Below, piece by piece: positions 1-64,000 of a stretch of 64,000 bases of DNA. The notes beneath the pieces are model-generated. The model saw only the letters and a list, made by a program, of their open reading frames with translations. It ran no database searches and had not been told where the DNA came from. Position numbers and translations under genes: made by a program. Source of the DNA: Raineyella fluvialis (GTDB lineage Bacteria; Actinomycetota; Actinomycetes; Propionibacteriales; Propionibacteriaceae); contig NZ_CP045725.1 of NCBI RefSeq assembly GCF_009646095.1, positions 372,001-436,000 on the forward strand, read 5' to 3'. Positions within the stretch are counted from its first letter, which is position 1. Each line of letters starts with the position of its first letter.

Positions 1-1496
1 CTGACGGTCACGCCGTGGGGATCGGTGACGCGCATCGTGACGAACGGCGTGATGTCGGGCAGCACGACCTGGAAGCACGCGTCAGTCCGACCGGACTCGG
101 TCTGAGTGCGGCTGATCCCGGGCTGTGTGAGCAGGGCGAGCTGGACGACGTGGTCAGCCGGGATGGCCAGCTCGGTCTCGCTGGTCAGGTGCAGCTGGTA
201 GGTGCCGTCGACGTGCTCAACGGTGATTCCGAAGGGAACCGCGGCCAGCGTACGCAGCAGGTTCTCCAGGTCGCGGACCGCGGCGTCCTCCTCCGGGATC
301 GGATGGTCGGCGCCGGGGGCGTACGCCTGCAGCAGGGTTCGGAGGTTGGCGCTCGTCTGGGGGTCGTCCGGCAGCGTCATCATGGCGTCGACGCCCAGGT
401 GCTGGGACCGGCCGACCAGTTCGACCACGAACTCGACGTTGCCTCCGTAGGCGGCCGAGGTGGCGTTGGCCGAGCCGATGAAGACGTGGGTCTCACCGCG
501 GTTGCGCTCCACGACGGTGACCTTGGCATGCAGGCCCACCAGTTCGCTGGCCGAGGACCCGGGTTCCTTCGTGCTGCCCGGCTGGGCGGACCTGGCATCT
601 CCTGCCTCTGTCGTCGTCGCTTCGACCGCGGTGATGTCCGCATTCGCCAAGGGGTCGAGGACGAAAACCGCCTCCCCGCCGGGACGTCGTAGGCCGGCAA
701 GGGACTCGGGCCCCAGGGCATCCAGCGCCTCCGGGCGGGAGACCAGTGCCACGTCCCTGGTGTTGGCACCGCTGACGTGGCGAATGCCGGCGGCGTCGAG
801 GAAGGGGGAAATGACGAGGTGGCGGTAGCCGGTGAAGTCGGGCTCAGCCCGAAGGCGAGGCACACCGAAGGCGTGGAAGTGCATCTCACTGACGTGGTCG
901 GGCAGGGACCAGTCCACTCGCTCGGCACGGTCGGCCAAGTCGTTCACCCGGGCGAGTCGCTCGGGCGCCAGGTCGGTGACGGCCCAGTTGGGCAGCTGTC
1001 GGAGGAACCGGGCCAGCGACCGGTTGCTGTCGTGGCGACGACCGCCGGCGATCCCCTCGAGAGTGACGACGGCATCCCATGCGCGGCTGTCAGCCAAGTT
1101 CCGGGTCGAGCAGATCAGTCGATAGGCGTCCGGAAGGTCCTCCGCGGTGTAGCGCAGGAACCAGATCTTGGGATGGAAGAGGTATCCGGGCCGCGGACGG
1201 TGGACGGGGTGCAGCATCGGCTCGAGGAAAGCCATCAGGTCGGATGCCTGCTGGGGGACGGCGATCTGGCCGGCTTGGCAGAAGATGTCGACGCGGTCGG
1301 CGCAGGCTCGTACCGCCTCCAGCGCGGCGATCGGGTCCTCGCGTGTGCGCATGTCGTACGAGGCGAAGGCGAGCGGGGCGACCAGCGCTGTCGGCAGGTG
1401 CAGGGTGAACGTTGTCGTCACTGCGGCCTCGAGCCGGTAGCCGGCGGGTGGGCGGAGCTGGTCCATCAGGACGACACGGCTGTCGGGCTCAAACAC
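1..1496 (-). CDS. Phospholipase D-like nuclease-type protein (DrmC-like chemistry), 3' end cut by window edge
   Basis: Reading from a GTG at 1496 the frame stays open for 498 codons to the left edge. Two phospholipase D-type H-x-K elements are visible: FHPK at about residues 107-110, followed by a CSTRN segment near 129-133, and LHAK at about 322-325, followed by IGSAN near 340-344. In the PLD superfamily such paired motifs form one phosphodiesterase active site, and DISARM DrmC is a PLD protein. A nuclease role in phage defence is inferred from context. The GTG overlaps the stop of the upstream DUF6361-like gene (GTGTTTGA), so translation is probably coupled; an alternative ATG lies at 1466. 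It is the last visible gene of the left operon and longer than a typical single-domain DrmC, so the drmC name is not assigned. Confidence 0.8.
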   Translation of the reverse strand, partial: MFEPDSRVVLMDQLRPPAGYRLEAAVTTTFTLHLPTALVAPLAFASYDMRTREDPIAALEAVRACADRVDIFCQAGQIAVPQQASDLMAFLEPMLHPVHRPRPGYLFHPKIWFLRYTAEDLPDAYRLICSTRNLADSRAWDAVVTLEGIAGGRRHDSNRSLARFLRQLPNWAVTDLAPERLARVNDLADRAERVDWSLPDHVSEMHFHAFGVPRLRAEPDFTGYRHLVISPFLDAAGIRHVSGANTRDVALVSRPEALDALGPESLAGLRRPGGEAVFVLDPLANADITAVEATTTEAGDARSAQPGSTKEPGSSASELVGLHAKVTVVERNRGETHVFIGSANATSAAYGGNVEFVVELVGRSQHLGVDAMMTLPDDPQTSANLRTLLQAYAPGADHPIPEEDAAVRDLENLLRTLAAVPFGITVEHVDGTYQLHLTSETELAIPADHVVQLALLTQPGISRTQTESGRTDACFQVVLPDITPFVTMRVTDPHGVTV

Positions 1497-2687
1497 GTGC
1501 CAGCCCCTCATGGATGTCCGTCACGATGGTCTTCACCGTGCCCCAGCGGTAGTCCAGGCCACCGCCACCACCGCCGCCCCACTGGCCGAGAAGCTTCTGG
1601 TTGGCCAGCCGCGCCTGCTTGCCCTTCAAAGCAGCCTCGCGGTTGGCGATCAGCACGCGGAGGGACTCGTTCCTCACTCCGTTGGTGACGATGCCGTCAA
1701 GCATGGCACCGACCCACTGGTCGACGAACGCCTGGGTCCGCAGGGAGATGCGCGGGTTCCTGGCGCGAACCGATACCCAGAAGTCCTGCTGGTCCCAGGC
1801 GTGGAGTTGGTGACGGAGGTCCCCCAGCTCGTCGAGCCACGCGAAGTACTGGTCGCGGTAGTCCTCGACAGTTGCCCGGACAGTGGTGAAGCCAGCCTGC
1901 TCGTAGGCCTCGGCGAGCAGCACGTTATAGAGACGGGTAGCGCCCTTGACTGCGAGTGAGAAGAGCTGCGCATGGTGCAGGAAGCGCGCAGCCGGATCCG
2001 AGGCTGACTGGCAGGTCTCGTCGCGCCAGGGGTACGCGCTGTCGGGGATCGGCGGCTGGTCGGAAGCCACGACGTGGGCAAGCAGACTGTCGGGCACACT
2101 GTCGAGAATCCGTTCGCGCAGCCAGGTGGCCTCGGTGGCAGTCATGTCCAGGCCCCCATCGAGCGTCGAGGGGAAGTCCTGCGGGACGGGCGGTAGCGTC
2201 GGGTGCCAGTCATTCCTGCTGCGGCTCGCCAGTTCGTCAGCGGCCTCGCGCTGCTGACGGGTGCTGGCTAGTTGGTCGAGCCCGGTGTCCCGGCGAAGGA
2301 TCCCGAACGTCACCAGGCCGTTCCAGTAGATCGTCGAGGGCAAGTTCTTCACCTTGACGCCGGCGACGGCACCAATGACCCCGGTTGATACGGCAGCTTG
2401 GTGAGCGTGGTGACGAGTGCTCGCTCCGACTGCTGCACGCGAGCCCTGACCTCAGCTGCACTCCGTCCGGGCTTGCTCTCCTTGACGTACGCCCACGGCA
2501 CGAGCAGGAAGTACTTCGCACGCGTCTGGATCGTAGTGATACCGGGGAACAGCGCATCGCTGAAGACGTCGCGGATCTGCCCGATGCCGAGTTCGTCGAG
2601 CGTGTCTTTCTGCGTGAACAGCGCAATAACCTCACGGACCCGACGCTGTTCCTCGGCAGAGGTGTCCAGCCACGCAACGGATGACAA
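1489..2687 (-). CDS. DUF6361-like protein, reading frame broken by one missing base near 2380
   Basis: The first 103 or so codons (start 2687, beginning MSSVAWLDTSAEEQRRVREV) and the remainder (to 1489) lie in frames differing by one base. Adding one base to the C-run at 2379-2382 gives a continuous 399-residue protein. The N-terminal pattern (SSVAWLD, then TQKDTLDELGIGQIRDVFSD, then RAKYFLLVPW) and the later PSTIYWNGLVTFGI segment match what I remember of DUF6361 proteins, which occur beside helicase and PLD genes in defence islands; I know of no established activity. A run of seven glycines lies near the C terminus. It sits 46 bp after the Mrr gene and overlaps the PLD gene by 8 bp, so it belongs to the left operon. 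The family call rests on memory of the pattern, not on a search. Confidence 0.65.
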
Positions 2688-2733
2688 CTGTCCCTCCTCC
2701 CTTCAAACCAAGAGGTCGCAACCAAAGAGCGGC

Positions 2734-3639
2734 CTATTCGAAGAAGTCCTCGTCGACTTCGACGATCTGCACGGTCCGCCGGACCTGGACACCGACTCCA
2801 TATCGCACCATCAACGACGCGAGCCGCTGACCATCGATAAGAATCACACGAGTGGGCACCGACTCGGCATATGCACGTGCGCCCGAAGCGAACCGTCCCG
2901 TAGTGATGAAGACGCCCTGGTTGGCCTGATTGCCGTGCAGCGCCCCGACGAAGGCCTGTACCTCAGGTCTCCCAACGCTGGCATCCAGGGCGTAGCGCTT
3001 CGCTTGAACATAGATGCGGCTGAGCCCCAGGGCGTCCTGGTCAACAATGCCGTCGATCCCGCCGTCGTTCGACAGCTGCGTTCGTGTTGCCTTTCCCTCC
3101 GCGCCGCCGTATCCCATGGCCATGAGTAGGTCGAGCACCGCCTGTTCGAAGAAGGCGGGATCCTGAGAGTGGAGGCGCACGAGCAGATCGGCGCCAACAG
3201 TCGCCTGGAGGCGGGCAACGCCGTTCTCGATCTGCTCTACTGGGTCGATCTCTTCCGTGTCCACCTCTGACACGTCCTCTACCGCTTCCATCCCCGAGGT
3301 GATCGCAGTGATCGTCGGGGGCAGCAGGGTCTTGAGGTCGTGGACGGTGATGCCTGTCGCACGCTGTTCCAACAACGCCCGCCCCGAGTCAGTAATCTGA
3401 TAACTGCCTCGGATGGGCCGGTAGGCCGCTCCGAAACGACCCAAGTAGGAAAGCGCCCAGTTGGCGCGGTTCTCCCACCGTGCCTGTCCGGAAGGGATCA
3501 GCTCCTTACGCGCTTGTTCACTCAGCCCGAGACGATCGGCGACGACCTCCCGCAGGTCCCGAGCCTTGTGGACGATTCCATCGGAGAGCTCCTGAAGGAT
3601 CGGTGCCATGAACTGCTCCCATGTAGGCACTTCAGTCAT
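2734..3639 (-). CDS. mrr: Mrr-type restriction endonuclease
   Basis: This 301-residue protein is about the length of E. coli Mrr. It has an N-terminal winged-helix-like region (about 1-95, containing GSYQITDSGRALLEQ) and a C-terminal Mrr catalytic domain of the PD-(D/E)xK fold: FFEQAVLDLLMAMGYGG (163-179), NDGGIDGIV (191-199) and the QAK element at 212-214. These supply the usual D and Q-x-K residues. Family knowledge: Mrr enzymes cleave DNA, often modified DNA. It lies in the left operon between the 1020-residue unknown and the DUF6361-like gene. The 205 bp upstream leave room for its own promoter. Co-occurrence with an adenine methyltransferase in the same island raises a self-targeting question. 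Confidence 0.9.
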   Translation of the reverse strand: MTEVPTWEQFMAPILQELSDGIVHKARDLREVVADRLGLSEQARKELIPSGQARWENRANWALSYLGRFGAAYRPIRGSYQITDSGRALLEQRATGITVHDLKTLLPPTITAITSGMEAVEDVSEVDTEEIDPVEQIENGVARLQATVGADLLVRLHSQDPAFFEQAVLDLLMAMGYGGAEGKATRTQLSNDGGIDGIVDQDALGLSRIYVQAKRYALDASVGRPEVQAFVGALHGNQANQGVFITTGRFASGARAYAESVPTRVILIDGQRLASLMVRYGVGVQVRRTVQIVEVDEDFFE

Positions 3640-3844
3640 CGACTCTCCTCACAAGGTCATGCGGTACCCGCTCGATGAGCAGCTACGTCTGACACCATAG
3701 TCATTCACATGGCCCTTGCCGGACGTTCGTCGGCCGGACGTCCGCCATTCCGCGGTGGCCGGGCACAGCGCCTTCAGGCTGAGGACGTGCGTCGCTACTC
3801 CCGCATTTATCGCCCACGCTCGAAGACGGAAGCAGAGCCTTCCG

Positions 3845-6800
3845 CTAGTGGGTGAACAGGTATGCCAGATGCTCCGCAAGGTCCACTTGCACATCGCGGT
3901 AGACCATACTTCTCCCCCTCCTGTACGGCAGCAGACCGGAGGCCATCACCACGGCGCGACCGTACAAGCCAGGAAGTTCCGCGCCGAGCGGCACGGACAA
4001 CTCGGCCGACGTACGGTCATAAGCCAACAGTGGCCGGTTGCCCGTGACCAAGGGCGCTGCATGCTTCGATAGCTGAACGGTCGACAGGGCCACAGTGTCG
4101 TTCCGGACATCCTCTTCAGTCCGCAGGAAATCGATGGTCGTGAAGCGGGAAACGCGGTAAGCGCCACGCCCGCCGGCATCGCCCGCCGAGAGCCAGCGAC
4201 TCTCGCGCGGGTCGAACCACCGGAGCTGTCCTTCGAGACCGAGTGTCTGTCGCGGCAATTCCGCCACCACAGCGCTGATGGGCGGGAGCTGAAGCGCCAG
4301 GTGTGACCACCCGTCTTCGAGAACGACGACCTCGTCGAGCACGTTCTCCGGGACCCCACGCAGGAACCATGATTCGGGGCCCTCCGGATTGGCCTCCTGT
4401 GCCAGGACCGCTCTGGTGCCAGCTACATCCGCCTGGCTGTTCGTCAGCGAGTCCGGCCAGTACCCGCTCAGGAAGTAGCCTCGGGCAGTTCTTACCAACG
4501 TGCTCGGGCAGATCTCCCAAGCGACCGGACGCAGCGAACGCGAGTCGCGGCGTATGTTGACGTGTCCTAGTGCCTCAAGAAAGCGCGCGAACTGGTCGAC
4601 TACTAGCCCACTCGACTGGATGTGGCGGGCGACGCGCTCGAAGTGGGACCAACTGCCGCCACCCGTGTAGAAGAGCCCGTCCAGGGCCAGGTCCCAGCAG
4701 AGGTCGGTCGGCGCGTCAGGAACAGGCAGTTGCCTGAGGTCGTGACGCGGACGCTCGGCGGCTTCTTTGGCACGGGCATAGCGAGCTCGGTTCGACCAGT
4801 AACTGGTCGAGTACCGACGTGTGAGTCCACAACCCACGCACCGTCCCGTGGTCCAGGCCACCAGCGGTCGTCCCTTGGCGTCTTGTGGGACGTAGTCAAC
4901 CGTGACCCGATGCTTGCCGGTGTACAGGCAGGAGTCAGGATTAACGGCAGTCAGGCGTATGGGCTCACGGCTCACTGCTCCGGAATGCTTCTCGCTCCAA
5001 CTCGGGGAAGCCGGCAGTGGGCCAGAGCGCAGGGCGTCGCTCGCCGGATGAATGCGCACATTGCACTCCGGCGCCACATGGTCGACCCCCATGACGCCGA
5101 GTCCTCGGGTGGGATCAAGCTCGACGGGATCGCTCACAGCCCATTGACGCAGGTCAGGCTGGTCACCACTCGCGAGTCGGATGCGGTAGGTCGACTCCGG
5201 CTCCTTGCTGCCGGCAGGCCACATCGAGATCCGGTAGTCGCCCGGTTCAAGTTCGGCGGACGCTAGGTCGACAATCAGGACACCGTTCCCGTCATCGCCC
5301 CAGGAGTCGATCGTCCGAAGCTCAGAGTCATCCTCCAGACCCAGATCCCCCGTGATGTCCTCAAGTCGGACCGCGAACCCACCTTGGGCGTCACTGACGG
5401 CGCGGATTTCAGGCGGCTCGCCGACGTGCCACGAGCCGCGCGTAGCTCCAGGGAGCGGAAAGCCTCCTGCGAGAGTCAGATGGCTCGTTGTCACCGGGAC
5501 GAGCCCCTGCAAGTCGTTAACTCCTGACTGCGCCACGCTGCGAGGGATATCGAACAGCTGCACGTCAGTGATGAGGGTCCAGCTGTCCGGGAGCCCGGGA
5601 ACGTCGGGCTGCTCATGCCAAGCCGGGCGGGCGGCCTCATCGAGCACTCGGCGGACACTGGGCAAGAGTTCATCGAAGCACAGCAAACGCAGGTCCTCAG
5701 TGAGCAGGGCGTGCTCTGTCTCGGTCCAGCGTGCCGTCATCTCGTCCTGTCGGAACAGGACGAGGCGGCGGGGGTGACGAGTGAGAGTCCGTGCGGAATG
5801 AGCGTCGCGGATGACGAGGTCCGCTTCCAGCAACGACTGTGCACTGACAGCGCTGCTCTCGCCCAGAGTCAACGCTCCCGGAATGCTGGGTGACAGAGAA
5901 ACCGGCACCTCGCCCTGAGCCGCGACCAGGGTTGCGTCCCGACCATTGGTCGCATCCGGCAGGAACGCCAGGACTCCGACTCCCAGCCGCTTCTTCGGGA
6001 ATGACGACAGCGCCAGGGACAAGCGCAGGCGACCGCCCGCGCCGTGCTCGTCGGTGGCACGGGCCGTCTGCCCGTTCCACGTCCCGAGAGCCGCGGCAGC
6101 AGCGTCCAGGACGCGTTGTCGTCCTGATCCGGGGTTCTGCCACAGCCGCTGGAGATTCTTCGAAGCAGGGCTCGGGTTCTGCCCGATCCATGAGTCGAAC
6201 AGCCCCTCCAGGTGCTGGGGCGGAATGTTCGAGCCAGGAGGGAGCCCAGCCGATTCGAAGAAGTCGATCAGACGCTCCCGGTCGCCCGCCCGCATCATCG
6301 CCTGGGTGATCGGGTAGCCGACGAACCGCGGCGTCGACGCCTCGACAGTGGGCAGTCCCCGACGTCCGTCGCAGTGCAGGAGCCAGGCCTTGAGCATGTT
6401 CCAGAGGTAGCTCCCGTCTCCGCGGTACCCCTGCTCGAGTTTCGTCGACTTGGCTGGAAGCCCAAGCAAACTGGTGAGGCGGCCATAGAAGTTGTTGGCG
6501 GCATACTCGTCGCTGCCCGCCATCTTCTCTGCTGCCATGCAGAGCACGCTCAGGAAGGCGAGCATCGGCGGTGGGTTCTGCCAGTCCCCTTGCCCGTACC
6601 AATTCCGGGTGCGTGATCGAATCGTCCGCAAGACGGCGGCAGGCCCTTCCGTCAGGTCCAGGACGCCGAGGACAGCGGCCGCAAGCTCCGCTTCCACCTC
6701 ACCCGGCGCCACCCCTGCAGCCGACGCCAGCGCCTCCATCCTGTCGTCCTCGAAGTCGAGGTAGACCGGTGCAGGTTCGTCCAACTCGGGGAACATCACA

Positions 6801-6907
6801 TCGGCGATGGCTTGGTTCCAAGCGGCGTACGTTGCCCACCGCTCGCTCAGTGGACGCCAGTCGTCCCGAACGCCCCACGTACCTCTCGATTCGCCGGCGC
6901 CTTTCAT
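3845..6907 (-). CDS. Uncharacterised 1020-residue protein of the left defence operon
   Basis: I do not recognise this family. The N-terminal half is rich in Trp/Tyr and helix-like (NWYGQGDWQNPPP at about 103, later LWNMLKAWLLHCDGRRGLPT and VGYPITQAMMRAGDRERL). The middle is beta-rich with repeated short strands that could be Ig-like modules. A lone CVGC pair in the last third could be half of a metal site. No Walker, H-x-K or D-x-K nuclease motif was seen. Its ATG overlaps the TGA of the helicase-DUF1998 gene by 4 bp (ATGA, 6904-6907), so the two are almost certainly co-translated. That argues for a partner or scaffold role in the helicase complex, which is inference. No signal peptide or transmembrane segment is evident. 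Confidence 0.75.
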   Translation of the reverse strand: MKGAGESRGTWGVRDDWRPLSERWATYAAWNQAIADVMFPELDEPAPVYLDFEDDRMEALASAAGVAPGEVEAELAAAVLGVLDLTEGPAAVLRTIRSRTRNWYGQGDWQNPPPMLAFLSVLCMAAEKMAGSDEYAANNFYGRLTSLLGLPAKSTKLEQGYRGDGSYLWNMLKAWLLHCDGRRGLPTVEASTPRFVGYPITQAMMRAGDRERLIDFFESAGLPPGSNIPPQHLEGLFDSWIGQNPSPASKNLQRLWQNPGSGRQRVLDAAAAALGTWNGQTARATDEHGAGGRLRLSLALSSFPKKRLGVGVLAFLPDATNGRDATLVAAQGEVPVSLSPSIPGALTLGESSAVSAQSLLEADLVIRDAHSARTLTRHPRRLVLFRQDEMTARWTETEHALLTEDLRLLCFDELLPSVRRVLDEAARPAWHEQPDVPGLPDSWTLITDVQLFDIPRSVAQSGVNDLQGLVPVTTSHLTLAGGFPLPGATRGSWHVGEPPEIRAVSDAQGGFAVRLEDITGDLGLEDDSELRTIDSWGDDGNGVLIVDLASAELEPGDYRISMWPAGSKEPESTYRIRLASGDQPDLRQWAVSDPVELDPTRGLGVMGVDHVAPECNVRIHPASDALRSGPLPASPSWSEKHSGAVSREPIRLTAVNPDSCLYTGKHRVTVDYVPQDAKGRPLVAWTTGRCVGCGLTRRYSTSYWSNRARYARAKEAAERPRHDLRQLPVPDAPTDLCWDLALDGLFYTGGGSWSHFERVARHIQSSGLVVDQFARFLEALGHVNIRRDSRSLRPVAWEICPSTLVRTARGYFLSGYWPDSLTNSQADVAGTRAVLAQEANPEGPESWFLRGVPENVLDEVVVLEDGWSHLALQLPPISAVVAELPRQTLGLEGQLRWFDPRESRWLSAGDAGGRGAYRVSRFTTIDFLRTEEDVRNDTVALSTVQLSKHAAPLVTGNRPLLAYDRTSAELSVPLGAELPGLYGRAVVMASGLLPYRRGRSMVYRDVQVDLAEHLAYLFTH

Positions 6908-9900
6908 CGCAGTACCTCTTCTACCTCGTGGGCCAGAGCCGAGTCATCACCATTGACTCGATGTGCCCGGACGATCCTCCAGTTGTTCTGGCTGCACCAG
7001 AAGTCCCGGTCGCTGTCGGCTTCGAGGACGACTGCCACTCGTGCGTCCGGCCAGCCGAGGTCGACCGGCCAGGCCATGTCGCCGACCTCGAGTCCTGCCT
7101 CCGGCATCGGTACGTCGCGTTGAGCCAGGTGCACAACCAATGGACGGATGCGCTCGTCGACGATGCCTTCCAGATCAGCCCAGTCCGGGTCGAGATCGAT
7201 TCCCTCTGCCTCGGCAGCCGGCGGGAGGACGACAGGGGACTGCATGCCTGGATGACCCCCAGCGGCGGCCGGTGCCAGCAAGCTGAAGATCATGTCGGGC
7301 GTTCTACGGCTCTCCCGTACGTCGGACATGAAGACGGTCAGTCCGCGCCGCTCAAGTGCGCGGACGGTATCGAGTTGGAGGCGGTTGAGCCGGTGCTTGC
7401 GAGACCACAACGGGTGGCCGAGAAGTACGGCCCGCCGTCCGGCCACGACTGCCGTCAGTGCCCCTGCGTCGAGGATCTCGACCTGGTGGTTGTCCTCCTC
7501 GAGAATGTGCCCGTAGACCCTCACGAAATGCGCTGCACTCTCTGCCGCGAGGCCCAGCCATCGGTCCAGGTTCAGACGGCGGCCGAGGGCAAGATCGGCA
7601 ACATCCAAGGCCAGACGCCAATCCAAGAGCCCGTGGACGAATCGGTTGTCCCAGGAGCGCAGGCAGTCAGCGCAAGATGAGTCACAGGCTCGGTGATCAT
7701 CGGCCTGCCACTGCGAGCTGAGCCGGTCCGCGATCACCGAGAGGGCGCGTCGCAGAATCGGGCCTTGGGCGAGCTCGACGGCATAACCTGCGCCGTTTTC
7801 CAGAGTGTCGGCGAGATAGACCGCTGCGGTGCGCATCCCGTTGAGCGTCGCTCGCGACTGGATACCCCCTGACAGCTCCTGTGGTTGAACGTCCAGCTCC
7901 GCCTGACAGCCCAGCTTCAAGGCTTCGGCGAACGACTGCATGGCCGATCGGCCCGCCGGGCATTCCTCTGGGTGGGTGTTCACCACTCCGCCCTGCAACC
8001 GCACTTTGTCCAGCATCAGCATGACCGCATCGGTGGTGCGGATGTCGCCGATGACACCTCGTCGAGGCGAGCGGACTCCGTCACCTCCCGAATGGACCCC
8101 CACGGAACCGAAGTGGTCATCCACGAACTCGAACTCGCGGCCGCGGTTGTCGTTGACAACGATCAACTGGGCCTGTTCCAGCTGCCAGACCTTTACCGCG
8201 TCGACCATGTTGGTACGCCGCCCCAGGTCGGTCCAGGCCAGGTCGGCGGCGCCTGTTCCTGAGCCGGCGTTGCGCCGGACGTGGTCATCGCGCATCGTGG
8301 CACGAAAGCCGCTCGGCTGGTAGAGCGAGCTCCGTGTCGTGCGGTCCCCACAGACCGGACATGCGCCTCCGCCGGTGGAGGCATGGCTGGCGTAACCACA
8401 CTTGCACCGTTCGATCTCCACCGGCCTCCCCAGCGGATTGCCAAGGCGCTTGGGGCGGCTCTCGGGTGCCAAGGGATCGAGAGCAACGAAGCCATCCGCG
8501 AGGTACGACCAGCCGTCCTTGATCACCGCATTGCCCGGGCTGAACATCGAGACCGCGAGGTCCAGAGCCCTGTCCGCCACAGCCTTGGGAGGTCCGTCCG
8601 CGTGCGGCGGGTCGAAGTAGAGGGTACGGACCTTGGTCGGGAAGCCGAACATCGGCAACAGGCCAGCATTGGCAAGGCGCTCGCTGAGCAGCGCCTGGTT
8701 GTAGATCGGGTCGTTGGCGATCCGATCGATCTCATCCGCCAGCCGGTTCTGCAACCACTTGCGCATGGCGTCGGAATCCGTGGGACTCAGTCCGGTGTAT
8801 TTGATGAAGCGCTCCACGACGCGGAGAACTTCGCGGCTCCCCCTGAGCCATTTCCGGACCGCTTCGCCATTGGGTTTGGCACCGGACTCGTCGAGACCCA
8901 GCCATTGCTTCACCGAGCCGAATCGGCCATGCGTCGAGGGTGCCCCGGACACTTGGGTGGCCTCGAGCGGCAGAGAGGCGAATGCCTGACGGAGCAACTC
9001 GGCAACGACGACGCGGCGAACGATCGTCATGCGGGGGGTGTCGATGAAGGGCGCAGGCACAGGGTCGCCGGTCATTCGCTCCGGATCGCCGTAGTAGAAC
9101 TCGTCATGGCCGCGGTCACGACACACCGTGACGGCATACGAGAACGGCTGCTCGGCCCCCTTCCGCGTCCGGCTCGCCCGACGCGCTGCTGATAGTTGAA
9201 GCGCTGGGGGGGCATGTTCCCCATCACGACCGCCCGCAGCGTGCCGATGTCGACACCCACCTCCATCGTCGTGGTGACGCTGAGTACGTCGATGGCGCTG
9301 GTGAGGCGGTTCTCCACATCCGGACGAAACGCCCGACGGAAGAGTCGCTGCCGACGACGCTGTTCCAGGCGATCGGTCTGACCGGTCAGTTCTGCCGCCA
9401 CCAGACGCCGAGGGGGCTGCCGCGCAAGCCAGGTGTAGTAGTCAGAATCGTCGGGTGTGGCCGGGTCGTACGCGATCTGGTCCAGTACGCCGGAGCATTT
9501 CTCTCGGATGCACGTCCCACCGGACTCATGCGCATGAGCACGACCACACGTCCGGCAGATCCAGCGTTCGGTGGGGAGCTCTACGGCGAGCGGCACGTCG
9601 AGGCCATCGAGATTAAGGCTCCCCTCGGCCATGACCGGCTTCATCGCGGTGAAGACTGCAGCCGTAAGCGTGTCGGGTTTCATCCGCAGCCGCGCAGCCG
9701 CGCGTGTGAGGTAGTTGATGACCGGCCGAGGACGCTTGTCGACGGTCTTGGCCGCGCCCTGCGCGGGCAACAGGTAGCCCGAGGCCAGATAGAGCCGGAG
9801 AACCGAACGCACGACAGGCCTGATGCTCTCCTCGACACCGGTCTCGTCCGCGAGGCGCAGGACCGCGGTTCCGGTCTCCTCCAGGTCGCGCCCGCCGGTA

Positions 9901-12565
9901 CTGGTCAAGGCCTCGATGATCGAGGTGATCAGGGTCCGCCGGAACTGACGACGGTGATCGGCCGCGGTCGTCGGCGGTAGCGGCGTCCAGAGGTCGCTGC
10001 TCGGAGGATCGTAGGCTCGTTCCCAGGTAGAGCCATCCGCGAGGGTCGTGATGCTCGGGCGTACGCCGCCCGGCGGCACCCCGAGCCCAACCAGCCGCTT
10101 CTCGAGGCTGGAGATCAGTCGTCCCCAGGCGAGTCCTTCACCTGCCGACTCCCATTCCTTGATGATAGCCAGTTCGTGGTCTCCAGCCACTTCCATGCTG
10201 GTCAGGGCATAGGCCTTGAAGAGCCTGTCGAAGTCCGGATCAGTGCGGAGCTCAGCCAGTCGACGGAGCTGGTCCTCGGTTGTCAATTCCTTGTAGGCGC
10301 CCGCACGCAGGAGATCGATGTCGGCGGACTTGGCGCCGGTGACCAGGTCCTCTCGGACGAGCTGGCGAATCAGGTCGTCGTAGTGGTCCTGGTTGAGCGT
10401 CATCGCTGTCCGAGCCGCACTGTCCCGGTCGTCAGCGAAGACGACCGTGCCCGGGTCGTCCGGTTCGACGGCAACGGTTCGCAGGACATGCTCCACCGCC
10501 AACTGAACGGTCCGTTTCGTGCCCTGGGCAGCAGGCTCGATCGGGCTGGACACCGTACCGTCGCCGGCCAGGTCGACCTGTCGTCTGGTCTGGTCGCAGT
10601 TCGGGCACTTGGGCGGCAGGGCCGTGCCCTTCCACGGCCCATTCTTCGTGTTGGCGTGCACGAGGGTGGCGGGCGAGGGCCAGTCGTGGCCTGGGGCAAC
10701 GAATCCCATTCTGGAGTCGTAACTGCCGGCGATGAAGGACCACGTGGTGTCCCTCGAGGAGTACTGGCCGGTGAGCACACTGCCTGGGCGGAACCAGCAG
10801 TAGTCCTCTGCCTTCTCGGCCCGGATGAAGCCACCCTCGCGCGCCTTTTCCGGGGGTGTCGATGAGAGCAACCACCCCTGACCGTCCGCGTTCTTCATGA
10901 TGTAGCCACCTAGGCTGACGTCACCGCACTCCTGGCAGAGCAGGACCTGGAACACGCGCCCCCCGCAGGGGCAGAAGTAGCGCGGCTCCGCGTACAACGT
11001 GCCGATCTTGGGCCGGCCGGCGAGAAACTCGTCGTCGATCTCGCTGCACGACGGATTACAGCAGGCCCAGATTCCCCGCGACGTTCGGGCAAACAGGTGT
11101 GCCCGGAACGGTATCTGGTCCTCGCCGGGGTCCGAGGCAAGCTGCTCGAGCAGGGTCTGCATCAGTTCGGGTTCGCTTGAACCGAACAAGACTTGCTCCA
11201 GTTTGCCGACACGGGTGGCGCGCGCTTGACCAGAGGTGCAGGCCGCTGCCAGAGCGCGGTCGATTCCTCGCACTTTTCGGCCCGCTTCGATATCGCGCCG
11301 GACGGCTACAGGGTCCAGCGGGAGGTCGGCGGAAACCTGGGCCGGCAGCCCCGGGACAATTGTGAACGAGTCCCGTGACACTCCGAAGAACCGCTCGAGG
11401 TACGTCAGATGGTCGCTGTCGGACCCGTCGTCCTCCTGGTCGGCGAGATCGGCCTCCAAGGATGCGCTGGTGCCGATTACCCGATACTGCGATGAGCTCG
11501 CCGACAGGCCCAGGCGATCCGCGAGGGCACGGATGATCATGGCCACCTCCGCGCCGGATGTCCCACGGTAGAGGTGCAGCTCATCCACCACCAGGGTGAA
11601 CACGTGGCTCGGATCGGCCTTGAGCCACGCCTTCGTCCGCGCAAAGAGTTCGTCCTCGCGCTGACGCATCAGCATCACATGCAACATGGAGTAGTTGGTG
11701 ACGAGGATGTCGGGCGGCGCCGTGATCATGTCCCAGCGGGTCGACATCTCGACCCGCCCGGGATCGGCGAACTGTGCCAAGAAGGCAGCGTCACCCTGGT
11801 TACGGAACAACTGGTAATCCGCCGCTTGACGCCGCAGCTCCGCGGCAGCCTCCGACACAGAATCCATGGAACGATTGCCCGGAATGTTCCCCTTCCCCGG
11901 CGTCGCTGATGTGTAGCGACCGAACCAGATCTCGGGTCCCCGAGATCCCAGATCGTTCGTAATGCCCGCCGCAGGCGAACGATCTGGTCCTCGACCAAGG
12001 CATTCATTGGGTAGAGGATCATCGTGCGCATGGCGTTGTCCGGGCTCTCCGGGCGCAATTGCCGCCAACGCGGCCTCTGCTCGACCTCCCACCACCGCTC
12101 GACACCATGTGGCCGCTGCCAGGTCCGGCCTTCGAGGAGTAGGCGACTCAAGACGGGCAACAGGAAAGCCTCAGTCTTACCGGAGCCCGTGCCAGAGGTG
12201 ACGATCGGGTTGTGGCGTCCACGGTCGGTTGCCGCGATCTGCCAGGAATCTGCTTGGTGCTGGCGCAGCTTGAATCCTTCTGGCGGGCTGCTGAACAGTG
12301 CCCGAGTAAGCAACCCTGTTTCCTGGTCCGTCAGGCCGGTAGCTCGGGCAATCGGCCCGATGGGCGCGGTGCTGTCGTACGGCAGGACCGGTTCCAACAG
12401 CAGTTCCTGAACGAGATCCGCTCCGTCATGCAGTAGAGCGCGACGCTCGCGGACCAGCGCTTCCGACCCCAAGTGCGCCTCGCTGTCCAGACTGCGCATC
12501 AATGCGTCCTGCAGTCCTCGACGCACTCCCACCGGATCCATCTGGCACCCCGCCCGTGTTCTCAT
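6904..12565 (-). CDS. DEAD/H-box helicase with DUF1998 (DrmA/DrmB-like fusion), two apparent frameshifts
   Basis: Three consecutive open segments join into one 1887-residue protein if one base is restored near 11952-11966 and one in the C-run at 9156-9160; both seams fall inside conserved motifs. The order is: Walker [12 protein letters not shown] (about 124-134), [36 protein letters not shown], DExH box DELHLYRG, helicase-C motifs [10 protein letters not shown] and QQRVGRAGR, a zinc ribbon (CKCGY, CPVCG), then a DUF1998-type end with NGAGYAVEL and [25 protein letters not shown] normally splits this architecture into DrmA (helicase) and DrmB (DUF1998). The role is probably ATP-driven DNA loading or translocation. 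It is the first gene of the left operon. ATG 12565 was chosen; ATG 12541 is equally possible. It may be an assembly-damaged intact gene or a true pseudogene. Confidence 0.8.
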
Positions 12566-12711
12566 GATTTTCTCAGGAGTCTAGGAGATGACGCTGACAG
12601 TTCTCAGTGCCACCGGGTCAATCATTCGGCCAACCGCATCATCCGAGTGGCTGACCCGGGCCGGACCCAGGCTCGGTAGGGTGCGAATATCGCCATCGTC
12701 AAAGGAGCGTC
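12566..12711. promoter_or_regulatory. Divergent control region between the two defence operons
   Basis: This 146-bp gap separates the starts of the minus-strand helicase-DUF1998 gene and the plus-strand drmD gene, so it must carry promoters for both operons unless transcription enters from elsewhere. An AAAGGAG ribosome site lies just before the drmD GTG. I could not identify convincing -35/-10 pairs or an operator by eye. Confidence 0.55.
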
Positions 12712-15636
12712 GTGCCCGTCCCAGCCCCACCCGTTCGGCCACCCATCGCCCCTGGCGTCACGGTGGTGGTCCGCGACGAGGAATGGCTGGTCACCTCCGT
12801 CGACGTGACCAACGACGGCCAGCTCCTGCACGTCCAGGGCCTCGGGGCGTTGGTGAAGGGCACCACGGCCAGCTTCTACGACTCGCTCGACGACATCCAA
12901 GTCCTCGACCCCGCGCAGGCGATGCTCACCCCGGATGCCTCCCCCGGGTACCGCCGCACCAAGCTCTGGCTCGAGGCCACGCTGCGCAAGACCCCGGTCC
13001 CGCTCAGCGACGACAAGCTCGTGGTCTCCACCCAGATGCTCGCCGACCCGCTCGCCTACCAGCAGTCCGCGGTGCGCAAGGCGCTCTCCCCCGACAACCT
13101 CCGCACCCGCATCCTGCTCGCCGACGCGGTCGGTCTGGGTAAGACGCTCGAGATCGGGATGATCCTGGCCGAGCTGGTCCGCCGCGGCCGCGGCGACCGG
13201 ATCCTCATCGTCTGCCCGCGCCACGTCCTGGAGCAGATGCAACACGAGATGTGGACCCGCTTCGCGCTGCCGTTCGTACGGCTCGACTCGGTCGGCGTGC
13301 AGCGGGTGAAGCAGAAGCTCCCCGCCACCCGCAACCCGTTCACCTTCTACCGGCGGGTCATCATCTCGATCGACACGCTGAAGCAGGACCGGTTCGCCAA
13401 CGACCTGCGCGGCCACCGCTGGGACGCCGTCGTCATCGACGAGTCGCACAACGTCACCAACTCCGCGACCCAGAACAACCGGCTGGCCCGCATCCTCGCC
13501 CCGAGCACCGACGCGCTCATCCTCGCCTCCGCGACCCCGCACAACGGCCGCGAGGAGTCGTTCGCCGAGCTGATCCGTCTGCTCGAGCCGACCGCGGTTA
13601 CCCCGGACGGCCGACTGCGCGAGGACGAGGTCAAACGCCTTGTCGTACGCCGCCACCGGCACAGCCCCGAGGTCGCCAACGTCGTCGGTGCCGACTGGGC
13701 CGAGCGCAAGGAGCCGCAGAACCTCCTCATCCCCGCCTCCGCGCAGGAGGACGCCGTCGCCGACGAGCTCGACCGCGTCTGGCTGCACCCGCAGGGATCC
13801 TCGCCCTACTCGGGCAAGGTCACCCAACTGTTCCCCTGGACGCTGGCCAAGGCGTTCCTGTCCTCCCCCGCCGCCCTGCGCGCGAGCATCCACAACCGGA
13901 TCCGCACGCTCCAGGCCCACCCCGCGCCGGACCAGCAGCGCGAACTTGACGCCCTGCACCGCCTCGACAAGCTCAACGACGCCTCGTACGCGACCGCGGG
14001 CGGCAAGTACGGCCGTCTCGTCTCCTACCTCCGCGCAATCGGGGTCGCCAAGGACTCCAGCACCCGCGCGGTCGTCTTCGCCGAGCGCGTCGACACGCTG
14101 CACTGGCTGCAACAACGACTCCGCAAGGAGTTCGGGATGGCCGAGGACCAGGTCACGGTGCTGCACGGCGGCCTGACCGACGTGGACCAGCAGGAGGTCG
14201 TCGAGTCGTTCAAGCAAGCCGGCTCCCCGATCAGGGTGCTGGTCACCGGCGACGTCGCCTCCGAGGGCGTCAACCTGCACAAGCAGTGCCACGAACTGAT
14301 CCACTACGACATCCCGTGGAGCCTGATCCGCCTCGAGCAGCGCAACGGCCGCATCGACCGCTACGGCCAGAAGGTCTCCCCGCAGATCACCACCCTGCTG
14401 CTGCAGCCCAGCTCCCAGACGTTCTCCGGGGATCTGGTCGTGCTGACCAAGCTGCTGGAGCGCGAGGAGCAGGCGCACAAGGCGCTCGGCGATGCCGCCT
14501 CCCTGATGGGCAAGTACTCCGTGGAGGCCGAGGAGGAGGAGATCCTCAAGGTCCTCGCCGGCCAGCAGGACCTCGACGAGGTCGTCGCCGACGTGGCCAC
14601 GGTGGCCAGCGGCGGCGGCCTGGCGGGGCTCCTCGCCCGGCTCAGCAAGGCACCCGCCCAGCCCACCGCCTCGGCCGCGAACCACCCGCGGACCCTGCTC
14701 TACACCAAGCAGGTCGACTTCCTGCGCGACGCCCTGCAGGAGGCGTTCCGTACGCCGGCCGCCCGGCCCCAGGCCAACGGGGTGGGCTGGAAGGAATACC
14801 CGCAGGACCGGATCGCCGAGTTCGCTCCCCCGGCCGACCTGCGCCAGCGCCTCGAGGTGCTGCCCGCCACCTACCTCTCCGACCGCAAGGTGCTCGAGGA
14901 CTTCAAGCTCGTCACCACGCCCACCCGCGGCCAGGAGGTGCTCGCCGAGGCCCTCGTCGACACCAGCTCGCATACGTCGTGGCCGGAGGCCCACTACCTC
15001 GGGCCGCTGCACCCGGTGCTGGACTGGGCCGCCGACCAGGCGCTGGCCTCGCTGTCGCGCAACGAGGTGTTCGCGCTCCGCGGAACCGTCGATGTCCCCA
15101 CGGTCCTGCTGCTGGGCACGCTCACCAACCGGCGTGGCCAGGTCGTCGCGGCCTCGTTCATGGCCGTCGAGTTCTATGACCCGGACAGCCCCCACGGCTT
15201 CGTCACTCCGTACGGCACCCCACAGGAGATGCTCGAGGCGGTGGGGCTGACCGGCTCGGCCAGTAACCCGGGCGCGCCTGCCGGGATCGACAAGCTGCAG
15301 GCGTTGATGCCCGCTGCGGTCCGCGACGGAGACGCGTACCTGGAGCAGGTCTTCGTGGCCGCGGCCGACAGCACCCAGCAGCGGGTCGATGACTGGGTGC
15401 AGCGCACCGATGCCTGGATGGACGCGTACGAGTCCGACGTGCTGATCAAGCGCTCCGAGGTGAAGCAGCGCCGGATCGGCGTGGCCGAGGAGAAGAAGCT
15501 GCTGGCCTCGATGGCCCCGGACCGGCAACTGCTGCGACCGCTGGCGATGATCCTGCCCGCCGACCATCCGGTCGCCGCTCCCCCTGCGGCACCCATGGCT
15601 ACTGGCCCCACCCTCTTCACCGGATCGGAGGCCTGA
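12712..15636 (+). CDS. drmD: DrmD-type SNF2 helicase (class 1 DISARM-like)
   Basis: This 974-residue SNF2/Swi2-type ATPase has Walker A in ADAVGLGKTLEI (about 138-149), a DESH Walker B box near 243, SATPHNG (motif III), GDVASEGVNLH (motif V) and QRNGRIDRYGQ (motif VI, about 543-553). Length and architecture fit DISARM DrmD. Family knowledge: class 1 DISARM pairs DrmD with the methyltransferase DrmMI. Here the methyltransferase starts three bases after the drmD stop, which supports the assignment strongly. The GTG start at 12712 is preceded by AAAGGAGCGTC. The protein is cytoplasmic. It probably remodels or translocates along DNA during recognition of unmodified phage DNA; this is inferred from the family. 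Confidence 0.88.
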   Translation: MPVPAPPVRPPIAPGVTVVVRDEEWLVTSVDVTNDGQLLHVQGLGALVKGTTASFYDSLDDIQVLDPAQAMLTPDASPGYRRTKLWLEATLRKTPVPLSDDKLVVSTQMLADPLAYQQSAVRKALSPDNLRTRILLADAVGLGKTLEIGMILAELVRRGRGDRILIVCPRHVLEQMQHEMWTRFALPFVRLDSVGVQRVKQKLPATRNPFTFYRRVIISIDTLKQDRFANDLRGHRWDAVVIDESHNVTNSATQNNRLARILAPSTDALILASATPHNGREESFAELIRLLEPTAVTPDGRLREDEVKRLVVRRHRHSPEVANVVGADWAERKEPQNLLIPASAQEDAVADELDRVWLHPQGSSPYSGKVTQLFPWTLAKAFLSSPAALRASIHNRIRTLQAHPAPDQQRELDALHRLDKLNDASYATAGGKYGRLVSYLRAIGVAKDSSTRAVVFAERVDTLHWLQQRLRKEFGMAEDQVTVLHGGLTDVDQQEVVESFKQAGSPIRVLVTGDVASEGVNLHKQCHELIHYDIPWSLIRLEQRNGRIDRYGQKVSPQITTLLLQPSSQTFSGDLVVLTKLLEREEQAHKALGDAASLMGKYSVEAEEEEILKVLAGQQDLDEVVADVATVASGGGLAGLLARLSKAPAQPTASAANHPRTLLYTKQVDFLRDALQEAFRTPAARPQANGVGWKEYPQDRIAEFAPPADLRQRLEVLPATYLSDRKVLEDFKLVTTPTRGQEVLAEALVDTSSHTSWPEAHYLGPLHPVLDWAADQALASLSRNEVFALRGTVDVPTVLLLGTLTNRRGQVVAASFMAVEFYDPDSPHGFVTPYGTPQEMLEAVGLTGSASNPGAPAGIDKLQALMPAAVRDGDAYLEQVFVAAADSTQQRVDDWVQRTDAWMDAYESDVLIKRSEVKQRRIGVAEEKKLLASMAPDRQLLRPLAMILPADHPVAAPPAAPMATGPTLFTGSEA

Positions 15637-15639
15637 GCC

Positions 15640-18600
15640 ATGGCGACCAGCGATGCCATCGTCGATGTCGAGGACTGGATCTCCGAGCACTTCTTCACCG
15701 CCGAAGCCAAGGGCGAGAGCTTCCAGCAGAAAGTCCTGATCCGGCGCAAGGAGTGGGAGGAACTCGACGGTCCGGACGGATCGCCACGGTCGAGGTTCAC
15801 GTCCTCCCGCAGCAAGCTTCTCGACGCGCTCACCGCGCTCTACACCGACGGGAACACCGACCCCGCGACCACCGCGCAGCGGATCACCGATCTCTACCGC
15901 GATCTGCGGACGATCCTCGGCTACGCCACCGGCGAGTTCCACATCGAACAGTCAGGACCGGTCCGCTTCTACAACACGCTTGGCGTGACGGCCGACGCAC
16001 CGTTCGTGATCATCGGCGCCAAGCCCGTTGATGCGCTCGACGAGCTGCTGCCCAAGGACCAGAAGACCCTGCTGTGCCCGTTCCCGATCAGCGAGAAGGA
16101 CGAGCTGACCTCGGTGTCGCGGACCCTGTCACACCTGTTCGTCCGCGAGGACGGGCCCCAGTTCGCCTTGGTGATGGCCGGGCGCTGGCTGGTCGTCGCC
16201 GAGCGCAGCCGCTGGCCCGAGGGCCGCTACCTGGCCGTCGACCTCCAGACGGTCGCCGACCGCAACGACGCCAAGCGCGGCGGTGAGATCGACAAGGCCC
16301 TGACCTGCCTGGCGGCCGACTCGTTGGCCCCGGACGCCGACGGCGCGATCTGGTGGACGAAGATCCTCGAGGAGTCGATCAAGCACACCGTCGGGGTCAG
16401 CCAGGACCTGCGCGAGGGCGTGCGGCTGTCGGTCGAGTTGATCGCCAACGACGTCGTGCAGCGCCGCAAGGCGAAGGGACTGCCCCACTGCCGGCCGACC
16501 AGGCCCAGCCGCTGGCCCGCCAGTCGCTGCGGTTCATCTACCGGCTCCTGTTCCTGTTGTACGCCGAGGCCTCCCCCGAGCTCGGCGTGCTGCCGGTCGG
16601 CGCACCGGAGTACCAGGACGGCTACAGCCTGGACCGGCTGCGCGACCTCACCCTGGTTGAGCTCGGCTCCCCGCACGCCCGCACCGGCACCCACCTGTAC
16701 GACTCGCTCGGCGTGCTGTTCCGGTTGGTCGACCAGGGCCACCACGCGCCAACCGCCGACGCCGATACGGACGAGGGGGCAGGCGCCCAGGGGTTGGAGT
16801 TCAACAGCCTGCGCGCCGACCTGTTCCTCCCGAAGGCGATCGAACACATCGGCGAGGTGAAGCTCGGCAACGCCGCCCTGCAGCAGGTGTTGCGCCACCT
16901 GCTGCTGAGCAAGGAGCAGAAGGGCAAGGACCGCGGCTTCATCTCCTACGTCGACCTCGGCATCAACCAGCTCGGCGCGGTCTACGAGGGGCTGATGTCC
17001 TACACCGGCTTCTTCGCCGAGACCGACCTGTACGAGGTGGCGAAGAACGCCAATGCGGAGAAGGGCTCGTGGGTGGTGCCGGTCGAGCGCGCCCACGACA
17101 TCGCCGAGTCGGACTTCGTCACGACCACCGATCCGATCACGGGCGAGACCAAGCCGGTGATGCACGACCGCGGCACGTTCGTCTTCCGGCTGTCCGGGCG
17201 GGAGCGCCAGCAGTCCGCGTCGTACTACTCCCCCGAGGTCATCACCCGGTTCGTCGTCTCCCAGGCACTGGAGGAGCTGCTCGACCAGGACGGGCAGCGT
17301 ACGCCGGCCCGCGACATCCTCGACCTGACCGTCTGCGAGCCAGCGCTCGGCTCCGGCGCGTTCGCGGTCGAGGCAGTGCGTCAGCTCGCCGAGCAGTACC
17401 TCAGCCGGCGGCAGGAGGAGCTGGGCGAGCGGATCGACCCCGACCAGTACCCACAGGAGCTGCAGAAGGTCAAGGCCTCGATCGCCCTGCACCAGATCTA
17501 CGGGGTGGACCTGAACACGCAGGCCGTCGAGTTCGCCGAGATCACGCTGTGGCTCGACTCCATGTCGAAGGACCTGCAGGCTCCGTGGTTCGGCCTCCAC
17601 CTGCGCCGCGGCAACTCCCTCATCGGCGCCCGGCACGCGGTGTACAGCCGCGACCAGATCACCTCCCGGGCCTGGCTGACCATACCTCCCACCGACATCC
17701 CGCTCACTGGGATCGCCGAGAAACTGCGCGACGACACCCGCGACATCGACCTTGGCAGCTGCATTCACCACTTCCTGCTTCCGGCAGACGACTGGGGCTC
17801 GACCGCAGAGGCCAAGGAAGCCAAGGAACTCGTCCCCGAGCGGGTCAAGCAGATCAAGGCATGGCGGAAGTCGATCACCCGGAAGCTGACGACCAAGCAG
17901 CTCAACGCTCTCGAGGAGATCGCCCACCAAGTCGAGGCACTGTGGATGCTCGCCTACCGGCGGCTGGTCGTGGCCGAGCAGGAGTCTCGCAGAAGCATCA
18001 AGCTCTGGGGCCTCGACGAGGAACTCCCTGGCTCCACTGTCACCCGCGAGCAGATTGAGGAATCCCTCGCCGACGAGGACGGCGCCTACCGGCGACTGCG
18101 CCGGGTGATGGACGCCTGGTGCGCCCTATGGTTCTGGCCGCTACACGGTAAGGAAGTCTGGACCGAGGACGATCGGCCAAAGATCGACCCGCCCAGCCTG
18201 GACGAGTGGATCGACGCACTGGGCCAGCTCGTCGGCTCCAACAAGCAGACTCGCCGCGCCGCCCAGCACGGCGCCGACATGCTGCGGCCCGACAACGCGT
18301 GGGCGACACTCGCGGCCCAAGAGGACTTCGAGATCAAGGGCGCGGGCGCCCGCCCGATCGCAGAGGTCAAGCAGCAGCACCCCTGGCTACAGGTATGCGA
18401 TGATGTCGCCGCCGAGCAGGGCTTCTTCCACTGGCACCTGGACTTCGCAACCATCTTCGGCTCCGGCGGCTTCGACCTGCAGGTCGGCAACCCGCCCTGG
18501 GTGCGGCCCCGCACGGATGTCGAGGCCCTGTTGGCGGAAGGTGACCCGTGGTGGCAACTCGCCCTGAAGCCCGGCGAGGCTGAGAAGCGAGCCCGCCGTG

Positions 18601-20333
18601 ACGCGACACTGGCACTCCCAGGCCTCCGCGACTTGGTCTTAGGTGCCACAACTGACACGGTCGTCTTGGCCGAGTACACCGGCTCAGTTGTCGACTATCC
18701 GACCTTGGCAGGTCTCCAGCCCGATCTCTACCGATGCTTCATGTCGCAAACGTGGGCACATTCGTCGATGACGGGGATCGTGGCGCTGGTTCATCCTGAG
18801 TCTCACTTCACAGATGAAAAGGCCGGACGGCTACGACGGGAGACCTACGCCCGACTTCGCCGTCACTGGCAGTTCATCAACGAACTCCTGCTCTACGAAA
18901 TTGATGACAAGCGCATTTACGGAGTTCACATTTATGGGACACCCCAGGGACAAGTGCAGTTCCTGTCAGCATCGTCTATTTTCCACCCTGACACCGTCGA
19001 GCGCTCGTTACACCACAGCGGCGAAGGGGAGCAGCCCGGTTTCAAGGACCCGAGTACCCGAACGTGGGACCTCCGACCGCACCGCTCACGCATCATCCAT
19101 GTCACAGAAGAGGTACTTGAGTCCTGGCACAAAGTCCTAGAGGAGAACGGGACTCCTATCGCGGAAACCCGCATGATTTCCACAGTAAACACCGCCGTCG
19201 CCGATGTGCTGACCCAACTCGCTCGAAATGACCGGATCGGATCGCTTGGCTTGGAGTTCTCCCGCGGTTGGGACGAGAGTATCGACCGCAGGAAGGGCCG
19301 CTTCGAGTCTCGCTGGGGAGCCCCGGACTCATGGCGTGAGGTGATTCTACAAGGTCCCCACCTGCACGTCGCAACGCCGTTCTTCAAGTCGCCCAACCCG
19401 ACAATGAGGAACAACCAAGACTGGTCGTTGACCGACTTGGAGACCCTCCCCCCAGAAGCGCTGCCCGTGACGGCGTACAAGCCTGCCGGGGACCCCGCTG
19501 GCTACGATGCCGAGTACACACAATGGAAATCAGGCCCAGCGCGTAACTTCTATCGCATTGCATGGCGCGAAATGGCAAAGAACAGCAACGAACGCACACT
19601 CATTTCCGCCATTATTCCACCTGGGCCCGCACACGTTCATGCGGTGAACACATTCAGGCCCACGGGAGCCCTCGAATTGGTTATAGCGCAAGGACTCGCC
19701 GCATCCCTAACTGCCGACTTGGCCGTTCGATCATCGGTCAAAGATCACATCAATGGCGGGGTAATCCGTCGACTTCCTAAGCCGCGCGAGGACTCCCCAG
19801 GCCTTCGTGCACTTCTGCTCCGCACGCTCCGTCTCAACTGCCTCACTGACGCGTACGCGGGCCTGTGGCGCGAGCTCTGGGATGACGCGTACGCCACCGA
19901 GGCATGGGCGGGCGGTGTGGAACGGCCCAACCGTCCGGCGTTGGGTGCTGCCGGGCCGGAGTGGTCGGTGTCCTCGCCACTGCGGATCGCCGAGGACCGG
20001 CGCAACGCGCTCGTGGAGATCGACGCCCTTGTCGCGCTGATGCTGGGCGTTACCGCCGACCAGCTCTGCACGGTTTACCGCACCCAGTTCGCGGTCCTCT
20101 ACGGCTACGACCACAACAAGTACCTCTACGACGCCAACGGCCGCGAAGTACCGAACTCGGTGCTCACCGTGTGGCGGAACAAGGGCAACCGGATCACCGC
20201 TGAGGAGCGCACCGCCACCAACCAAGCCGGGAACACTTACACGTACGAGTTGCCGTTCCGGGTGCTCGATCGTGAAGCCGACATGCGGCAGGCATATGCC
20301 GAGTTCGAGCGGCGGCTGGCAGAGCGTTCATGA
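15640..20333 (+). CDS. drmMI: DrmMI-type adenine DNA methyltransferase, one apparent frameshift near 16485
   Basis: A protein of 1564 residues results if one base is added to the C-run at 16483-16486, which joins two otherwise open segments inside GLP/PLPADQAQPLARQSL. N6-adenine methyltransferase motifs are present: motif I CEPALGSGAF (about 566), YGVDLN (about 620) and the catalytic NPPW (about 950, in DLQVGNPPWVRP). This is the Eco57I/PglX-like large methylase type found in DISARM as DrmMI, which marks host DNA as self. The next gene's ATG overlaps its stop (ATGA at 20330). Roughly 18600-19800 is visibly less GC-rich than the flanks and covers the expected target-recognition region, consistent with recombinational exchange of specificity. 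Confidence 0.85.
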
Positions 20334-23300
20334 GTGAGTTGCTGCCGACCCTCCAGGCCCGCGACATTCAGCGCGGGCTGCGGGACTATCTCACCACGAC
20401 GTTCGCCCTCGCCGACTCCGATGCCCGGCGCGCGCTCGATGACTTCCTCAGCGACGAGCACGACGGCATCTTCAAGGGCCCGTACGTGCGCATGCGCCTC
20501 CCCTACCGCGCAGCGCCCAAGTACGCCGAACCGTCGCTGGAGTGGCAGCCGCCCTACCCGCCGTACGCCCATCAGGCGACGGCGTGGTCGCGGCTGACCA
20601 CCCTCGACCGGGGGCCGGACAAGCCCCGGCCACTGCCGACCCTGGTCACCACCGGCACCGGTTCGGGCAAGACCGAGGCGTTCCTCTACCCGATCCTCGA
20701 CCACGTGCTGCGAGCCCACGACCGAGGCGTCACCGGCACCAAGGCGCTGATCCTCTACCCGATGAACGCGCTGGCCAACGACCAGGCGCTCCGCCTCGCC
20801 AAGCTCATCGCCGACCCGGCGAACGGGCTCTCCGGTGTCACCGCCGCCCTCTACACCGGCCAGGACAGCAAGCCCCGCACCCGGGTCAGCGAGGACAGCC
20901 TGATCACCGACCGCGGCATCATCCGCGACTCGGCCCCCGACATCCTGCTGACCAACTACAAGATGCTCGACCAGCTGCTGCTGCGCGAGGAGGACCAGTC
21001 GATCTGGCGCCAGAGCGCCGAGAGCCTGACCTACCTGGTGCTCGACGAGTTCCACACCTACGACGGGGCCCAGGGCACCGACGTCGCGATGCTGCTGCGC
21101 CGCCTCGGCCTGACGCTGAAGAGCCACTGGGCACCCAGCACCCACACCGAGGATGAACTGACCCGCCCGCTGGGCCGGATGACCCCCGTCGCGACCTCCG
21201 CCACGCTCGGTGACAAGGGCGATCCGGCCGAGATGGTCGGCTTCGCCACCACGGTGTTCGGCGAACCCTTCAGCGCCGACGACGTGGTCACCGAGACCCG
21301 GGTCAGCCTCGACGAGTGGTGCGCCGGAGCCCATGCCCGCGTCGCTGCTCACCACATCTCCCCCGCCCCGGTGCAGGCCAGCCTCCTACGGACGATCAAT
21401 GCCGCTGTCTCCCAGCTCGGCGAGGCACCTGAGCCGCACGATCTCGCGGTCACCGTTCTCAACGGGCTCTATCAGCCCGACGACCCCAGCGCCGCGGCCC
21501 AGCGCAAGCCGCTCACCGCGCTCGCCGACCTCGAAGCCCTCGCCAAGGCGCACCCGCTGGTGCGCTCCCTGATCGAGCATGCGGTCGACGCGACCAGCCT
21601 GGCGAGCCTGGCCACCGAACTGGTCCCGCTGGCCGGGGCAGGCCCCGACTTGGTGGCGCAGGCCACCGAGTTCCTCACCGACCTGGTCGGCGCACTCAGC
21701 CACCTGCGCGCCCAGCTCGGCCGCGGCTTCGTCACCATGGAGACCCACCTGTGGGTCCGCGAACTCACCCGGATCGATCGGCTGGCCAGCACCTCCCCCG
21801 GTTATCGCTGGTCCGACGACGGCGTGGTCACCGGAGCCGCTGGCGGGGTGACCGGAGACCCGGGCGCCGTCGCGTTCCCCGCCGTCTACTGCCGCCACTG
21901 CGGCCGGTCCGGCTGGGGTGTCGGGCTGGGCCCGACCGGGACCGGCCTGGACCACGACGACAAGCGGATCCGCGCCGACCACGCCGCCGGCAACGGCCGC
22001 TTCCGCGCCCTGATCCGGGCCACCAGCTCCGAGGCCGAGCACCTGGCCGCCAACCCCGGTGAGAACAGCGAGTTCGGCTGGTTCTCCGTCCGCGGCCGCG
22101 AACTGACCCGGACCGACCCGGGCGAGGAGGAGCGCCAGGAGAGCGACTACCTGCCGGTCCTCACCCACTGGGGCGACAACGCCGACGACGCCTCCCGCCA
22201 GGACACCTGCCCCGCCTGCCAGAAGGACGACGGCATCCGCTTCCTCGGCTCGGCCATCGCCACCCAGCTCTCGGTGACGCTGTCCGGCCTGTTCGGCACC
22301 GACAACCTCGACCCCGCCGAGAAGAAGGCCCTCGTCTTCACCGACAGCGTCCAGGACGCCGCGCACCGGGCCGGGTTCATCGAGTCCCGCTCGCACACCC
22401 TGACGCTGCGCGCCGCCCTGCGCGCCAGCATCGGTCCCGAACCGGCCACACTGAAGTCGCTCGTCGCGACGGTCCTCTCCGACGCCGGTAAGGACCCGTT
22501 CCGCCGCTACCGGCTGCTGCCGCCCGACGTGGTCGGCCGCGACGACTTCTCCGCCTTCTGGCGTACGGATGCCTCCGGTCCGGCCCGGGTGGCGGCGACG
22601 CGACGGGTGGAGTCCCGGCTGCTGTTCGACACCGTGCTGGAGTTCGGCCTGCAGGCCCGGCTGGGTCGCACCCTCGAGCTCACCGGCTCGGTCGCCGCCC
22701 AGGTGGACGCCGGGATGCCCGCCGCGCTGGCGAACATCGCCCGGCAGGTGATCAAGCAGGCCGACACCGAGCCCGCCCTGTTCACCCCGCTCGACCAGCG
22801 CCCCGACGACATGCTCGTCCGCTGGGTCCGCGGCGTGCTGGAGCACATGCGCACCCAGGGCTCGATCGCCCACAAGTGGTTCGACAAGTACATCGAGAAC
22901 GACGGCAACCGCTGGATGATCTGGGGCGGCCGGCCCAAGGGTCAGGGCATGCCCGCCTTCCCGAAGGGCCGCTCGGCCCCCGGGTTCCCCCGCGTCGGCG
23001 GCGCCCAGCTCAAGGGCGATCCGCTGCTCGACCCGGTCACCAGCCCGCAGAGCTGGTACTCCCGCTGGGCCAACAAGACCCTCGGTGTCACGCCGCAGTT
23101 CGGCGCCCGGCTGAGCAAGGCGCTGCTGCAGCGGCTCGCCGACGCCGGGATCCTCACCGCCACGACGACGAAGTCCTCGGCCACCGTCTACGCGATCCCG
23201 ACTGACCGGGTGCTGGTCTCCGAGCTCGACCTGCCCGGCCTGCAGGCCGGGCGGTACCGGCTGCACTGCTCGGTCTGCCACACCGAGCACCCCGGCACGG

Positions 23301-26300
23301 CCGAGACCGTCGACCAGCTCGTCGGCGCGCCCTGCCTGATGGTCCGCTGCTCCGGCACCCTGGATCGGGCGCCCATCGAGGACAACTACTACCGCCACCT
23401 CTACGACTCCTCCGACATGCGCCGCGTCGTCGCCCGCGAACACACCAGCCTGGTCCCCGACACCGAGCGCCTGGCCCGCGAGGGCGCCTTCCGGTCCTCC
23501 CGCGCCGACTCGAGCGCGCCGAACGTCCTCGTCGCCACACCCACCCTGGAAATGGGCATCGACATCGGCGACCTGTCCGCGGTCTTCCTCGCCTCACTGC
23601 CCCGTACGGTCGCCTCGTACGTCCAACGGGTCGGGCGCGCCGGCCGCCTGACCGGCAACGCGCTGGACATGGCCTTCGTCACCGGCCGCGGCGAACACCT
23701 GCCCCGACTCGGTGACCCGCTGTCCATGATCAACGGCGCGGTCCGCCCGCCGGCGACCTACCTGAGCGCCGAGGAGATGCTCCAGCGCCAGTACCTCGCG
23801 CACATCCTCGACGAGTTCGCTCGAGACCCCGGGCGGGCGCATCCGCGGCTGGCCGAGGCGGTGATGGCCTCGACCGAGCCGGGCACCTTCCTCGGCGACC
23901 TGGTCACGTACGCCGAACAGAATGCCGGGCCGCTGCTCGAGCGCTTCCTCAGCGCCTTCGACGACCTGCTGCCGGCCGCCGTCGCGAACCTGCGAGCCTG
24001 GGCCACCCCCGGCGAGGCACCGCGCAATAGCGGTCTGGCCGCGATGGTGGTCGGGGCGTCGGGGCGCTGGGCCCGTACGGTCCAGGAGCTGCGTCAGCGC
24101 AAGCTGACGATCCAGAAGGAGATCCCCGACCTGCGCCAGCGCGCCGAGGTCCCGGCCGCGACCGAGGACGACAAGCGCGACCTGCGGATCGCCGAGGCCA
24201 CGCTGAAGATGACCAACGGTCAGATCGCCGAGCTGACCACCGACCACTGGATCGGCACGCTCGAGGCGTACGGCATCCTGCCGAACTACACCCTGGTCGA
24301 TGACAGCGTGCACCTGGACGTCTCCGTCTCCTGGCTCGACCCGGACAGCCAGACGTACGAGTCGGACTCCTTCGGCGTCGACCGCTCCGGCGGGGCCACG
24401 CCGCTGCGGGAGTTCGCCCCCGGGGCGACGTTCTACGTGCACGGCCTGGAGGTCGCGATCGACGCGGTCGACCTGGGCCCGAACGCGTCGGCGATCCGCG
24501 CGATGGCGATGTGCAGCGAGTGCGGCTACGTGGAGGACATGGCCCTCAGCGGCCACCAGCAGGATCCCCAGCCGTGCCCACGGTGCGGCAGCTCCTCCAC
24601 CCGCGACACGGGCAACCACGTGCCGGTCGTCGAGCTCAAGCGGGTGACCGCGGCCGTACGGCGCGACGAGGCGCTGATCTCCGACCGCTCCGACGAGCGG
24701 CGGCAGGTGTGGTTCGGGATCGTGCCGGCGATCGACGTCGACCCGGCCGAAGTCGCCGAGCAGTGGTATGTCAAGGGCTACGACTTCGGTGTGAAGTACC
24801 TGCGCCGGATGACACTGCGCTGGTTCAACGTCGGTGAGCAGGGCGAGTTCGGGCAGAAGCGGCGGATCGCCGGCAAGGACATGGTCGCGCCGCTGTTCCG
24901 GGTCTGCGTCGGCTGCGGCTGCCGTGACCTGACCGCAAAGAGCAATAGCCGGAACGAGCACCGGCCGTGGTGCGCCTACCGGACCAGCAGCGACGAGCAC
25001 GTCGAGGAGATCGCGCTGTCGCGGACGCTGCAGACCCAAGGAGCGATGATCCCGCTGCCGATCTCGGTGACGACCGGGGACCCGTTCGCGATCCCGAGCC
25101 TGTCGGCGGCACTGAAGCTGGGGCTGCGCGAGCAGTTCGGCGGCGCGCCCGACCACATCGGCGTCGCGGAGGTGCCGGACCCGGTCAGCACCGAGCTGGG
25201 CACCCGCGAGGCGCTGGTGCTCTACGACACTGTGCCCGGCGGAACCGGCTACCTGGCCGAGCTGTCCGACCCGGCACGGGTCCACGACCTGCTCTACCAG
25301 GCCTGGCGCAAGGTCGCCGAGTGTCCCTGTCGCGACGAGGAGCGGCTGGCCTGCCACCGCTGCCTGCTGCCGCTGGCAGCGGGGCGCGACATCGACCGGG
25401 TGTCCCGGCAGGCCGCCGAGCGGCACCTGGGAGCGATCCTGACCGCAGGACGCCTCGACGAACCCGAGCCGGACCTGGTCTGGGACGTCACGGTCGAGCG
25501 GCCGCCGGCGGATCCGTCGATGTCGCCGCTGGAGCTGCGCTTCGCCGAACTGTTCCGGGCGCTGCTGGAGGACCTCAACGCCACCGTCCAGGACGTGCCC
25601 GGGACCTGGGGCAACACGATCCGGGCGAACGTACGTCCCCGCCGCTGGACGCTGGAGCCGCAGGTGCCCGTCCTCAACTCGAAGCCGGACTTCGTACTGC
25701 GTTCCGACGACACGAACGTCCCGCCGGTCGCGATCTTCACCGACGGGCTCGCCTACCACGCCAGCGTCGCCGTGAACCGGCTGGCCGATGATGCCGGGAA
25801 GCGATCCGCGCTGGCCGAGGCGGGCTATCTGGTCCTCAGCGTCACCGCAGCGGATGTGAGCACTGAGGAGAAGCGACGGGCCGACGAGCGGATCACCGTC
25901 GCGGCGCCGGAGTGGTTCGACGAGGCGCAGGCCGGCGTGGTGGCGAACCATGGCCAGTACCAGTCCGGCGACTACGCGGTGGTCACCGGCGGCCCGTTCG
26001 CCTTCCTGCGTCGATGGATCCGGGCGCCGTACGCCGATGCGCAGCGTCGGATGGCGGACCACCTGCCGATGATCTTCGCAACGTCAACCCAGGCTGTCAG
26101 CGGGGTCGTCACGGCGAACCAACCCGCCGCCGAGCAGGCCCGCCGGATCCTGCAGGGCGGCTCGCCCGGCGTCGTGGTCGGCGAGACGGTGCCGGCCTGG
26201 TGGTGGCACCGGGGTCCCCTCGTGGTGTTCTCGCGGCTGATGCCAGCCGATTCCATCGAGGTCGTCGCCATGGTCGACGATCGGCCCTCGGCGGTCGGGT

Positions 26301-27073
26301 CGGCCGGGTTCCCCGATGCCTGGTGGGACTGGCTGACCGTCGCGAACGGACTGCAGGGCCGCCAGATGCCGACCACGATCACCACGCTGGAGCGGATGAA
26401 GTTGGCCGCGGCGCAGAAAGCGTCCGGACCGGCGCCGGCCGCTTCGGTCCCGGCGTCGGGGACCGGCGGTCTCCGGGCCGAGGTGTTCACTCCTGGCTGG
26501 AAAACGATTCTCGACGGGGCACTGGAGGACGAGCGCAGCCTTGGCGAGGAACTGGCCCGGGCCGGGTTGCGTACGCCCGACGCGATGGGCGACGAGGTCG
26601 GCGACACCGGCATCCCCGCCATGTTCTTGTGGGAGGTCGAGCACGTGGTCGTGTTGAGAGACCTGGTCGAGCAGGACGTCGAGGACCTGCGTACACGGGG
26701 CTGGACGGTGCTCGGGCCGGAAGCCACCGACATCGAGGCGGCCCTCAGCGGCGCCGCTGACCGGCGCAACGAGGGCAGGAGGGCGTCTGATGGCCGAGTC
26801 GAATCTGATCATGATCAAGCCGTTGAGCAGGATCGATCCGCGGCTGCGGAGCAAGGCCTTCGCCTTCCTCGAGAAGCTGACCGAGGACGACAGCGCCCCC
26901 GGGCTGCATATCGAGCCGATCAAGAACAGCGCGGATCCTCGGGTACGGACCGGCCGGGTCGACCTGCAGTTCCGTGCGGTGCTGTTCCGTCTGACCGGCG
27001 CGAACGACGTCTCGTACGTCTTCCACGGCATCTGGAACCACGACGACGCGATCAGGATCGCGCAGCGGACTAA
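20330..27073 (+). CDS. Giant DEAD/H helicase with DUF1998 and C-terminal nuclease-like region (DrmA/DrmB-like fusion)
   Basis: The open frame gives 2247 residues. Visible elements are Walker [13 protein letters not shown] (about 108-119), LYPMNALANDQ, LLTNYKMLDQLLL, DEFHTYDG (about 238), [19 protein letters not shown] (about 1098), a zinc pair CRHCG, DUF1998-type TVPGGTGYLAEL (about 1636) with CHRCLLP, and a later KPDFVL...VAIFTDGLAYH stretch (about 1784-1805). The last stretch resembles Vsr/DUF559-like nuclease folds, but with T where an acidic residue is common. It combines what DISARM splits into DrmA and DrmB. The last 280 or so bp overlap the next gene out of frame. Adding one base in a G-run near 26773-26783 would end it at the TGA at 26788-26790, giving TGATG coupling and about 2153 residues, which I consider more likely. 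Confidence 0.85.
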   Translation: MSELLPTLQARDIQRGLRDYLTTTFALADSDARRALDDFLSDEHDGIFKGPYVRMRLPYRAAPKYAEPSLEWQPPYPPYAHQATAWSRLTTLDRGPDKPRPLPTLVTTGTGSGKTEAFLYPILDHVLRAHDRGVTGTKALILYPMNALANDQALRLAKLIADPANGLSGVTAALYTGQDSKPRTRVSEDSLITDRGIIRDSAPDILLTNYKMLDQLLLREEDQSIWRQSAESLTYLVLDEFHTYDGAQGTDVAMLLRRLGLTLKSHWAPSTHTEDELTRPLGRMTPVATSATLGDKGDPAEMVGFATTVFGEPFSADDVVTETRVSLDEWCAGAHARVAAHHISPAPVQASLLRTINAAVSQLGEAPEPHDLAVTVLNGLYQPDDPSAAAQRKPLTALADLEALAKAHPLVRSLIEHAVDATSLASLATELVPLAGAGPDLVAQATEFLTDLVGALSHLRAQLGRGFVTMETHLWVRELTRIDRLASTSPGYRWSDDGVVTGAAGGVTGDPGAVAFPAVYCRHCGRSGWGVGLGPTGTGLDHDDKRIRADHAAGNGRFRALIRATSSEAEHLAANPGENSEFGWFSVRGRELTRTDPGEEERQESDYLPVLTHWGDNADDASRQDTCPACQKDDGIRFLGSAIATQLSVTLSGLFGTDNLDPAEKKALVFTDSVQDAAHRAGFIESRSHTLTLRAALRASIGPEPATLKSLVATVLSDAGKDPFRRYRLLPPDVVGRDDFSAFWRTDASGPARVAATRRVESRLLFDTVLEFGLQARLGRTLELTGSVAAQVDAGMPAALANIARQVIKQADTEPALFTPLDQRPDDMLVRWVRGVLEHMRTQGSIAHKWFDKYIENDGNRWMIWGGRPKGQGMPAFPKGRSAPGFPRVGGAQLKGDPLLDPVTSPQSWYSRWANKTLGVTPQFGARLSKALLQRLADAGILTATTTKSSATVYAIPTDRVLVSELDLPGLQAGRYRLHCSVCHTEHPGTAETVDQLVGAPCLMVRCSGTLDRAPIEDNYYRHLYDSSDMRRVVAREHTSLVPDTERLAREGAFRSSRADSSAPNVLVATPTLEMGIDIGDLSAVFLASLPRTVASYVQRVGRAGRLTGNALDMAFVTGRGEHLPRLGDPLSMINGAVRPPATYLSAEEMLQRQYLAHILDEFARDPGRAHPRLAEAVMASTEPGTFLGDLVTYAEQNAGPLLERFLSAFDDLLPAAVANLRAWATPGEAPRNSGLAAMVVGASGRWARTVQELRQRKLTIQKEIPDLRQRAEVPAATEDDKRDLRIAEATLKMTNGQIAELTTDHWIGTLEAYGILPNYTLVDDSVHLDVSVSWLDPDSQTYESDSFGVDRSGGATPLREFAPGATFYVHGLEVAIDAVDLGPNASAIRAMAMCSECGYVEDMALSGHQQDPQPCPRCGSSSTRDTGNHVPVVELKRVTAAVRRDEALISDRSDERRQVWFGIVPAIDVDPAEVAEQWYVKGYDFGVKYLRRMTLRWFNVGEQGEFGQKRRIAGKDMVAPLFRVCVGCGCRDLTAKSNSRNEHRPWCAYRTSSDEHVEEIALSRTLQTQGAMIPLPISVTTGDPFAIPSLSAALKLGLREQFGGAPDHIGVAEVPDPVSTELGTREALVLYDTVPGGTGYLAELSDPARVHDLLYQAWRKVAECPCRDEERLACHRCLLPLAAGRDIDRVSRQAAERHLGAILTAGRLDEPEPDLVWDVTVERPPADPSMSPLELRFAELFRALLEDLNATVQDVPGTWGNTIRANVRPRRWTLEPQVPVLNSKPDFVLRSDDTNVPPVAIFTDGLAYHASVAVNRLADDAGKRSALAEAGYLVLSVTAADVSTEEKRRADERITVAAPEWFDEAQAGVVANHGQYQSGDYAVVTGGPFAFLRRWIRAPYADAQRRMADHLPMIFATSTQAVSGVVTANQPAAEQARRILQGGSPGVVVGETVPAWWWHRGPLVVFSRLMPADSIEVVAMVDDRPSAVGSAGFPDAWWDWLTVANGLQGRQMPTTITTLERMKLAAAQKASGPAPAASVPASGTGGLRAEVFTPGWKTILDGALEDERSLGEELARAGLRTPDAMGDEVGDTGIPAMFLWEVEHVVVLRDLVEQDVEDLRTRGWTVLGPEATDIEAALSGAADRRNEGRRASDGRVESDHDQAVEQDRSAAAEQGLRLPREADRGRQRPRAAYRADQEQRGSSGTDRPGRPAVPCGAVPSDRRERRLVRLPRHLEPRRRDQDRAAD

Positions 27074-29144
27074 GCTGAAGACCAATCCGGTCAACGGCCT
27101 GATGGAGGTCATCGAGGCAACCACTCCAAAGGAGGAGCCGGCCACCTCGACGTGGGTGCCCTCCCCTGGGGCGCCGACCGCGGCAACGAGCACGGCGGAC
27201 GCCGGGCCCTCTCCTGCCACCGGGCCGGCAGCTGTCACTGGGACGGCGCCGGTCCTCGGGGCCACAGCCGGTACAGCGCCCGCCCCGGCGCCCGGCCCTG
27301 CAGCCTCGGTAGAGAGCGCCATCGTCCCCACCCGGAGGCCCTGGCAGGTCGCCGCCACCCGCGCCGAGTTGGTGAACGGTCTCGGCCTCGACGAGGCCCT
27401 CGCCGAGCGGGTGCTGGCGTGTGCGGACGAGGACGCCATCCTCGACCTGGCCGGCGCGTTCGTCGACTGGCGCAGCAACGCGCTGCTGGAACTGGCGGCC
27501 GGCGCAACAGTCGCCGAGGTCAAGGATCGCCTCGAAATCACCGAGGCGCCCGGCCGCGACGACAGCGACCAGGCCATCCTCGACGGTCTGCGGCAGCCCG
27601 CCTCACAAGGGGCGTTCACCTTCGTGGAGAACAACGACGAACTGCGCCGGATCATCGAAGAGGGCGACTTCGGCGCCTGGCGCGTCTGGCTGCACCCCGA
27701 GCAGCGCAAGTACGTGACCCGTGACTACCAGGGCCCGTTCCGGCTCTCCGGCGGCGCCGGCACGGGCAAGACCGTGGTCCTGCTGCACCGCGCCCGGCGA
27801 CTCGCCAAGGCCAATCCGCAGGCGCGCATCGTCCTGACCACCTTCACCACGAACCTCGCGGACGCCCTGGCCCGTGACCTGAGTCGACTCGACCCGGACC
27901 TGCCCCGGGCTCAGGAACTGGGAGATCCCGGCGTCCTGGTCCGTGGCGTCGACGCGCTGGCGTACGCGGCCATCAAGTCGGCCGGCTCCGAAATCAGCGC
28001 CGCCGTCGACGATGTGCTCGGAGCCCCGAGTTCCCACGTCCAGCAGCGCACAGCCGGCGATGCCTGGAAGGCGGCGATCGCCACGGCCGGGTCCGACCTG
28101 CCGGCTGCCCTGCACACCCCCCACTTCTTGCAGGCCGAGTACGAGGCCGTCGTCCTGCCGGGGCACATCACGGCGCAGGCCGATTATCTGCGCGTCCGCC
28201 GGCCCGGCCGGGGCGTACGCCTCAACCGCAAGGAACGCGCTGCGGTGTGGCAGGTCATCGAGGCCTACCGGGCAAGCTCCAGGGTCGAGGGCACGCTCGA
28301 CTTCGCCGAGGCCGCGACTGTCGCGGCCGCGCACCTGACCAAGCAGGCGGCCGAAGGACAGGGTCACCGGGCCGACCACCTCCTGGTCGACGAGGGCCAG
28401 GACCTCTCCCCCGCGCACTGGCAGCTACTGCGGGCTCTGGTCGGCGAGGGCCCGAACGACCTCTTCATCGCCGAGGATTCCCATCAGCGGATCTACGGCC
28501 ACAAGCTCGTGCTGGGCCAGTACGGGATCCGGATCGTCGGCCGGTCGCAGCGCCTGACCCTGAACTACCGGACGACTGCGGAGAACCTGCACTTCGCCCT
28601 CGGCGTGCTCGACGGCGGGACCTACGCCGACCTGGAGGACCAGCCCGAGGAGACCGGCCGCTACCACTCCTCGCGGCGAGGGCCGGTACCGCAGGTGATC
28701 GCGTGCGGGTCGATGAACGGGGAGCTGGATACGGCCGCCAACCTGATCCGCGGCTGGGCCGAGCAGGCGCCGCAAGAGGGACGGGGTACGGAGACGATTG
28801 CGATCCTTGTACGCGACCAGTACCAGCGCGACCGGGTGGTCAGTGGTCTGGGCGAGCGCGGAGTCAACGTACGCCCCGTGGATCGGGAAGCGGTCAAGCC
28901 CGGCCCGCCGGTGGCGATGACGATGCACCGGGCGAAGGGCACGGAGTTCTCGAAGGTGCTGCTGTTCGGGATGAGCGAGAAGTCGATCCCGAAGATCGTC
29001 AGAGGCGCTGATTACTCCGTCGACGAGAAGCAGGATGCGCTGCTGCGGGAACGGTCGCTGCTGTACGTGGCAGCGTCGCGGGCCAGGGATGAGCTGGTGG
29101 TGACGTGGAGCGGGGAGGCGAGTGAGCTGCTGCCGAGGGGGTAG
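26790..29144 (+). CDS. UvrD-type helicase with N-terminal RelE/ParE-like domain
   Basis: This 784-residue protein starts at ATG 26790 behind AGGAGG. Residues 1-110 resemble the RelE/ParE toxin fold (DPRVRTGRVDLQFRAVLFRL, then YVFHGIWNHDDAIRIA). A Pro/Ala/Thr-rich linker follows (about 112-180). The superfamily 1 helicase core comes next: Walker A SGGAGTGKTVVLL (about 322), VDEGQDLSP (about 533), NYRTTAEN, MTMHRAKGTEFSKV and LLYVAASRARDEL. Superfamily 1 helicases translocate on single-stranded DNA. The toxin-like head could act as an mRNA interferase, a DNA-binding clamp or simply a structural domain; the sequence cannot decide. It ends the right defence operon and is not a standard DISARM component. 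Confidence 0.85.
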   Translation: MAESNLIMIKPLSRIDPRLRSKAFAFLEKLTEDDSAPGLHIEPIKNSADPRVRTGRVDLQFRAVLFRLTGANDVSYVFHGIWNHDDAIRIAQRTKLKTNPVNGLMEVIEATTPKEEPATSTWVPSPGAPTAATSTADAGPSPATGPAAVTGTAPVLGATAGTAPAPAPGPAASVESAIVPTRRPWQVAATRAELVNGLGLDEALAERVLACADEDAILDLAGAFVDWRSNALLELAAGATVAEVKDRLEITEAPGRDDSDQAILDGLRQPASQGAFTFVENNDELRRIIEEGDFGAWRVWLHPEQRKYVTRDYQGPFRLSGGAGTGKTVVLLHRARRLAKANPQARIVLTTFTTNLADALARDLSRLDPDLPRAQELGDPGVLVRGVDALAYAAIKSAGSEISAAVDDVLGAPSSHVQQRTAGDAWKAAIATAGSDLPAALHTPHFLQAEYEAVVLPGHITAQADYLRVRRPGRGVRLNRKERAAVWQVIEAYRASSRVEGTLDFAEAATVAAAHLTKQAAEGQGHRADHLLVDEGQDLSPAHWQLLRALVGEGPNDLFIAEDSHQRIYGHKLVLGQYGIRIVGRSQRLTLNYRTTAENLHFALGVLDGGTYADLEDQPEETGRYHSSRRGPVPQVIACGSMNGELDTAANLIRGWAEQAPQEGRGTETIAILVRDQYQRDRVVSGLGERGVNVRPVDREAVKPGPPVAMTMHRAKGTEFSKVLLFGMSEKSIPKIVRGADYSVDEKQDALLRERSLLYVAASRARDELVVTWSGEASELLPRG

Positions 29145-29618
29145 ACGCCAGATCCGTGAGCGGAAGTCGGCAGACCGTCGACCACTTGATTGCACCTCGC
29201 CACCTTCTCAACTTCTCACATTTTTCCCTCCTCGCAAGTCTGCGAACTTGCTTGTGAGACATAGAGATTACAAACAGAAAGAGCTGCACACCTCCCAGCA
29301 CCGGTGAACCACCCGGATCGGTGGAGTTGATCATCGTTTAGGAAAACGATCGGTAACCTAGGTCACCATCCTCTAGAAACGACGCAGACCTAACAGAGAG
29401 GCGCCGCAGCATTCCTGCCTCGTGAGCGGAAGTTAGACTCGCAGCGACCCGCATACACGCGACGCCTGAATTATAGCCTGTGGCTCTCCACACGGGCCTA
29501 ACGGATCGTCGGCGGAGCCGGGAAGGTGCCCTGTTCGTCCTAGACCGCCTCAAAATGCTGGCGCCGTTCCACAGGCGTCTTTCGACGGATATTCGCATTA
29601 CCAATATTCACCAAAGCT
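29145..29618. other. Intergenic region between the defence operon and the first IS
   Basis: These 474 bp hold no convincing gene on either strand. Base composition falls to mixed and locally AT-rich compared with the operon to the left. The last eight bases (29611-29618, CCAAAGCT) are the left copy of the target-site duplication of the neighbouring IS. Confidence 0.6.
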
Positions 29619-31065
29619 GGCTCTTCACAAAAGAGAGTGGAGTCGGGGTCTGAAGCCCCCGGTGTCGAGCAGTGCTCGTAGCCGGTAGTGGACAAGGTTC
29701 CGGAAGCCGAGGGCGGTGCCGCGTAGGTGTTCCAGTCGGCCGTTGATCGCCTCCGTCGGCCCGTTCGAGGTGCCGGGATGGTCGAAGTAGGCCAAGATGT
29801 CGGTGCGGCGGCGTTTCAGTGTCCGTCCCAGCGTGATCACCTCACCCAACGCCTTCGGGACCCCGTGGGAGATCGAGGCGATCAGCGCTGTCATCATCTG
29901 CTTGCCGTCGGCCCGTGACGGCTGTCGGTAGGCCTCGATCACCCGCTGGTAGACGCCCCAGGTGGCCTCGACGGCGACGTGGGCGTCGTCGGCGAACACC
30001 GCTCCGATCCGGGCAATCTGCCTGTCGGTGAGCAGGCCGGCGCTGGTCCGCAACGCCCGGCGGATGCCGTAGAGCGGGTCACCCGACCGGCCCCGATGCC
30101 CGCGGGTGGCCTGCTGGATCCGCTGTCTGGTCTGGTCGAGCTTGTCTCCGGCGAGGGCGACGACGTGGAAGGGGTCCATCACCTCCGCCGCGTCGGGCAG
30201 TTCCTCGACAGCGGCGGTCTTGAAGCCAGTGAACCCGTCCATCGCGACGACCTCCACCCGGGCGCGGAACGCTGCGGTCTGGTCGGCGAGCCAGGCCTTG
30301 AACACCTTCTTCGAACGTCCCTCGACCATGTCGAGGAGGCGCGCCGGGCCCGTGTGGTCACGGATCGGGGTCAGGTCGATGATCACCGTGACGTAGCGCT
30401 CGCCGTGGCGGGTGTGGCGCCACACGTGCTCATCGACCCCGATCACCTCCACCCCGCCCAGACGGGCAGGGTCGGCGATCAACAGCTGGCGGCCTGCGGC
30501 GAGGACGGCCTTGTTCGCGGTGTTCCACGCCACGCCCAGCGCCTGGGCGATCCGGGCGACCGACATCCGATCGATCACCAACGCGCGCAAGGCCCACGTC
30601 ACCGCGTCACGCGACAGCTTCGCCCGCGCCGAGGCGGCCGGCCGCAGGTCCTGGCGCCACACCTTGCGGCACTGCGAGCACCGGTAGCGGCGCACCCGCA
30701 CGTGCAGGATCGTCGGCCACCAGCCGAACGGGACATGCGCCAGTCGGCGGGTCACCATGTCGCGGGCAGTCCCGCGTTGCCCGCACGCGGGACACACGTC
30801 ACCGGGCGCGACGACGTGGCAGACCAGAACGGTGTGGTCGGGAGCGACCTGCTGGCCGACCACCGTCGGCCGAGACGATCGAGGCGGCAGAACTCGTCCA
30901 GGCAAGGAGTGGACAGGGGTGACGTAGGCTGGGACATACGGGCCTTGGGCTTGGCGATGACGGCGTAGAGAACCTCCATCTTCCAACCCAGGGCCCTTCT
31001 TCACGCCCATGTCCCAGAGTCGGCCCCAGTTCAGTGCGCACCTACACCCTCAACTGCGAAGAGCC
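29619..31065 (-). mobile_element. ISL3-family insertion sequence, copy 1 (1447 bp)
   Basis: The element begins with GGCTCTTCAC and ends with GCGAAGAGCC, so the termini are imperfect inverted repeats sharing GGCTCTTC, the usual ISL3-family end. It is flanked by a perfect 8-bp duplication CCAAAGCT (29611-29618 and 31066-31073), also typical of ISL3. It encodes one transposase on the minus strand. As far as can be seen it differs from copy 2 by one missing A (between 30867 and 30868), which fits its 1447-bp length against 1448 bp for copy 2. Confidence 0.95.
29625..30979 (-). CDS. ISL3-family transposase, frameshifted near its N terminus
   Basis: The protein matches the transposase of copy 2 except that one base is missing around 30867-30868. 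The first 37 or so residues (MEVLYAVIAKPKARM...) are therefore out of frame with the rest, and from a different start at 31010 the frame would encode an unrelated N-terminal tail. The remaining part has a Cys4 zinc finger (CPACGQRG and CSQCRK), the DDE-type segments VIGVDEHVWRH and VVAMDGFTGF, and the C-terminal GPTEAINGRLEHLRG with the catalytic Glu. If the deletion is real this copy is probably immobile unless copy 2 acts in trans. Confidence 0.88.
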
Positions 31066-31753
31066 CCAAAGCTCCTTACATACATTCTTCTCGTCTACCT
31101 CAATCCAAACGAGGACGAGGCCTTGGCAGTCCGGACGAGCTTCTGCTGTGGGCCTCTTTGCGGGAGAAGGGCCGCCAACCCTGAAGGGGAGCAGCAAGCA
31201 AACGGGCCCATGCACGACCGAGGCGGCCCGTCTCCACGCGAAATACCCCAGGCTCGGTTCGAGCTACTCGGCAGTCACTTCCAATCGGCATGGTCCTGGA
31301 CACGCCGGAGAGCACTGTAGAGCTGCACCTATCCTGTCACGGCGAAGGGAGGAGGATAGCTAGGCCTGCAAGAACGAACGACGAAGTACAGAACTCGTTG
31401 AAGCAGCAACGGGCGGAATGCTTTCAGATCCCCGACCTATCGATCCGTGACCTCGTAGGCCGAGCCTCAAGGAGCGGCGCAGACTCTTTCGACTCGGCAA
31501 GCGAATTTTCGAGACATGTCAGAGGCGTGGCGTTAAGATGATCGGTGGCCACGAAGACGAAGTCCCAGCCGACAGCGGATCGGGGAAGAGGTAGCTGTTG
31601 GTGCCCATTAGGTCTGCATCGAGGCACGTCAGCACGGATGCATCAGACTTGCCGAAACTCAGTGCCAGCACCTTACGTCTTCCCGTGTCCGAAGAAAGAG
31701 GCCGGACCGCTTCTTGTGGAACTTCAAACGTCACACTGCCACGGTGGTTGAAA
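31066..31753. other. Intergenic region after IS copy 1
   Basis: These 688 bp begin with the right target duplication (31066-31073). I see no coding sequence with a plausible family or ribosome site, and no RNA gene. It presumably contains the promoter of the broken nuclease-like gene that starts at 31754. The composition is clearly less GC-rich than the metabolic regions, consistent with acquired DNA. Confidence 0.5.
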
Positions 31754-33850
31754 ATGAGTCTTGAACCTATCCATCCAGACCTGCTAAAGGTCGCCCTTGA
31801 TCGCGCTGACGGTAACTCGTTCGAGTTATTTGTCAATCAGCTCTACCCCGCCATTGCGGGCAGCACATTTGCCCCCCTCGGTGGCATGAAAGACGGAGGG
31901 GCTGATGCATATGAGACCCCAGTTTACGAGGACGCCACGCGCCCCAATAGATTCTATCAAGCCAGCATTGAGTCGGAGATCGAAAAGAAAGTTCGTCGAA
32001 CGATCAAACGACTTCGCGAATTCGGCCGCGAGCCACGAAGCCTTGTCTATGTAACCCCCACGTCGTTCGATACACGGATCAACTAGAGTCAGCCCTTGCG
32101 GACGAACTAGATGTAACGGTCACTATCCGTGATCGAAATTACATTCAGAGCCACATCAATGACGGACCTCAAACGATGGCGGCGTTCGACTACCACCTGC
32201 GCTCACATACAGACTTCCTCAAAGGGGTCGGCAGGTCGACCATTATGCCGGTTTCACAGCATGTTAAATCTCCAGCCGTCTTCGTCTTCTTGGCGCAAGA
32301 GTTCTCTCGCCACGACGGCAACCAACACCTGGTAAATTCTATGACAGATGCGCTAATTCTATGGGCTCTTGAAGGGACTGACCCTGATGAAGGGGTTTTG
32401 CGATCCCAAGAAGAGATTCTGCAGCGGATTGCCGGCGAACTCCCCGGCGTGAAGGCGATGGTTGATCGACGATTGAAGAAACGTTTAGCGGCAATGTCCG
32501 CCAAGAGTTATCCCGGAGGGCGGGCCATCCAGGCTCACCAGAAGAAGGACGCCTACTGCCTGCCATACCAGACTCGGAGTCGAATCGAATCTGAGAGTGC
32601 AGCGGATGAGGCATTGCAAGTAGGATTTCGCGAACGCATGGAGATTCGCATCACATCTGAGAGGCGCCCCGGTTTGGGCGATACTGGTTTACGCGCTGCT
32701 GTCGACGTGGCTCAACGTGCTATCCAAGTCACATTTGAGACGCAAGGACTAGAATTTGCAAGTTTCCTCGAAAAGAGAGACAACGAAATTCGCCCCTTCC
32801 CGACCATTACGGAGGCCATCAAGAAAGCTCTCACAGAACGGGGCCAAACAGGTAGCCACGCTGGTCTCGTCGGCGAGGCAGCGCTGGGAGCACTGCGGGG
32901 CGTCCTCTATGAGTCAGACCCCGTCGAGCGGGAATACTTGCACAAGCTTTCTTTGACTTACTCACTCCTCTTCACCCTGAACACAGAACCCCGCCTGATT
33001 GAATATTTCCAGAACTTGGCCGGCGACTTCTATCTTTACGTGGGAACTGATGTTCTCTTACGCGCCCTTAGTGAACACTTCCTTCCCCCAGCCGACCAAG
33101 TAACGCGAAACACGCTCGCCATTGCAGCCCAACAAGGCGCCAAGCTTATATTGACAGCACCAGTCCTTAATGAGGTGTGTAGCCATCTTCGGGTCTGCGA
33201 TCACGAATACAGGAACCACATTGCAGGCAGTGAAGATCATCTACCATATGAAATTATTCGAAACGTCCCTCACATCATGTTGCGAGCATTCCTTTATGCG
33301 CACATAAACACAGACCTCGGCTCTTCCCGGCCTTCAAACTGGCAGGGGTTTGTAAACATGTTTTGCGACTACCCCGACCTGCACCACGACTCGACCCTGA
33401 AAGATGTTCGCCTTTACCTGTGTCTCGCATTCAACATGCAGTATCGCTCGGAAGATGAACTTGCCCACTACTATGACGCCAAAGAGGTTGATCGCCTTGG
33501 TGCCGCTCTTGCCCAATCCAAGAAGAACGACGTGCTGGCCCGCAATGATGCCCTACTCGCCTCAGCCGTCTATGGCCGTCGCGTGAAGCGTCGCGAGGAC
33601 GCTAGCGCCACAGAATTTGGGCTTAGCACTTGGTGGCTTACGGGTGAGACGTCTATTCTGCGTCACACCAGGGACCTGGTGCGGAAGCATAACGCCCAAT
33701 ACATGATGCGCCCCGATTTTCTGTTGAATTTTCTCACCTTGGCACCAAAGGCGGCTGACGTGCGCACCACATTCAAGAACGTCTTTCCAGGACTGCTGGG
33801 CGTCTCCCTGGGGCGGAGAATGGACGTTGACGCATTCCATGAAGTAATGA

Positions 33851-35298
33851 GGCTCTTCACAAAAGAGAGTGGAGTCGGGGTCTGAAGCCCCCGGTGTCGA
33901 GCAGTGCTCGTAGCCGGTAGTGGACAAGGTTCCGGAAGCCGAGGGCGGTGCCGCGTAGGTGTTCCAGTCGGCCGTTGATCGCCTCCGTCGGCCCGTTCGA
34001 GGTGCCGGGATGGTCGAAGTAGGCCAAGATGTCGGTGCGGCGGCGTTTCAGTGTCCGTCCCAGCGTGATCACCTCACCCAACGCCTTCGGGACCCCGTGG
34101 GAGATCGAGGCGATCAGCGCTGTCATCATCTGCTTGCCGTCGGCCCGTGACGGCTGTCGGTAGGCCTCGATCACCCGCTGGTAGACGCCCCAGGTGGCCT
34201 CGACGGCGACGTGGGCGTCGTCGGCGAACACCGCTCCGATCCGGGCAATCTGCCTGTCGGTGAGCAGGCCGGCGCTGGTCCGCAACGCCCGGCGGATGCC
34301 GTAGAGCGGGTCACCCGACCGGCCCCGATGCCCGCGGGTGGCCTGCTGGATCCGCTGTCTGGTCTGGTCGAGCTTGTCTCCGGCGAGGGCGACGACGTGG
34401 AAGGGGTCCATCACCTCCGCCGCGTCGGGCAGTTCCTCGACAGCGGCGGTCTTGAAGCCAGTGAACCCGTCCATCGCGACGACCTCCACCCGGGCGCGGA
34501 ACGCTGCGGTCTGGTCGGCGAGCCAGGCCTTGAACACCTTCTTCGAACGTCCCTCGACCATGTCGAGGAGGCGCGCCGGGCCCGTGTGGTCACGGATCGG
34601 GGTCAGGTCGATGATCACCGTGACGTAGCGCTCGCCGTGGCGGGTGTGGCGCCACACGTGCTCATCGACCCCGATCACCTCCACCCCGCCCAGACGGGCA
34701 GGGTCGGCGATCAACAGCTGGCGGCCTGCGGCGAGGACGGCCTTGTTCGCGGTGTTCCACGCCACGCCCAGCGCCTGGGCGATCCGGGCGACCGACATCC
34801 GATCGATCACCAACGCGCGCAAGGCCCACGTCACCGCGTCACGCGACAGCTTCGCCCGCGCCGAGGCGGCCGGCCGCAGGTCCTGGCGCCACACCTTGCG
34901 GCACTGCGAGCACCGGTAGCGGCGCACCCGCACGTGCAGGATCGTCGGCCACCAGCCGAACGGGACATGCGCCAGTCGGCGGGTCACCATGTCGCGGGCA
35001 GTCCCGCGTTGCCCGCACGCGGGACACACGTCACCGGGCGCGACGACGTGGCAGACCAGAACGGTGTGGTCGGGAGCGACCTGCTGGCCGACCACCGTCA
35101 GGCCGAGACGATCGAGGCGGCAGAACTCGTCCAGGCAAGGAGTGGACAGGGGTGACGTAGGCTGGGACATACGGGCCTTGGGCTTGGCGATGACGGCGTA
35201 GAGAACCTCCATCTTCCAACCCAGGGCCCTTCTTCACGCCCATGTCCCAGAGTCGGCCCCAGTTCAGTGCGCACCTACACCCTCAACTGCGAAGAGCC
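33851..35298 (-). mobile_element. ISL3-family insertion sequence, copy 2 (1448 bp)
   Basis: The termini match copy 1 (GGCTCTTCAC and GCGAAGAGCC), with a perfect 8-bp target duplication AGTAATGA at 33843-33850 and 35299-35306. It inserted into the coding sequence of the nuclease-like gene. Because the duplication differs from that of copy 1, the two elements arrived in separate events and do not bound a composite transposon. Same orientation as copy 1. Confidence 0.95.
33857..35212 (-). CDS. ISL3-family transposase, intact
   Basis: This 451-residue DDE transposase fills the IS. An N-terminal Cys4 zinc finger (CPACGQRG and CSQCRKVW) and helix-turn-helix-like region (MSVARIAQALGVAWNTANKAV) bind the ends. 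The catalytic domain shows VIGVDEHVWRH, VVAMDGFTGF and GPTEAINGRLEHLRG, carrying the D, D and E residues. Compared with copy 1 the frame is complete from ATG 35212, so this is the copy likely to be active. The stop lies six bases inside the left terminal repeat. Confidence 0.95.
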   Translation of the reverse strand: MEVLYAVIAKPKARMSQPTSPLSTPCLDEFCRLDRLGLTVVGQQVAPDHTVLVCHVVAPGDVCPACGQRGTARDMVTRRLAHVPFGWWPTILHVRVRRYRCSQCRKVWRQDLRPAASARAKLSRDAVTWALRALVIDRMSVARIAQALGVAWNTANKAVLAAGRQLLIADPARLGGVEVIGVDEHVWRHTRHGERYVTVIIDLTPIRDHTGPARLLDMVEGRSKKVFKAWLADQTAAFRARVEVVAMDGFTGFKTAAVEELPDAAEVMDPFHVVALAGDKLDQTRQRIQQATRGHRGRSGDPLYGIRRALRTSAGLLTDRQIARIGAVFADDAHVAVEATWGVYQRVIEAYRQPSRADGKQMMTALIASISHGVPKALGEVITLGRTLKRRRTDILAYFDHPGTSNGPTEAINGRLEHLRGTALGFRNLVHYRLRALLDTGGFRPRLHSLL

Positions 35299-35514
35299 AG
35301 TAATGAATCAAGTTGCAGAGGCCGAGTCACTCGACGACTCCCGGCGCGCCGTCCGCATGGCCAAGATCGTGGACAAGCTCAAAGGAGATTCATCTAAGCG
35401 CTTCCTCGAACAAACGTCAGAAGATGCGATTGATATTGTGGCCGCGAGGCACTGGGAGGCCTGAGGTCACACGGTGCTGCCGATTCGCCTGCAGATGACT
35501 GCATCCACCGAATG

Positions 35515-35550
35515 AGTCCGTGCCGCCCGGCGCTGAGGGCGGCACGGACT
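35515..35550 (+). terminator. GC-rich hairpin terminator
   Basis: A perfect 14-bp stem (AGTCCGTGCCGCCC with its complement) encloses an 8-base loop and lies 50 bp after the stop of the interrupted nuclease-like gene. No long T-tract follows, as is common for actinobacterial terminators. Confidence 0.75.
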
Positions 35551-35789
35551 AGCCTCAATCTTCACCGTGCCGGGTCTGACACGAGTTGGTTCAGGTGGCC
35601 GGATTTCGGGACAGACATGGCTGTGGCGAGGCGTTTCCCTCTCCCGTACTGCTCGCTTATCCGGCCCCGCTGACCGCCAGCGCAGGGTGGGACCTACACT
35701 TCCAGCGAGGTCACCGACGGCAGGATGATCACATTGTCGTCGACAGTCCCGGCGACGGAGCGACGCTGAGCTACAGCCCCGACAGCAGG

Positions 35790-37060
35790 GTCGCCCTGCT
35801 GGAAGACGCCGTCGGCCCGTGCACGTACGCGTTCATGGACGTCGACGGCGCCTCGACGCGTGGGAGGAGTGGCGCAGGACGTACGAAGAGCGGGCGGAGG
35901 CCCTGGCCCAGGGGCTGGCGATCGAGCAGATCGCGGGCCTGATGCTGATCAGGAGCCACGAGCGCTTCCCCGAGGCCGGCCTCACCGATACCGAGCCGAC
36001 CTACTCTGCGAACGACCAGCTTCGCAACGTGCTGAACGCCGGTTCCAACAACGTGAACGCCAACGTCGCCTGGGAACAACCAGATGCAGGCGTGCGTGGA
36101 GTTCCGCGCCGACGAGGGCCGGTCGTACGTACCGGTGAACTTCAGCTCCGACCCGCGCGCGACCGCCGAGTCCGTCGTCACCTACAACCGTGCGGCGGGG
36201 TCGGCTCGGCGTAGGACCAGGCCAAGATCGACCTGCTGCGCCCGGACAACGGCTACGGGGGCGTCATCTGCACCGATTGGGGCGTCACCATGGCGACCAG
36301 CACCCGAACGTGCGGTTCGGCATGGCCTGGGGCATGGAGGACCTCACGGTCGCCGAACGCCTTGCGTGATCCTCGAGGCCGGCGTCGACCTGTTCGGCGG
36401 GAACACAACAAGGTGCCGGTGCTCGAGGCCTACGACATGTGGGCGGCCGAGCATGACAACGGCAGCGCGGACGCGCGCTTCCGGGCCTCGGCCGAGCGGA
36501 TCCTGAAGATGTTCTTCGCCCCCGGCCTGTACGAGAACCCGTACCTAGACCTGGGCGCCTCGCAGTCGATCGTCACCTCGGATGACAAGGTCACCGCCGG
36601 CTACCAGGCCCAGCTCGACTCAATCGTCATGCTGAAGAACGAGGACAGGACCATCAAGAAGCTGCCGCTGGCGGCGTGGAAGAACAAGACGGTCTACATC
36701 CCCTCCAGCAAGGCGACCAGCTTCGCCGGACCGTGGAGCGGCGCCGAGACCACCAGCGGCCCGACCCTGTCGGTCGAGGTGGCGAAGAAGTACTTCAAGG
36801 AGGTACGCACCGACACCGAGGTCAAGGACGCCGACGGCAACGTGGTCGGCTTCCAGGCGACCGACCTGAAGGGCGTCGACCTGGTGCTGGTCGGGATGCG
36901 CAGCCCCGACAACGGCACCAACTTCAGCAAGGCCGGCATGATCGAGAACGCCCCACGGCACCAAGACGTTCTACCCGCTGTCGCTGCAGTACCGGCCCTA
37001 CACCGCCGACGGCGACAACGTCCGCCAGACCTCCATCGCCGGTAACGACCTTCAGGCTGC
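35790..37060 (+). pseudogene. Glycoside hydrolase family 3 beta-glucosidase-type pseudogene
   Basis: Recognisable GH3 segments occur in changing frames: YAFMDVDG (35826), WEEWRRTYEERAEALAQG and IAGLML, then NNQMQACVEFRADEGRSYVP and NFSSDPRA, then GYGGVICTDWGV with the nucleophile Asp of GH3 enzymes, then ILEAGVDLFGG, FFAPGLYENPYLDL and IVMLKNEDRTIKKLP. At least five frame changes, an in-frame stop near 36215 and missing N- and C-terminal portions show a decayed gene. An intact relative would hydrolyse terminal beta-glucosyl residues. The disruptions are of mixed type (both apparent gains and losses), unlike the single missing bases in the defence genes, so this one is a true pseudogene. Confidence 0.85.
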
Positions 37061-37270
37061 TACCTCCGCGCCCTCAGCGCGTCGCCACTCGGGACGCCGC
37101 TCAGGTCAAAGTGAAGAGTCCTTCTCGAAGTGCTGAGCGGATGCTCGACATCTGACCAACAATCACCGGATCATGCAGCAGGCCCAGAGGCCCGAGCAGT
37201 TCGATTCGGTCAGTGCCCGAGGGGTCGCCTTCACCGGTGACGCCGATGCCCCGGCCGGTCCCGTCCTGGC

Positions 37271-38362
37271 TCAGGCCCGACGAAGGGCCGCGAAGGCGCC
37301 GAGCAGGTCCCGTGCGGTGCCGTCGACGTCGGTGAGCTTCGACAGCCCGAACAGGCCGATCCGGACGGCCCGATAGTCCGGCCGCTCGCCGAGCTGCAGG
37401 GGGACGCCGTTCGACACCCGGATGCCAGTACCGCCGGTGTCGCCCGTGGCCAAGGCGTCGTCGGCGTACACCACCACGACGCTCGGGCTCTCGAAGCCTG
37501 GGGCGGCGACCGACGGGTAGCCGAGGTCAGCAAGGCCGCCGCGCACCCGGGTGCCGAGCTCCCACTGGCGCGCCCGGGCGGTGTCGAAGCCGAGGTCGCG
37601 CACCGCCGCCATCATGCGGGAGTTGGCGATGATCGTGTCGGTCGGCAATGTCGCGTGGTAGGCGACCTTCATCGCGCGGCCGCTGTCGGCGACGCGGGTC
37701 CAGTAGGCCAGGTCGAGGGCGAACGAACTCGTCGGCGCCAGCCCGGCCTTCACTGCGTCCGTCATCATCACCATGGCCCCGCACGGCGTTCCGCTCCAGG
37801 TCTTCTGCGGGGCGGAGATGACGACGTCGGCCCCGACCGTGGGCATGTCGACGAACAGCGGGCCGGCGGCGATGGCGTCCACCACCAGGAGTCCGCCGAC
37901 CGCGTGCGTGGCCTCGGCGACGCGGGTGAGGTAGTCGTCGGGAAGCAGCATGCCTGCCGACGTCTCGACCTGGGGCACGAACACGACCTCGGAGCGCTGC
38001 TCGGTGATCGCGGCGACCACCTCGTCGACCGGCGGCGGAGCGAAGGGGGCGGTGGGAGCGTCCTCGACCTGGCGGGCCTTGAGGACACGCACCTCGCGGG
38101 CGATCTGCGCCGCGTCGAGGATCGCCGACCACCGGAACGAGAAGAGCCCGTTGCGTACGACCAGGCAGCGCTTACCAGGGGCGAGTTGGCGCGCCACTGA
38201 CTCCATGCCCCCGGTGCCCGTGCCCGGCACGAACGTCGCCGAGCCGGCCCGGTACGCCTCCTGGGCGATCTCGAGCGTCAGCTTGAATGCCTCCATGAAC
38301 TCTGGCGCCGCGTGGTGCGTGGCGTGCGCGGTGTAGACGACAGAGAACTCGGTGTGCGGCAT
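37271..38362 (-). CDS. Class V aminotransferase (alanine-glyoxylate/serine-pyruvate type)
   Basis: This 363-residue PLP enzyme starts at ATG 38362 behind GAAGGGA. Typical features are TFVPGTGTGGMESVARQL near the N terminus, VPQVETSAGM, LLVVDAIAAGPLFVD with the cofactor-binding Asp, and SAPQKTWSG containing the Schiff-base Lys (about residue 196). Class V enzymes of this type transfer the amino group of alanine or serine to glyoxylate or another 2-oxo acid; the substrate cannot be told from sequence. It is monocistronic by spacing and flanked by pseudogenes on both sides. Confidence 0.85.
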   Translation of the reverse strand: MPHTEFSVVYTAHATHHAAPEFMEAFKLTLEIAQEAYRAGSATFVPGTGTGGMESVARQLAPGKRCLVVRNGLFSFRWSAILDAAQIAREVRVLKARQVEDAPTAPFAPPPVDEVVAAITEQRSEVVFVPQVETSAGMLLPDDYLTRVAEATHAVGGLLVVDAIAAGPLFVDMPTVGADVVISAPQKTWSGTPCGAMVMMTDAVKAGLAPTSSFALDLAYWTRVADSGRAMKVAYHATLPTDTIIANSRMMAAVRDLGFDTARARQWELGTRVRGGLADLGYPSVAAPGFESPSVVVVYADDALATGDTGGTGIRVSNGVPLQLGERPDYRAVRIGLFGLSKLTDVDGTARDLLGAFAALRRA

Positions 38363-38847
38363 CGGTGGCGTCCCTTCGGTGGCGTACCCCCGAATCTAGG
38401 CGGCAAGGGCCCGGGGGGCCAGCGGCGCGCGGCGCGGACATGAATGGGTTCGGGGGCCGCGCAACCTCCAGCCGCCAAGGCCGTCGACGCGCTCAACAAC
38501 GCCGTGGCCCCACGCACCGAGGTGGCCGGCACGTCTACCGCCACAGGACGCGCAAGGAGCCGTTCCAGACCGTCTTCTGGACCGCCGTCGTCACCAACTG
38601 CGCGCTCCTGGCTGGATAGCCCTTGGCGCGCCCTCCAGCTCTGAGCACGGCCGGGGCACCGACGTCGCCGCTCAGGCAGCCGGGAAGGTCCGTACGAGCC
38701 GCCTGTGCAGGGCCGCGATCGCGGGCTCGTCCAACGGCCCCGAGGCGACGAACGTCTGGGCCATCTTCTTCGGCCACACCACGTCGCCACGGCCTGGAGT
38801 TGGACTGGAATCCCGACCGGCCACGTCCGGAGGCCGGAGCACGGCCG
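38363..38847. other. Non-coding gap between aminotransferase and helicase fragment
   Basis: These 485 bp contain several short open frames on both strands but none with a convincing start site or family. The frame leading into the helicase fragment is open from 38623, but its residues before 38848 are Arg/Pro/Ser-rich and look like read-through of non-coding DNA. The helicase N terminus was probably lost here by deletion. Confidence 0.5.
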
Positions 38848-40059
38848 ATGGAGCATGAACGTCTTGCACGGCTCATTCGCACCTTCATGTCCCATGTCAA
38901 GGCGAATTCGCTGAGCCGCGAGGCGCTCGCCGCGCGGCTCAGCGACAAGCCCAGTCCACGGACGCGGATGTTCCTCCAGCTCTACTGGCAGGTCCACGAC
39001 CGCTGGGAGCAGGACCTCCGGGCGGCCGACGCCATCGACTTCGACGACATGCTCCTCCAAGCGGCCGATCTGCTCGAGCGAGACCCGGGACTGAGCAGCC
39101 ATGGCCTGATCCTCGTCGACGAATTCCAGGACACCAGCCAGTCGCGGGGGCGACTCGTCCGAGCCCTGTGTCAGGGACCGGAGAAGTATCTCCTCGCTGT
39201 CGGGGACGATTGGCAGGCGATCAACCGCTTCGCCGGCGCTGACATCACCGCCATGACGCAGTTCGAGCAGATGTTCGGGCCCGCAGAAACCCTCTATCTG
39301 CCGACCACCTTCCGGAATCCGCAGACCATCGCGGACATTGCTGGCAGGTTCGTGAGCCGCAACCCGGCCCAGATCCCCAAGCACGTCGTCGCGCAGCGCC
39401 GGGAGGCCTCCTCGCAGCCCGACGACCTGCCGCCGGTCACTATCATCCGGGTCGATGCGCCCGAAGCACTGCGGCCAGCCATCGAGCGACATCTCACCTA
39501 CCTGGCGGAAAGAGCGCCTCGGAGCACCGTCGACGTCCTCGGCCGCTACAGGGGTGACAAGACGCTTCTCCCCAGCCGTCGCTTCAGCGGCCTGAATGTC
39601 ACCTTCCGGACCATCCATGCCGCGAAAGGGCTCGAGGCGGACTACGTCATCCTCCCGAACCTCACCACGGGAACCTACGGCTTCCCCAGCCAGATCCAGG
39701 ATGACCCCGTCCTCGAACTCGTCCTCGCCGGCGATGACGGCTTCCCCCATTCGGAAGAGCGACGCCTCTTCTACGTCGCCCTGACACGGGCTCGCCGCGC
39801 CGTCACGATCTTCACCGTCGCCGGTGCCGAGTCACCCTTCGTCGTCGAGCTCCTCGACGATCCCAACGTCGTTGTGCAGGACGGCGCTCGTACGCCCACG
39901 AGGGTCCGGACCTGTCCTGGATGCGGCCAGGGCACTCTCGTCCTCCGCACCGGCCCCTACGGTCAGTTCCTCGGCTGCAGCCGCTTCCCCGCCTGCGAGC
40001 ACAAAGTCAGACTCGAGAATGGGACGGCTACCAGAGGGGCGCCCGCACCCCGTTCGTGA
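38848..40059 (+). pseudogene. Helicase IV-like UvrD-family fragment lacking the ATP-binding N terminus
   Basis: The surviving part begins near ATG 38848 (MEHERLARLIRTFMSHVKAN). It carries helicase motif II LVDEFQDTSQ, motif III VGDDWQAINRF, LPTTFRNPQTI, motif V TIHAAKGLEADYVILP and motif VI RRLFYVALTRARR. It ends with a topoisomerase-type Cys4 zinc finger (CPGCG and CSRFPAC). Walker A (motif I) is absent, and about half the length expected of a HelD/UvrD-type protein is missing, so it cannot be a functional helicase. The frame itself is clean, which suggests a fairly recent 5' deletion. Confidence 0.8.
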
Positions 40060-40305
40060 TTGGTCCCCAACGCTGCCGTCCCCCTGAACCGGGGGCTGAC
40101 GTGGGCCGACAAGCCGGCAGCCAGACTTCAGTCGTGGCCTTGGCCTCTCTGGAGGTCTCAGGGTGCTCGCGAGGGAATTCGCCATCGGCAGCCACCCTTG
40201 GCTGCTCAAGCTGCACGGTGACGTTGCCCATCCGGCGACCATCGTCCTGACGACCGAGAAGTACGGGTGTCTGGAGAAACCCCGGGAGCGCAGGGTTCGG
40301 CGCGG

Positions 40306-40731
40306 TTACTGACCTGCTCCGCGTGCTGGGCTATCGGGATCCCGTCCCGGGGCGATGACCACGAGCCCAGCTGCTCGAGCCGCCTCCGCCATCCGGGCGT
40401 CGTACGTCACCAGACAGTCGACGCCCGTCCCGATCGCTGACGCCAGGTGCAGGGCATCCAAGGAACGCAGGTGTTCACCCGGGAGGAGTCCGGCCTGGAG
40501 AAACACTGTCGGTGTCACCTCGTAGAGGTCGATGCGGTCCAGGAGGTCGGTGACCTGCCGCTGCGAGAGTTCCGGGGTGCGGTGTGCGGCCCGCCGCATC
40601 TCGGTCTCCAGTAGATAGCAGGCCACCAGCGTCGGGTGTTCGGAGGTGATCGCCTGGATCAGGGCTTCCGATTCCTGTTCGGCCAGGACGAGCTTCAGGG
40701 CCGCCGAGGTGTCCAGGTACCACCGGCTCAT
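40306..40731 (-). CDS. vapC: VapC-type PIN-domain toxin
   Basis: This 141-residue PIN ribonuclease has the expected acidic residues: D7 in YLDTSAAL, E42/E44 in LLETEMRR, D92 in LDALHLASA and D111 in VTYDARM. VapC toxins cut RNA and are held inactive by a cognate antitoxin. The ATG overlaps the antitoxin stop by 4 bp (40728-40731), the usual antitoxin-first operon. About ten extra residues (PGRDPDSPARGAGQ) trail the fold. Confidence 0.9.
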   Translation of the reverse strand: MSRWYLDTSAALKLVLAEQESEALIQAITSEHPTLVACYLLETEMRRAAHRTPELSQRQVTDLLDRIDLYEVTPTVFLQAGLLPGEHLRSLDALHLASAIGTGVDCLVTYDARMAEAARAAGLVVIAPGRDPDSPARGAGQ

Positions 40732-40970
40732 CGTTCCTCGCGCAGGTCCGCCAGGATGTCGTCCGAGGACACCGAGGAGTGCACGAGTTCACTCACGGAG
40801 AACACCGGAGACCGGCGAGCTGGCCGGTATCCCGTCGCGGTGTCCCGGTAAGGGACAAGGCGCGCGACCGGTGCGCCTCGGCGCGTGACCGTGAACACCT
40901 CCCCCTGTTCGACCTCACGCAGCACCCGACCGCTCTCGTTCCGCATCTCGCGCTGGCTGATTGTCCTCAT
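40728..40970 (-). CDS. Phd/YefM-type antitoxin partner of the PIN toxin
   Basis: This small protein of about 80 residues begins MRTISQREMRNESGRVLREV, the signature of the Phd/YefM DNA-binding N-terminal domain, followed by FTVTRRGAPVARLVPY. The C-terminal tail (SSDDILADLREER) would wrap the toxin. It should bind VapC and repress the operon promoter upstream. ATG 40970 was chosen because the family begins there; a GTG at 40988 in the same frame would add six residues. Toxin and antitoxin overlap by 4 bp. Confidence 0.87.
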   Translation of the reverse strand: MRTISQREMRNESGRVLREVEQGEVFTVTRRGAPVARLVPYRDTATGYRPARRSPVFSVSELVHSSVSSDDILADLREER

Positions 40971-41316
40971 ATCCTCCACTGTAGCCACGGCGTAGCACTT
41001 GAGTAGCCCTGCCCCAGCAAATCAAAGCAAGCGACCGCCGAGGTGATCCGGACGGCCCGGGCTCTGCTCACCATCCCGGCGACCCTCATTCAGCGTCCGG
41101 ACAAGCGACGACCGGCCTGGCCGCGATGCCGCCCGCCAACAGGGGGCGCAAGCCGCCCGCACCGCCCCCCCGTCACGGCGCCATCATCGGCGCTGTCATT
41201 ACCTGTCGGCCGGCCGACGGGCACCTTCCTTGCTCGCACGGAAGGCTCATCGGTGGACCCGAACGTGCATGGAGTCCATCATCGACAGCACAGGGACCCA
41301 GAACATCAGGAGCATC
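40971..41316. other. Intergenic region
   Basis: These roughly 350 bp contain the presumed promoter of the toxin-antitoxin pair near 40971-41020 on the minus strand. Otherwise I see no gene or RNA. Short open frames here are Arg/Pro-rich and have no ribosome sites. Confidence 0.5.
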
Positions 41317-41657
41317 ATGACCGAGTCATTGCGTGACCAGCTGATCGGTGCGTGGAAGCTCGTGTCCCACGTCGAGCGCCCCGTCGACGGCGGCGCCGAC
41401 CGCTACCCGATGGGCGAGCATCCCCAGGGGATCATCCTGTACACCCCGGACGGCTACATGTCCGCCCAACTGATGACGCCCGGACGCCCCGCCTTCGCCT
41501 CCGGCGACTGGTTCGACGCCACCGACGAGGAGGTGCGGGCCGAAGCACCGGCCAGGTCGACACACTCAAGCTCTCCACCGCACATCCGATGCGCTCCGGC
41601 GGCGTGATGGTCACCTCCTACCTCACCTGGCGGCGCGCGGTCCCGCGCCAGCACTGA
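41317..41657 (+). pseudogene. Lipocalin-like domain protein, internally deleted
   Basis: ATG 41317 follows AGGAG. The first 78 or so codons match the start of lipocalin-like (Lipocalin_5-type) proteins: LRDQLIGAWKLVSHVERP, YPMGEHPQGIILYTPDGYMSAQLM, GRPAFASGDWF. After EEVRAEA the sequence jumps, in another frame, to DTLKLSTAHPM and SYLTWRRA, which is the C-terminal strand region. The middle of the barrel, roughly 30-40 residues, is therefore missing and the frame is shifted. Function unknown even for intact members. Confidence 0.72.
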
Positions 41658-41682
41658 ACCGACCCGGACGAGAGGACGCCAC

Positions 41683-42792
41683 GTGTCATCCCACGAGCCG
41701 GTCGACACGACTCCGGAGGCCTCCGGCGCGCCGGCGGCCGGCGCCAAGCCCGGTCGCCCGCCCAGGCTCGAACCTTCCGATTGGGCGTACGCGCTGAAGC
41801 GTGCCCTGAAGGAGTTCTCGGCGGCCAGCGGTATCGACCTGTCGGCCATGCTGACGCATTTCACCGTGCTCTCGCTGGCCCCCGTCCTGCTGGCGATCTT
41901 TTCCGTCGTCTCCCTGATCCTGACCAGCAAGGCCGCCACGCTGACCTCGCTGGTGGCGGACCTGACGACGCTCTACGTGCCGGTCGACTACCAGCGCCCG
42001 GTTGCGGACCTCGTCACCATGATCACGGGCTCGGCGAGCGGCAGCGCGATCGCCCTGACCATCGCCGTCGCCACCGGGCTGTGGTCCTCGTTCGGCTACG
42101 TCACGGCATTCTCCCGGTGCATGAACACCATGTATGGCCGCGAGGAGGGGCGTGGCCTGCTCCGGCACACCGGCACGATGCTGCTGGTCTCGCTGGCCAT
42201 GCTGGCCGGCGTCGTCCTCATCCTCGTCTCGCTCGCCCTGAACCAACCCATCGTCTCCGGGCTGCTGGGTCCGATCGCCGAGCCGCTGGGGCTGGGCAGG
42301 CTGCTCGACTTCCTGCTGACGACCTTCCTGCCTGTCTGGGCCTGGGCGAAGTGGGTGGTCGTTCTCGCGCTGATGACCACGCTCGTGACCCTGCTCTACT
42401 ACTTCACCCCCAACGTCCGGCGTCCGAGGTTCACCTGGATCAGTCCCGGCTCAGTGATCGCCGTCCTGGGCATAGCGGTCGCCGGCCTTCTGCTGTGGAC
42501 CTACTTGACCCGGTTCGCCCGCTACAGCCTGTACGGCGCCATCGGCGCGGTGATCGGCTTGGTGTTCGCCCTCTGGCTGGTCAACACCGTGCTGCTGGTG
42601 GGCGCCGAGGTGGACGCAGAGGTGGAGCGCGCCCGCGAGCTGGTCAGCGGGATCGCAGCGGAGGAGCACATCCAACTGCCCCCACGAAGTACCGTCCGGG
42701 TCGCGAAGATGCAGGAGTCCCGAGATCGGCTGGCGTCGACAGGTCGCGAGCGGCGCCTCTCCCGCACTGAGCAACGGGTCCACCGACGGTAG
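41683..42792 (+). CDS. YihY/BrkB-family inner membrane protein
   Basis: This 369-residue protein has about six hydrophobic segments, beginning near residue 65 (VLSLAPVLLAIFSVVSLIL). The family-typical WSSFGYVTAFSRCMNTMYG lies after the second, and YYFTPNVRRPRFTWISPGS and VNTVLLVGAEVDAEVERAR near the end. A hydrophilic N terminus and a basic C-terminal tail face the cytoplasm by the positive-inside pattern. The start is GTG 41683 behind GAGAGGA. YihY proteins were once called ribonuclease BN in error; their real role is unclear. Confidence 0.9.
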   Translation: MSSHEPVDTTPEASGAPAAGAKPGRPPRLEPSDWAYALKRALKEFSAASGIDLSAMLTHFTVLSLAPVLLAIFSVVSLILTSKAATLTSLVADLTTLYVPVDYQRPVADLVTMITGSASGSAIALTIAVATGLWSSFGYVTAFSRCMNTMYGREEGRGLLRHTGTMLLVSLAMLAGVVLILVSLALNQPIVSGLLGPIAEPLGLGRLLDFLLTTFLPVWAWAKWVVVLALMTTLVTLLYYFTPNVRRPRFTWISPGSVIAVLGIAVAGLLLWTYLTRFARYSLYGAIGAVIGLVFALWLVNTVLLVGAEVDAEVERARELVSGIAAEEHIQLPPRSTVRVAKMQESRDRLASTGRERRLSRTEQRVHRR

Positions 42793-42924
42793 GCAGTCCT
42801 CACGGACGTCCGTCGACTACTGACCGGGCGGTAGGGAGCTCGTCCGGGGCTGGTGACAGAACGTTGGCTGACCTACGTTGGTTCGATCAACGGAAGTCCG
42901 ACCGCTTGAATCGGAGAAGGACCT

Positions 42925-43350
42925 ATGAGCAATTTCGATGTCACGGTGAGGCGCACCATCCACGCGCCTGCCGACCGGGTCTGGGCCACTCTCACCGACC
43001 CCGTGCTGGTCTCGAAGTGGATGCTGGGGACCACCGTGTCGAGCACCTGGACGAAGGGTGCATCCGTCACCTGGACCGGTGAGTACCAAGGCAAGACGTA
43101 CACCGACAAGGGCGAGGTGGTCGAGGTCGAGGAGAACAAGCGCCTTGTCCACACCCATTTCAGCGGCCTGTCCGGGGCCGAGGACAAGCCCGAGAACTAC
43201 CACCGGTTGGATTGGAAGCTGTCCGGTGACGGCGACACCACGACGCTGACACTCGTCCAGTCCGGCGCTCACTCGAAGGAGGAGGCGGACCAGTTCAAGC
43301 AGAACTGGGACGCCATGCTGGACGGGTTCCGCGACACCGCGCAGGCTTGA
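42925..43350 (+). CDS. SRPBCC-family protein (AHSA1-like)
   Basis: This 141-residue protein shows the SRPBCC start pattern VRRTIHAPADRVWATLTDPVLVSKWM, then GEYQGKTYTDKGEVVEVEENKRLVHTHF in short runs, and ends with NWDAMLDGFRD, as AHSA1-type ligand-binding folds do. Such proteins form a helix-grip cavity for hydrophobic ligands; no substrate can be proposed. ATG 42925 follows GGAGAAGG. It stands alone between the YihY gene and pseudogene remnants. Confidence 0.85.
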   Translation: MSNFDVTVRRTIHAPADRVWATLTDPVLVSKWMLGTTVSSTWTKGASVTWTGEYQGKTYTDKGEVVEVEENKRLVHTHFSGLSGAEDKPENYHRLDWKLSGDGDTTTLTLVQSGAHSKEEADQFKQNWDAMLDGFRDTAQA

Positions 43351-43417
43351 TGCCGGCTGGTTCGCCGAGACTCCGGCGCGGATATGCCACAGAAGGTATG
43401 GCCAACCGGACCGAGCC

Positions 43418-43564
43418 ATGTGCCGCAACATCCCCCAACTCCACATCTCCGAGCCGCCGACCACCGAGGACGGGGTGCGTGCCGCGGCCATCCGGTTCGT
43501 CCGGAAGGTCAGCGGGGCCCTCCATCACGCTCCGGCGGTTCCGCTCAGTTCTGCGGCGTCATGA
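43418..43564 (+). pseudogene. Truncated DUF2277 gene copy
   Basis: From ATG 43418 the sequence reads MCRNIPQLHISEPPTTEDG and continues to RAAAIRFVRKVSG, closely matching the first 33 residues of the intact DUF2277 protein at 46660-46935. It then diverges into an unrelated short tail and stops at 43564. It is therefore a 5' fragment of a paralogue, and the upstream context (GAGCC before ATG) also resembles that of the intact copy only weakly. Confidence 0.8.
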
Positions 43565-43577
43565 AGCTGCTGAAGAA

Positions 43578-43668
43578 CTAGCTCCTCGTAGGCGCGTCCA
43601 GCGGCAAGACCTGTGAGACGTACTGGTCGGGACGGACCACGAGGAGGGCGCCGAGGCCGCGGCCGAGT
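43578..43668 (-). pseudogene. C-terminal remnant of an FAD-dependent monooxygenase
   Basis: On the minus strand the last 29 codons read ELGRGLGALLVVRPDQYVSQ and then VLPLDAPTRS before a TAG at 43578-43580. The RPDQYV...LPL end is characteristic of PHBH-type FAD monooxygenases. Nothing upstream continues the protein, so only the tail survives. It abuts the DUF2277 fragment tail to tail, marking a deletion junction. Confidence 0.6.
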
Positions 43669-43720
43669 TCAGATGTCCTCGTCCACCGCGCGCCGCCAGT
43701 CGCCGAGTGAGCGAAGGATG

Positions 43721-44731
43721 TCAGCGGGGCGAGTTGATGTCCGGCGCGAAGCGAAACCGCAGCCGCACGCTGTCGTCGTACGGGACCACGATCGTCGACG
43801 CATCAGGCGACCAGTTGTCGGGGACCAGGTACAGGCGACCGCCGCCGTAGACCAGGAGGCGCAGCCCGAAGTACCGATAGTGATACTTCGTGGTCGTGGC
43901 CGACCCACCCTGGGCAGGGTCGTCGACGGGCAGTTGCTGCAGGCTGATCGCGTTGTTCCCGGGCGACAGTCGCTCCTGCGTGTCGAGGACCACAGCCGGC
44001 AGTGTCGAGAAGTCGGCCGCGAGGGCCCGTGCCTGTCCGAGGCCCCACCATTGCGCAACGGTGGCTGCCGTCCAGAACGTTCCGGCGACGAGCACCAGGA
44101 CCAGCAGCACCACGAGGGTGCGGCCCTCCCGCGCCCCGCTGAGCGTGCGAGCGATCGCGGCAGCGTACGCGGCCAGTCCGGCTCCCACGGCGAGGACGAG
44201 CGGCGTGACGAACGGGTAGAACGGCCATGTCCCCAGCACGGGGAAGAGGAAGGCCAGGGTCAGGCCCGCCAGGAGAAGGATCGCCCCCGCCACGCCGATC
44301 ACGGTGACGACCCGGTGCTGCCGAGGCGCGGCGGCGGAGCGGAGACGGCGACGCAGCAGCCGGTGCGCCATGCTGAGCGCGGCCGCGAGCAGCAGCAGGA
44401 TCATCACCGGCACGAACAACGCACCCGGGCTGCGCATGACGAACTCGCGCGGGCTGAGCCCCAGCAGGTCGACGTCCACCCCGAAGTAGCGGAAGTACTC
44501 CCGCGAGGACACGTACCCGAAGTAGAACAGCAGCGAGGTGATCAGGGTGAGCGGCGCGACGAACGACGTGATGAACCCCATCACCCGTTCGAACCCCGGC
44601 CCCTGCCCGGCGCCATCAGGCGTCGGCTCCGCCTCCCTTGCGGACACTGCGGCCGTGTCGGGCACGGGGCCTGTTGCGGACACGTCGTCGGCGTCGGAGG
44701 GGGAAGCCGGGAGGGACGAGCGATCAGGCAT
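43721..44731 (-). CDS. Integral membrane protein of unknown function
   Basis: From ATG 44731 (MPDRSSLPASPS) the product has 336 residues: a disordered Ser/Pro/Glu-rich N terminus of about 45 residues, then five hydrophobic helices (for example LLFYFGYVSSREYF region, VPVMILLLLAAALSM, VTVIGVAGAILLLAGL, LAVGAGLAAYAAAIA, LVVLLVLVLVAGTFW) and a soluble C-terminal domain of about 110 residues. No family was recognised. It starts two bases after the stop of the lipoprotein gene (TGACCATG), so the two form an operon and may act together at the envelope. The frame is open further upstream, but that part overlaps the lipoprotein gene. Confidence 0.75.
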   Translation of the reverse strand: MPDRSSLPASPSDADDVSATGPVPDTAAVSAREAEPTPDGAGQGPGFERVMGFITSFVAPLTLITSLLFYFGYVSSREYFRYFGVDVDLLGLSPREFVMRSPGALFVPVMILLLLAAALSMAHRLLRRRLRSAAAPRQHRVVTVIGVAGAILLLAGLTLAFLFPVLGTWPFYPFVTPLVLAVGAGLAAYAAAIARTLSGAREGRTLVVLLVLVLVAGTFWTAATVAQWWGLGQARALAADFSTLPAVVLDTQERLSPGNNAISLQQLPVDDPAQGGSATTTKYHYRYFGLRLLVYGGGRLYLVPDNWSPDASTIVVPYDDSVRLRFRFAPDINSPR

Positions 44732-44733
44732 GG

Positions 44734-45504
44734 TCACCCCCCGGTTGTCGCACTGCCGATGGACGAGGCACCGGACGAGCCGCTCGTGGACCGACTCCCC
44801 GCGGACGGACTCCCCGCGGACCCATCCCCCGTGCCTGTCGAGTCGTCCGACGGTGTCGTCACGACGATGGGCGGACCGGGAGTGACCTTGCGGGCCGCCA
44901 CCTGGTTGCACACGGCGGCCGTGGGGCAGGTGAGGGTGCCCACGAACGTGATCGTGGTGCCGTCCTTGAAGCCGGATGTCGGCCGAAGGACCATGCTGCA
45001 GAAGACAGCGTCCTTGTCACTGGACCTGAAGGTGAGGCCGAGGCACGTACGGTCGGCGCCCTTGGTCCCGCAGACGCCCGGCTGGACGCCAAGTCCGGTG
45101 GACGGTTTGGTGACCGCCTTGTCAAAGCGGAAGGTGACACCCGCGGGGATGTCTCCGCCCCAGAAGACGGCGATCGTGTCGCACCACGTGCCCTTCCCGG
45201 TCACCTCGACGCCCTGATCCCCGTACGCCGGGCCGCCGAAGGACGCCACCGGCCCGGTGCGGACACGCGACTGCTTGGGATCTTGAGGGCCGTCCGGCGC
45301 GGTGGATCCCCCGACACCCGAGCTTGTGGCGCTGGGGCTCGCGGACTGCCCACCACTGGAGGGCGAGGACGGGGTCGGCGCTGACGTCGAGGCGTCCTGC
45401 CCGGCCGGACCCGCGGAGGGGCCGCGCTGCGCGCATCCCGTCAGCACCATGGCGAGAACGGCCATGAGAGTGACCAGAGTCACACCACATCCACGTGAAG
45501 TCAT
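44734..45504 (-). CDS. Secreted lipoprotein of unknown function
   Basis: The 256-residue product starts at ATG 45504 behind GGAGG with a clear lipoprotein signal: TLVTLMAVLAMVLTGC, Cys being about residue 22. A Ser/Thr/Pro-rich linker (23-75) leads to a Cys-containing beta-type domain (GTWCDTIAVFWGGDIPAG, then PGVCGTKGADRTCLGLTF and LTCPTAAVCNQ). The C terminus is a low-complexity Ser/Gly/Thr tail. Paired cysteines suggest disulfides outside the membrane. It is co-transcribed with the membrane protein downstream. The frame is open to 45729, but only this start gives a signal peptide. Confidence 0.8.
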   Translation of the reverse strand: MTSRGCGVTLVTLMAVLAMVLTGCAQRGPSAGPAGQDASTSAPTPSSPSSGGQSASPSATSSGVGGSTAPDGPQDPKQSRVRTGPVASFGGPAYGDQGVEVTGKGTWCDTIAVFWGGDIPAGVTFRFDKAVTKPSTGLGVQPGVCGTKGADRTCLGLTFRSSDKDAVFCSMVLRPTSGFKDGTTITFVGTLTCPTAAVCNQVAARKVTPGPPIVVTTPSDDSTGTGDGSAGSPSAGSRSTSGSSGASSIGSATTGG

Positions 45505-45770
45505 CGCGGACCTCCACATCCTCGCGCTGCGAAGACTTACCGGAGAGGTATTCGTTCTCAGAAACAACATACGCTTCCCGCGAACGGGCCACCAGAGTGC
45601 TGATTCTGCGCCGCAACTGATCATCCTGACTGCTCGACCGCCGTGGACGGTCCCAACCGCTCGGCCACGCATCACGTCGTGCGCCTCGGGCTCGATGCAG
45701 TCTGGCGACCACCGCGACATGGCGTCCATGATGGAGACCGCACCACCTCCCCTCGAGGCAGGAGACCGAC

Positions 45771-46643
45771 ATGTCAGAGATCTCGACGCGCACCCTGCGG
45801 GTGCCGGGCGCCACGCTCACCTACGACGTCCGCGGCGCGCTGCCGACGACCAGCCGCCCTCCGCTGCTGATGATCGGCCAACCGATGGGGGCCGCTGGGT
45901 TCGCCACCCTCGCGTCGCACTTCCCGGAGCGGACCGTGGTCACCTACGACCCGCGCGGCCTGGGACGCAGCACACGCGACGACGGGCACACGGAGAACGA
46001 CCCCGTCGTACAGGCCGAAGATCTGCATGCCCTCATCGGCGCCCTCGGCTCGGGAGCGGTCGAGGTGTTCGCCAGCAGCGGCGGGGCGGTCACTGGTCTG
46101 GCCCTGGTCACTGCGCACCCCGACGATGTCGCCACCCTGGTCGCCCACGAGCCCCCGCTGCTGACCGTGCTCCCCGATGCCGACCGCGCCTTCGCGGCGG
46201 AGCAGGCGTTCCAGCAGACCTACCACGCCAAGGGCTTCGGCGCCGGCATGACGCACTTCATCGCGATGAGCATGTGGCGAGGCGAGTTCACCGACGCGTA
46301 CGCCGCCCAGCCTGCTCCCGACCCCGCCTCGTTCGGCATGCCTGCCGACGACGACGGCCGGCGCGACGACCCGCTGCTGTCCGGTGTCTCCAACCCCGTG
46401 ACCCGCTACCGGCCGGACATCAACGCCCTCCGATCGGCACCCACCCGCCTGGTCATCGCCGCCGGCGTCCAGTCCGCCGACACCCTGACCGGACGTACGG
46501 CGGCCGCCCTCGCCGAAATGCTGGGTCTACCGCTGACGATCTTCCCCAGCCACCACGGCGGATTCCTGGGCGGCGAGCACGGCCAGGGCGGGGAGCCCGA
46601 GGCCTTCGCCGCGAAACTTCACGAGGTCCTCGACACCGCCTGA
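45771..46643 (+). CDS. Alpha/beta-fold hydrolase
   Basis: This 290-residue protein has the alpha/beta hydrolase core: PPLLMIGQPMGAAGF, VVTYDPRGLGRST, a nucleophile-elbow-like FASSGGAVTG (Ser near 102) and a C-terminal FPSHHGGFLGG with the candidate catalytic His. Substrate unknown; many relatives are annotated as haloperoxidase- or esterase-like. ATG 45771 follows GGCAGGAGACCGAC. The DUF2277 gene begins 16 bp after its stop, implying co-transcription. Confidence 0.87.
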   Translation: MSEISTRTLRVPGATLTYDVRGALPTTSRPPLLMIGQPMGAAGFATLASHFPERTVVTYDPRGLGRSTRDDGHTENDPVVQAEDLHALIGALGSGAVEVFASSGGAVTGLALVTAHPDDVATLVAHEPPLLTVLPDADRAFAAEQAFQQTYHAKGFGAGMTHFIAMSMWRGEFTDAYAAQPAPDPASFGMPADDDGRRDDPLLSGVSNPVTRYRPDINALRSAPTRLVIAAGVQSADTLTGRTAAALAEMLGLPLTIFPSHHGGFLGGEHGQGGEPEAFAAKLHEVLDTA

Positions 46644-46659
46644 CACCTATCCTGGGGCC

Positions 46660-46935
46660 ATGTGCCGCAACATCCACCAGCTCCACAACTTCGAGCCGCC
46701 GGCCACCGACGACGAGGTCCGGGCCGCGGCCATCCAGTTCGTCCGCAAGGTCAGCGGGTCGACGAAGCCCTCGCACGCCAATGAGGAAGCGTTCGACCGC
46801 GCCGTCGACGAGATCGCCGAGGCCACCCAACGGCTCCTCGATGCGCTGGTGACCACCGCGCCGCCGAAGAACCGTGAAGTCGAGGCCGAGAAGGCCAAGG
46901 AGCGGGGCCGCCAGCGTTTCGGCATCCCGGCCTGA
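46660..46935 (+). CDS. DUF2277-family protein
   Basis: This 91-residue protein begins MCRNIHQLHNFEPPATDDE, the hallmark of DUF2277, and continues RAAAIQFVRKVSG, ending in a helical, charged C terminus (EVEAEKAKERGRQRFGI). The conserved Cys-Arg-Asn at positions 2-4 suggests a metal or nucleic acid contact, but no function is known to me. A truncated paralogue lies at 43418-43564. The stop codon is the first unit of a 17-bp tandem repeat. Confidence 0.92.
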   Translation: MCRNIHQLHNFEPPATDDEVRAAAIQFVRKVSGSTKPSHANEEAFDRAVDEIAEATQRLLDALVTTAPPKNREVEAEKAKERGRQRFGIPA

Positions 46936-47000
46936 CCCCGGGCCCCGCCTGACCCCAGGCCCCGCCTGACCCCAGGCCCCGCGTAACCCCGGGCCCCACG
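46933..47000. repeat. Four tandem copies of a 17-bp GC-rich unit containing stop codons
   Basis: The unit is TGACCCC(A/G)GGCCCCGCC, at 46933, 46950, 46967 and 46984 (last unit begins TAA). The first TGA ends the DUF2277 gene. Because 17 is not a multiple of three, the stop triplets fall in all three forward frames. It fills most of the gap before the PEP-utilising enzyme gene. Confidence 0.9.
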
Positions 47001-47026
47001 GGCCGACCCGGGACTACGCTCAACCC

Positions 47027-49717
47027 ATGTCCGGACAGGATGCGTACGTCACTCCCCTCGCCGATGCCGGATCGATCGCCTCGGCCGGCGGCAAGGGGGC
47101 CAATCTGGGCGAACTGATGCGGGCCGGGTTTCCCGTCCCCGACGGGTTCGTCATCACCACCGAGGCGTACGACAGCTTCGTCGCCGACAACGACCTCACC
47201 GACCGCGCAGCTGCCCTCGCCGGGACGGGCGACACCGCCGCGATCGCCGCCCTGTTCGACGACGCCACGCTCCCGCCGGAGCTGGCCGCGGCGATCACCA
47301 CCGCGTATGCCGCGCTCGGCCAAGGTTCAGTGGCCGTACGCTCCTCCGCCACCGCCGAGGACCTGCCCGGCGCGAGCTTCGCGGGCCAGCAGGAGACCTA
47401 CCTCAACATCAGCGGCGCGGACGAGGTCCTGGCCGCGGTCCGCCGCTGTTGGGCGTCGCTGTGGACGCCGCGGGCAGTGGCCTACCGCGCCCACCGTTCC
47501 GGCGATGACCAGGGCCCGCTCAGCATCGCCGTCGTCGTCCAGCGACTCGTCCCGGCGGACGTGTCCGGTGTCCTGTTCACCGCCAACCCCGCCACCGGAC
47601 GCCGCGACGAGACCGTCATCACCGCTGCCTGGGGGCTCGGCGAGTCGGTCGTCGGCGGACGCGTGGAGCCCGACGAGTACGTAGTCCGCAATGGCGCAGA
47701 CGGCGCAGACGGCGCAGACGGCCCCAAGGTGACCGTCCGGGTCGGCGACAAGCAGGTGATGACCGTGCAGACCGACGCCGGTTCGGACGAGGTCGCCACC
47801 CCCACCGCACGTCGCCACGAACAGACCCTCACCGACGGCCAGTCGCGGGAGCTCGCCGCCCTGGGAACCCGAGTCGCCGAGCACTTCGGCGTTCCGCAGG
47901 ACATCGAATGGGTGCTGCACGACGGGACCTTCCAGCTGGTGCAGGCCCGCCCGATCACCGCGCTGCCCGAACCGACCGGCGACGTGCCGAGCGAGTGGCC
48001 GGTCCCCCGCCACGGCAGCCTCTACTTCCGGGCGAGCATCGTCGAACAGATGCCCGACCCGCTCAGCCCGCTGTTCGCCGACCTCGTCCGGACCGCGGTC
48101 CCCCGGGGGCTCAGCAGCCTGCTCGGCGAACTGTCGCCGCGCGTCGCCGAACTCGACGTCGATTTCCCGACCATCAACGGGTACGCCTTCTACGACTACA
48201 GCCGCCGCGCCTTCGGGGCGATGATGTCGCTCAGCCCGGCGCTGATGCGGGTGATCGGTGAGAAGGGATTCGTCCTCAACCGGTGGCGCGATCGGGAGCT
48301 GCCGCGCTACCGGCACGCCGTCGCTGCCTGGGCCGACCGTGATCCGGCCGCCCTTCCCGCCGCCGAACTGGTCCGCGGCGCCCAGGAACTGGTCGACGCC
48401 GGCTGTCTGTACTACACGACGGTGCAGACCATCATTCCCGTCGCGTCCATGGCCGAGATGACCTGGACGGGCCTCTACGACCGCGCGCTGCGCCGTCCCG
48501 GCGACGCCGCCGCAACCGACTACCTGCTCGGCTTCGACTCCACCCCCATGACGGTGGAGAAGTCACTGGCCACGCTCGCCGCGTGGTGCCGTGAGGACGC
48601 CGCGCTCACGGCGGCACTGCTCGCCCCGGAGACGGATCCGCTGGGCACTACTCCCCCGGCCGGGATCGACGCCGACGTGTGGTCGCAGTGGCGTACGCGG
48701 CTGGACGGGCATCTGGCCGCGTACGGGCACACCACGTACAACCTCGACATCATGAACCCGGTCCCGGCCGACGACCCGACACCGGTCCTGCAGGCCCTGC
48801 GCTACCAGTTGGGCGGCACGGCGACGGACCCGTTCGAGCGCCAGCAGCGGCATGCGGACGAACGCGAACGCCTCACCCGGGAGCTGTTCCGACGCCTCGA
48901 TCCGGTCCGTGGGGCCCTCGCTCGCCGCAGCCTGACCTCCGCCCAACACTGGGCACCGGTCCGGGAGGACGCGCTCGCCGCGATGGGGCTCGCCTGGCCG
49001 GTCATCCGGCTCCTCGTACGCGAGGCCGGGCGACGGTTGATGGAGGCGGGTGCCCTGGCAGTGCCGGACGACGTCTTCTGGCTCACCCTCGCCGAACTGG
49101 TCGACCTCGGCATCCGCGCGGACGCCGGCGAGACCCTGCCGCGTCGCGTCGAGGCGATCGCCACCCGCCGGGCCACCTGGCGCGGGCAGGCGCTGGCCAC
49201 TCCGCCGCAGTACCTGCCGGAGAGCCGCGCGATGAAGGCGTGGGAGAGCTTCCTGCCCGCCCGCGAACAGGAAGAAGGGCCGGTCCTCAAGGGCACCACC
49301 GGCTCGGGTGGCCGCGTCACCGGTCACGCCCGGGTGCTGAAGGGGCCGGCGGACTTCGCGTCGTTCGTGCCCGGCGAGATCCTGGTGGCCTCGATCACCA
49401 CCCCCGCGTACACGCCGCTCTTCGCCCAGGCCGCGGCCGTGGTGACCGACGTCGGCGGCGTGCTGAGCCATGGGTCGATCGTGGCGCGCGAGTTCGGCAT
49501 CCCGGCCGTCCTCGGCACCGGAGCGGCCACCAAGCGCATCGCCACCGGCGATCTGATCACCGTGGACGGAATCGCCGGCCACGTGCTGCTGGAGGGGGCT
49601 TCAGCGCCGCAGCCGGACACGCGTCGGTCAAGGACGCCGATGGTCGCCGCGACAGTGGCGGCGATCGGGGTGACGGTGATCGGGGCCCTGGTGGTCAGAT
49701 CGCGGCGACAGCGGTGA
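47027..49717 (+). CDS. Rifampicin phosphotransferase-like PEP/ATP-utilising enzyme with C-terminal membrane anchor
   Basis: The 896-residue product has an ATP-grasp PEP/pyruvate-binding domain at the N terminus (GGKGANLGELMRAGFPVPDG at about 22-41; VRSSATAEDLPGASFAGQQ at about 104), a large variable middle domain (about 330-770) and a C-terminal swivelling phosphohistidine domain with GGVLSHGSIVAREFGIPAV, His near 815. The order ATP, variable, His matches rifampicin phosphotransferase, not PEP synthase, which ends in a PEP-binding barrel. After a short linker there is one hydrophobic helix (VAATVAAIGVTVIGALVV) and a basic tail, so it may be membrane-tethered. A 9-bp repeat encodes GADGADGAD near 224. 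Substrate unknown; resistance is not established. Confidence 0.82.
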   Translation: MSGQDAYVTPLADAGSIASAGGKGANLGELMRAGFPVPDGFVITTEAYDSFVADNDLTDRAAALAGTGDTAAIAALFDDATLPPELAAAITTAYAALGQGSVAVRSSATAEDLPGASFAGQQETYLNISGADEVLAAVRRCWASLWTPRAVAYRAHRSGDDQGPLSIAVVVQRLVPADVSGVLFTANPATGRRDETVITAAWGLGESVVGGRVEPDEYVVRNGADGADGADGPKVTVRVGDKQVMTVQTDAGSDEVATPTARRHEQTLTDGQSRELAALGTRVAEHFGVPQDIEWVLHDGTFQLVQARPITALPEPTGDVPSEWPVPRHGSLYFRASIVEQMPDPLSPLFADLVRTAVPRGLSSLLGELSPRVAELDVDFPTINGYAFYDYSRRAFGAMMSLSPALMRVIGEKGFVLNRWRDRELPRYRHAVAAWADRDPAALPAAELVRGAQELVDAGCLYYTTVQTIIPVASMAEMTWTGLYDRALRRPGDAAATDYLLGFDSTPMTVEKSLATLAAWCREDAALTAALLAPETDPLGTTPPAGIDADVWSQWRTRLDGHLAAYGHTTYNLDIMNPVPADDPTPVLQALRYQLGGTATDPFERQQRHADERERLTRELFRRLDPVRGALARRSLTSAQHWAPVREDALAAMGLAWPVIRLLVREAGRRLMEAGALAVPDDVFWLTLAELVDLGIRADAGETLPRRVEAIATRRATWRGQALATPPQYLPESRAMKAWESFLPAREQEEGPVLKGTTGSGGRVTGHARVLKGPADFASFVPGEILVASITTPAYTPLFAQAAAVVTDVGGVLSHGSIVAREFGIPAVLGTGAATKRIATGDLITVDGIAGHVLLEGASAPQPDTRRSRTPMVAATVAAIGVTVIGALVVRSRRQR

Positions 49718-49787
49718 GTCGAGCGACCATCAACAGGCCCCCGAGCCTGGGGTCACGTATCCAGAGCGTCAACCCGCGTTACGCTGA

Positions 49788-49854
49788 ACCTTCCAGAACC
49801 TCGGAAGGTGCGGGGTGCCCGCTTCACTGCGTGGGGCGGGGGCTCGCCCGCCCC
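49788..49854 (+). terminator. Two adjacent hairpins after the PEP-utilising enzyme gene
   Basis: A 7-bp stem ACCTTCC/GGAAGGT (49788-49794 with 49803-49809) is followed by an 8-bp stem GGGGCGGG/CCCGCCCC (49833-49840 with 49847-49854). They lie between two plus-strand genes, 71-137 bp after the first stop, and plausibly terminate transcription. No T-tract is present. Confidence 0.45.
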
Positions 49855-50006
49855 CCGGCGTCCCCGTGACAAACCCGAGCCAGCCGACCGAGCATGTCCT
49901 GCAACGGTTCCATAGGACTGCCCTATGACGTCCCTGGTTGAGGTACCAACCTGAGCCACGGGTCGAAGGGCTGGACCCCCACGGCTCGAACCGTCACGAT
50001 GAACCC

Positions 50007-50837
50007 ATGCCGACCCCTGCGGAAGCCCGCGCCCGCGTAGCGGGGCTCTTCGACACCCTCGCCCCGGTCTACGACCAGGGGCCGGTGCCCTGGTTCACCC
50101 CGATGGGCGCCCGGCTCGTCGAGCTGATCCAGCCGACTGCCGGCGAGCATGTCCTCGACATCGGGGCCGGACGCGGAGCCGTCACGTTCCCGCTGTGCGA
50201 GGCGGTCGGCCCGACAGGCCGCGTGACGGCCGTGGATCTCTCCCCCGCCATGGTCTCCCACCTCACCGCAGACGCGGCACAGCGGGGGGTGACGAATCTC
50301 GAGATCCGCCAGGGCACTGCCGGCCCCAACCAGCTAGGCGCCTCCTCGTACGACCTGGTCACCGCCTCGATGGTGCTGTTCTTCGACCCGACGCCCGAGG
50401 CGACGCTGGCGGACTGGGCCGAGCTCCTCCGCCCGGGCGGGCGGATAGGACTGACGACCTTCGGCGGTCAGGATGCCGCGTGGCGGGCCGCCGAGCTGCT
50501 GCTGGTCGCGTACGCCCCGGACATCCCGGACCCCCGGACCAATGCGTCCCGCCCACCCTTCACGACCATCGAGACCATGACGTCTCTGCTTTCCGGCTGC
50601 GGCCTGGTCGACGTCGAGAGCCATGACGAACCCCTCGAGATCGTCCTGCCGGATGTTCGGGCCTGGCGACAGTGGTCGATGAGCCTGGGCCTGCGCCAGT
50701 TCTGGGACGTGGTGCCCGCAGCCGAACAGGACGACCTCCTGGCCCGGATCGGCGAGGTCCTCGAAGCCGACCGCGGCCCGGACGGACAGCTCCACCTGAC
50801 CCAGCAGGTGCGCTACACCACGGGGCGGGCGGTCTGA
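50007..50837 (+). CDS. SAM-dependent methyltransferase (class I, UbiE-like)
   Basis: From ATG 50007 (MPTPAEARARVAGLFD) the product is 276 residues. Rossmann-fold methyltransferase motifs are clear: I VLDIGAGRGAVTFPL, post-I VTAVDLSPAMVSH, and SYDLVTASMVLFF with LLRPGGRIGLTTFG for motifs II-III. Methyl acceptor unknown; probably a small molecule. An upstream in-frame ATG at 49938 has no good ribosome site, so it was not used. The convergent VOC gene begins immediately beyond its stop. Confidence 0.85.
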   Translation: MPTPAEARARVAGLFDTLAPVYDQGPVPWFTPMGARLVELIQPTAGEHVLDIGAGRGAVTFPLCEAVGPTGRVTAVDLSPAMVSHLTADAAQRGVTNLEIRQGTAGPNQLGASSYDLVTASMVLFFDPTPEATLADWAELLRPGGRIGLTTFGGQDAAWRAAELLLVAYAPDIPDPRTNASRPPFTTIETMTSLLSGCGLVDVESHDEPLEIVLPDVRAWRQWSMSLGLRQFWDVVPAAEQDDLLARIGEVLEADRGPDGQLHLTQQVRYTTGRAV

Positions 50838-50841
50838 GCTC

Positions 50842-51291
50842 TCAGTCGAGGCGCTGGGCGAGCGCCACGATGATGCCCTCGGGGCCACGGACGTAGGCCA
50901 TGGACCAGACGCCCTCGTACTCGCCGATCCCCCCGACCAGCCCGTAACCGCGCCCCTGCGCCCACTGGACGGTCGCCGGCAGATCCTCCACCTCGAAGGC
51001 CACGCTGCGCAGGCCCAGCTCGTTGGCCGGTGCGGCGGGCGAGCCGGGCAGGTGATCCGGTCGGGAGAAGCTCGACAGTTCCAGCGAGGTGCCGCCCCCG
51101 GGCGGTCGCAGCATCACGATCTCGGTCCGCGAGCTGGGGATACCGATCACCGTGTCGATGAACTCGCCCTCGACGAACGTCCGGCCCTCGATCTCCAGGC
51201 CCAGTCCGACGAAGAACTCCACGGTGCTGTCGAGATCCGCCACCGTGATCCCGACATGATCGAAGCGAAGAATGGCGCCCACGGCCCCCAT
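50842..51291 (-). CDS. VOC-family (glyoxalase/bleomycin-resistance-like) protein
   Basis: This 149-residue protein has paired beta-alpha-beta-beta-beta modules: FDHVGITVADLDSTVEFFVG (N-terminal His ligand in DHVG) and a C-terminal WSMAYVRGPEGIIVALAQ with the terminal Glu ligand region. VOC proteins bind a divalent metal and act as isomerases, lyases, dioxygenases or drug binders; the substrate is unknown. It is the second of two small minus-strand genes; the DUF1697 gene lies 30 bp upstream. Confidence 0.87.
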   Translation of the reverse strand: MGAVGAILRFDHVGITVADLDSTVEFFVGLGLEIEGRTFVEGEFIDTVIGIPSSRTEIVMLRPPGGGTSLELSSFSRPDHLPGSPAAPANELGLRSVAFEVEDLPATVQWAQGRGYGLVGGIGEYEGVWSMAYVRGPEGIIVALAQRLD

Positions 51292-51321
51292 GCTTGCATG
51301 ACCCTCTCGGGCTCGGGAAGC

Positions 51322-51867
51322 TCAGGCCTCGAGCTTCTTCACGATGCGTTGCACGGTCAGCCAGGTGCGGGTGGTGATGTCCTTGCCATAGGTCCGGTCC
51401 AGCCAGCTCATGAAGTCGGGGGTCGTGCCGGGGGTGCTGTTGTCGCCGACGGCCAGGAATGCGCGCGCCGCCCGGTCGTACGCCACGATCCGTGCCTGCG
51501 GGTCGGCCTGTTCCGGGAGTCGCTCCGGTGCCATGGCACCGTCCTTGAGGAACGTCGCCGTCAGGTAGGTGCCCCGGCCGTGCGTCAGCCCGGGAAAAGG
51601 ATCGCTGTCGAGCAGCGTACGCAGTTCGGCGTGCTCGCGGATGATCGTCACGCCGGCGATGCCGAGCCGATCGTTGAGCGCTTGCTGGATCCGCTGCTCG
51701 AGCGCCGGCACGTCGGAGGCGCTCGTCCGGAAGACGATGTTGCCGCTGGCCAGCACCGAGCCCACCTGCTCGAACCGGAGCGACTCGAACACGCCCCGCA
51801 GCTTGTCGTTGGTCATGTTCGGCAGACTCGGCGCGATCCCCCGCAGCAGCGCGACGTAGCGGTACAT
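51322..51867 (-). CDS. DUF1697-family protein
   Basis: The 181-residue product starts MYRYVALLRGI and shows the DUF1697 pattern: N-terminal YVALLRGI...M.DLR/KLRGVFESLRF, then VGSVLASGNIVF and a later VGDNSTPGTTPDF near the C terminus. The family is a two-module ferredoxin-like fold with no assigned activity. It is followed by the VOC gene on the same strand; the DHFR-like gene ends 24 bp upstream, so the three may be one transcript. Confidence 0.88.
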   Translation of the reverse strand: MYRYVALLRGIAPSLPNMTNDKLRGVFESLRFEQVGSVLASGNIVFRTSASDVPALEQRIQQALNDRLGIAGVTIIREHAELRTLLDSDPFPGLTHGRGTYLTATFLKDGAMAPERLPEQADPQARIVAYDRAARAFLAVGDNSTPGTTPDFMSWLDRTYGKDITTRTWLTVQRIVKKLEA

Positions 51868-51891
51868 GACGGTGAGCGTACGACCGATCGG

Positions 51892-52512
51892 TCAGGTCAT
51901 GTCGCCGGTGCGCAGGGGACCCGCCGGCCCATAGCGCAGCAGCACCGCCCCGTTCTCGGACGCGATCGGTGGGGCGAGAAGGCGGAGGGTCGCGGGCGAC
52001 GCACCGTCGGGGAACACCTTCTTGCCCTGCCCGATCACGATCGGATAGACCCACAGCGCCAGCACGTCGTACGCCTCCGCACTCAGCAGCGTGTGGACCA
52101 GGTCGACGCTGCCGATCACGTGGATGTCCTCGTGCCGATCACGCAGGGCAGCGACCGCGGCGGCGGCATCCGGTCCAAGCTGTGTCGTGCCGGGCCAGTC
52201 GAGGACGGGCGTGCCGCGCGAGGCGACGTACTTCGGGATCTGGTCGAACTTGCGGCCGATCGCGCCCTCCTCGTCGCCCTCGGTGTGCTGAGGCCAGTAG
52301 GCAGCGAAAATGTCGTACGTCCGGCGGCCGAGCACCAGTGCGTCCATGGCGTCGATGCCTTCGCCGATCACCCTGCCGACGGTCTCGTCAATCAGTGGCG
52401 CCTGCCAGCCGCCGTACGGGAAGCCGCTCGAGGTGTCCTCGTCGGGGCCTCCCGGCGCCTGCGCGACGCCGTCGAGAGTGGTGAACAGGTCGATCGTGAT
52501 GCGTCCGGCCAT
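51892..52512 (-). CDS. Dihydrofolate reductase-family protein (RibD C-terminal type)
   Basis: From ATG 52512 behind GGAAGGAG the product has 206 residues, beginning MAGRITIDLFTTLDGVAQAP, the usual start of RibD-C/YwjB-type reductase-like proteins. NADPH-binding-type segments are LVLGRRTYDIFAAYWP and IHVIGSVDLVHTLLSAEAYD, with LALWVYPIVIGQGKKVFPDG near the C terminus. Usually annotated as dihydrofolate reductase family, but the true substrate is unknown. Extra codons upstream to 52590 are not expected to be translated. Confidence 0.88.
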   Translation of the reverse strand: MAGRITIDLFTTLDGVAQAPGGPDEDTSSGFPYGGWQAPLIDETVGRVIGEGIDAMDALVLGRRTYDIFAAYWPQHTEGDEEGAIGRKFDQIPKYVASRGTPVLDWPGTTQLGPDAAAAVAALRDRHEDIHVIGSVDLVHTLLSAEAYDVLALWVYPIVIGQGKKVFPDGASPATLRLLAPPIASENGAVLLRYGPAGPLRTGDMT

Positions 52513-52665
52513 GGCCGGCTCCTTCCAGAGGGGGTCACGCGGCAGGGCAGCGCATCCGAGGATGGCTACCCAGGCACCACCACCGTCCAAGCAGCACGGT
52601 GGCTTGTCAAGGCTCCGACGGACGTTCGACCCGTCGCAGTTCAGGAACGCGACGATCAGCGCAGG

Positions 52666-52694
52666 TTGACATCTCCTCCCTCGGATGCGACGCT
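52666..52694 (+). promoter_or_regulatory. Candidate sigma-70-type promoter of the beta-glucoside operon
   Basis: A consensus -35 element TTGACA is at 52666-52671. Seventeen bases later GACGCT (52689-52694) could serve as a weak -10. The predicted transcript would then carry a leader of about 130 bases before the PTS gene. Confidence 0.5.
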
Positions 52695-52734
52695 TACTTC
52701 AGCATTCGCAGACATGTGACCGGTAATGCGGGCA

Positions 52735-52785
52735 GGATCTGATGGTTGCACCACACACGTGGTGTTTCCCTCAGGTCCTTTTTTT
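52735..52785 (+). terminator. Intrinsic terminator in the PTS leader (likely antitermination target)
   Basis: An 11-bp outer stem (GGATCTGATGG with CCCTCAGGTCC, one wobble and one mismatch) encloses an inner CACCAC/GTGGTG hairpin and is followed directly by seven T residues (52779-52785). It lies 46 bp before the PTS start. A terminator inside a leader, in an operon that encodes a BglG/LicT protein, is the classic antitermination arrangement. I could not delimit the ribonucleic antiterminator site by eye. Confidence 0.75.
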
Positions 52786-52831
52786 GTTGCCCGGAAACGG
52801 CCGCGTCCGTGCGACCAAAGGAGGTCCCACC

Positions 52832-56147
<3,316 letters not shown>

Positions 56148-56161
56148 GCCGGACCACGGAC

Positions 56162-57019
56162 ATGCCACAACCGCAACGCATCACCAAGGTGCTCAACTCC
56201 AGCGTCGTCCTCGTCAGCGATGACGCCGGCCGAGAGTCCATCCTGCTCGGACGCGGCATCGGTTACGGACGCAAGACCGGCGAGATGATCGACAAGGAGG
56301 TCGTCGACCGGGTGTTCCTCCCGGTCGACGACCCCGACTCCCGGGCGCTCGTCGACCTCCTGGGCTCGATCTCGGCCGCGTACGTCCTCCTCGCCAGGGA
56401 CATCATCGCGGCCGCGCAGGCGGCCCTCCAGGTGGAACTGCACCCACACCTGCTGCTCGCGCTGACCGACCACCTGCACTTCGCGGCCGAGCGCCACAAG
56501 CAGGGCATGAGGGTGGTCAACCGTCTGACCTGGGAGATGCGCACCTACTACCCCGACGAATATCGTGTCGGCACCGAAGTCCTGCGAACCGTCAACGAAC
56601 GACTCGGCCTCGACCTCCCCGAGGACGAGGCGACGAACATCGCCTTCCACCTGGTCAACGCGAGAAACGACCCTCACTCGGCCTTCGATGCCCTCAGAGC
56701 CGCGACCCTCATCTCCGAACTGGTCGCGATCGTCTCCTACCGCTCGGGGCGCTCGCTCGCACCCACCGACCTCGACCAGCGGCGATTCGTCGTCCACCTC
56801 CAGTTCTTCGCCGACAGGCTGTTCACGGGCCGACTTCTCGATTCCGACGAAGGCTTCCTGTACGACCAGATCCGTACGAAGTACCCCGAGGCCATCGAGA
56901 CTGCCCATCAGATGCGCCGGCACGTGCAGACCCAGTACGGCCTCGAATTGCCCGACGAAGAAGTCGGTTACCTCGGTCTCCACATCCAGCGTCTCCTCAG
57001 CAAGACGACAGCCGGGTGA
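56162..57019 (+). CDS. BglG/LicT-family transcriptional antiterminator
   Basis: This 285-residue protein has an RNA-binding CAT domain (1-55: ITKVLNSSVVLVSDD, LLGRGIGYGRKTGEMID) and two PTS regulation domains: PRD1 (about 65-170, TDHLHFAAERHKQG with candidate phospho-His) and PRD2 (about 175-280, LQFFADRLFTGRL). Family knowledge: it binds a leader hairpin as a dimer and prevents termination, and is inactivated by EII phosphorylation without substrate. It is the third gene of the operon, 14 bp after the glucosidase stop, and so probably autoregulated. Whether it is closer to BglG or LicT was not decided. Confidence 0.92.
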   Translation: MPQPQRITKVLNSSVVLVSDDAGRESILLGRGIGYGRKTGEMIDKEVVDRVFLPVDDPDSRALVDLLGSISAAYVLLARDIIAAAQAALQVELHPHLLLALTDHLHFAAERHKQGMRVVNRLTWEMRTYYPDEYRVGTEVLRTVNERLGLDLPEDEATNIAFHLVNARNDPHSAFDALRAATLISELVAIVSYRSGRSLAPTDLDQRRFVVHLQFFADRLFTGRLLDSDEGFLYDQIRTKYPEAIETAHQMRRHVQTQYGLELPDEEVGYLGLHIQRLLSKTTAG

Positions 57020-57063
57020 GATCGGAGAGAGTGGGCGGCTGATAACGGTCGCTCGTGCGCGCC

Positions 57064-58509
57064 TTACCTGTCACCAGAGGCGCCCCCCACGCCCGTCAGC
57101 AACCAGTCCAGCGCCTCGCCGGTCGTCCAGCCGTCCGGATGCAGGCGCTGCAGCACCTTGGCGCCCTCGAGGTCCTGGCCCAAGGTGACCGCCGCCGGTT
57201 CGGCGTAACCGTCCTTGCGCAACTGGCCCAGCCCGACGTCCGCGAACAGGGCGTTGCACAGGCACTTGCGTCCCACGGTGTCGCCCTCCTGGCCGCCCTT
57301 CTTCACGTACATGTCCACCCGGTCGGCGGGGCACCGGTAGACCACCGACCCATCGGGTCGTTCGGCAGGGACCCGCAGGTAGCCGAGGTCACAGATCCGC
57401 TCGCGCGCACCGTAGACGTCGGGTTGCGACAGCGTCCCCTCGACCGGCGCCACCTTGAACGGGAAGCCGGTGGGTGAGGCCAAGGGGTCGTTGCGTACGG
57501 ACAGGGTGTCGTCCGCCAGGTCGTCCAAGAGCTGCTGACGAAGGTCCGGACGCAGACCTGACTCGGCAGCCAGCGCGAACAGGGAGCCCACCTGCACTCC
57601 GGCCGCTCCCACCGCGAGCGCTTCGGCGACCCTCTCGGGGGTGCTGCAACCGCCGGCGAGCCAGAACGGGAGGCCGGTCTGGGCGACCTTCGCCAGGTCT
57701 GCTTCGTCCTTGGCCCCATAGACCGGGTCGCCGAGGGCGTCGAGACTCATCCTGCCGCGCGGCGGCGCACTGTGACCGCCGGCCCGCGGCCCCTCGACGA
57801 CGAATCCGTCCGGACGGATCTCCTCATCGCGGGCCAGGTAGCTGGCCAGCACGTGCAGGGACACGATCGCCAGGCACGCCGGGCGCTTGAGCGGCGGCAG
57901 GTCGTCGCCGAGGTAGGTGACCGGGTCGAGCGAGGCGCGGTGGACCCGGGTGGCTCCGGTCACCTCGATGGTCAGGTGTCCGGCCCGACCGGCGGCGAAG
58001 TCGTTCAGCAGCCTCGGCGTCTCGCGAGGTACCCCGGCTCCCATCAGCACGTAGTCGACACCCGCGAGCATCGCGCCCAGGGTGGCCGAGGCGGTGGCCG
58101 TCTGGACCTTCTCCAGCAAGTTGATGCCGACGAGTCCGTCATGCCCCTCCTTGGCCAGCCAGACCTCGGCGAAGTTGCCGACGAGGCTGAGTTCGATGGC
58201 CTCGCGGCTCGGGGAGATGGTCAACCTCGAATGCGGACGGTACGGCCGGCCCTCGGGGCGGCCTCCCTCGAGGAAATAGCGGTCGAGGACCCGTTGGGCC
58301 ATCGCGGGCGACGGGAACGCCTCGAGCGCGCGCCGCAGGTGTCCGCCCGGGTCGCCGTCCTGGAGCCTTCGGGCCAGGACCCCGTCCAGGGCGGTGCCGG
58401 AGACCACGCCCAGATGTCCACGCCGGGACACCTCCCGCGCCAAGCGCCAGGAGGACACGGCGATCCCCATGCCGCCCTGGATGATGATGGGTCGAGTGGG
58501 GGGTGTCAC
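57064..58509 (-). CDS. FMN-dependent nitronate monooxygenase/2-nitropropane dioxygenase-like protein
   Basis: From GTG 58509 behind TTGGAG the product has 481 residues. The NPD-type TIM barrel is indicated by PIIIQGGMGIAVSSWRLARE at the start, GINLLEKV, MGAGVPRETPRLL, FVVEGPRAGGHSAPP (flavin phosphate and His region) and FWLAGGCSTPERVAEAL with AAGVQVGSLFALAAES. The family oxidises nitronates or acts as an enoyl reductase-like flavoprotein. It is longer than classic NMOs (about 350), with an extra C-terminal part including KKGGQEGDTVGRKCLCNALF. It is divergent from the MarR-type gene and next to an oxygenase cluster, so a role with nitro- or hetero-aromatic compounds is possible (inference). 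Confidence 0.85.
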   Translation of the reverse strand: MTPPTRPIIIQGGMGIAVSSWRLAREVSRRGHLGVVSGTALDGVLARRLQDGDPGGHLRRALEAFPSPAMAQRVLDRYFLEGGRPEGRPYRPHSRLTISPSREAIELSLVGNFAEVWLAKEGHDGLVGINLLEKVQTATASATLGAMLAGVDYVLMGAGVPRETPRLLNDFAAGRAGHLTIEVTGATRVHRASLDPVTYLGDDLPPLKRPACLAIVSLHVLASYLARDEEIRPDGFVVEGPRAGGHSAPPRGRMSLDALGDPVYGAKDEADLAKVAQTGLPFWLAGGCSTPERVAEALAVGAAGVQVGSLFALAAESGLRPDLRQQLLDDLADDTLSVRNDPLASPTGFPFKVAPVEGTLSQPDVYGARERICDLGYLRVPAERPDGSVVYRCPADRVDMYVKKGGQEGDTVGRKCLCNALFADVGLGQLRKDGYAEPAAVTLGQDLEGAKVLQRLHPDGWTTGEALDWLLTGVGGASGDR

Positions 58510-58775
58510 GAGGTCTCCAAGGATCGGAATATACCTACGGTAACGTAAGTTGCCGACGATCCCGAATCCCTGGCGAGCCATCACCCACGTCGGGCCGAGG
58601 TGACGAGATCTCACTCCGCAGGCCTGGTCGACGGACGGTCAGCGCTGGGGTGTGATGCAGACTGCACCGTTCACCACGTGCCGCGATGCATGTAATATCA
58701 ATCGAGAATCAATCACCGTTAGCTTCCCCGTACAGCCCCCGACCCCTGACCGGTGAGTTCTGAAAGACTGACAGC
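58510..58775. promoter_or_regulatory. Divergent regulatory region between the nitronate monooxygenase-like and MarR-type genes
   Basis: These 266 bp separate two divergently read genes. They contain an AT-rich patch near 58685-58720 with two direct ATCAATC repeats four bases apart, and an inverted TACG-N4-CGTA (near 58532-58543) close to the minus-strand start. Either could be an operator for the MarR-type regulator; neither resembles the 22-bp palindrome before the Rieske gene. Confidence 0.4.
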
Positions 58776-59342
58776 ATGTCCAGCTCGAGTGACGCCAACC
58801 GTCCGGCGCGTGACGACAACGCCACGCCCTCAGCCACCTGGCATCTCGGCCGCACCCCACCCGAAGCCGACCTGGCCAACGTCGAGTTCGCCCTGATGGC
58901 GGCCAGCGCCGCCTTCGAGCGCTACGTCGAACAGATCTCCCAGCTGATCGGGGAGCCCGAGCTGTCGTACAACGAGATCACGATCCTGCACGTCATCCGG
59001 ATGTACGAGCGGCCGAAGGATGCCACCACTATCGCGCGGTTCGTCAACCGCGACGACCTCCCCAACGTGCAATACACCCTGCGCAAACTCGCGTCGGTCG
59101 GCCTGGTGAAGAAGACGCGCTCGGGCGTCTCGGCCCACTACGAGACAACGAAGGCCGGCACGGACTGGACCGACCGGTACGCCGTCCTGCGCTCCCGACT
59201 CCTGGTCGACCAGATGGCCCCCGACGAGATCTCCGGGGAGACCCTCGAGGGCATCTCCCGGCGCCTGACGCGACTCACGGTGCTGTACGAGTCCTCGGCG
59301 CGCAGCGCGGCCATCCTCAACCCGCACGGCATCTTCGACTGA
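58776..59342 (+). CDS. MarR-family transcriptional regulator
   Basis: The 188-residue product has a disordered N terminus (1-28) and a winged helix-turn-helix core: LSYNEITILHVIRMYERPKDA, TIARFVNRDDLPNVQYTLRKL (recognition region) and the wing VKKTRSGVSAHYETTKAG. The C-terminal helix RRLTRLTVLYESSARSAA would complete the dimer interface. Aromatic catabolic clusters are often governed by MarR regulators that release DNA on binding substrate. The long palindrome in front of the Rieske gene, 128 bp after its stop, is the best candidate site. Confidence 0.87.
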   Translation: MSSSSDANRPARDDNATPSATWHLGRTPPEADLANVEFALMAASAAFERYVEQISQLIGEPELSYNEITILHVIRMYERPKDATTIARFVNRDDLPNVQYTLRKLASVGLVKKTRSGVSAHYETTKAGTDWTDRYAVLRSRLLVDQMAPDEISGETLEGISRRLTRLTVLYESSARSAAILNPHGIFD

Positions 59343-59378
59343 CCCTCCCGTCCGGAGGAGACCGGTCCCCGAGCAGCC

Positions 59379-59413
59379 CAGGCCCCGCAGGTCATTGTGA
59401 CCTGCGGGGCCTG
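59379..59413 (+). terminator. Perfect 16-bp hairpin terminator after the MarR-type gene
   Basis: CAGGCCCCGCAGGTCA (59379-59394) pairs perfectly with 59398-59413 around a TTG loop, 37 bp after the MarR stop. It should separate the regulator transcript from the Rieske operon. No T-run follows. Confidence 0.8.
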
Positions 59414-59469
59414 TCCGTTGGTGCGGGCGGCCGGGCCCATGTCTCAGCCGAGAGTAGCCGAGAGATCCA

Positions 59470-59521
59470 AGAGATTTTTACAGAAATCTCTATTGACTTT
59501 CGGTGTGGCCCAGGACACAGT
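59470..59521 (+). promoter_or_regulatory. Operator palindrome and promoter of the Rieske oxygenase operon
   Basis: AGAGATTT and AAATCTCT form a perfect inverted repeat separated by six bases (59470-59491). A TTGACT -35 element follows at once (59493-59498), and a weak -10 (CACAGT, 59516-59521) lies 17 bases on. The palindrome abuts the -35 box, so a bound regulator would contact or block RNA polymerase. The region is strikingly AT-rich for this genome. Confidence 0.65.
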
Positions 59522-59569
59522 TGTCGTCAAGCGAGGGGCAACGGCGCCACTCACGAAGAGGAGGTCCAC

Positions 59570-60778
59570 GTGACCATCACCGGCTCTGAGAGCACCACCA
59601 CGAACACGGCGATCGGCAACTCTGCACGCGTCGCCCGCCAGTACGGCCCGTACGTCCAGGCGGACTGGGGCTTCGCGAACCACTGGTACCCGGCCTGCTT
59701 CAGCGATGAGGTCGAGGTCAACGGAGTCGTCGGCGTCACCATCGGCGGCCACGACATCGCCATCACCCGCGACGAGGACGGCCAGGTCCACGCGATCGCC
59801 GACCGGTGCCTGCACCGCGGCGTGAAGCTGTCGGCCAAGCCGATGTGCTTCGCCAACAAGACCGTGACCTGCTGGTACCACGGCTACACCTACAACGCCG
59901 AGTCCGGAAACCTGGACACCATCGTCGGCTCCCCCGACGACAAGCTGATCGGCACGGTCGGCGTACGCACCTATCCGTCCGAGGACCTGGCGGGCCTGAT
60001 CTTCGTCTTCGTCGGCGAGGAGGACTACACGCCCCCGCCGCTGGACTCCGACCTGCCGATGCTGGTCACCGACAAGAAGACCCCGCACTTCCGCAACCCG
60101 AACATCATCACCAAGGGCATGCGCCGCAAGCTCTACGGCAACTGGCGACTGGCCGCCGAGAACGGCCTCGACCCGGGCCACCTGCTGGTCCACTGGGACA
60201 ACAAGATCGTCGTGGCCCTGGACCGGGCGATGCCGCTGGGCATGAAGGCGCTGAAGGACGACGCCACCGAGTCCATCGACATCGAGGACGGCCCCAAGGG
60301 CGTGATGAACCGCTACGACCTGCCGGAGAACTACCAGCCTGTCTTCGAGAACCCGATGGTCGACATCAAGGCGCGCGGCGGCACCATGTACGAGCCGTTC
60401 CGGGTCAGCTGCTGGCTGCCGGCGACGCTGATGGTGGAGAACTGGCCGATCCCGGGCATCACCCAGTACGAGTTCTACGTCCCGATCGACGACCACCACC
60501 ACATGTACTTCGAGGTGATCGCCGACACCGCCACCACCGAGGCGGAACGCAAGGAGTTCGACTTCAAGTACGAGAACTTCTACAAGCCGCTGGGCCTGCT
60601 CGACTTCAACAACAACGACGTCTTCGCCCGCGAGGCCACCGAGGAGCACTACCAGCGCTTCGACGGCTGGAACAACGAGGTGCTCTCCGACATGGACTAC
60701 TCCGTGGTCGCCTGGCGCAAGCAGGCCGCGACCCACGGACGTGGCTTCTTCCAGTCGCCGTACCTCGACGAGGACTGA
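59570..60778 (+). CDS. Rieske non-haem iron oxygenase, carbazole 1,9a-dioxygenase terminal component-like
   Basis: The 402-residue protein starts at ATG 59570 (the ATG-like GTG ACC ATC context, ORF start MTITGSEST). The Rieske centre is C80-L-H82 and C101-WY-H104, spacing as in CarAa-type oxygenases. The mononuclear iron site falls in ENGLDPGHLLVH (about 198-210). Matches in memory to CarAa include GPYVQADWGFANHWYP, CLHRGVKLS, TCWYHGYTY and the C-terminal FNNNDVFAREA...VAWRK pattern. Such enzymes hydroxylate angular or ring carbons of N-heteroaromatics or remove N- and O-substituents. The reductase follows 12 bp downstream. The actual substrate is unknown. Confidence 0.88.
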   Translation: MTITGSESTTTNTAIGNSARVARQYGPYVQADWGFANHWYPACFSDEVEVNGVVGVTIGGHDIAITRDEDGQVHAIADRCLHRGVKLSAKPMCFANKTVTCWYHGYTYNAESGNLDTIVGSPDDKLIGTVGVRTYPSEDLAGLIFVFVGEEDYTPPPLDSDLPMLVTDKKTPHFRNPNIITKGMRRKLYGNWRLAAENGLDPGHLLVHWDNKIVVALDRAMPLGMKALKDDATESIDIEDGPKGVMNRYDLPENYQPVFENPMVDIKARGGTMYEPFRVSCWLPATLMVENWPIPGITQYEFYVPIDDHHHMYFEVIADTATTEAERKEFDFKYENFYKPLGLLDFNNNDVFAREATEEHYQRFDGWNNEVLSDMDYSVVAWRKQAATHGRGFFQSPYLDED

Positions 60779-60790
60779 GGGGACGCTGAC

Positions 60791-61857
60791 ATGACGATCG
60801 CAGAGGGCACGGCGATGACCGTGCAGACCACCCAGGCCGTGGACACCCGGCACGTCTCGCTCCGGTTCACCGACGGACAGGTGCGGGAGTTCGACACCGC
60901 CCCGACGAGCCGATCCTGGCCGCCGCCCAGCGGGCCGGCTACGAACTGGTCAGCCAGTGCAAGGTCGGCACCTGCAGCACCTGTGCCGCGACCCTGGTCG
61001 ACGGGGCCGCCGAGATGCCGTCCGGGCAGATCAGCGTGCTGACCAAGGACGAGGTCGCGGCGGGCCAGCGGCTGCTGTGCCAGTCCCGTGCCCTCTGCGA
61101 CTCGTCGTTCGAGATGGACTACCCGTCCACCCTCCTGGAGGCCAACCCTCCGGTGCTGTTCCAGGCCAGGATCGCGCGCCTCACCTGGGTCGCCGACACC
61201 GTCGTCGAGGTGGAGCTGAAGGTCCCCAAGTCGATGAAGTTCGGCTTCACCGCCGGGCAGTACTGCCGGATCAAGGTGCCCGGCACAGAGCAATGGCGCA
61301 GCTACTCGATGGCCTCCGGCGAGCACGAGCGGTTCCGGCTGACCTTCCTGATCCGCATCCTGCCCTCCGGACTGATGTCGGACTACCTGCGGGATCGGGC
61401 CCGGGTCGGGGAGACGCTGGAGGTGGAGGGACCCCTGGGCGGCTTCGTACTCGAGCCCGCCCCGCGGCCGACCATCCTGATGGCCGGCGGCACCGGGCTC
61501 GCCCCGATGCTGTCGATGCTCGACCGGCTCCGTACGGTCGTCCCCGCGCCGCCGGTCCTGTTGGTCTTCGGATGCAACCGTGAGGCGGAGCTCTTCCACG
61601 AGGAGGAGCTGGCGGCTCGCGCGTCCTTCATGCCGACGCTGCAGGTCCGTACGGTCCTGATGGACAACACGGGCCGCGAGGACCTCCCATCCGGCACTCC
61701 GTTGGCGGTGCTGTCGTCCAAGGACGTCGCGCCGGACGCCGTCGCCTACCTGTGCGGTCCCCCGCCGATGATCCGTGCCGCGCAGGAGACGCTGGGCGGC
61801 TACGGGTTGGCGGCACACGACATCCGCGCCGAGCAGTTCCTGCCCAGCGACAACTGA
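60791..61857 (+). CDS. Oxygenase reductase with 2Fe-2S ferredoxin and FAD/NAD domains, one apparent frameshift at 60900
   Basis: One base restored in the C-run 60900-60903 gives a continuous 355-residue protein. It has an N-terminal plant-type ferredoxin (SQCKVGTCSTCAATLVDGA and LLCQSRAL supply the four Cys), an FAD domain with WRSYSMAS and an NAD domain with LMAGGTGLAPMLSML, VFGCNREAELFHEEEL and AYLCGPPPMIRAA. This is the BenC/CarAd/AntC type, passing electrons from NADH to the Rieske oxygenase directly upstream. The start at ATG 60791 follows GAGGGGAC. The next gene begins ten bases after its stop. Confidence 0.87.
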
Positions 61858-61867
61858 GAGGACCCCC

Positions 61868-63235
61868 GTGCGCGTCACCACCCATCCCCTCCCCCTCGAC
61901 GACCGGCGCCAGGCGATGTACGACGCGGTCGTGGCCCGGCTGGACTGCGACCGGATGCAGCGGCTGCTGGTCGACCTGGTCGACATCCACAGCCCGACCG
62001 GCGCCGAGCGCGAGATCTCCGAGTTCACCGCCCTGCACCTGGCCGAACAGGTCGGCATCGACGCCCACTACATGCCGATCTCCGAGGCGACCGGCAACGT
62101 CTACGGCGTCGTGCCCGGCAGCGGCACCGGCGCGAACCTGCTGCTGTACTGCCCCATTGACACCCACATCGAGCCCGAGCGCGACGTCCCGGCCGTAGGG
62201 CCGGGGCTGCGAGCCGACATGGTGCCGCAGGCCCGGGTCGAGGACGGCCTGGTCATCGGGCTGGGCGCCTCCAACCCCAAGGTCATGGTGGCCGGCCTGG
62301 TCGAGGTCGTGCACGCCATCAAGGACGCCGGCATCGAGCTGCTCGGCGACCTGTCGATCGGCTTCGCCGGCGGCGGGATGCCGTGGCTGAACTCCCAGCG
62401 CGACCACGTCGGCATGAGCACCGGCATCTACCAACTGCTCATGCGCGGCCTCTACCCGGACTACTGCCTGCTGCTCAAGCCACGCCCCGGGGTCTATCCC
62501 GAGGAGCCGGGTATGGCGTGGATCCGGGTCAGCGTCCGGGGGACGTTCGGCTACGCCGGCATCACCCGCGGCACGCCGGGTTTCCGGTCCTCGATCGTCC
62601 CGGCTGCCACGGTCATCGAGGAGATCGAGGCGTGGCTGCCGCAGTACACCGAGCGCAACACGGCCGGCACGATCCTTCCGGAGGCGTGGATCGCGGCCGT
62701 ACGCTCCGGTGACCCCGACAAGCCCGCCTTCCCGTCGGCCACCACGGAGATCTTCCTGGACCTGCGGATCAACCCGCGTACGTCACCGGCCGAGGTGCGG
62801 GCCCAGTTCGCGGAGTTCATCGAGGGCCTGCGCCATCGCCATCGCGACATCGAGGTCGACTGGGACATGTACGGCAGCCTGCCCGGCGGCATGACGGACT
62901 ACGACAACTGGATCATCCAGTCCGCCCAGCGCGGCTGGGAACAGGTCTCGGGCGAGCCGTACACGGAGACCCCGTACCAGGCCGGGCAGACCGACGGCGC
63001 GATGATCCGCCGGCTCGGCATCCCGACCGCCCGGGTCGGCTACCCCTGGCCGCCGGCCTCGGCACCGGCGGAGCTGAACGAGGGTCTGGGCGGCATGGGC
63101 GTCGCGTCGGTCGAGGACGTGATGCAGGGTGTGCGCGCCATCGCGTACGCCGTGATCGACACGCTCACCCGCACCCGGGCCGAGCTCGGCCTGGCCGACA
63201 CGGTCCCGTCGCTGGACGGCGGCCTGGTGCCGTGA
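61868..63235 (+). CDS. M20-fold amidohydrolase-like protein lacking canonical metal ligands
   Basis: From GTG 61868 behind GAGAGGA the product has 455 residues and overall M20/ArgE-DapE architecture: catalytic lobes with a lid domain (FGYAGITRGTPGFRS region) and a C-terminal QTDGAMIRRLGIPTARVG. Where family members have H-x-D, this one has YCPIDTH; where they have GxGxxDxK it has GLGASNPK; the E-E pair is replaced by FAGGGMPWL; and the C-terminal His region reads APAELNEGLGG. All usual di-zinc ligands except one Asp thus look changed. It may bind metal differently, use another chemistry, or be a non-enzymatic subunit. It lies between the reductase and a ring-cleavage-type protein. Confidence 0.75.
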   Translation: MRVTTHPLPLDDRRQAMYDAVVARLDCDRMQRLLVDLVDIHSPTGAEREISEFTALHLAEQVGIDAHYMPISEATGNVYGVVPGSGTGANLLLYCPIDTHIEPERDVPAVGPGLRADMVPQARVEDGLVIGLGASNPKVMVAGLVEVVHAIKDAGIELLGDLSIGFAGGGMPWLNSQRDHVGMSTGIYQLLMRGLYPDYCLLLKPRPGVYPEEPGMAWIRVSVRGTFGYAGITRGTPGFRSSIVPAATVIEEIEAWLPQYTERNTAGTILPEAWIAAVRSGDPDKPAFPSATTEIFLDLRINPRTSPAEVRAQFAEFIEGLRHRHRDIEVDWDMYGSLPGGMTDYDNWIIQSAQRGWEQVSGEPYTETPYQAGQTDGAMIRRLGIPTARVGYPWPPASAPAELNEGLGGMGVASVEDVMQGVRAIAYAVIDTLTRTRAELGLADTVPSLDGGLVP

Positions 63236-63267
63236 GCAGCCACCCCACGACCCCTGAAGGGACCACC

Positions 63268-64000
63268 ATGCCTGACCACGCCCTTCCGGTCGCTGACCGA
63301 TCCGAGTTGCTGCTCGACTCCCTCGGTTACGTCGGGGTCTCCTCTGACCGGCTGGACGACTGGACCACCTTCGGCCGCGACGTCGCCGGCATGCAGCCGG
63401 TCGAGTCCGGCCGCCGCAGCCTGGCGCTGCGGATGGACGATCGCTCGCAGCGCTTCCTGGTCTCCGACGACGGCGGGCGCGGCTTCTACGGCTTCGAGGT
63501 CTCCGACGCCGAGGCGCTGGAGCAGGTCGCCCGCCGGCTCGATGAGCAGCAGGTGCCGCACCTCGAGCTGGACGCACCGACCCGCGACCACCGACGGATC
63601 ACCCGCGGGATCTGGTTCCGCGACCCCGAGGGCAACCGGATCGAGGTCTTCCACGGCCCCGAGGTGGCCGACCGGCCCTTCTCCCCCGGCCGGACGATGG
63701 GCGGCTTTCGCACCGGCGTCCTCGGCCTGGGCCACGTGGTGCTGCTCGCCGCCGACGCGCAGCCGATGATCCGCTTCTACCAGGAGGTGCTGGGCTTCCG
63801 GCTTTCCGACTACCAGCTGCGGCCGTTCGAGGCGTACTTCTTCCACCTCAACCCGCGCCACCACACTCTCGCCATCGTGGCGGCGAAGGCACCCGGCGTG
63901 CACCACGTCATGGTCGAGGTCGCCCACCTCGACGACGTCGGCGCCGGGCTCGACCTGGCCGAGGGCACGGAGGAAGGCATCGGCGTCACGATCGGCCGGC
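63268..64000 (+). CDS. Extradiol ring-cleavage dioxygenase-like VOC protein, cut by right window edge
   Basis: From ATG 63268 behind GAAGGG the frame is open for 244 codons to the edge. Two VOC modules are visible, with GLGHVVLLAADAQPMIRFYQ (His ligand of the catalytic module) and HHVMVEVAHLDDVG (second His), as in 2,3-dihydroxybiphenyl 1,2-dioxygenase-type enzymes; the N-terminal module ends in WFRDPEGNRIEVFHG. Such enzymes open catechol rings next to the diol. Together with the Rieske oxygenase this indicates a ring-hydroxylation then meta-cleavage route. The final Glu ligand lies outside the window. Confidence 0.85.
   Translation, partial: MPDHALPVADRSELLLDSLGYVGVSSDRLDDWTTFGRDVAGMQPVESGRRSLALRMDDRSQRFLVSDDGGRGFYGFEVSDAEALEQVARRLDEQQVPHLELDAPTRDHRRITRGIWFRDPEGNRIEVFHGPEVADRPFSPGRTMGGFRTGVLGLGHVVLLAADAQPMIRFYQEVLGFRLSDYQLRPFEAYFFHLNPRHHTLAIVAAKAPGVHHVMVEVAHLDDVGAGLDLAEGTEEGIGVTIGR

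Follow-up and report, generated by a model that had tools for sequence, protein, structure and literature searches.

Genes of the right operon

The window, a stretch of 64,000 nucleotides from the actinobacterium Raineyella fluvialis (contig NZ_CP045725.1, positions 372,001 to 436,000), opens with a defence island of two divergent operons. An initial annotation had seen such an island here, and family matches bear it out. The right operon (12712-29144, plus strand) consists of ArmA, ArmB, ArmC and ArmD, which correspond gene for gene to ARMADA type II and can be aligned with the system of Escherichia coli ATCC 8739. The left operon, on the minus strand, carries DruE and then DruF and is a Druantia of II/IV type; behind it lie a type IV restriction gene (Mrr) and then a third system (Zac).

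ArmA (12712..15636), a BrxHII/DrmD-like SNF2 helicase of 974 residues (PADLOC DrmD, 4.5e-93; Pfam Helicase_C and SNF2-rel_dom), shares 34% identity with ArmA of E. coli across 829 columns and keeps the Walker A/B residues. ArmB (15640..20333) is a PglX-like methylase split over two frames, the switch lying near 16480. It matches PADLOC PDLC03611 with an E-value of 0, its two pieces covering model positions 1-269 and 278-1531, and DrmMI at 1.2e-49; the GxG and NPPW residues are kept in the alignment to E. coli ATCC 8739, and in the sister genome G139 the protein is a single frame of 1569 residues. The DrmD-type helicase and DrmMI-type methyltransferase that had been placed at the head of this operon are confirmed by these scores, as is the helicase-DUF1998 giant behind them. 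The latter is ArmC (20330..27073), a YprA/DruE-like helicase with DEAD, Helicase_C and MZB matches in Pfam and a C-terminal Vsr-like nuclease; residues D1787, D1805, H1810, D1821 and K1824 are invariant in the 15 ArmC proteins compared and are read as those of the putative nuclease. ArmD (26790..29144, 784 residues) fuses a RelE-like domain to a UvrD/GajB-like helicase (UvrD 2.7e-22 in Pfam; GajB 5e-26 in PADLOC). The RelE-UvrD protein proposed earlier stands in its UvrD half by Pfam and in its RelE half by fold: neither Pfam nor PADLOC gave a RelE match, and a structure model of residues 1-120 matched YoeB/RelE toxins with probability 1.00 and a best E-value of 1.1e-3.

The ArmC frame overlaps ArmD by 284 nt here. 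Of 20 relatives, 15 overlap by 1-11 nt when ArmD is begun at its first possible start; four others (G168, G252, G335 and G048) begin ArmD further on and overlap by 1 or 8 nt, and G253 has 4.5 kb between the two genes. The short overlaps in relatives rule out a genuine long one, and the true end of ArmC is most likely near 26790, though the frame runs on to 27073.

This operon shares with the ARMADA type II described in PMC12458937 its four genes, their order, domains and short overlaps, the RelE-UvrD fusion and the Vsr-like residues of ArmC. All eight residues that were changed by mutation in the E. coli study are kept (six mutations abolished defence there and two partly reduced it; the NCTC 12900 numbering was placed on ATCC 8739). 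The order ArmA-B-C-D on one strand recurs in 19 of the 21 other ArmB loci fetched, and ArmC falls in an ARMADA clade of 13 ArmC rows that includes E. coli ArmC (support 100), in a tree of ArmC and DruE made by a quick method, where branches are long, E. coli ArmC is flagged as long, and ARMADA types I and II are indistinguishable. The right operon differs from the E. coli system in being actinobacterial and only 30-34% identical (29% over 109 columns for the small ArmB piece), and in its neighbours, which are Druantia III and Zorya II there and the DruEF Druantia here. For an ARMADA II of E. coli, all four genes are needed, and phage growth is stopped without the cell being killed (Bell et al. 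2025, PMC12458937).

A small Druantia, Mrr and Zac

DruE (6904..12565, minus strand) is a Druantia II-like helicase with an MZB domain, spread over three frames, which change near 11935 and again near 9180. DruE2 is the best PADLOC model for all three pieces (6.7e-56, 3.2e-212 and 3.4e-124), the middle piece falls in a Druantia II-like clade (support 100 in the same quick, long-branched tree), and in G139 the gene is one open frame of 1778 residues. A Druantia helicase of the DruE type found here has its own nuclease domain predicted inactive.

The adjoining protein of 1020 residues (3845..6907, minus strand), which the initial annotation left without a family, is now explained as DruF: it matches DruF2 (PDLC00023) at 4.4e-216 over residues 21-1019. 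The best overall models are of type II; sub-matches to DruF4 on residues 22-485 and to DruL4 on 871-1015 (5.2e-06) suggest that this protein is apparently DruF4 and DruL4 in one chain. A tblastn search of the window plus 20 kb on its left turned up no DruM, and neither DruM nor DruG was among the ORFs scanned with PADLOC. PMC8565338 gives type II as DruM, DruF, DruG and DruE together, a set not found at this locus; type IV has DruE, DruF and a DruL gene, with neither DruM nor DruG. The locus shares with Druantia II/IV a DruE2-like helicase and a DruF2-like protein, with no DruM or DruG over the searches just given. It differs in that DruL seems fused to DruF, and in its gene order, DruE-DruF, as against DruF-DruE in 10 relatives of the same taxonomic order and 22 named loci. 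Six of those 10 relatives have, close to DruEF, a C5 methylase that matches DruM2, which is its best model in three and its second in three. No fold match for DruF was found at E <= 0.001 in the PDB or viral models, and no NCBIfam family beyond chance among 28 members. The proposal that it is a remote DruH is unsupported, with profile probabilities of 6.5, 3.0 and 1.5 against sets of 3, 13 and 14 DruH sequences.

The remaining left-hand genes of the initial annotation are likewise present on the minus strand. An Mrr-type methyl-directed restriction enzyme of 301 residues (2734..3639; Pfam Mrr_cat 5.1e-37 and Mrr_N 7.5e-26; PADLOC mREase_IV 1.4e-78) is followed by the DUF6361 protein ZacA, in two frames (1489..2687; PADLOC ZacA 3.6e-74 for 1489-2352 and 1.3e-40 for 2349-2687). 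The PLD protein is ZacB (1..1511, 631 residues; PADLOC ZacB 6.4e-168, with weak DrmC matches of PLD type), and ZacC lies beyond it (L025:16221-19865; 1109 bits in PADLOC). All three Zac genes are therefore present, adjacent and in order beyond Mrr, as in the PADLOC system. Zac is separate from the unit first described and lies partly outside the window; the left side does not stop at base 1, as ZacB and ZacC go on into the chromosome.

The gap between DruE and ArmA (12566..12711) is exactly 146 bases, the length given earlier for a shared divergent control region; the length holds, but the gap is not conserved. Its match to G139, where an IS21-type ATPase gene lies between the operons, is limited to about 39 nt next to ArmA, and a simple scan of 12480-12800 found no sigma-70-type site. 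The scan, the gap in the sister genome and a tandem arrangement in Paeniglutamicibacter rule out a conserved shared divergent promoter.

Pairing of ARMADA with Druantia

The two operons are found mostly apart. In the order sample, eight of 11 genomes with DruF lack a strong ArmB match, 34 of 37 with strong ArmB lack DruF, and co-occurrence is not significant (3/11, p 0.076). The conserved neighbourhood is confined to a minority: complete ARMADA II stands beside DruEF in G139, where the two are again divergent, and in two Paeniglutamicibacter (L083 and L100), where they are in tandem with 41 and 43 bases between the ArmD stop and the first DruF start. Four further genomes have it next to a pair resembling Druantia III. 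The pairing loci are G139, L083, L100, G072, G252, G335, G685 and E. coli ATCC 8739; G515, considered as a divergent ARMADA-Druantia IV pair, has no ArmC beside ArmA-ArmB and was left out of the count. R. fluvialis and G139 have flanks in common and the same ARMADA, with a distant DruEF in swapped order. Of the other two genus members, G190 has a contig that breaks off next to the right flank, and G198 shows no real match to that flank. An initial contig scan with one protein found no relative. A tRNA-linked element is ruled out, as no tRNA occurs in the window or in four 20-kb stretches around it.

Third-position GC is 0.82-0.94 in the Arm genes and 0.73-0.77 in DruF and the two in-frame DruE pieces. 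Because the systems are mostly apart and differ in this measure, they are taken as separate modules, placed together only at times. It is highly probable that the window holds ARMADA type II and a small Druantia back to back, with related helicases in separate modules, their pairing most likely additive or synergistic and both systems probably intact. Of the earlier alternative, one system or two locked together, the two systems survive. ARMADA II next to Druantia III is already known from E. coli; the combination ARMADA II-DruEF(-Zac) is the new part. Compared with the Zorya II - Druantia III - ARMADA II array (PMC12458937), ARMADA II again adjoins a Druantia with a third system next, but the Druantia is of another type, the arrangement is divergent and Zac takes the place of Zorya.

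ArmB would mark host DNA, and ArmA, ArmC and ArmD would act on unmarked invading DNA. The Vsr-like domain of ArmC would cut that DNA, and the RelE-like part of ArmD may be a second, RNA-directed effector. Work on Druantia III suggests that DruE could be a helicase loading on replication intermediates that contain ssDNA; DruF, from its position and shape, might replace DruH as sensor or loader. The repeated side-by-side placement most likely reflects protection that is additive or synergistic, an effect measured in E. coli for ARMADA II together with Druantia III, but the neighbourhood may reflect a defence-gene hot spot. Comparable pairs, differently arranged, occur in some few relatives, and cooperation between the two systems is therefore worth testing.

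A closer partnership is possible, though rather unlikely: ARMADA II and Druantia might form a joint DNA-processing defence whose halves are interchangeable and which is rebuilt time and again, the Druantia helicase preparing ssDNA-containing phage intermediates and a neighbouring nuclease (the Vsr-like domain of ArmC, Mrr or Zac) cutting them, rather as Druantia III readies DNA for ZorE.

Frame switches and competing readings

Not all genes of the island are intact frames. Switches break DruE (two), ArmB, the end of ArmC and ZacA, and these, with insertion sequences nearby and the decay of ARMADA in Zafaria, could mean that the mutations are true and the systems dead. Zafaria itself (L094, Micrococcaceae) was rejected as ARMADA-linked, having only a frame-split ArmD that lacks the RelE part, with ArmA-C absent from the 18 kb upstream of it. 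Decay is unlikely here. The density of switches is similar across the other genome stretches read and far lower in the sister genome (26 outside the island over 198 kb of called coding sequence, as against 3 over 195 kb of G139); ArmA, ArmD, DruF and Mrr are open frames, and the key residues are retained. The pieces flanking several switches look, by eye, like one ordinary protein, the genes being named by eye only. The first example scanned was GmrSD, and no essential gene. As such switches are common across the assembly, they are most likely assembly or sequencing errors, and both systems are therefore probably intact in the cell, as judged from sequence. Some could be real, one right-flank gene being split in the sister genome. 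A comparison by shared genes was of little use, with only 21 and 29 ORFs matched: of four rows one way, two were DruE and the others ArmB and an antisense shadow of ArmB; seven the other way included shadow frames and the right-flank gene split in G139 only. Frame breaks in this assembly are no safe sign of gene loss.

An integrated machine of ARMADA and DruEF, neither protective alone, is very unlikely. The divergent pairs here and in G139, the close tandem pairs in Paeniglutamicibacter and the common flanks would suit it, but the operons lie mostly in different genomes, orientation and Druantia type differ among loci, the DruE/DruF order is reversed in G139, and ARMADA by itself gives protection to E. 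coli (PMC12458937).

Kinship of the right operon with DISARM, proposed at the outset, holds to the extent that ARMADA and DISARM class 1 share BrxHII/DrmD-like and PglX/DrmMI-like proteins (PMC12458937). Both kinds of shared protein occur here. In ARMADA and Druantia alike, it is usual for the YprA-like helicase to be fused (PMC12458937). The DISARM set of separate DrmA, DrmB (DUF1998) and DrmC is absent from the island: ArmC carries helicase and MZB in a single chain, and so does DruE when read across its frame breaks, just as in relatives, and the only PLD-type protein found, with its weak DrmC matches, belongs to ZacABC. A single expanded DISARM with fused DrmA/DrmB duplicated is most improbable, since the right operon matches ARMADA type II in full, ArmC and DruE fall in separate clades, and PADLOC scores DruE far above DrmA for both. 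The two outcomes that the initial annotation had named as refuting its reading, a full match of one operon to a characterised system and operons that are mostly apart, have both appeared; the genes it listed are there, but they do not make a doubled DISARM.

The partnership of ARMADA with Druantia extends from E. coli phage satellites to actinobacterial chromosomes, and comes to include, besides Druantia III, a DruEF Druantia of two genes. Adjacency recurs although partner, order and orientation differ from case to case, which bears on whether helicase-based defences cooperate via DNA intermediates or as one fixed complex. If the joint-processing reading were true, the pair formed by the window and its sister genome would amount to a natural experiment in partner exchange.

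An ARMADA operon beside a Druantia operon

The island occupies the left part of a window covering positions 372001-436000 of a single-contig genome of 3.65 Mb. Its right operon, on the forward strand, consists of ArmA (12712-15636), ArmB (15640-20333), ArmC (20330 to about 26790) and ArmD (26790-29144). On the left side, the reverse strand carries DruE (12565-6904), DruF (6907-3845), Mrr (3639-2734) and ZacA (2687-1489), past which ZacB and then ZacC extend beyond the window. All four types, ARMADA II, Druantia, Mrr and Zac, have been described before. A DO-GTPase2 protein in the stretch to the left (L025:15050-16264) directly adjoins ZacC and could be part of the Zac unit here. To the right of the island two ISL3 transposase copies (29625-31010 and 33857-35212; 99.93% identical over 1448 bases) flank an ORF of 569 aa without a Pfam match, an arrangement like that of a composite transposon.

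Type II ARMADA has a strict gene order: BrxHII-like helicase, PglX-like methylase, YprA-like helicase and RelE-GajB helicase (PMC12458937). Another 21 ArmB loci were fetched from the order sample: 19 carry ArmA-B-C-D in order on one strand, with gaps of several kilobases between Arm genes in some of them. Of the two exceptions, the G089 contig stops early and G203 has no ArmC or ArmD match within the stretch. Operons with several kilobases separating ArmB from ArmC or ArmC from ArmD are seen in G328, G215 and G253. Compared with the ARMADA island located in E. coli ATCC 8739, identity is 34% over 829 columns for ArmA, 34% over 1264 (large piece) and 29% over 109 (small piece) for ArmB, 30% over 1929 for ArmC and 30% over 779 for ArmD. 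All eight residues mutated in PMC12458937 are retained; in E. coli six of those mutations abolished defence and two reduced it partly. Neither Pfam nor PADLOC names anything in the first 120 residues of ArmD. A model of this region (three sequences, mean pLDDT 77.6) resembles YoeB, YafQ and other RelE-family toxins with probability up to 1.00 and a best E of 1.1e-3, no fold matching at E <= 0.001. Acidic, histidine and lysine residues invariant in the ArmC tail across 15 sequences, including E. coli, look Vsr-like.

The initial annotation had read both operons as a doubled, expanded DISARM-related island, either one system or two locked together, sharing a divergent control region of 146 bp. 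That size is borne out, with 146 bases measured between the operons. Across both genome samples the two operons are mostly apart. Among 391 genomes of the order, 11 have DruF and 37 match ArmB strongly, either whole or as pieces (82 have any ArmB match). Both occur in three (Fisher p 0.076): the window genome, its sister of the same genus (G139), and G328, where they are far from each other. Among 394 genomes of the class, DruF is found in 17, ArmB (E <= 1e-40) in 41 and both in 6 (p 0.0046, genome size uncontrolled). In several of these co-occurrences ArmB is divergent, and the one checked case, G515, lacks ArmC. In that genome (L143/L144) an ArmA-ArmB-like pair and a Druantia DruF-DruE set run divergently, about 8 kb apart.

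DruE and DruF

For each of the three DruE pieces the best PADLOC match is DruE2. The PADLOC DruF2 model matches DruF at full length, with DruF4 in the first half and DruL4 near the end. DruF matches in the 17 class-sample genomes are full-length in 6 and partial in 11; six of the partial ones have the end part 2-3 kb further on, within a frame that differs in length. In G514, G515, G574, G614, G699 and G706 the DruF is short, its open frames spanning 689-792 aa, and a DruL-like end part follows 2-3 kb along. PADLOC type IV Druantia comprises DruE, DruF and DruL, without DruM and DruG (PMC8565338). On these profile matches the 1020-residue protein is probably a DruF-DruL fusion. A structural model of it, built from 28 sequences with a mean pLDDT of 81.5, shows a helical N-part, a beta-rich middle and a mixed C-part, and matches no solved or viral fold at E <= 0.001. 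Invariant C660, H666, C690 and C693 point to a zinc site.

A search of genome contigs with DruF gave 32 loci, of which 22 have DruE after DruF. The other ten, all Kocuria (L087-L089, L091-L093, L095-L097, L099), encode a DruF-like protein of mostly about 27% identity, and the fetched stretches show no DruE match; this is perhaps a DruF family paired with another partner.

Recurring adjacency and the sister genome

In G139, DruF-DruE on one strand is followed by an IS21-type ATPase gene and by ArmABCD on the other. A full ArmABCD lies directly upstream of DruF-DruE, on the same strand, in 2 of the 22 DruF-DruE loci, those of Paeniglutamicibacter terrestris and P. antarcticus, the latter also with ZacABC after DruE. 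Zafaria cholistanensis (L094, L193) was not counted as ARMADA-linked: it has only a frame-split ArmD, with no ArmA-C in the 18 kb upstream. This ArmD, located immediately upstream of DruF-DruE and reduced to the helicase part with no RelE-like start, is likely an ARMADA remnant. The Zafaria genome yielded no ZacC, and P. terrestris and G139 gave just a weak helicase-motif match.

A neighbouring DruE is present in 5 of the 23 order-sample ArmB loci examined (window, G139 and 21 fetched, out of 37). Two are DruEF; in three (G072, G252, G335) DruE has a partner of 1112-1148 aa. Sizes agree with the mycobacterial Druantia III pair (DruH 1132 aa, DruE 1667 aa; PMC13316683). Since the partner has no PADLOC name and no BLAST match to E. 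coli DruH, and these DruE do not form one group with E. coli DruE3 in the tree, the pairs are called "III-like" only. In the class sample, G685 has ArmABCD followed by a III-like pair. The arrangement varies: divergent, ARMADA first, or Druantia first (G252, like E. coli).

DNA pieces on both sides of the island are 84-95% identical to G139, those on the left partly shuffled in order. Protein identity to G139 is 73-88% for ArmA-D, 50% for DruF and 48-61% for the DruE pieces. DruE and DruF stand in swapped order, yet the two DruE are mutual nearest rows in the tree; DruEF has therefore either evolved faster and been rearranged, or related cassettes were acquired twice. The Arm genes have a third-position GC of 0.82-0.94; the range is 0.73-0.77 in DruF and the two DruE pieces read in frame (the middle piece, its value out of frame, is excluded), and the 87 background ORFs average 0.76.

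Broken frames and possible cooperation

The frame changes twice in DruE and once each in ArmB and ZacA, and the ArmC stop before ArmD is missed. On balance these are most likely assembly errors. A home-made decoder using codon-position GC recovers three of the five breaks, missing ZacA and the first DruE switch. Elsewhere in the window genome it finds 26 in 198 kb called coding (1 in the remaining window; 18, 5 and 2 in a further three stretches), and in G139 3 and 0 in two stretches (195 kb). By eye, pieces flanking several switches read together as one metabolic or transport protein. One right-flank gene, intact in the window genome and split in G139, counts against assembly error. An inverted repeat seen by eye at the first DruE switch (about 11928-11947; 8-base arms, 4-base loop) may mark a hot spot for sequencing error or slippage. 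Near the contig start, a GmrSD gene (L045:7655-9567) is scattered over several frames, a further sign of an indel-rich assembly, or of decay.

ARMADA II paired with DruEF Druantia or Zac is not mentioned in the literature searched; Bell et al. may list the pairing in their supplementary tables, which lay outside that search. In E. coli all four ARMADA genes are required, protection occurs without cell death, and ARMADA II with Druantia III shows synergy against some phages; the DruE nuclease domain of types I and II is predicted to be inactive (Bell et al., PMC12458937). A Druantia III preprint (PMC13192584) supports DruE as a helicase-nuclease on ssDNA-containing intermediates and DruH as the likely sensor, as well as synergy with Zorya by way of DNA intermediates common to both. 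Self-marking by ARMADA is inferred, as is the part that each protein plays; DruF as a sensor is a guess. By analogy, DruEF and ARMADA here would be separate systems that may share DNA intermediates.
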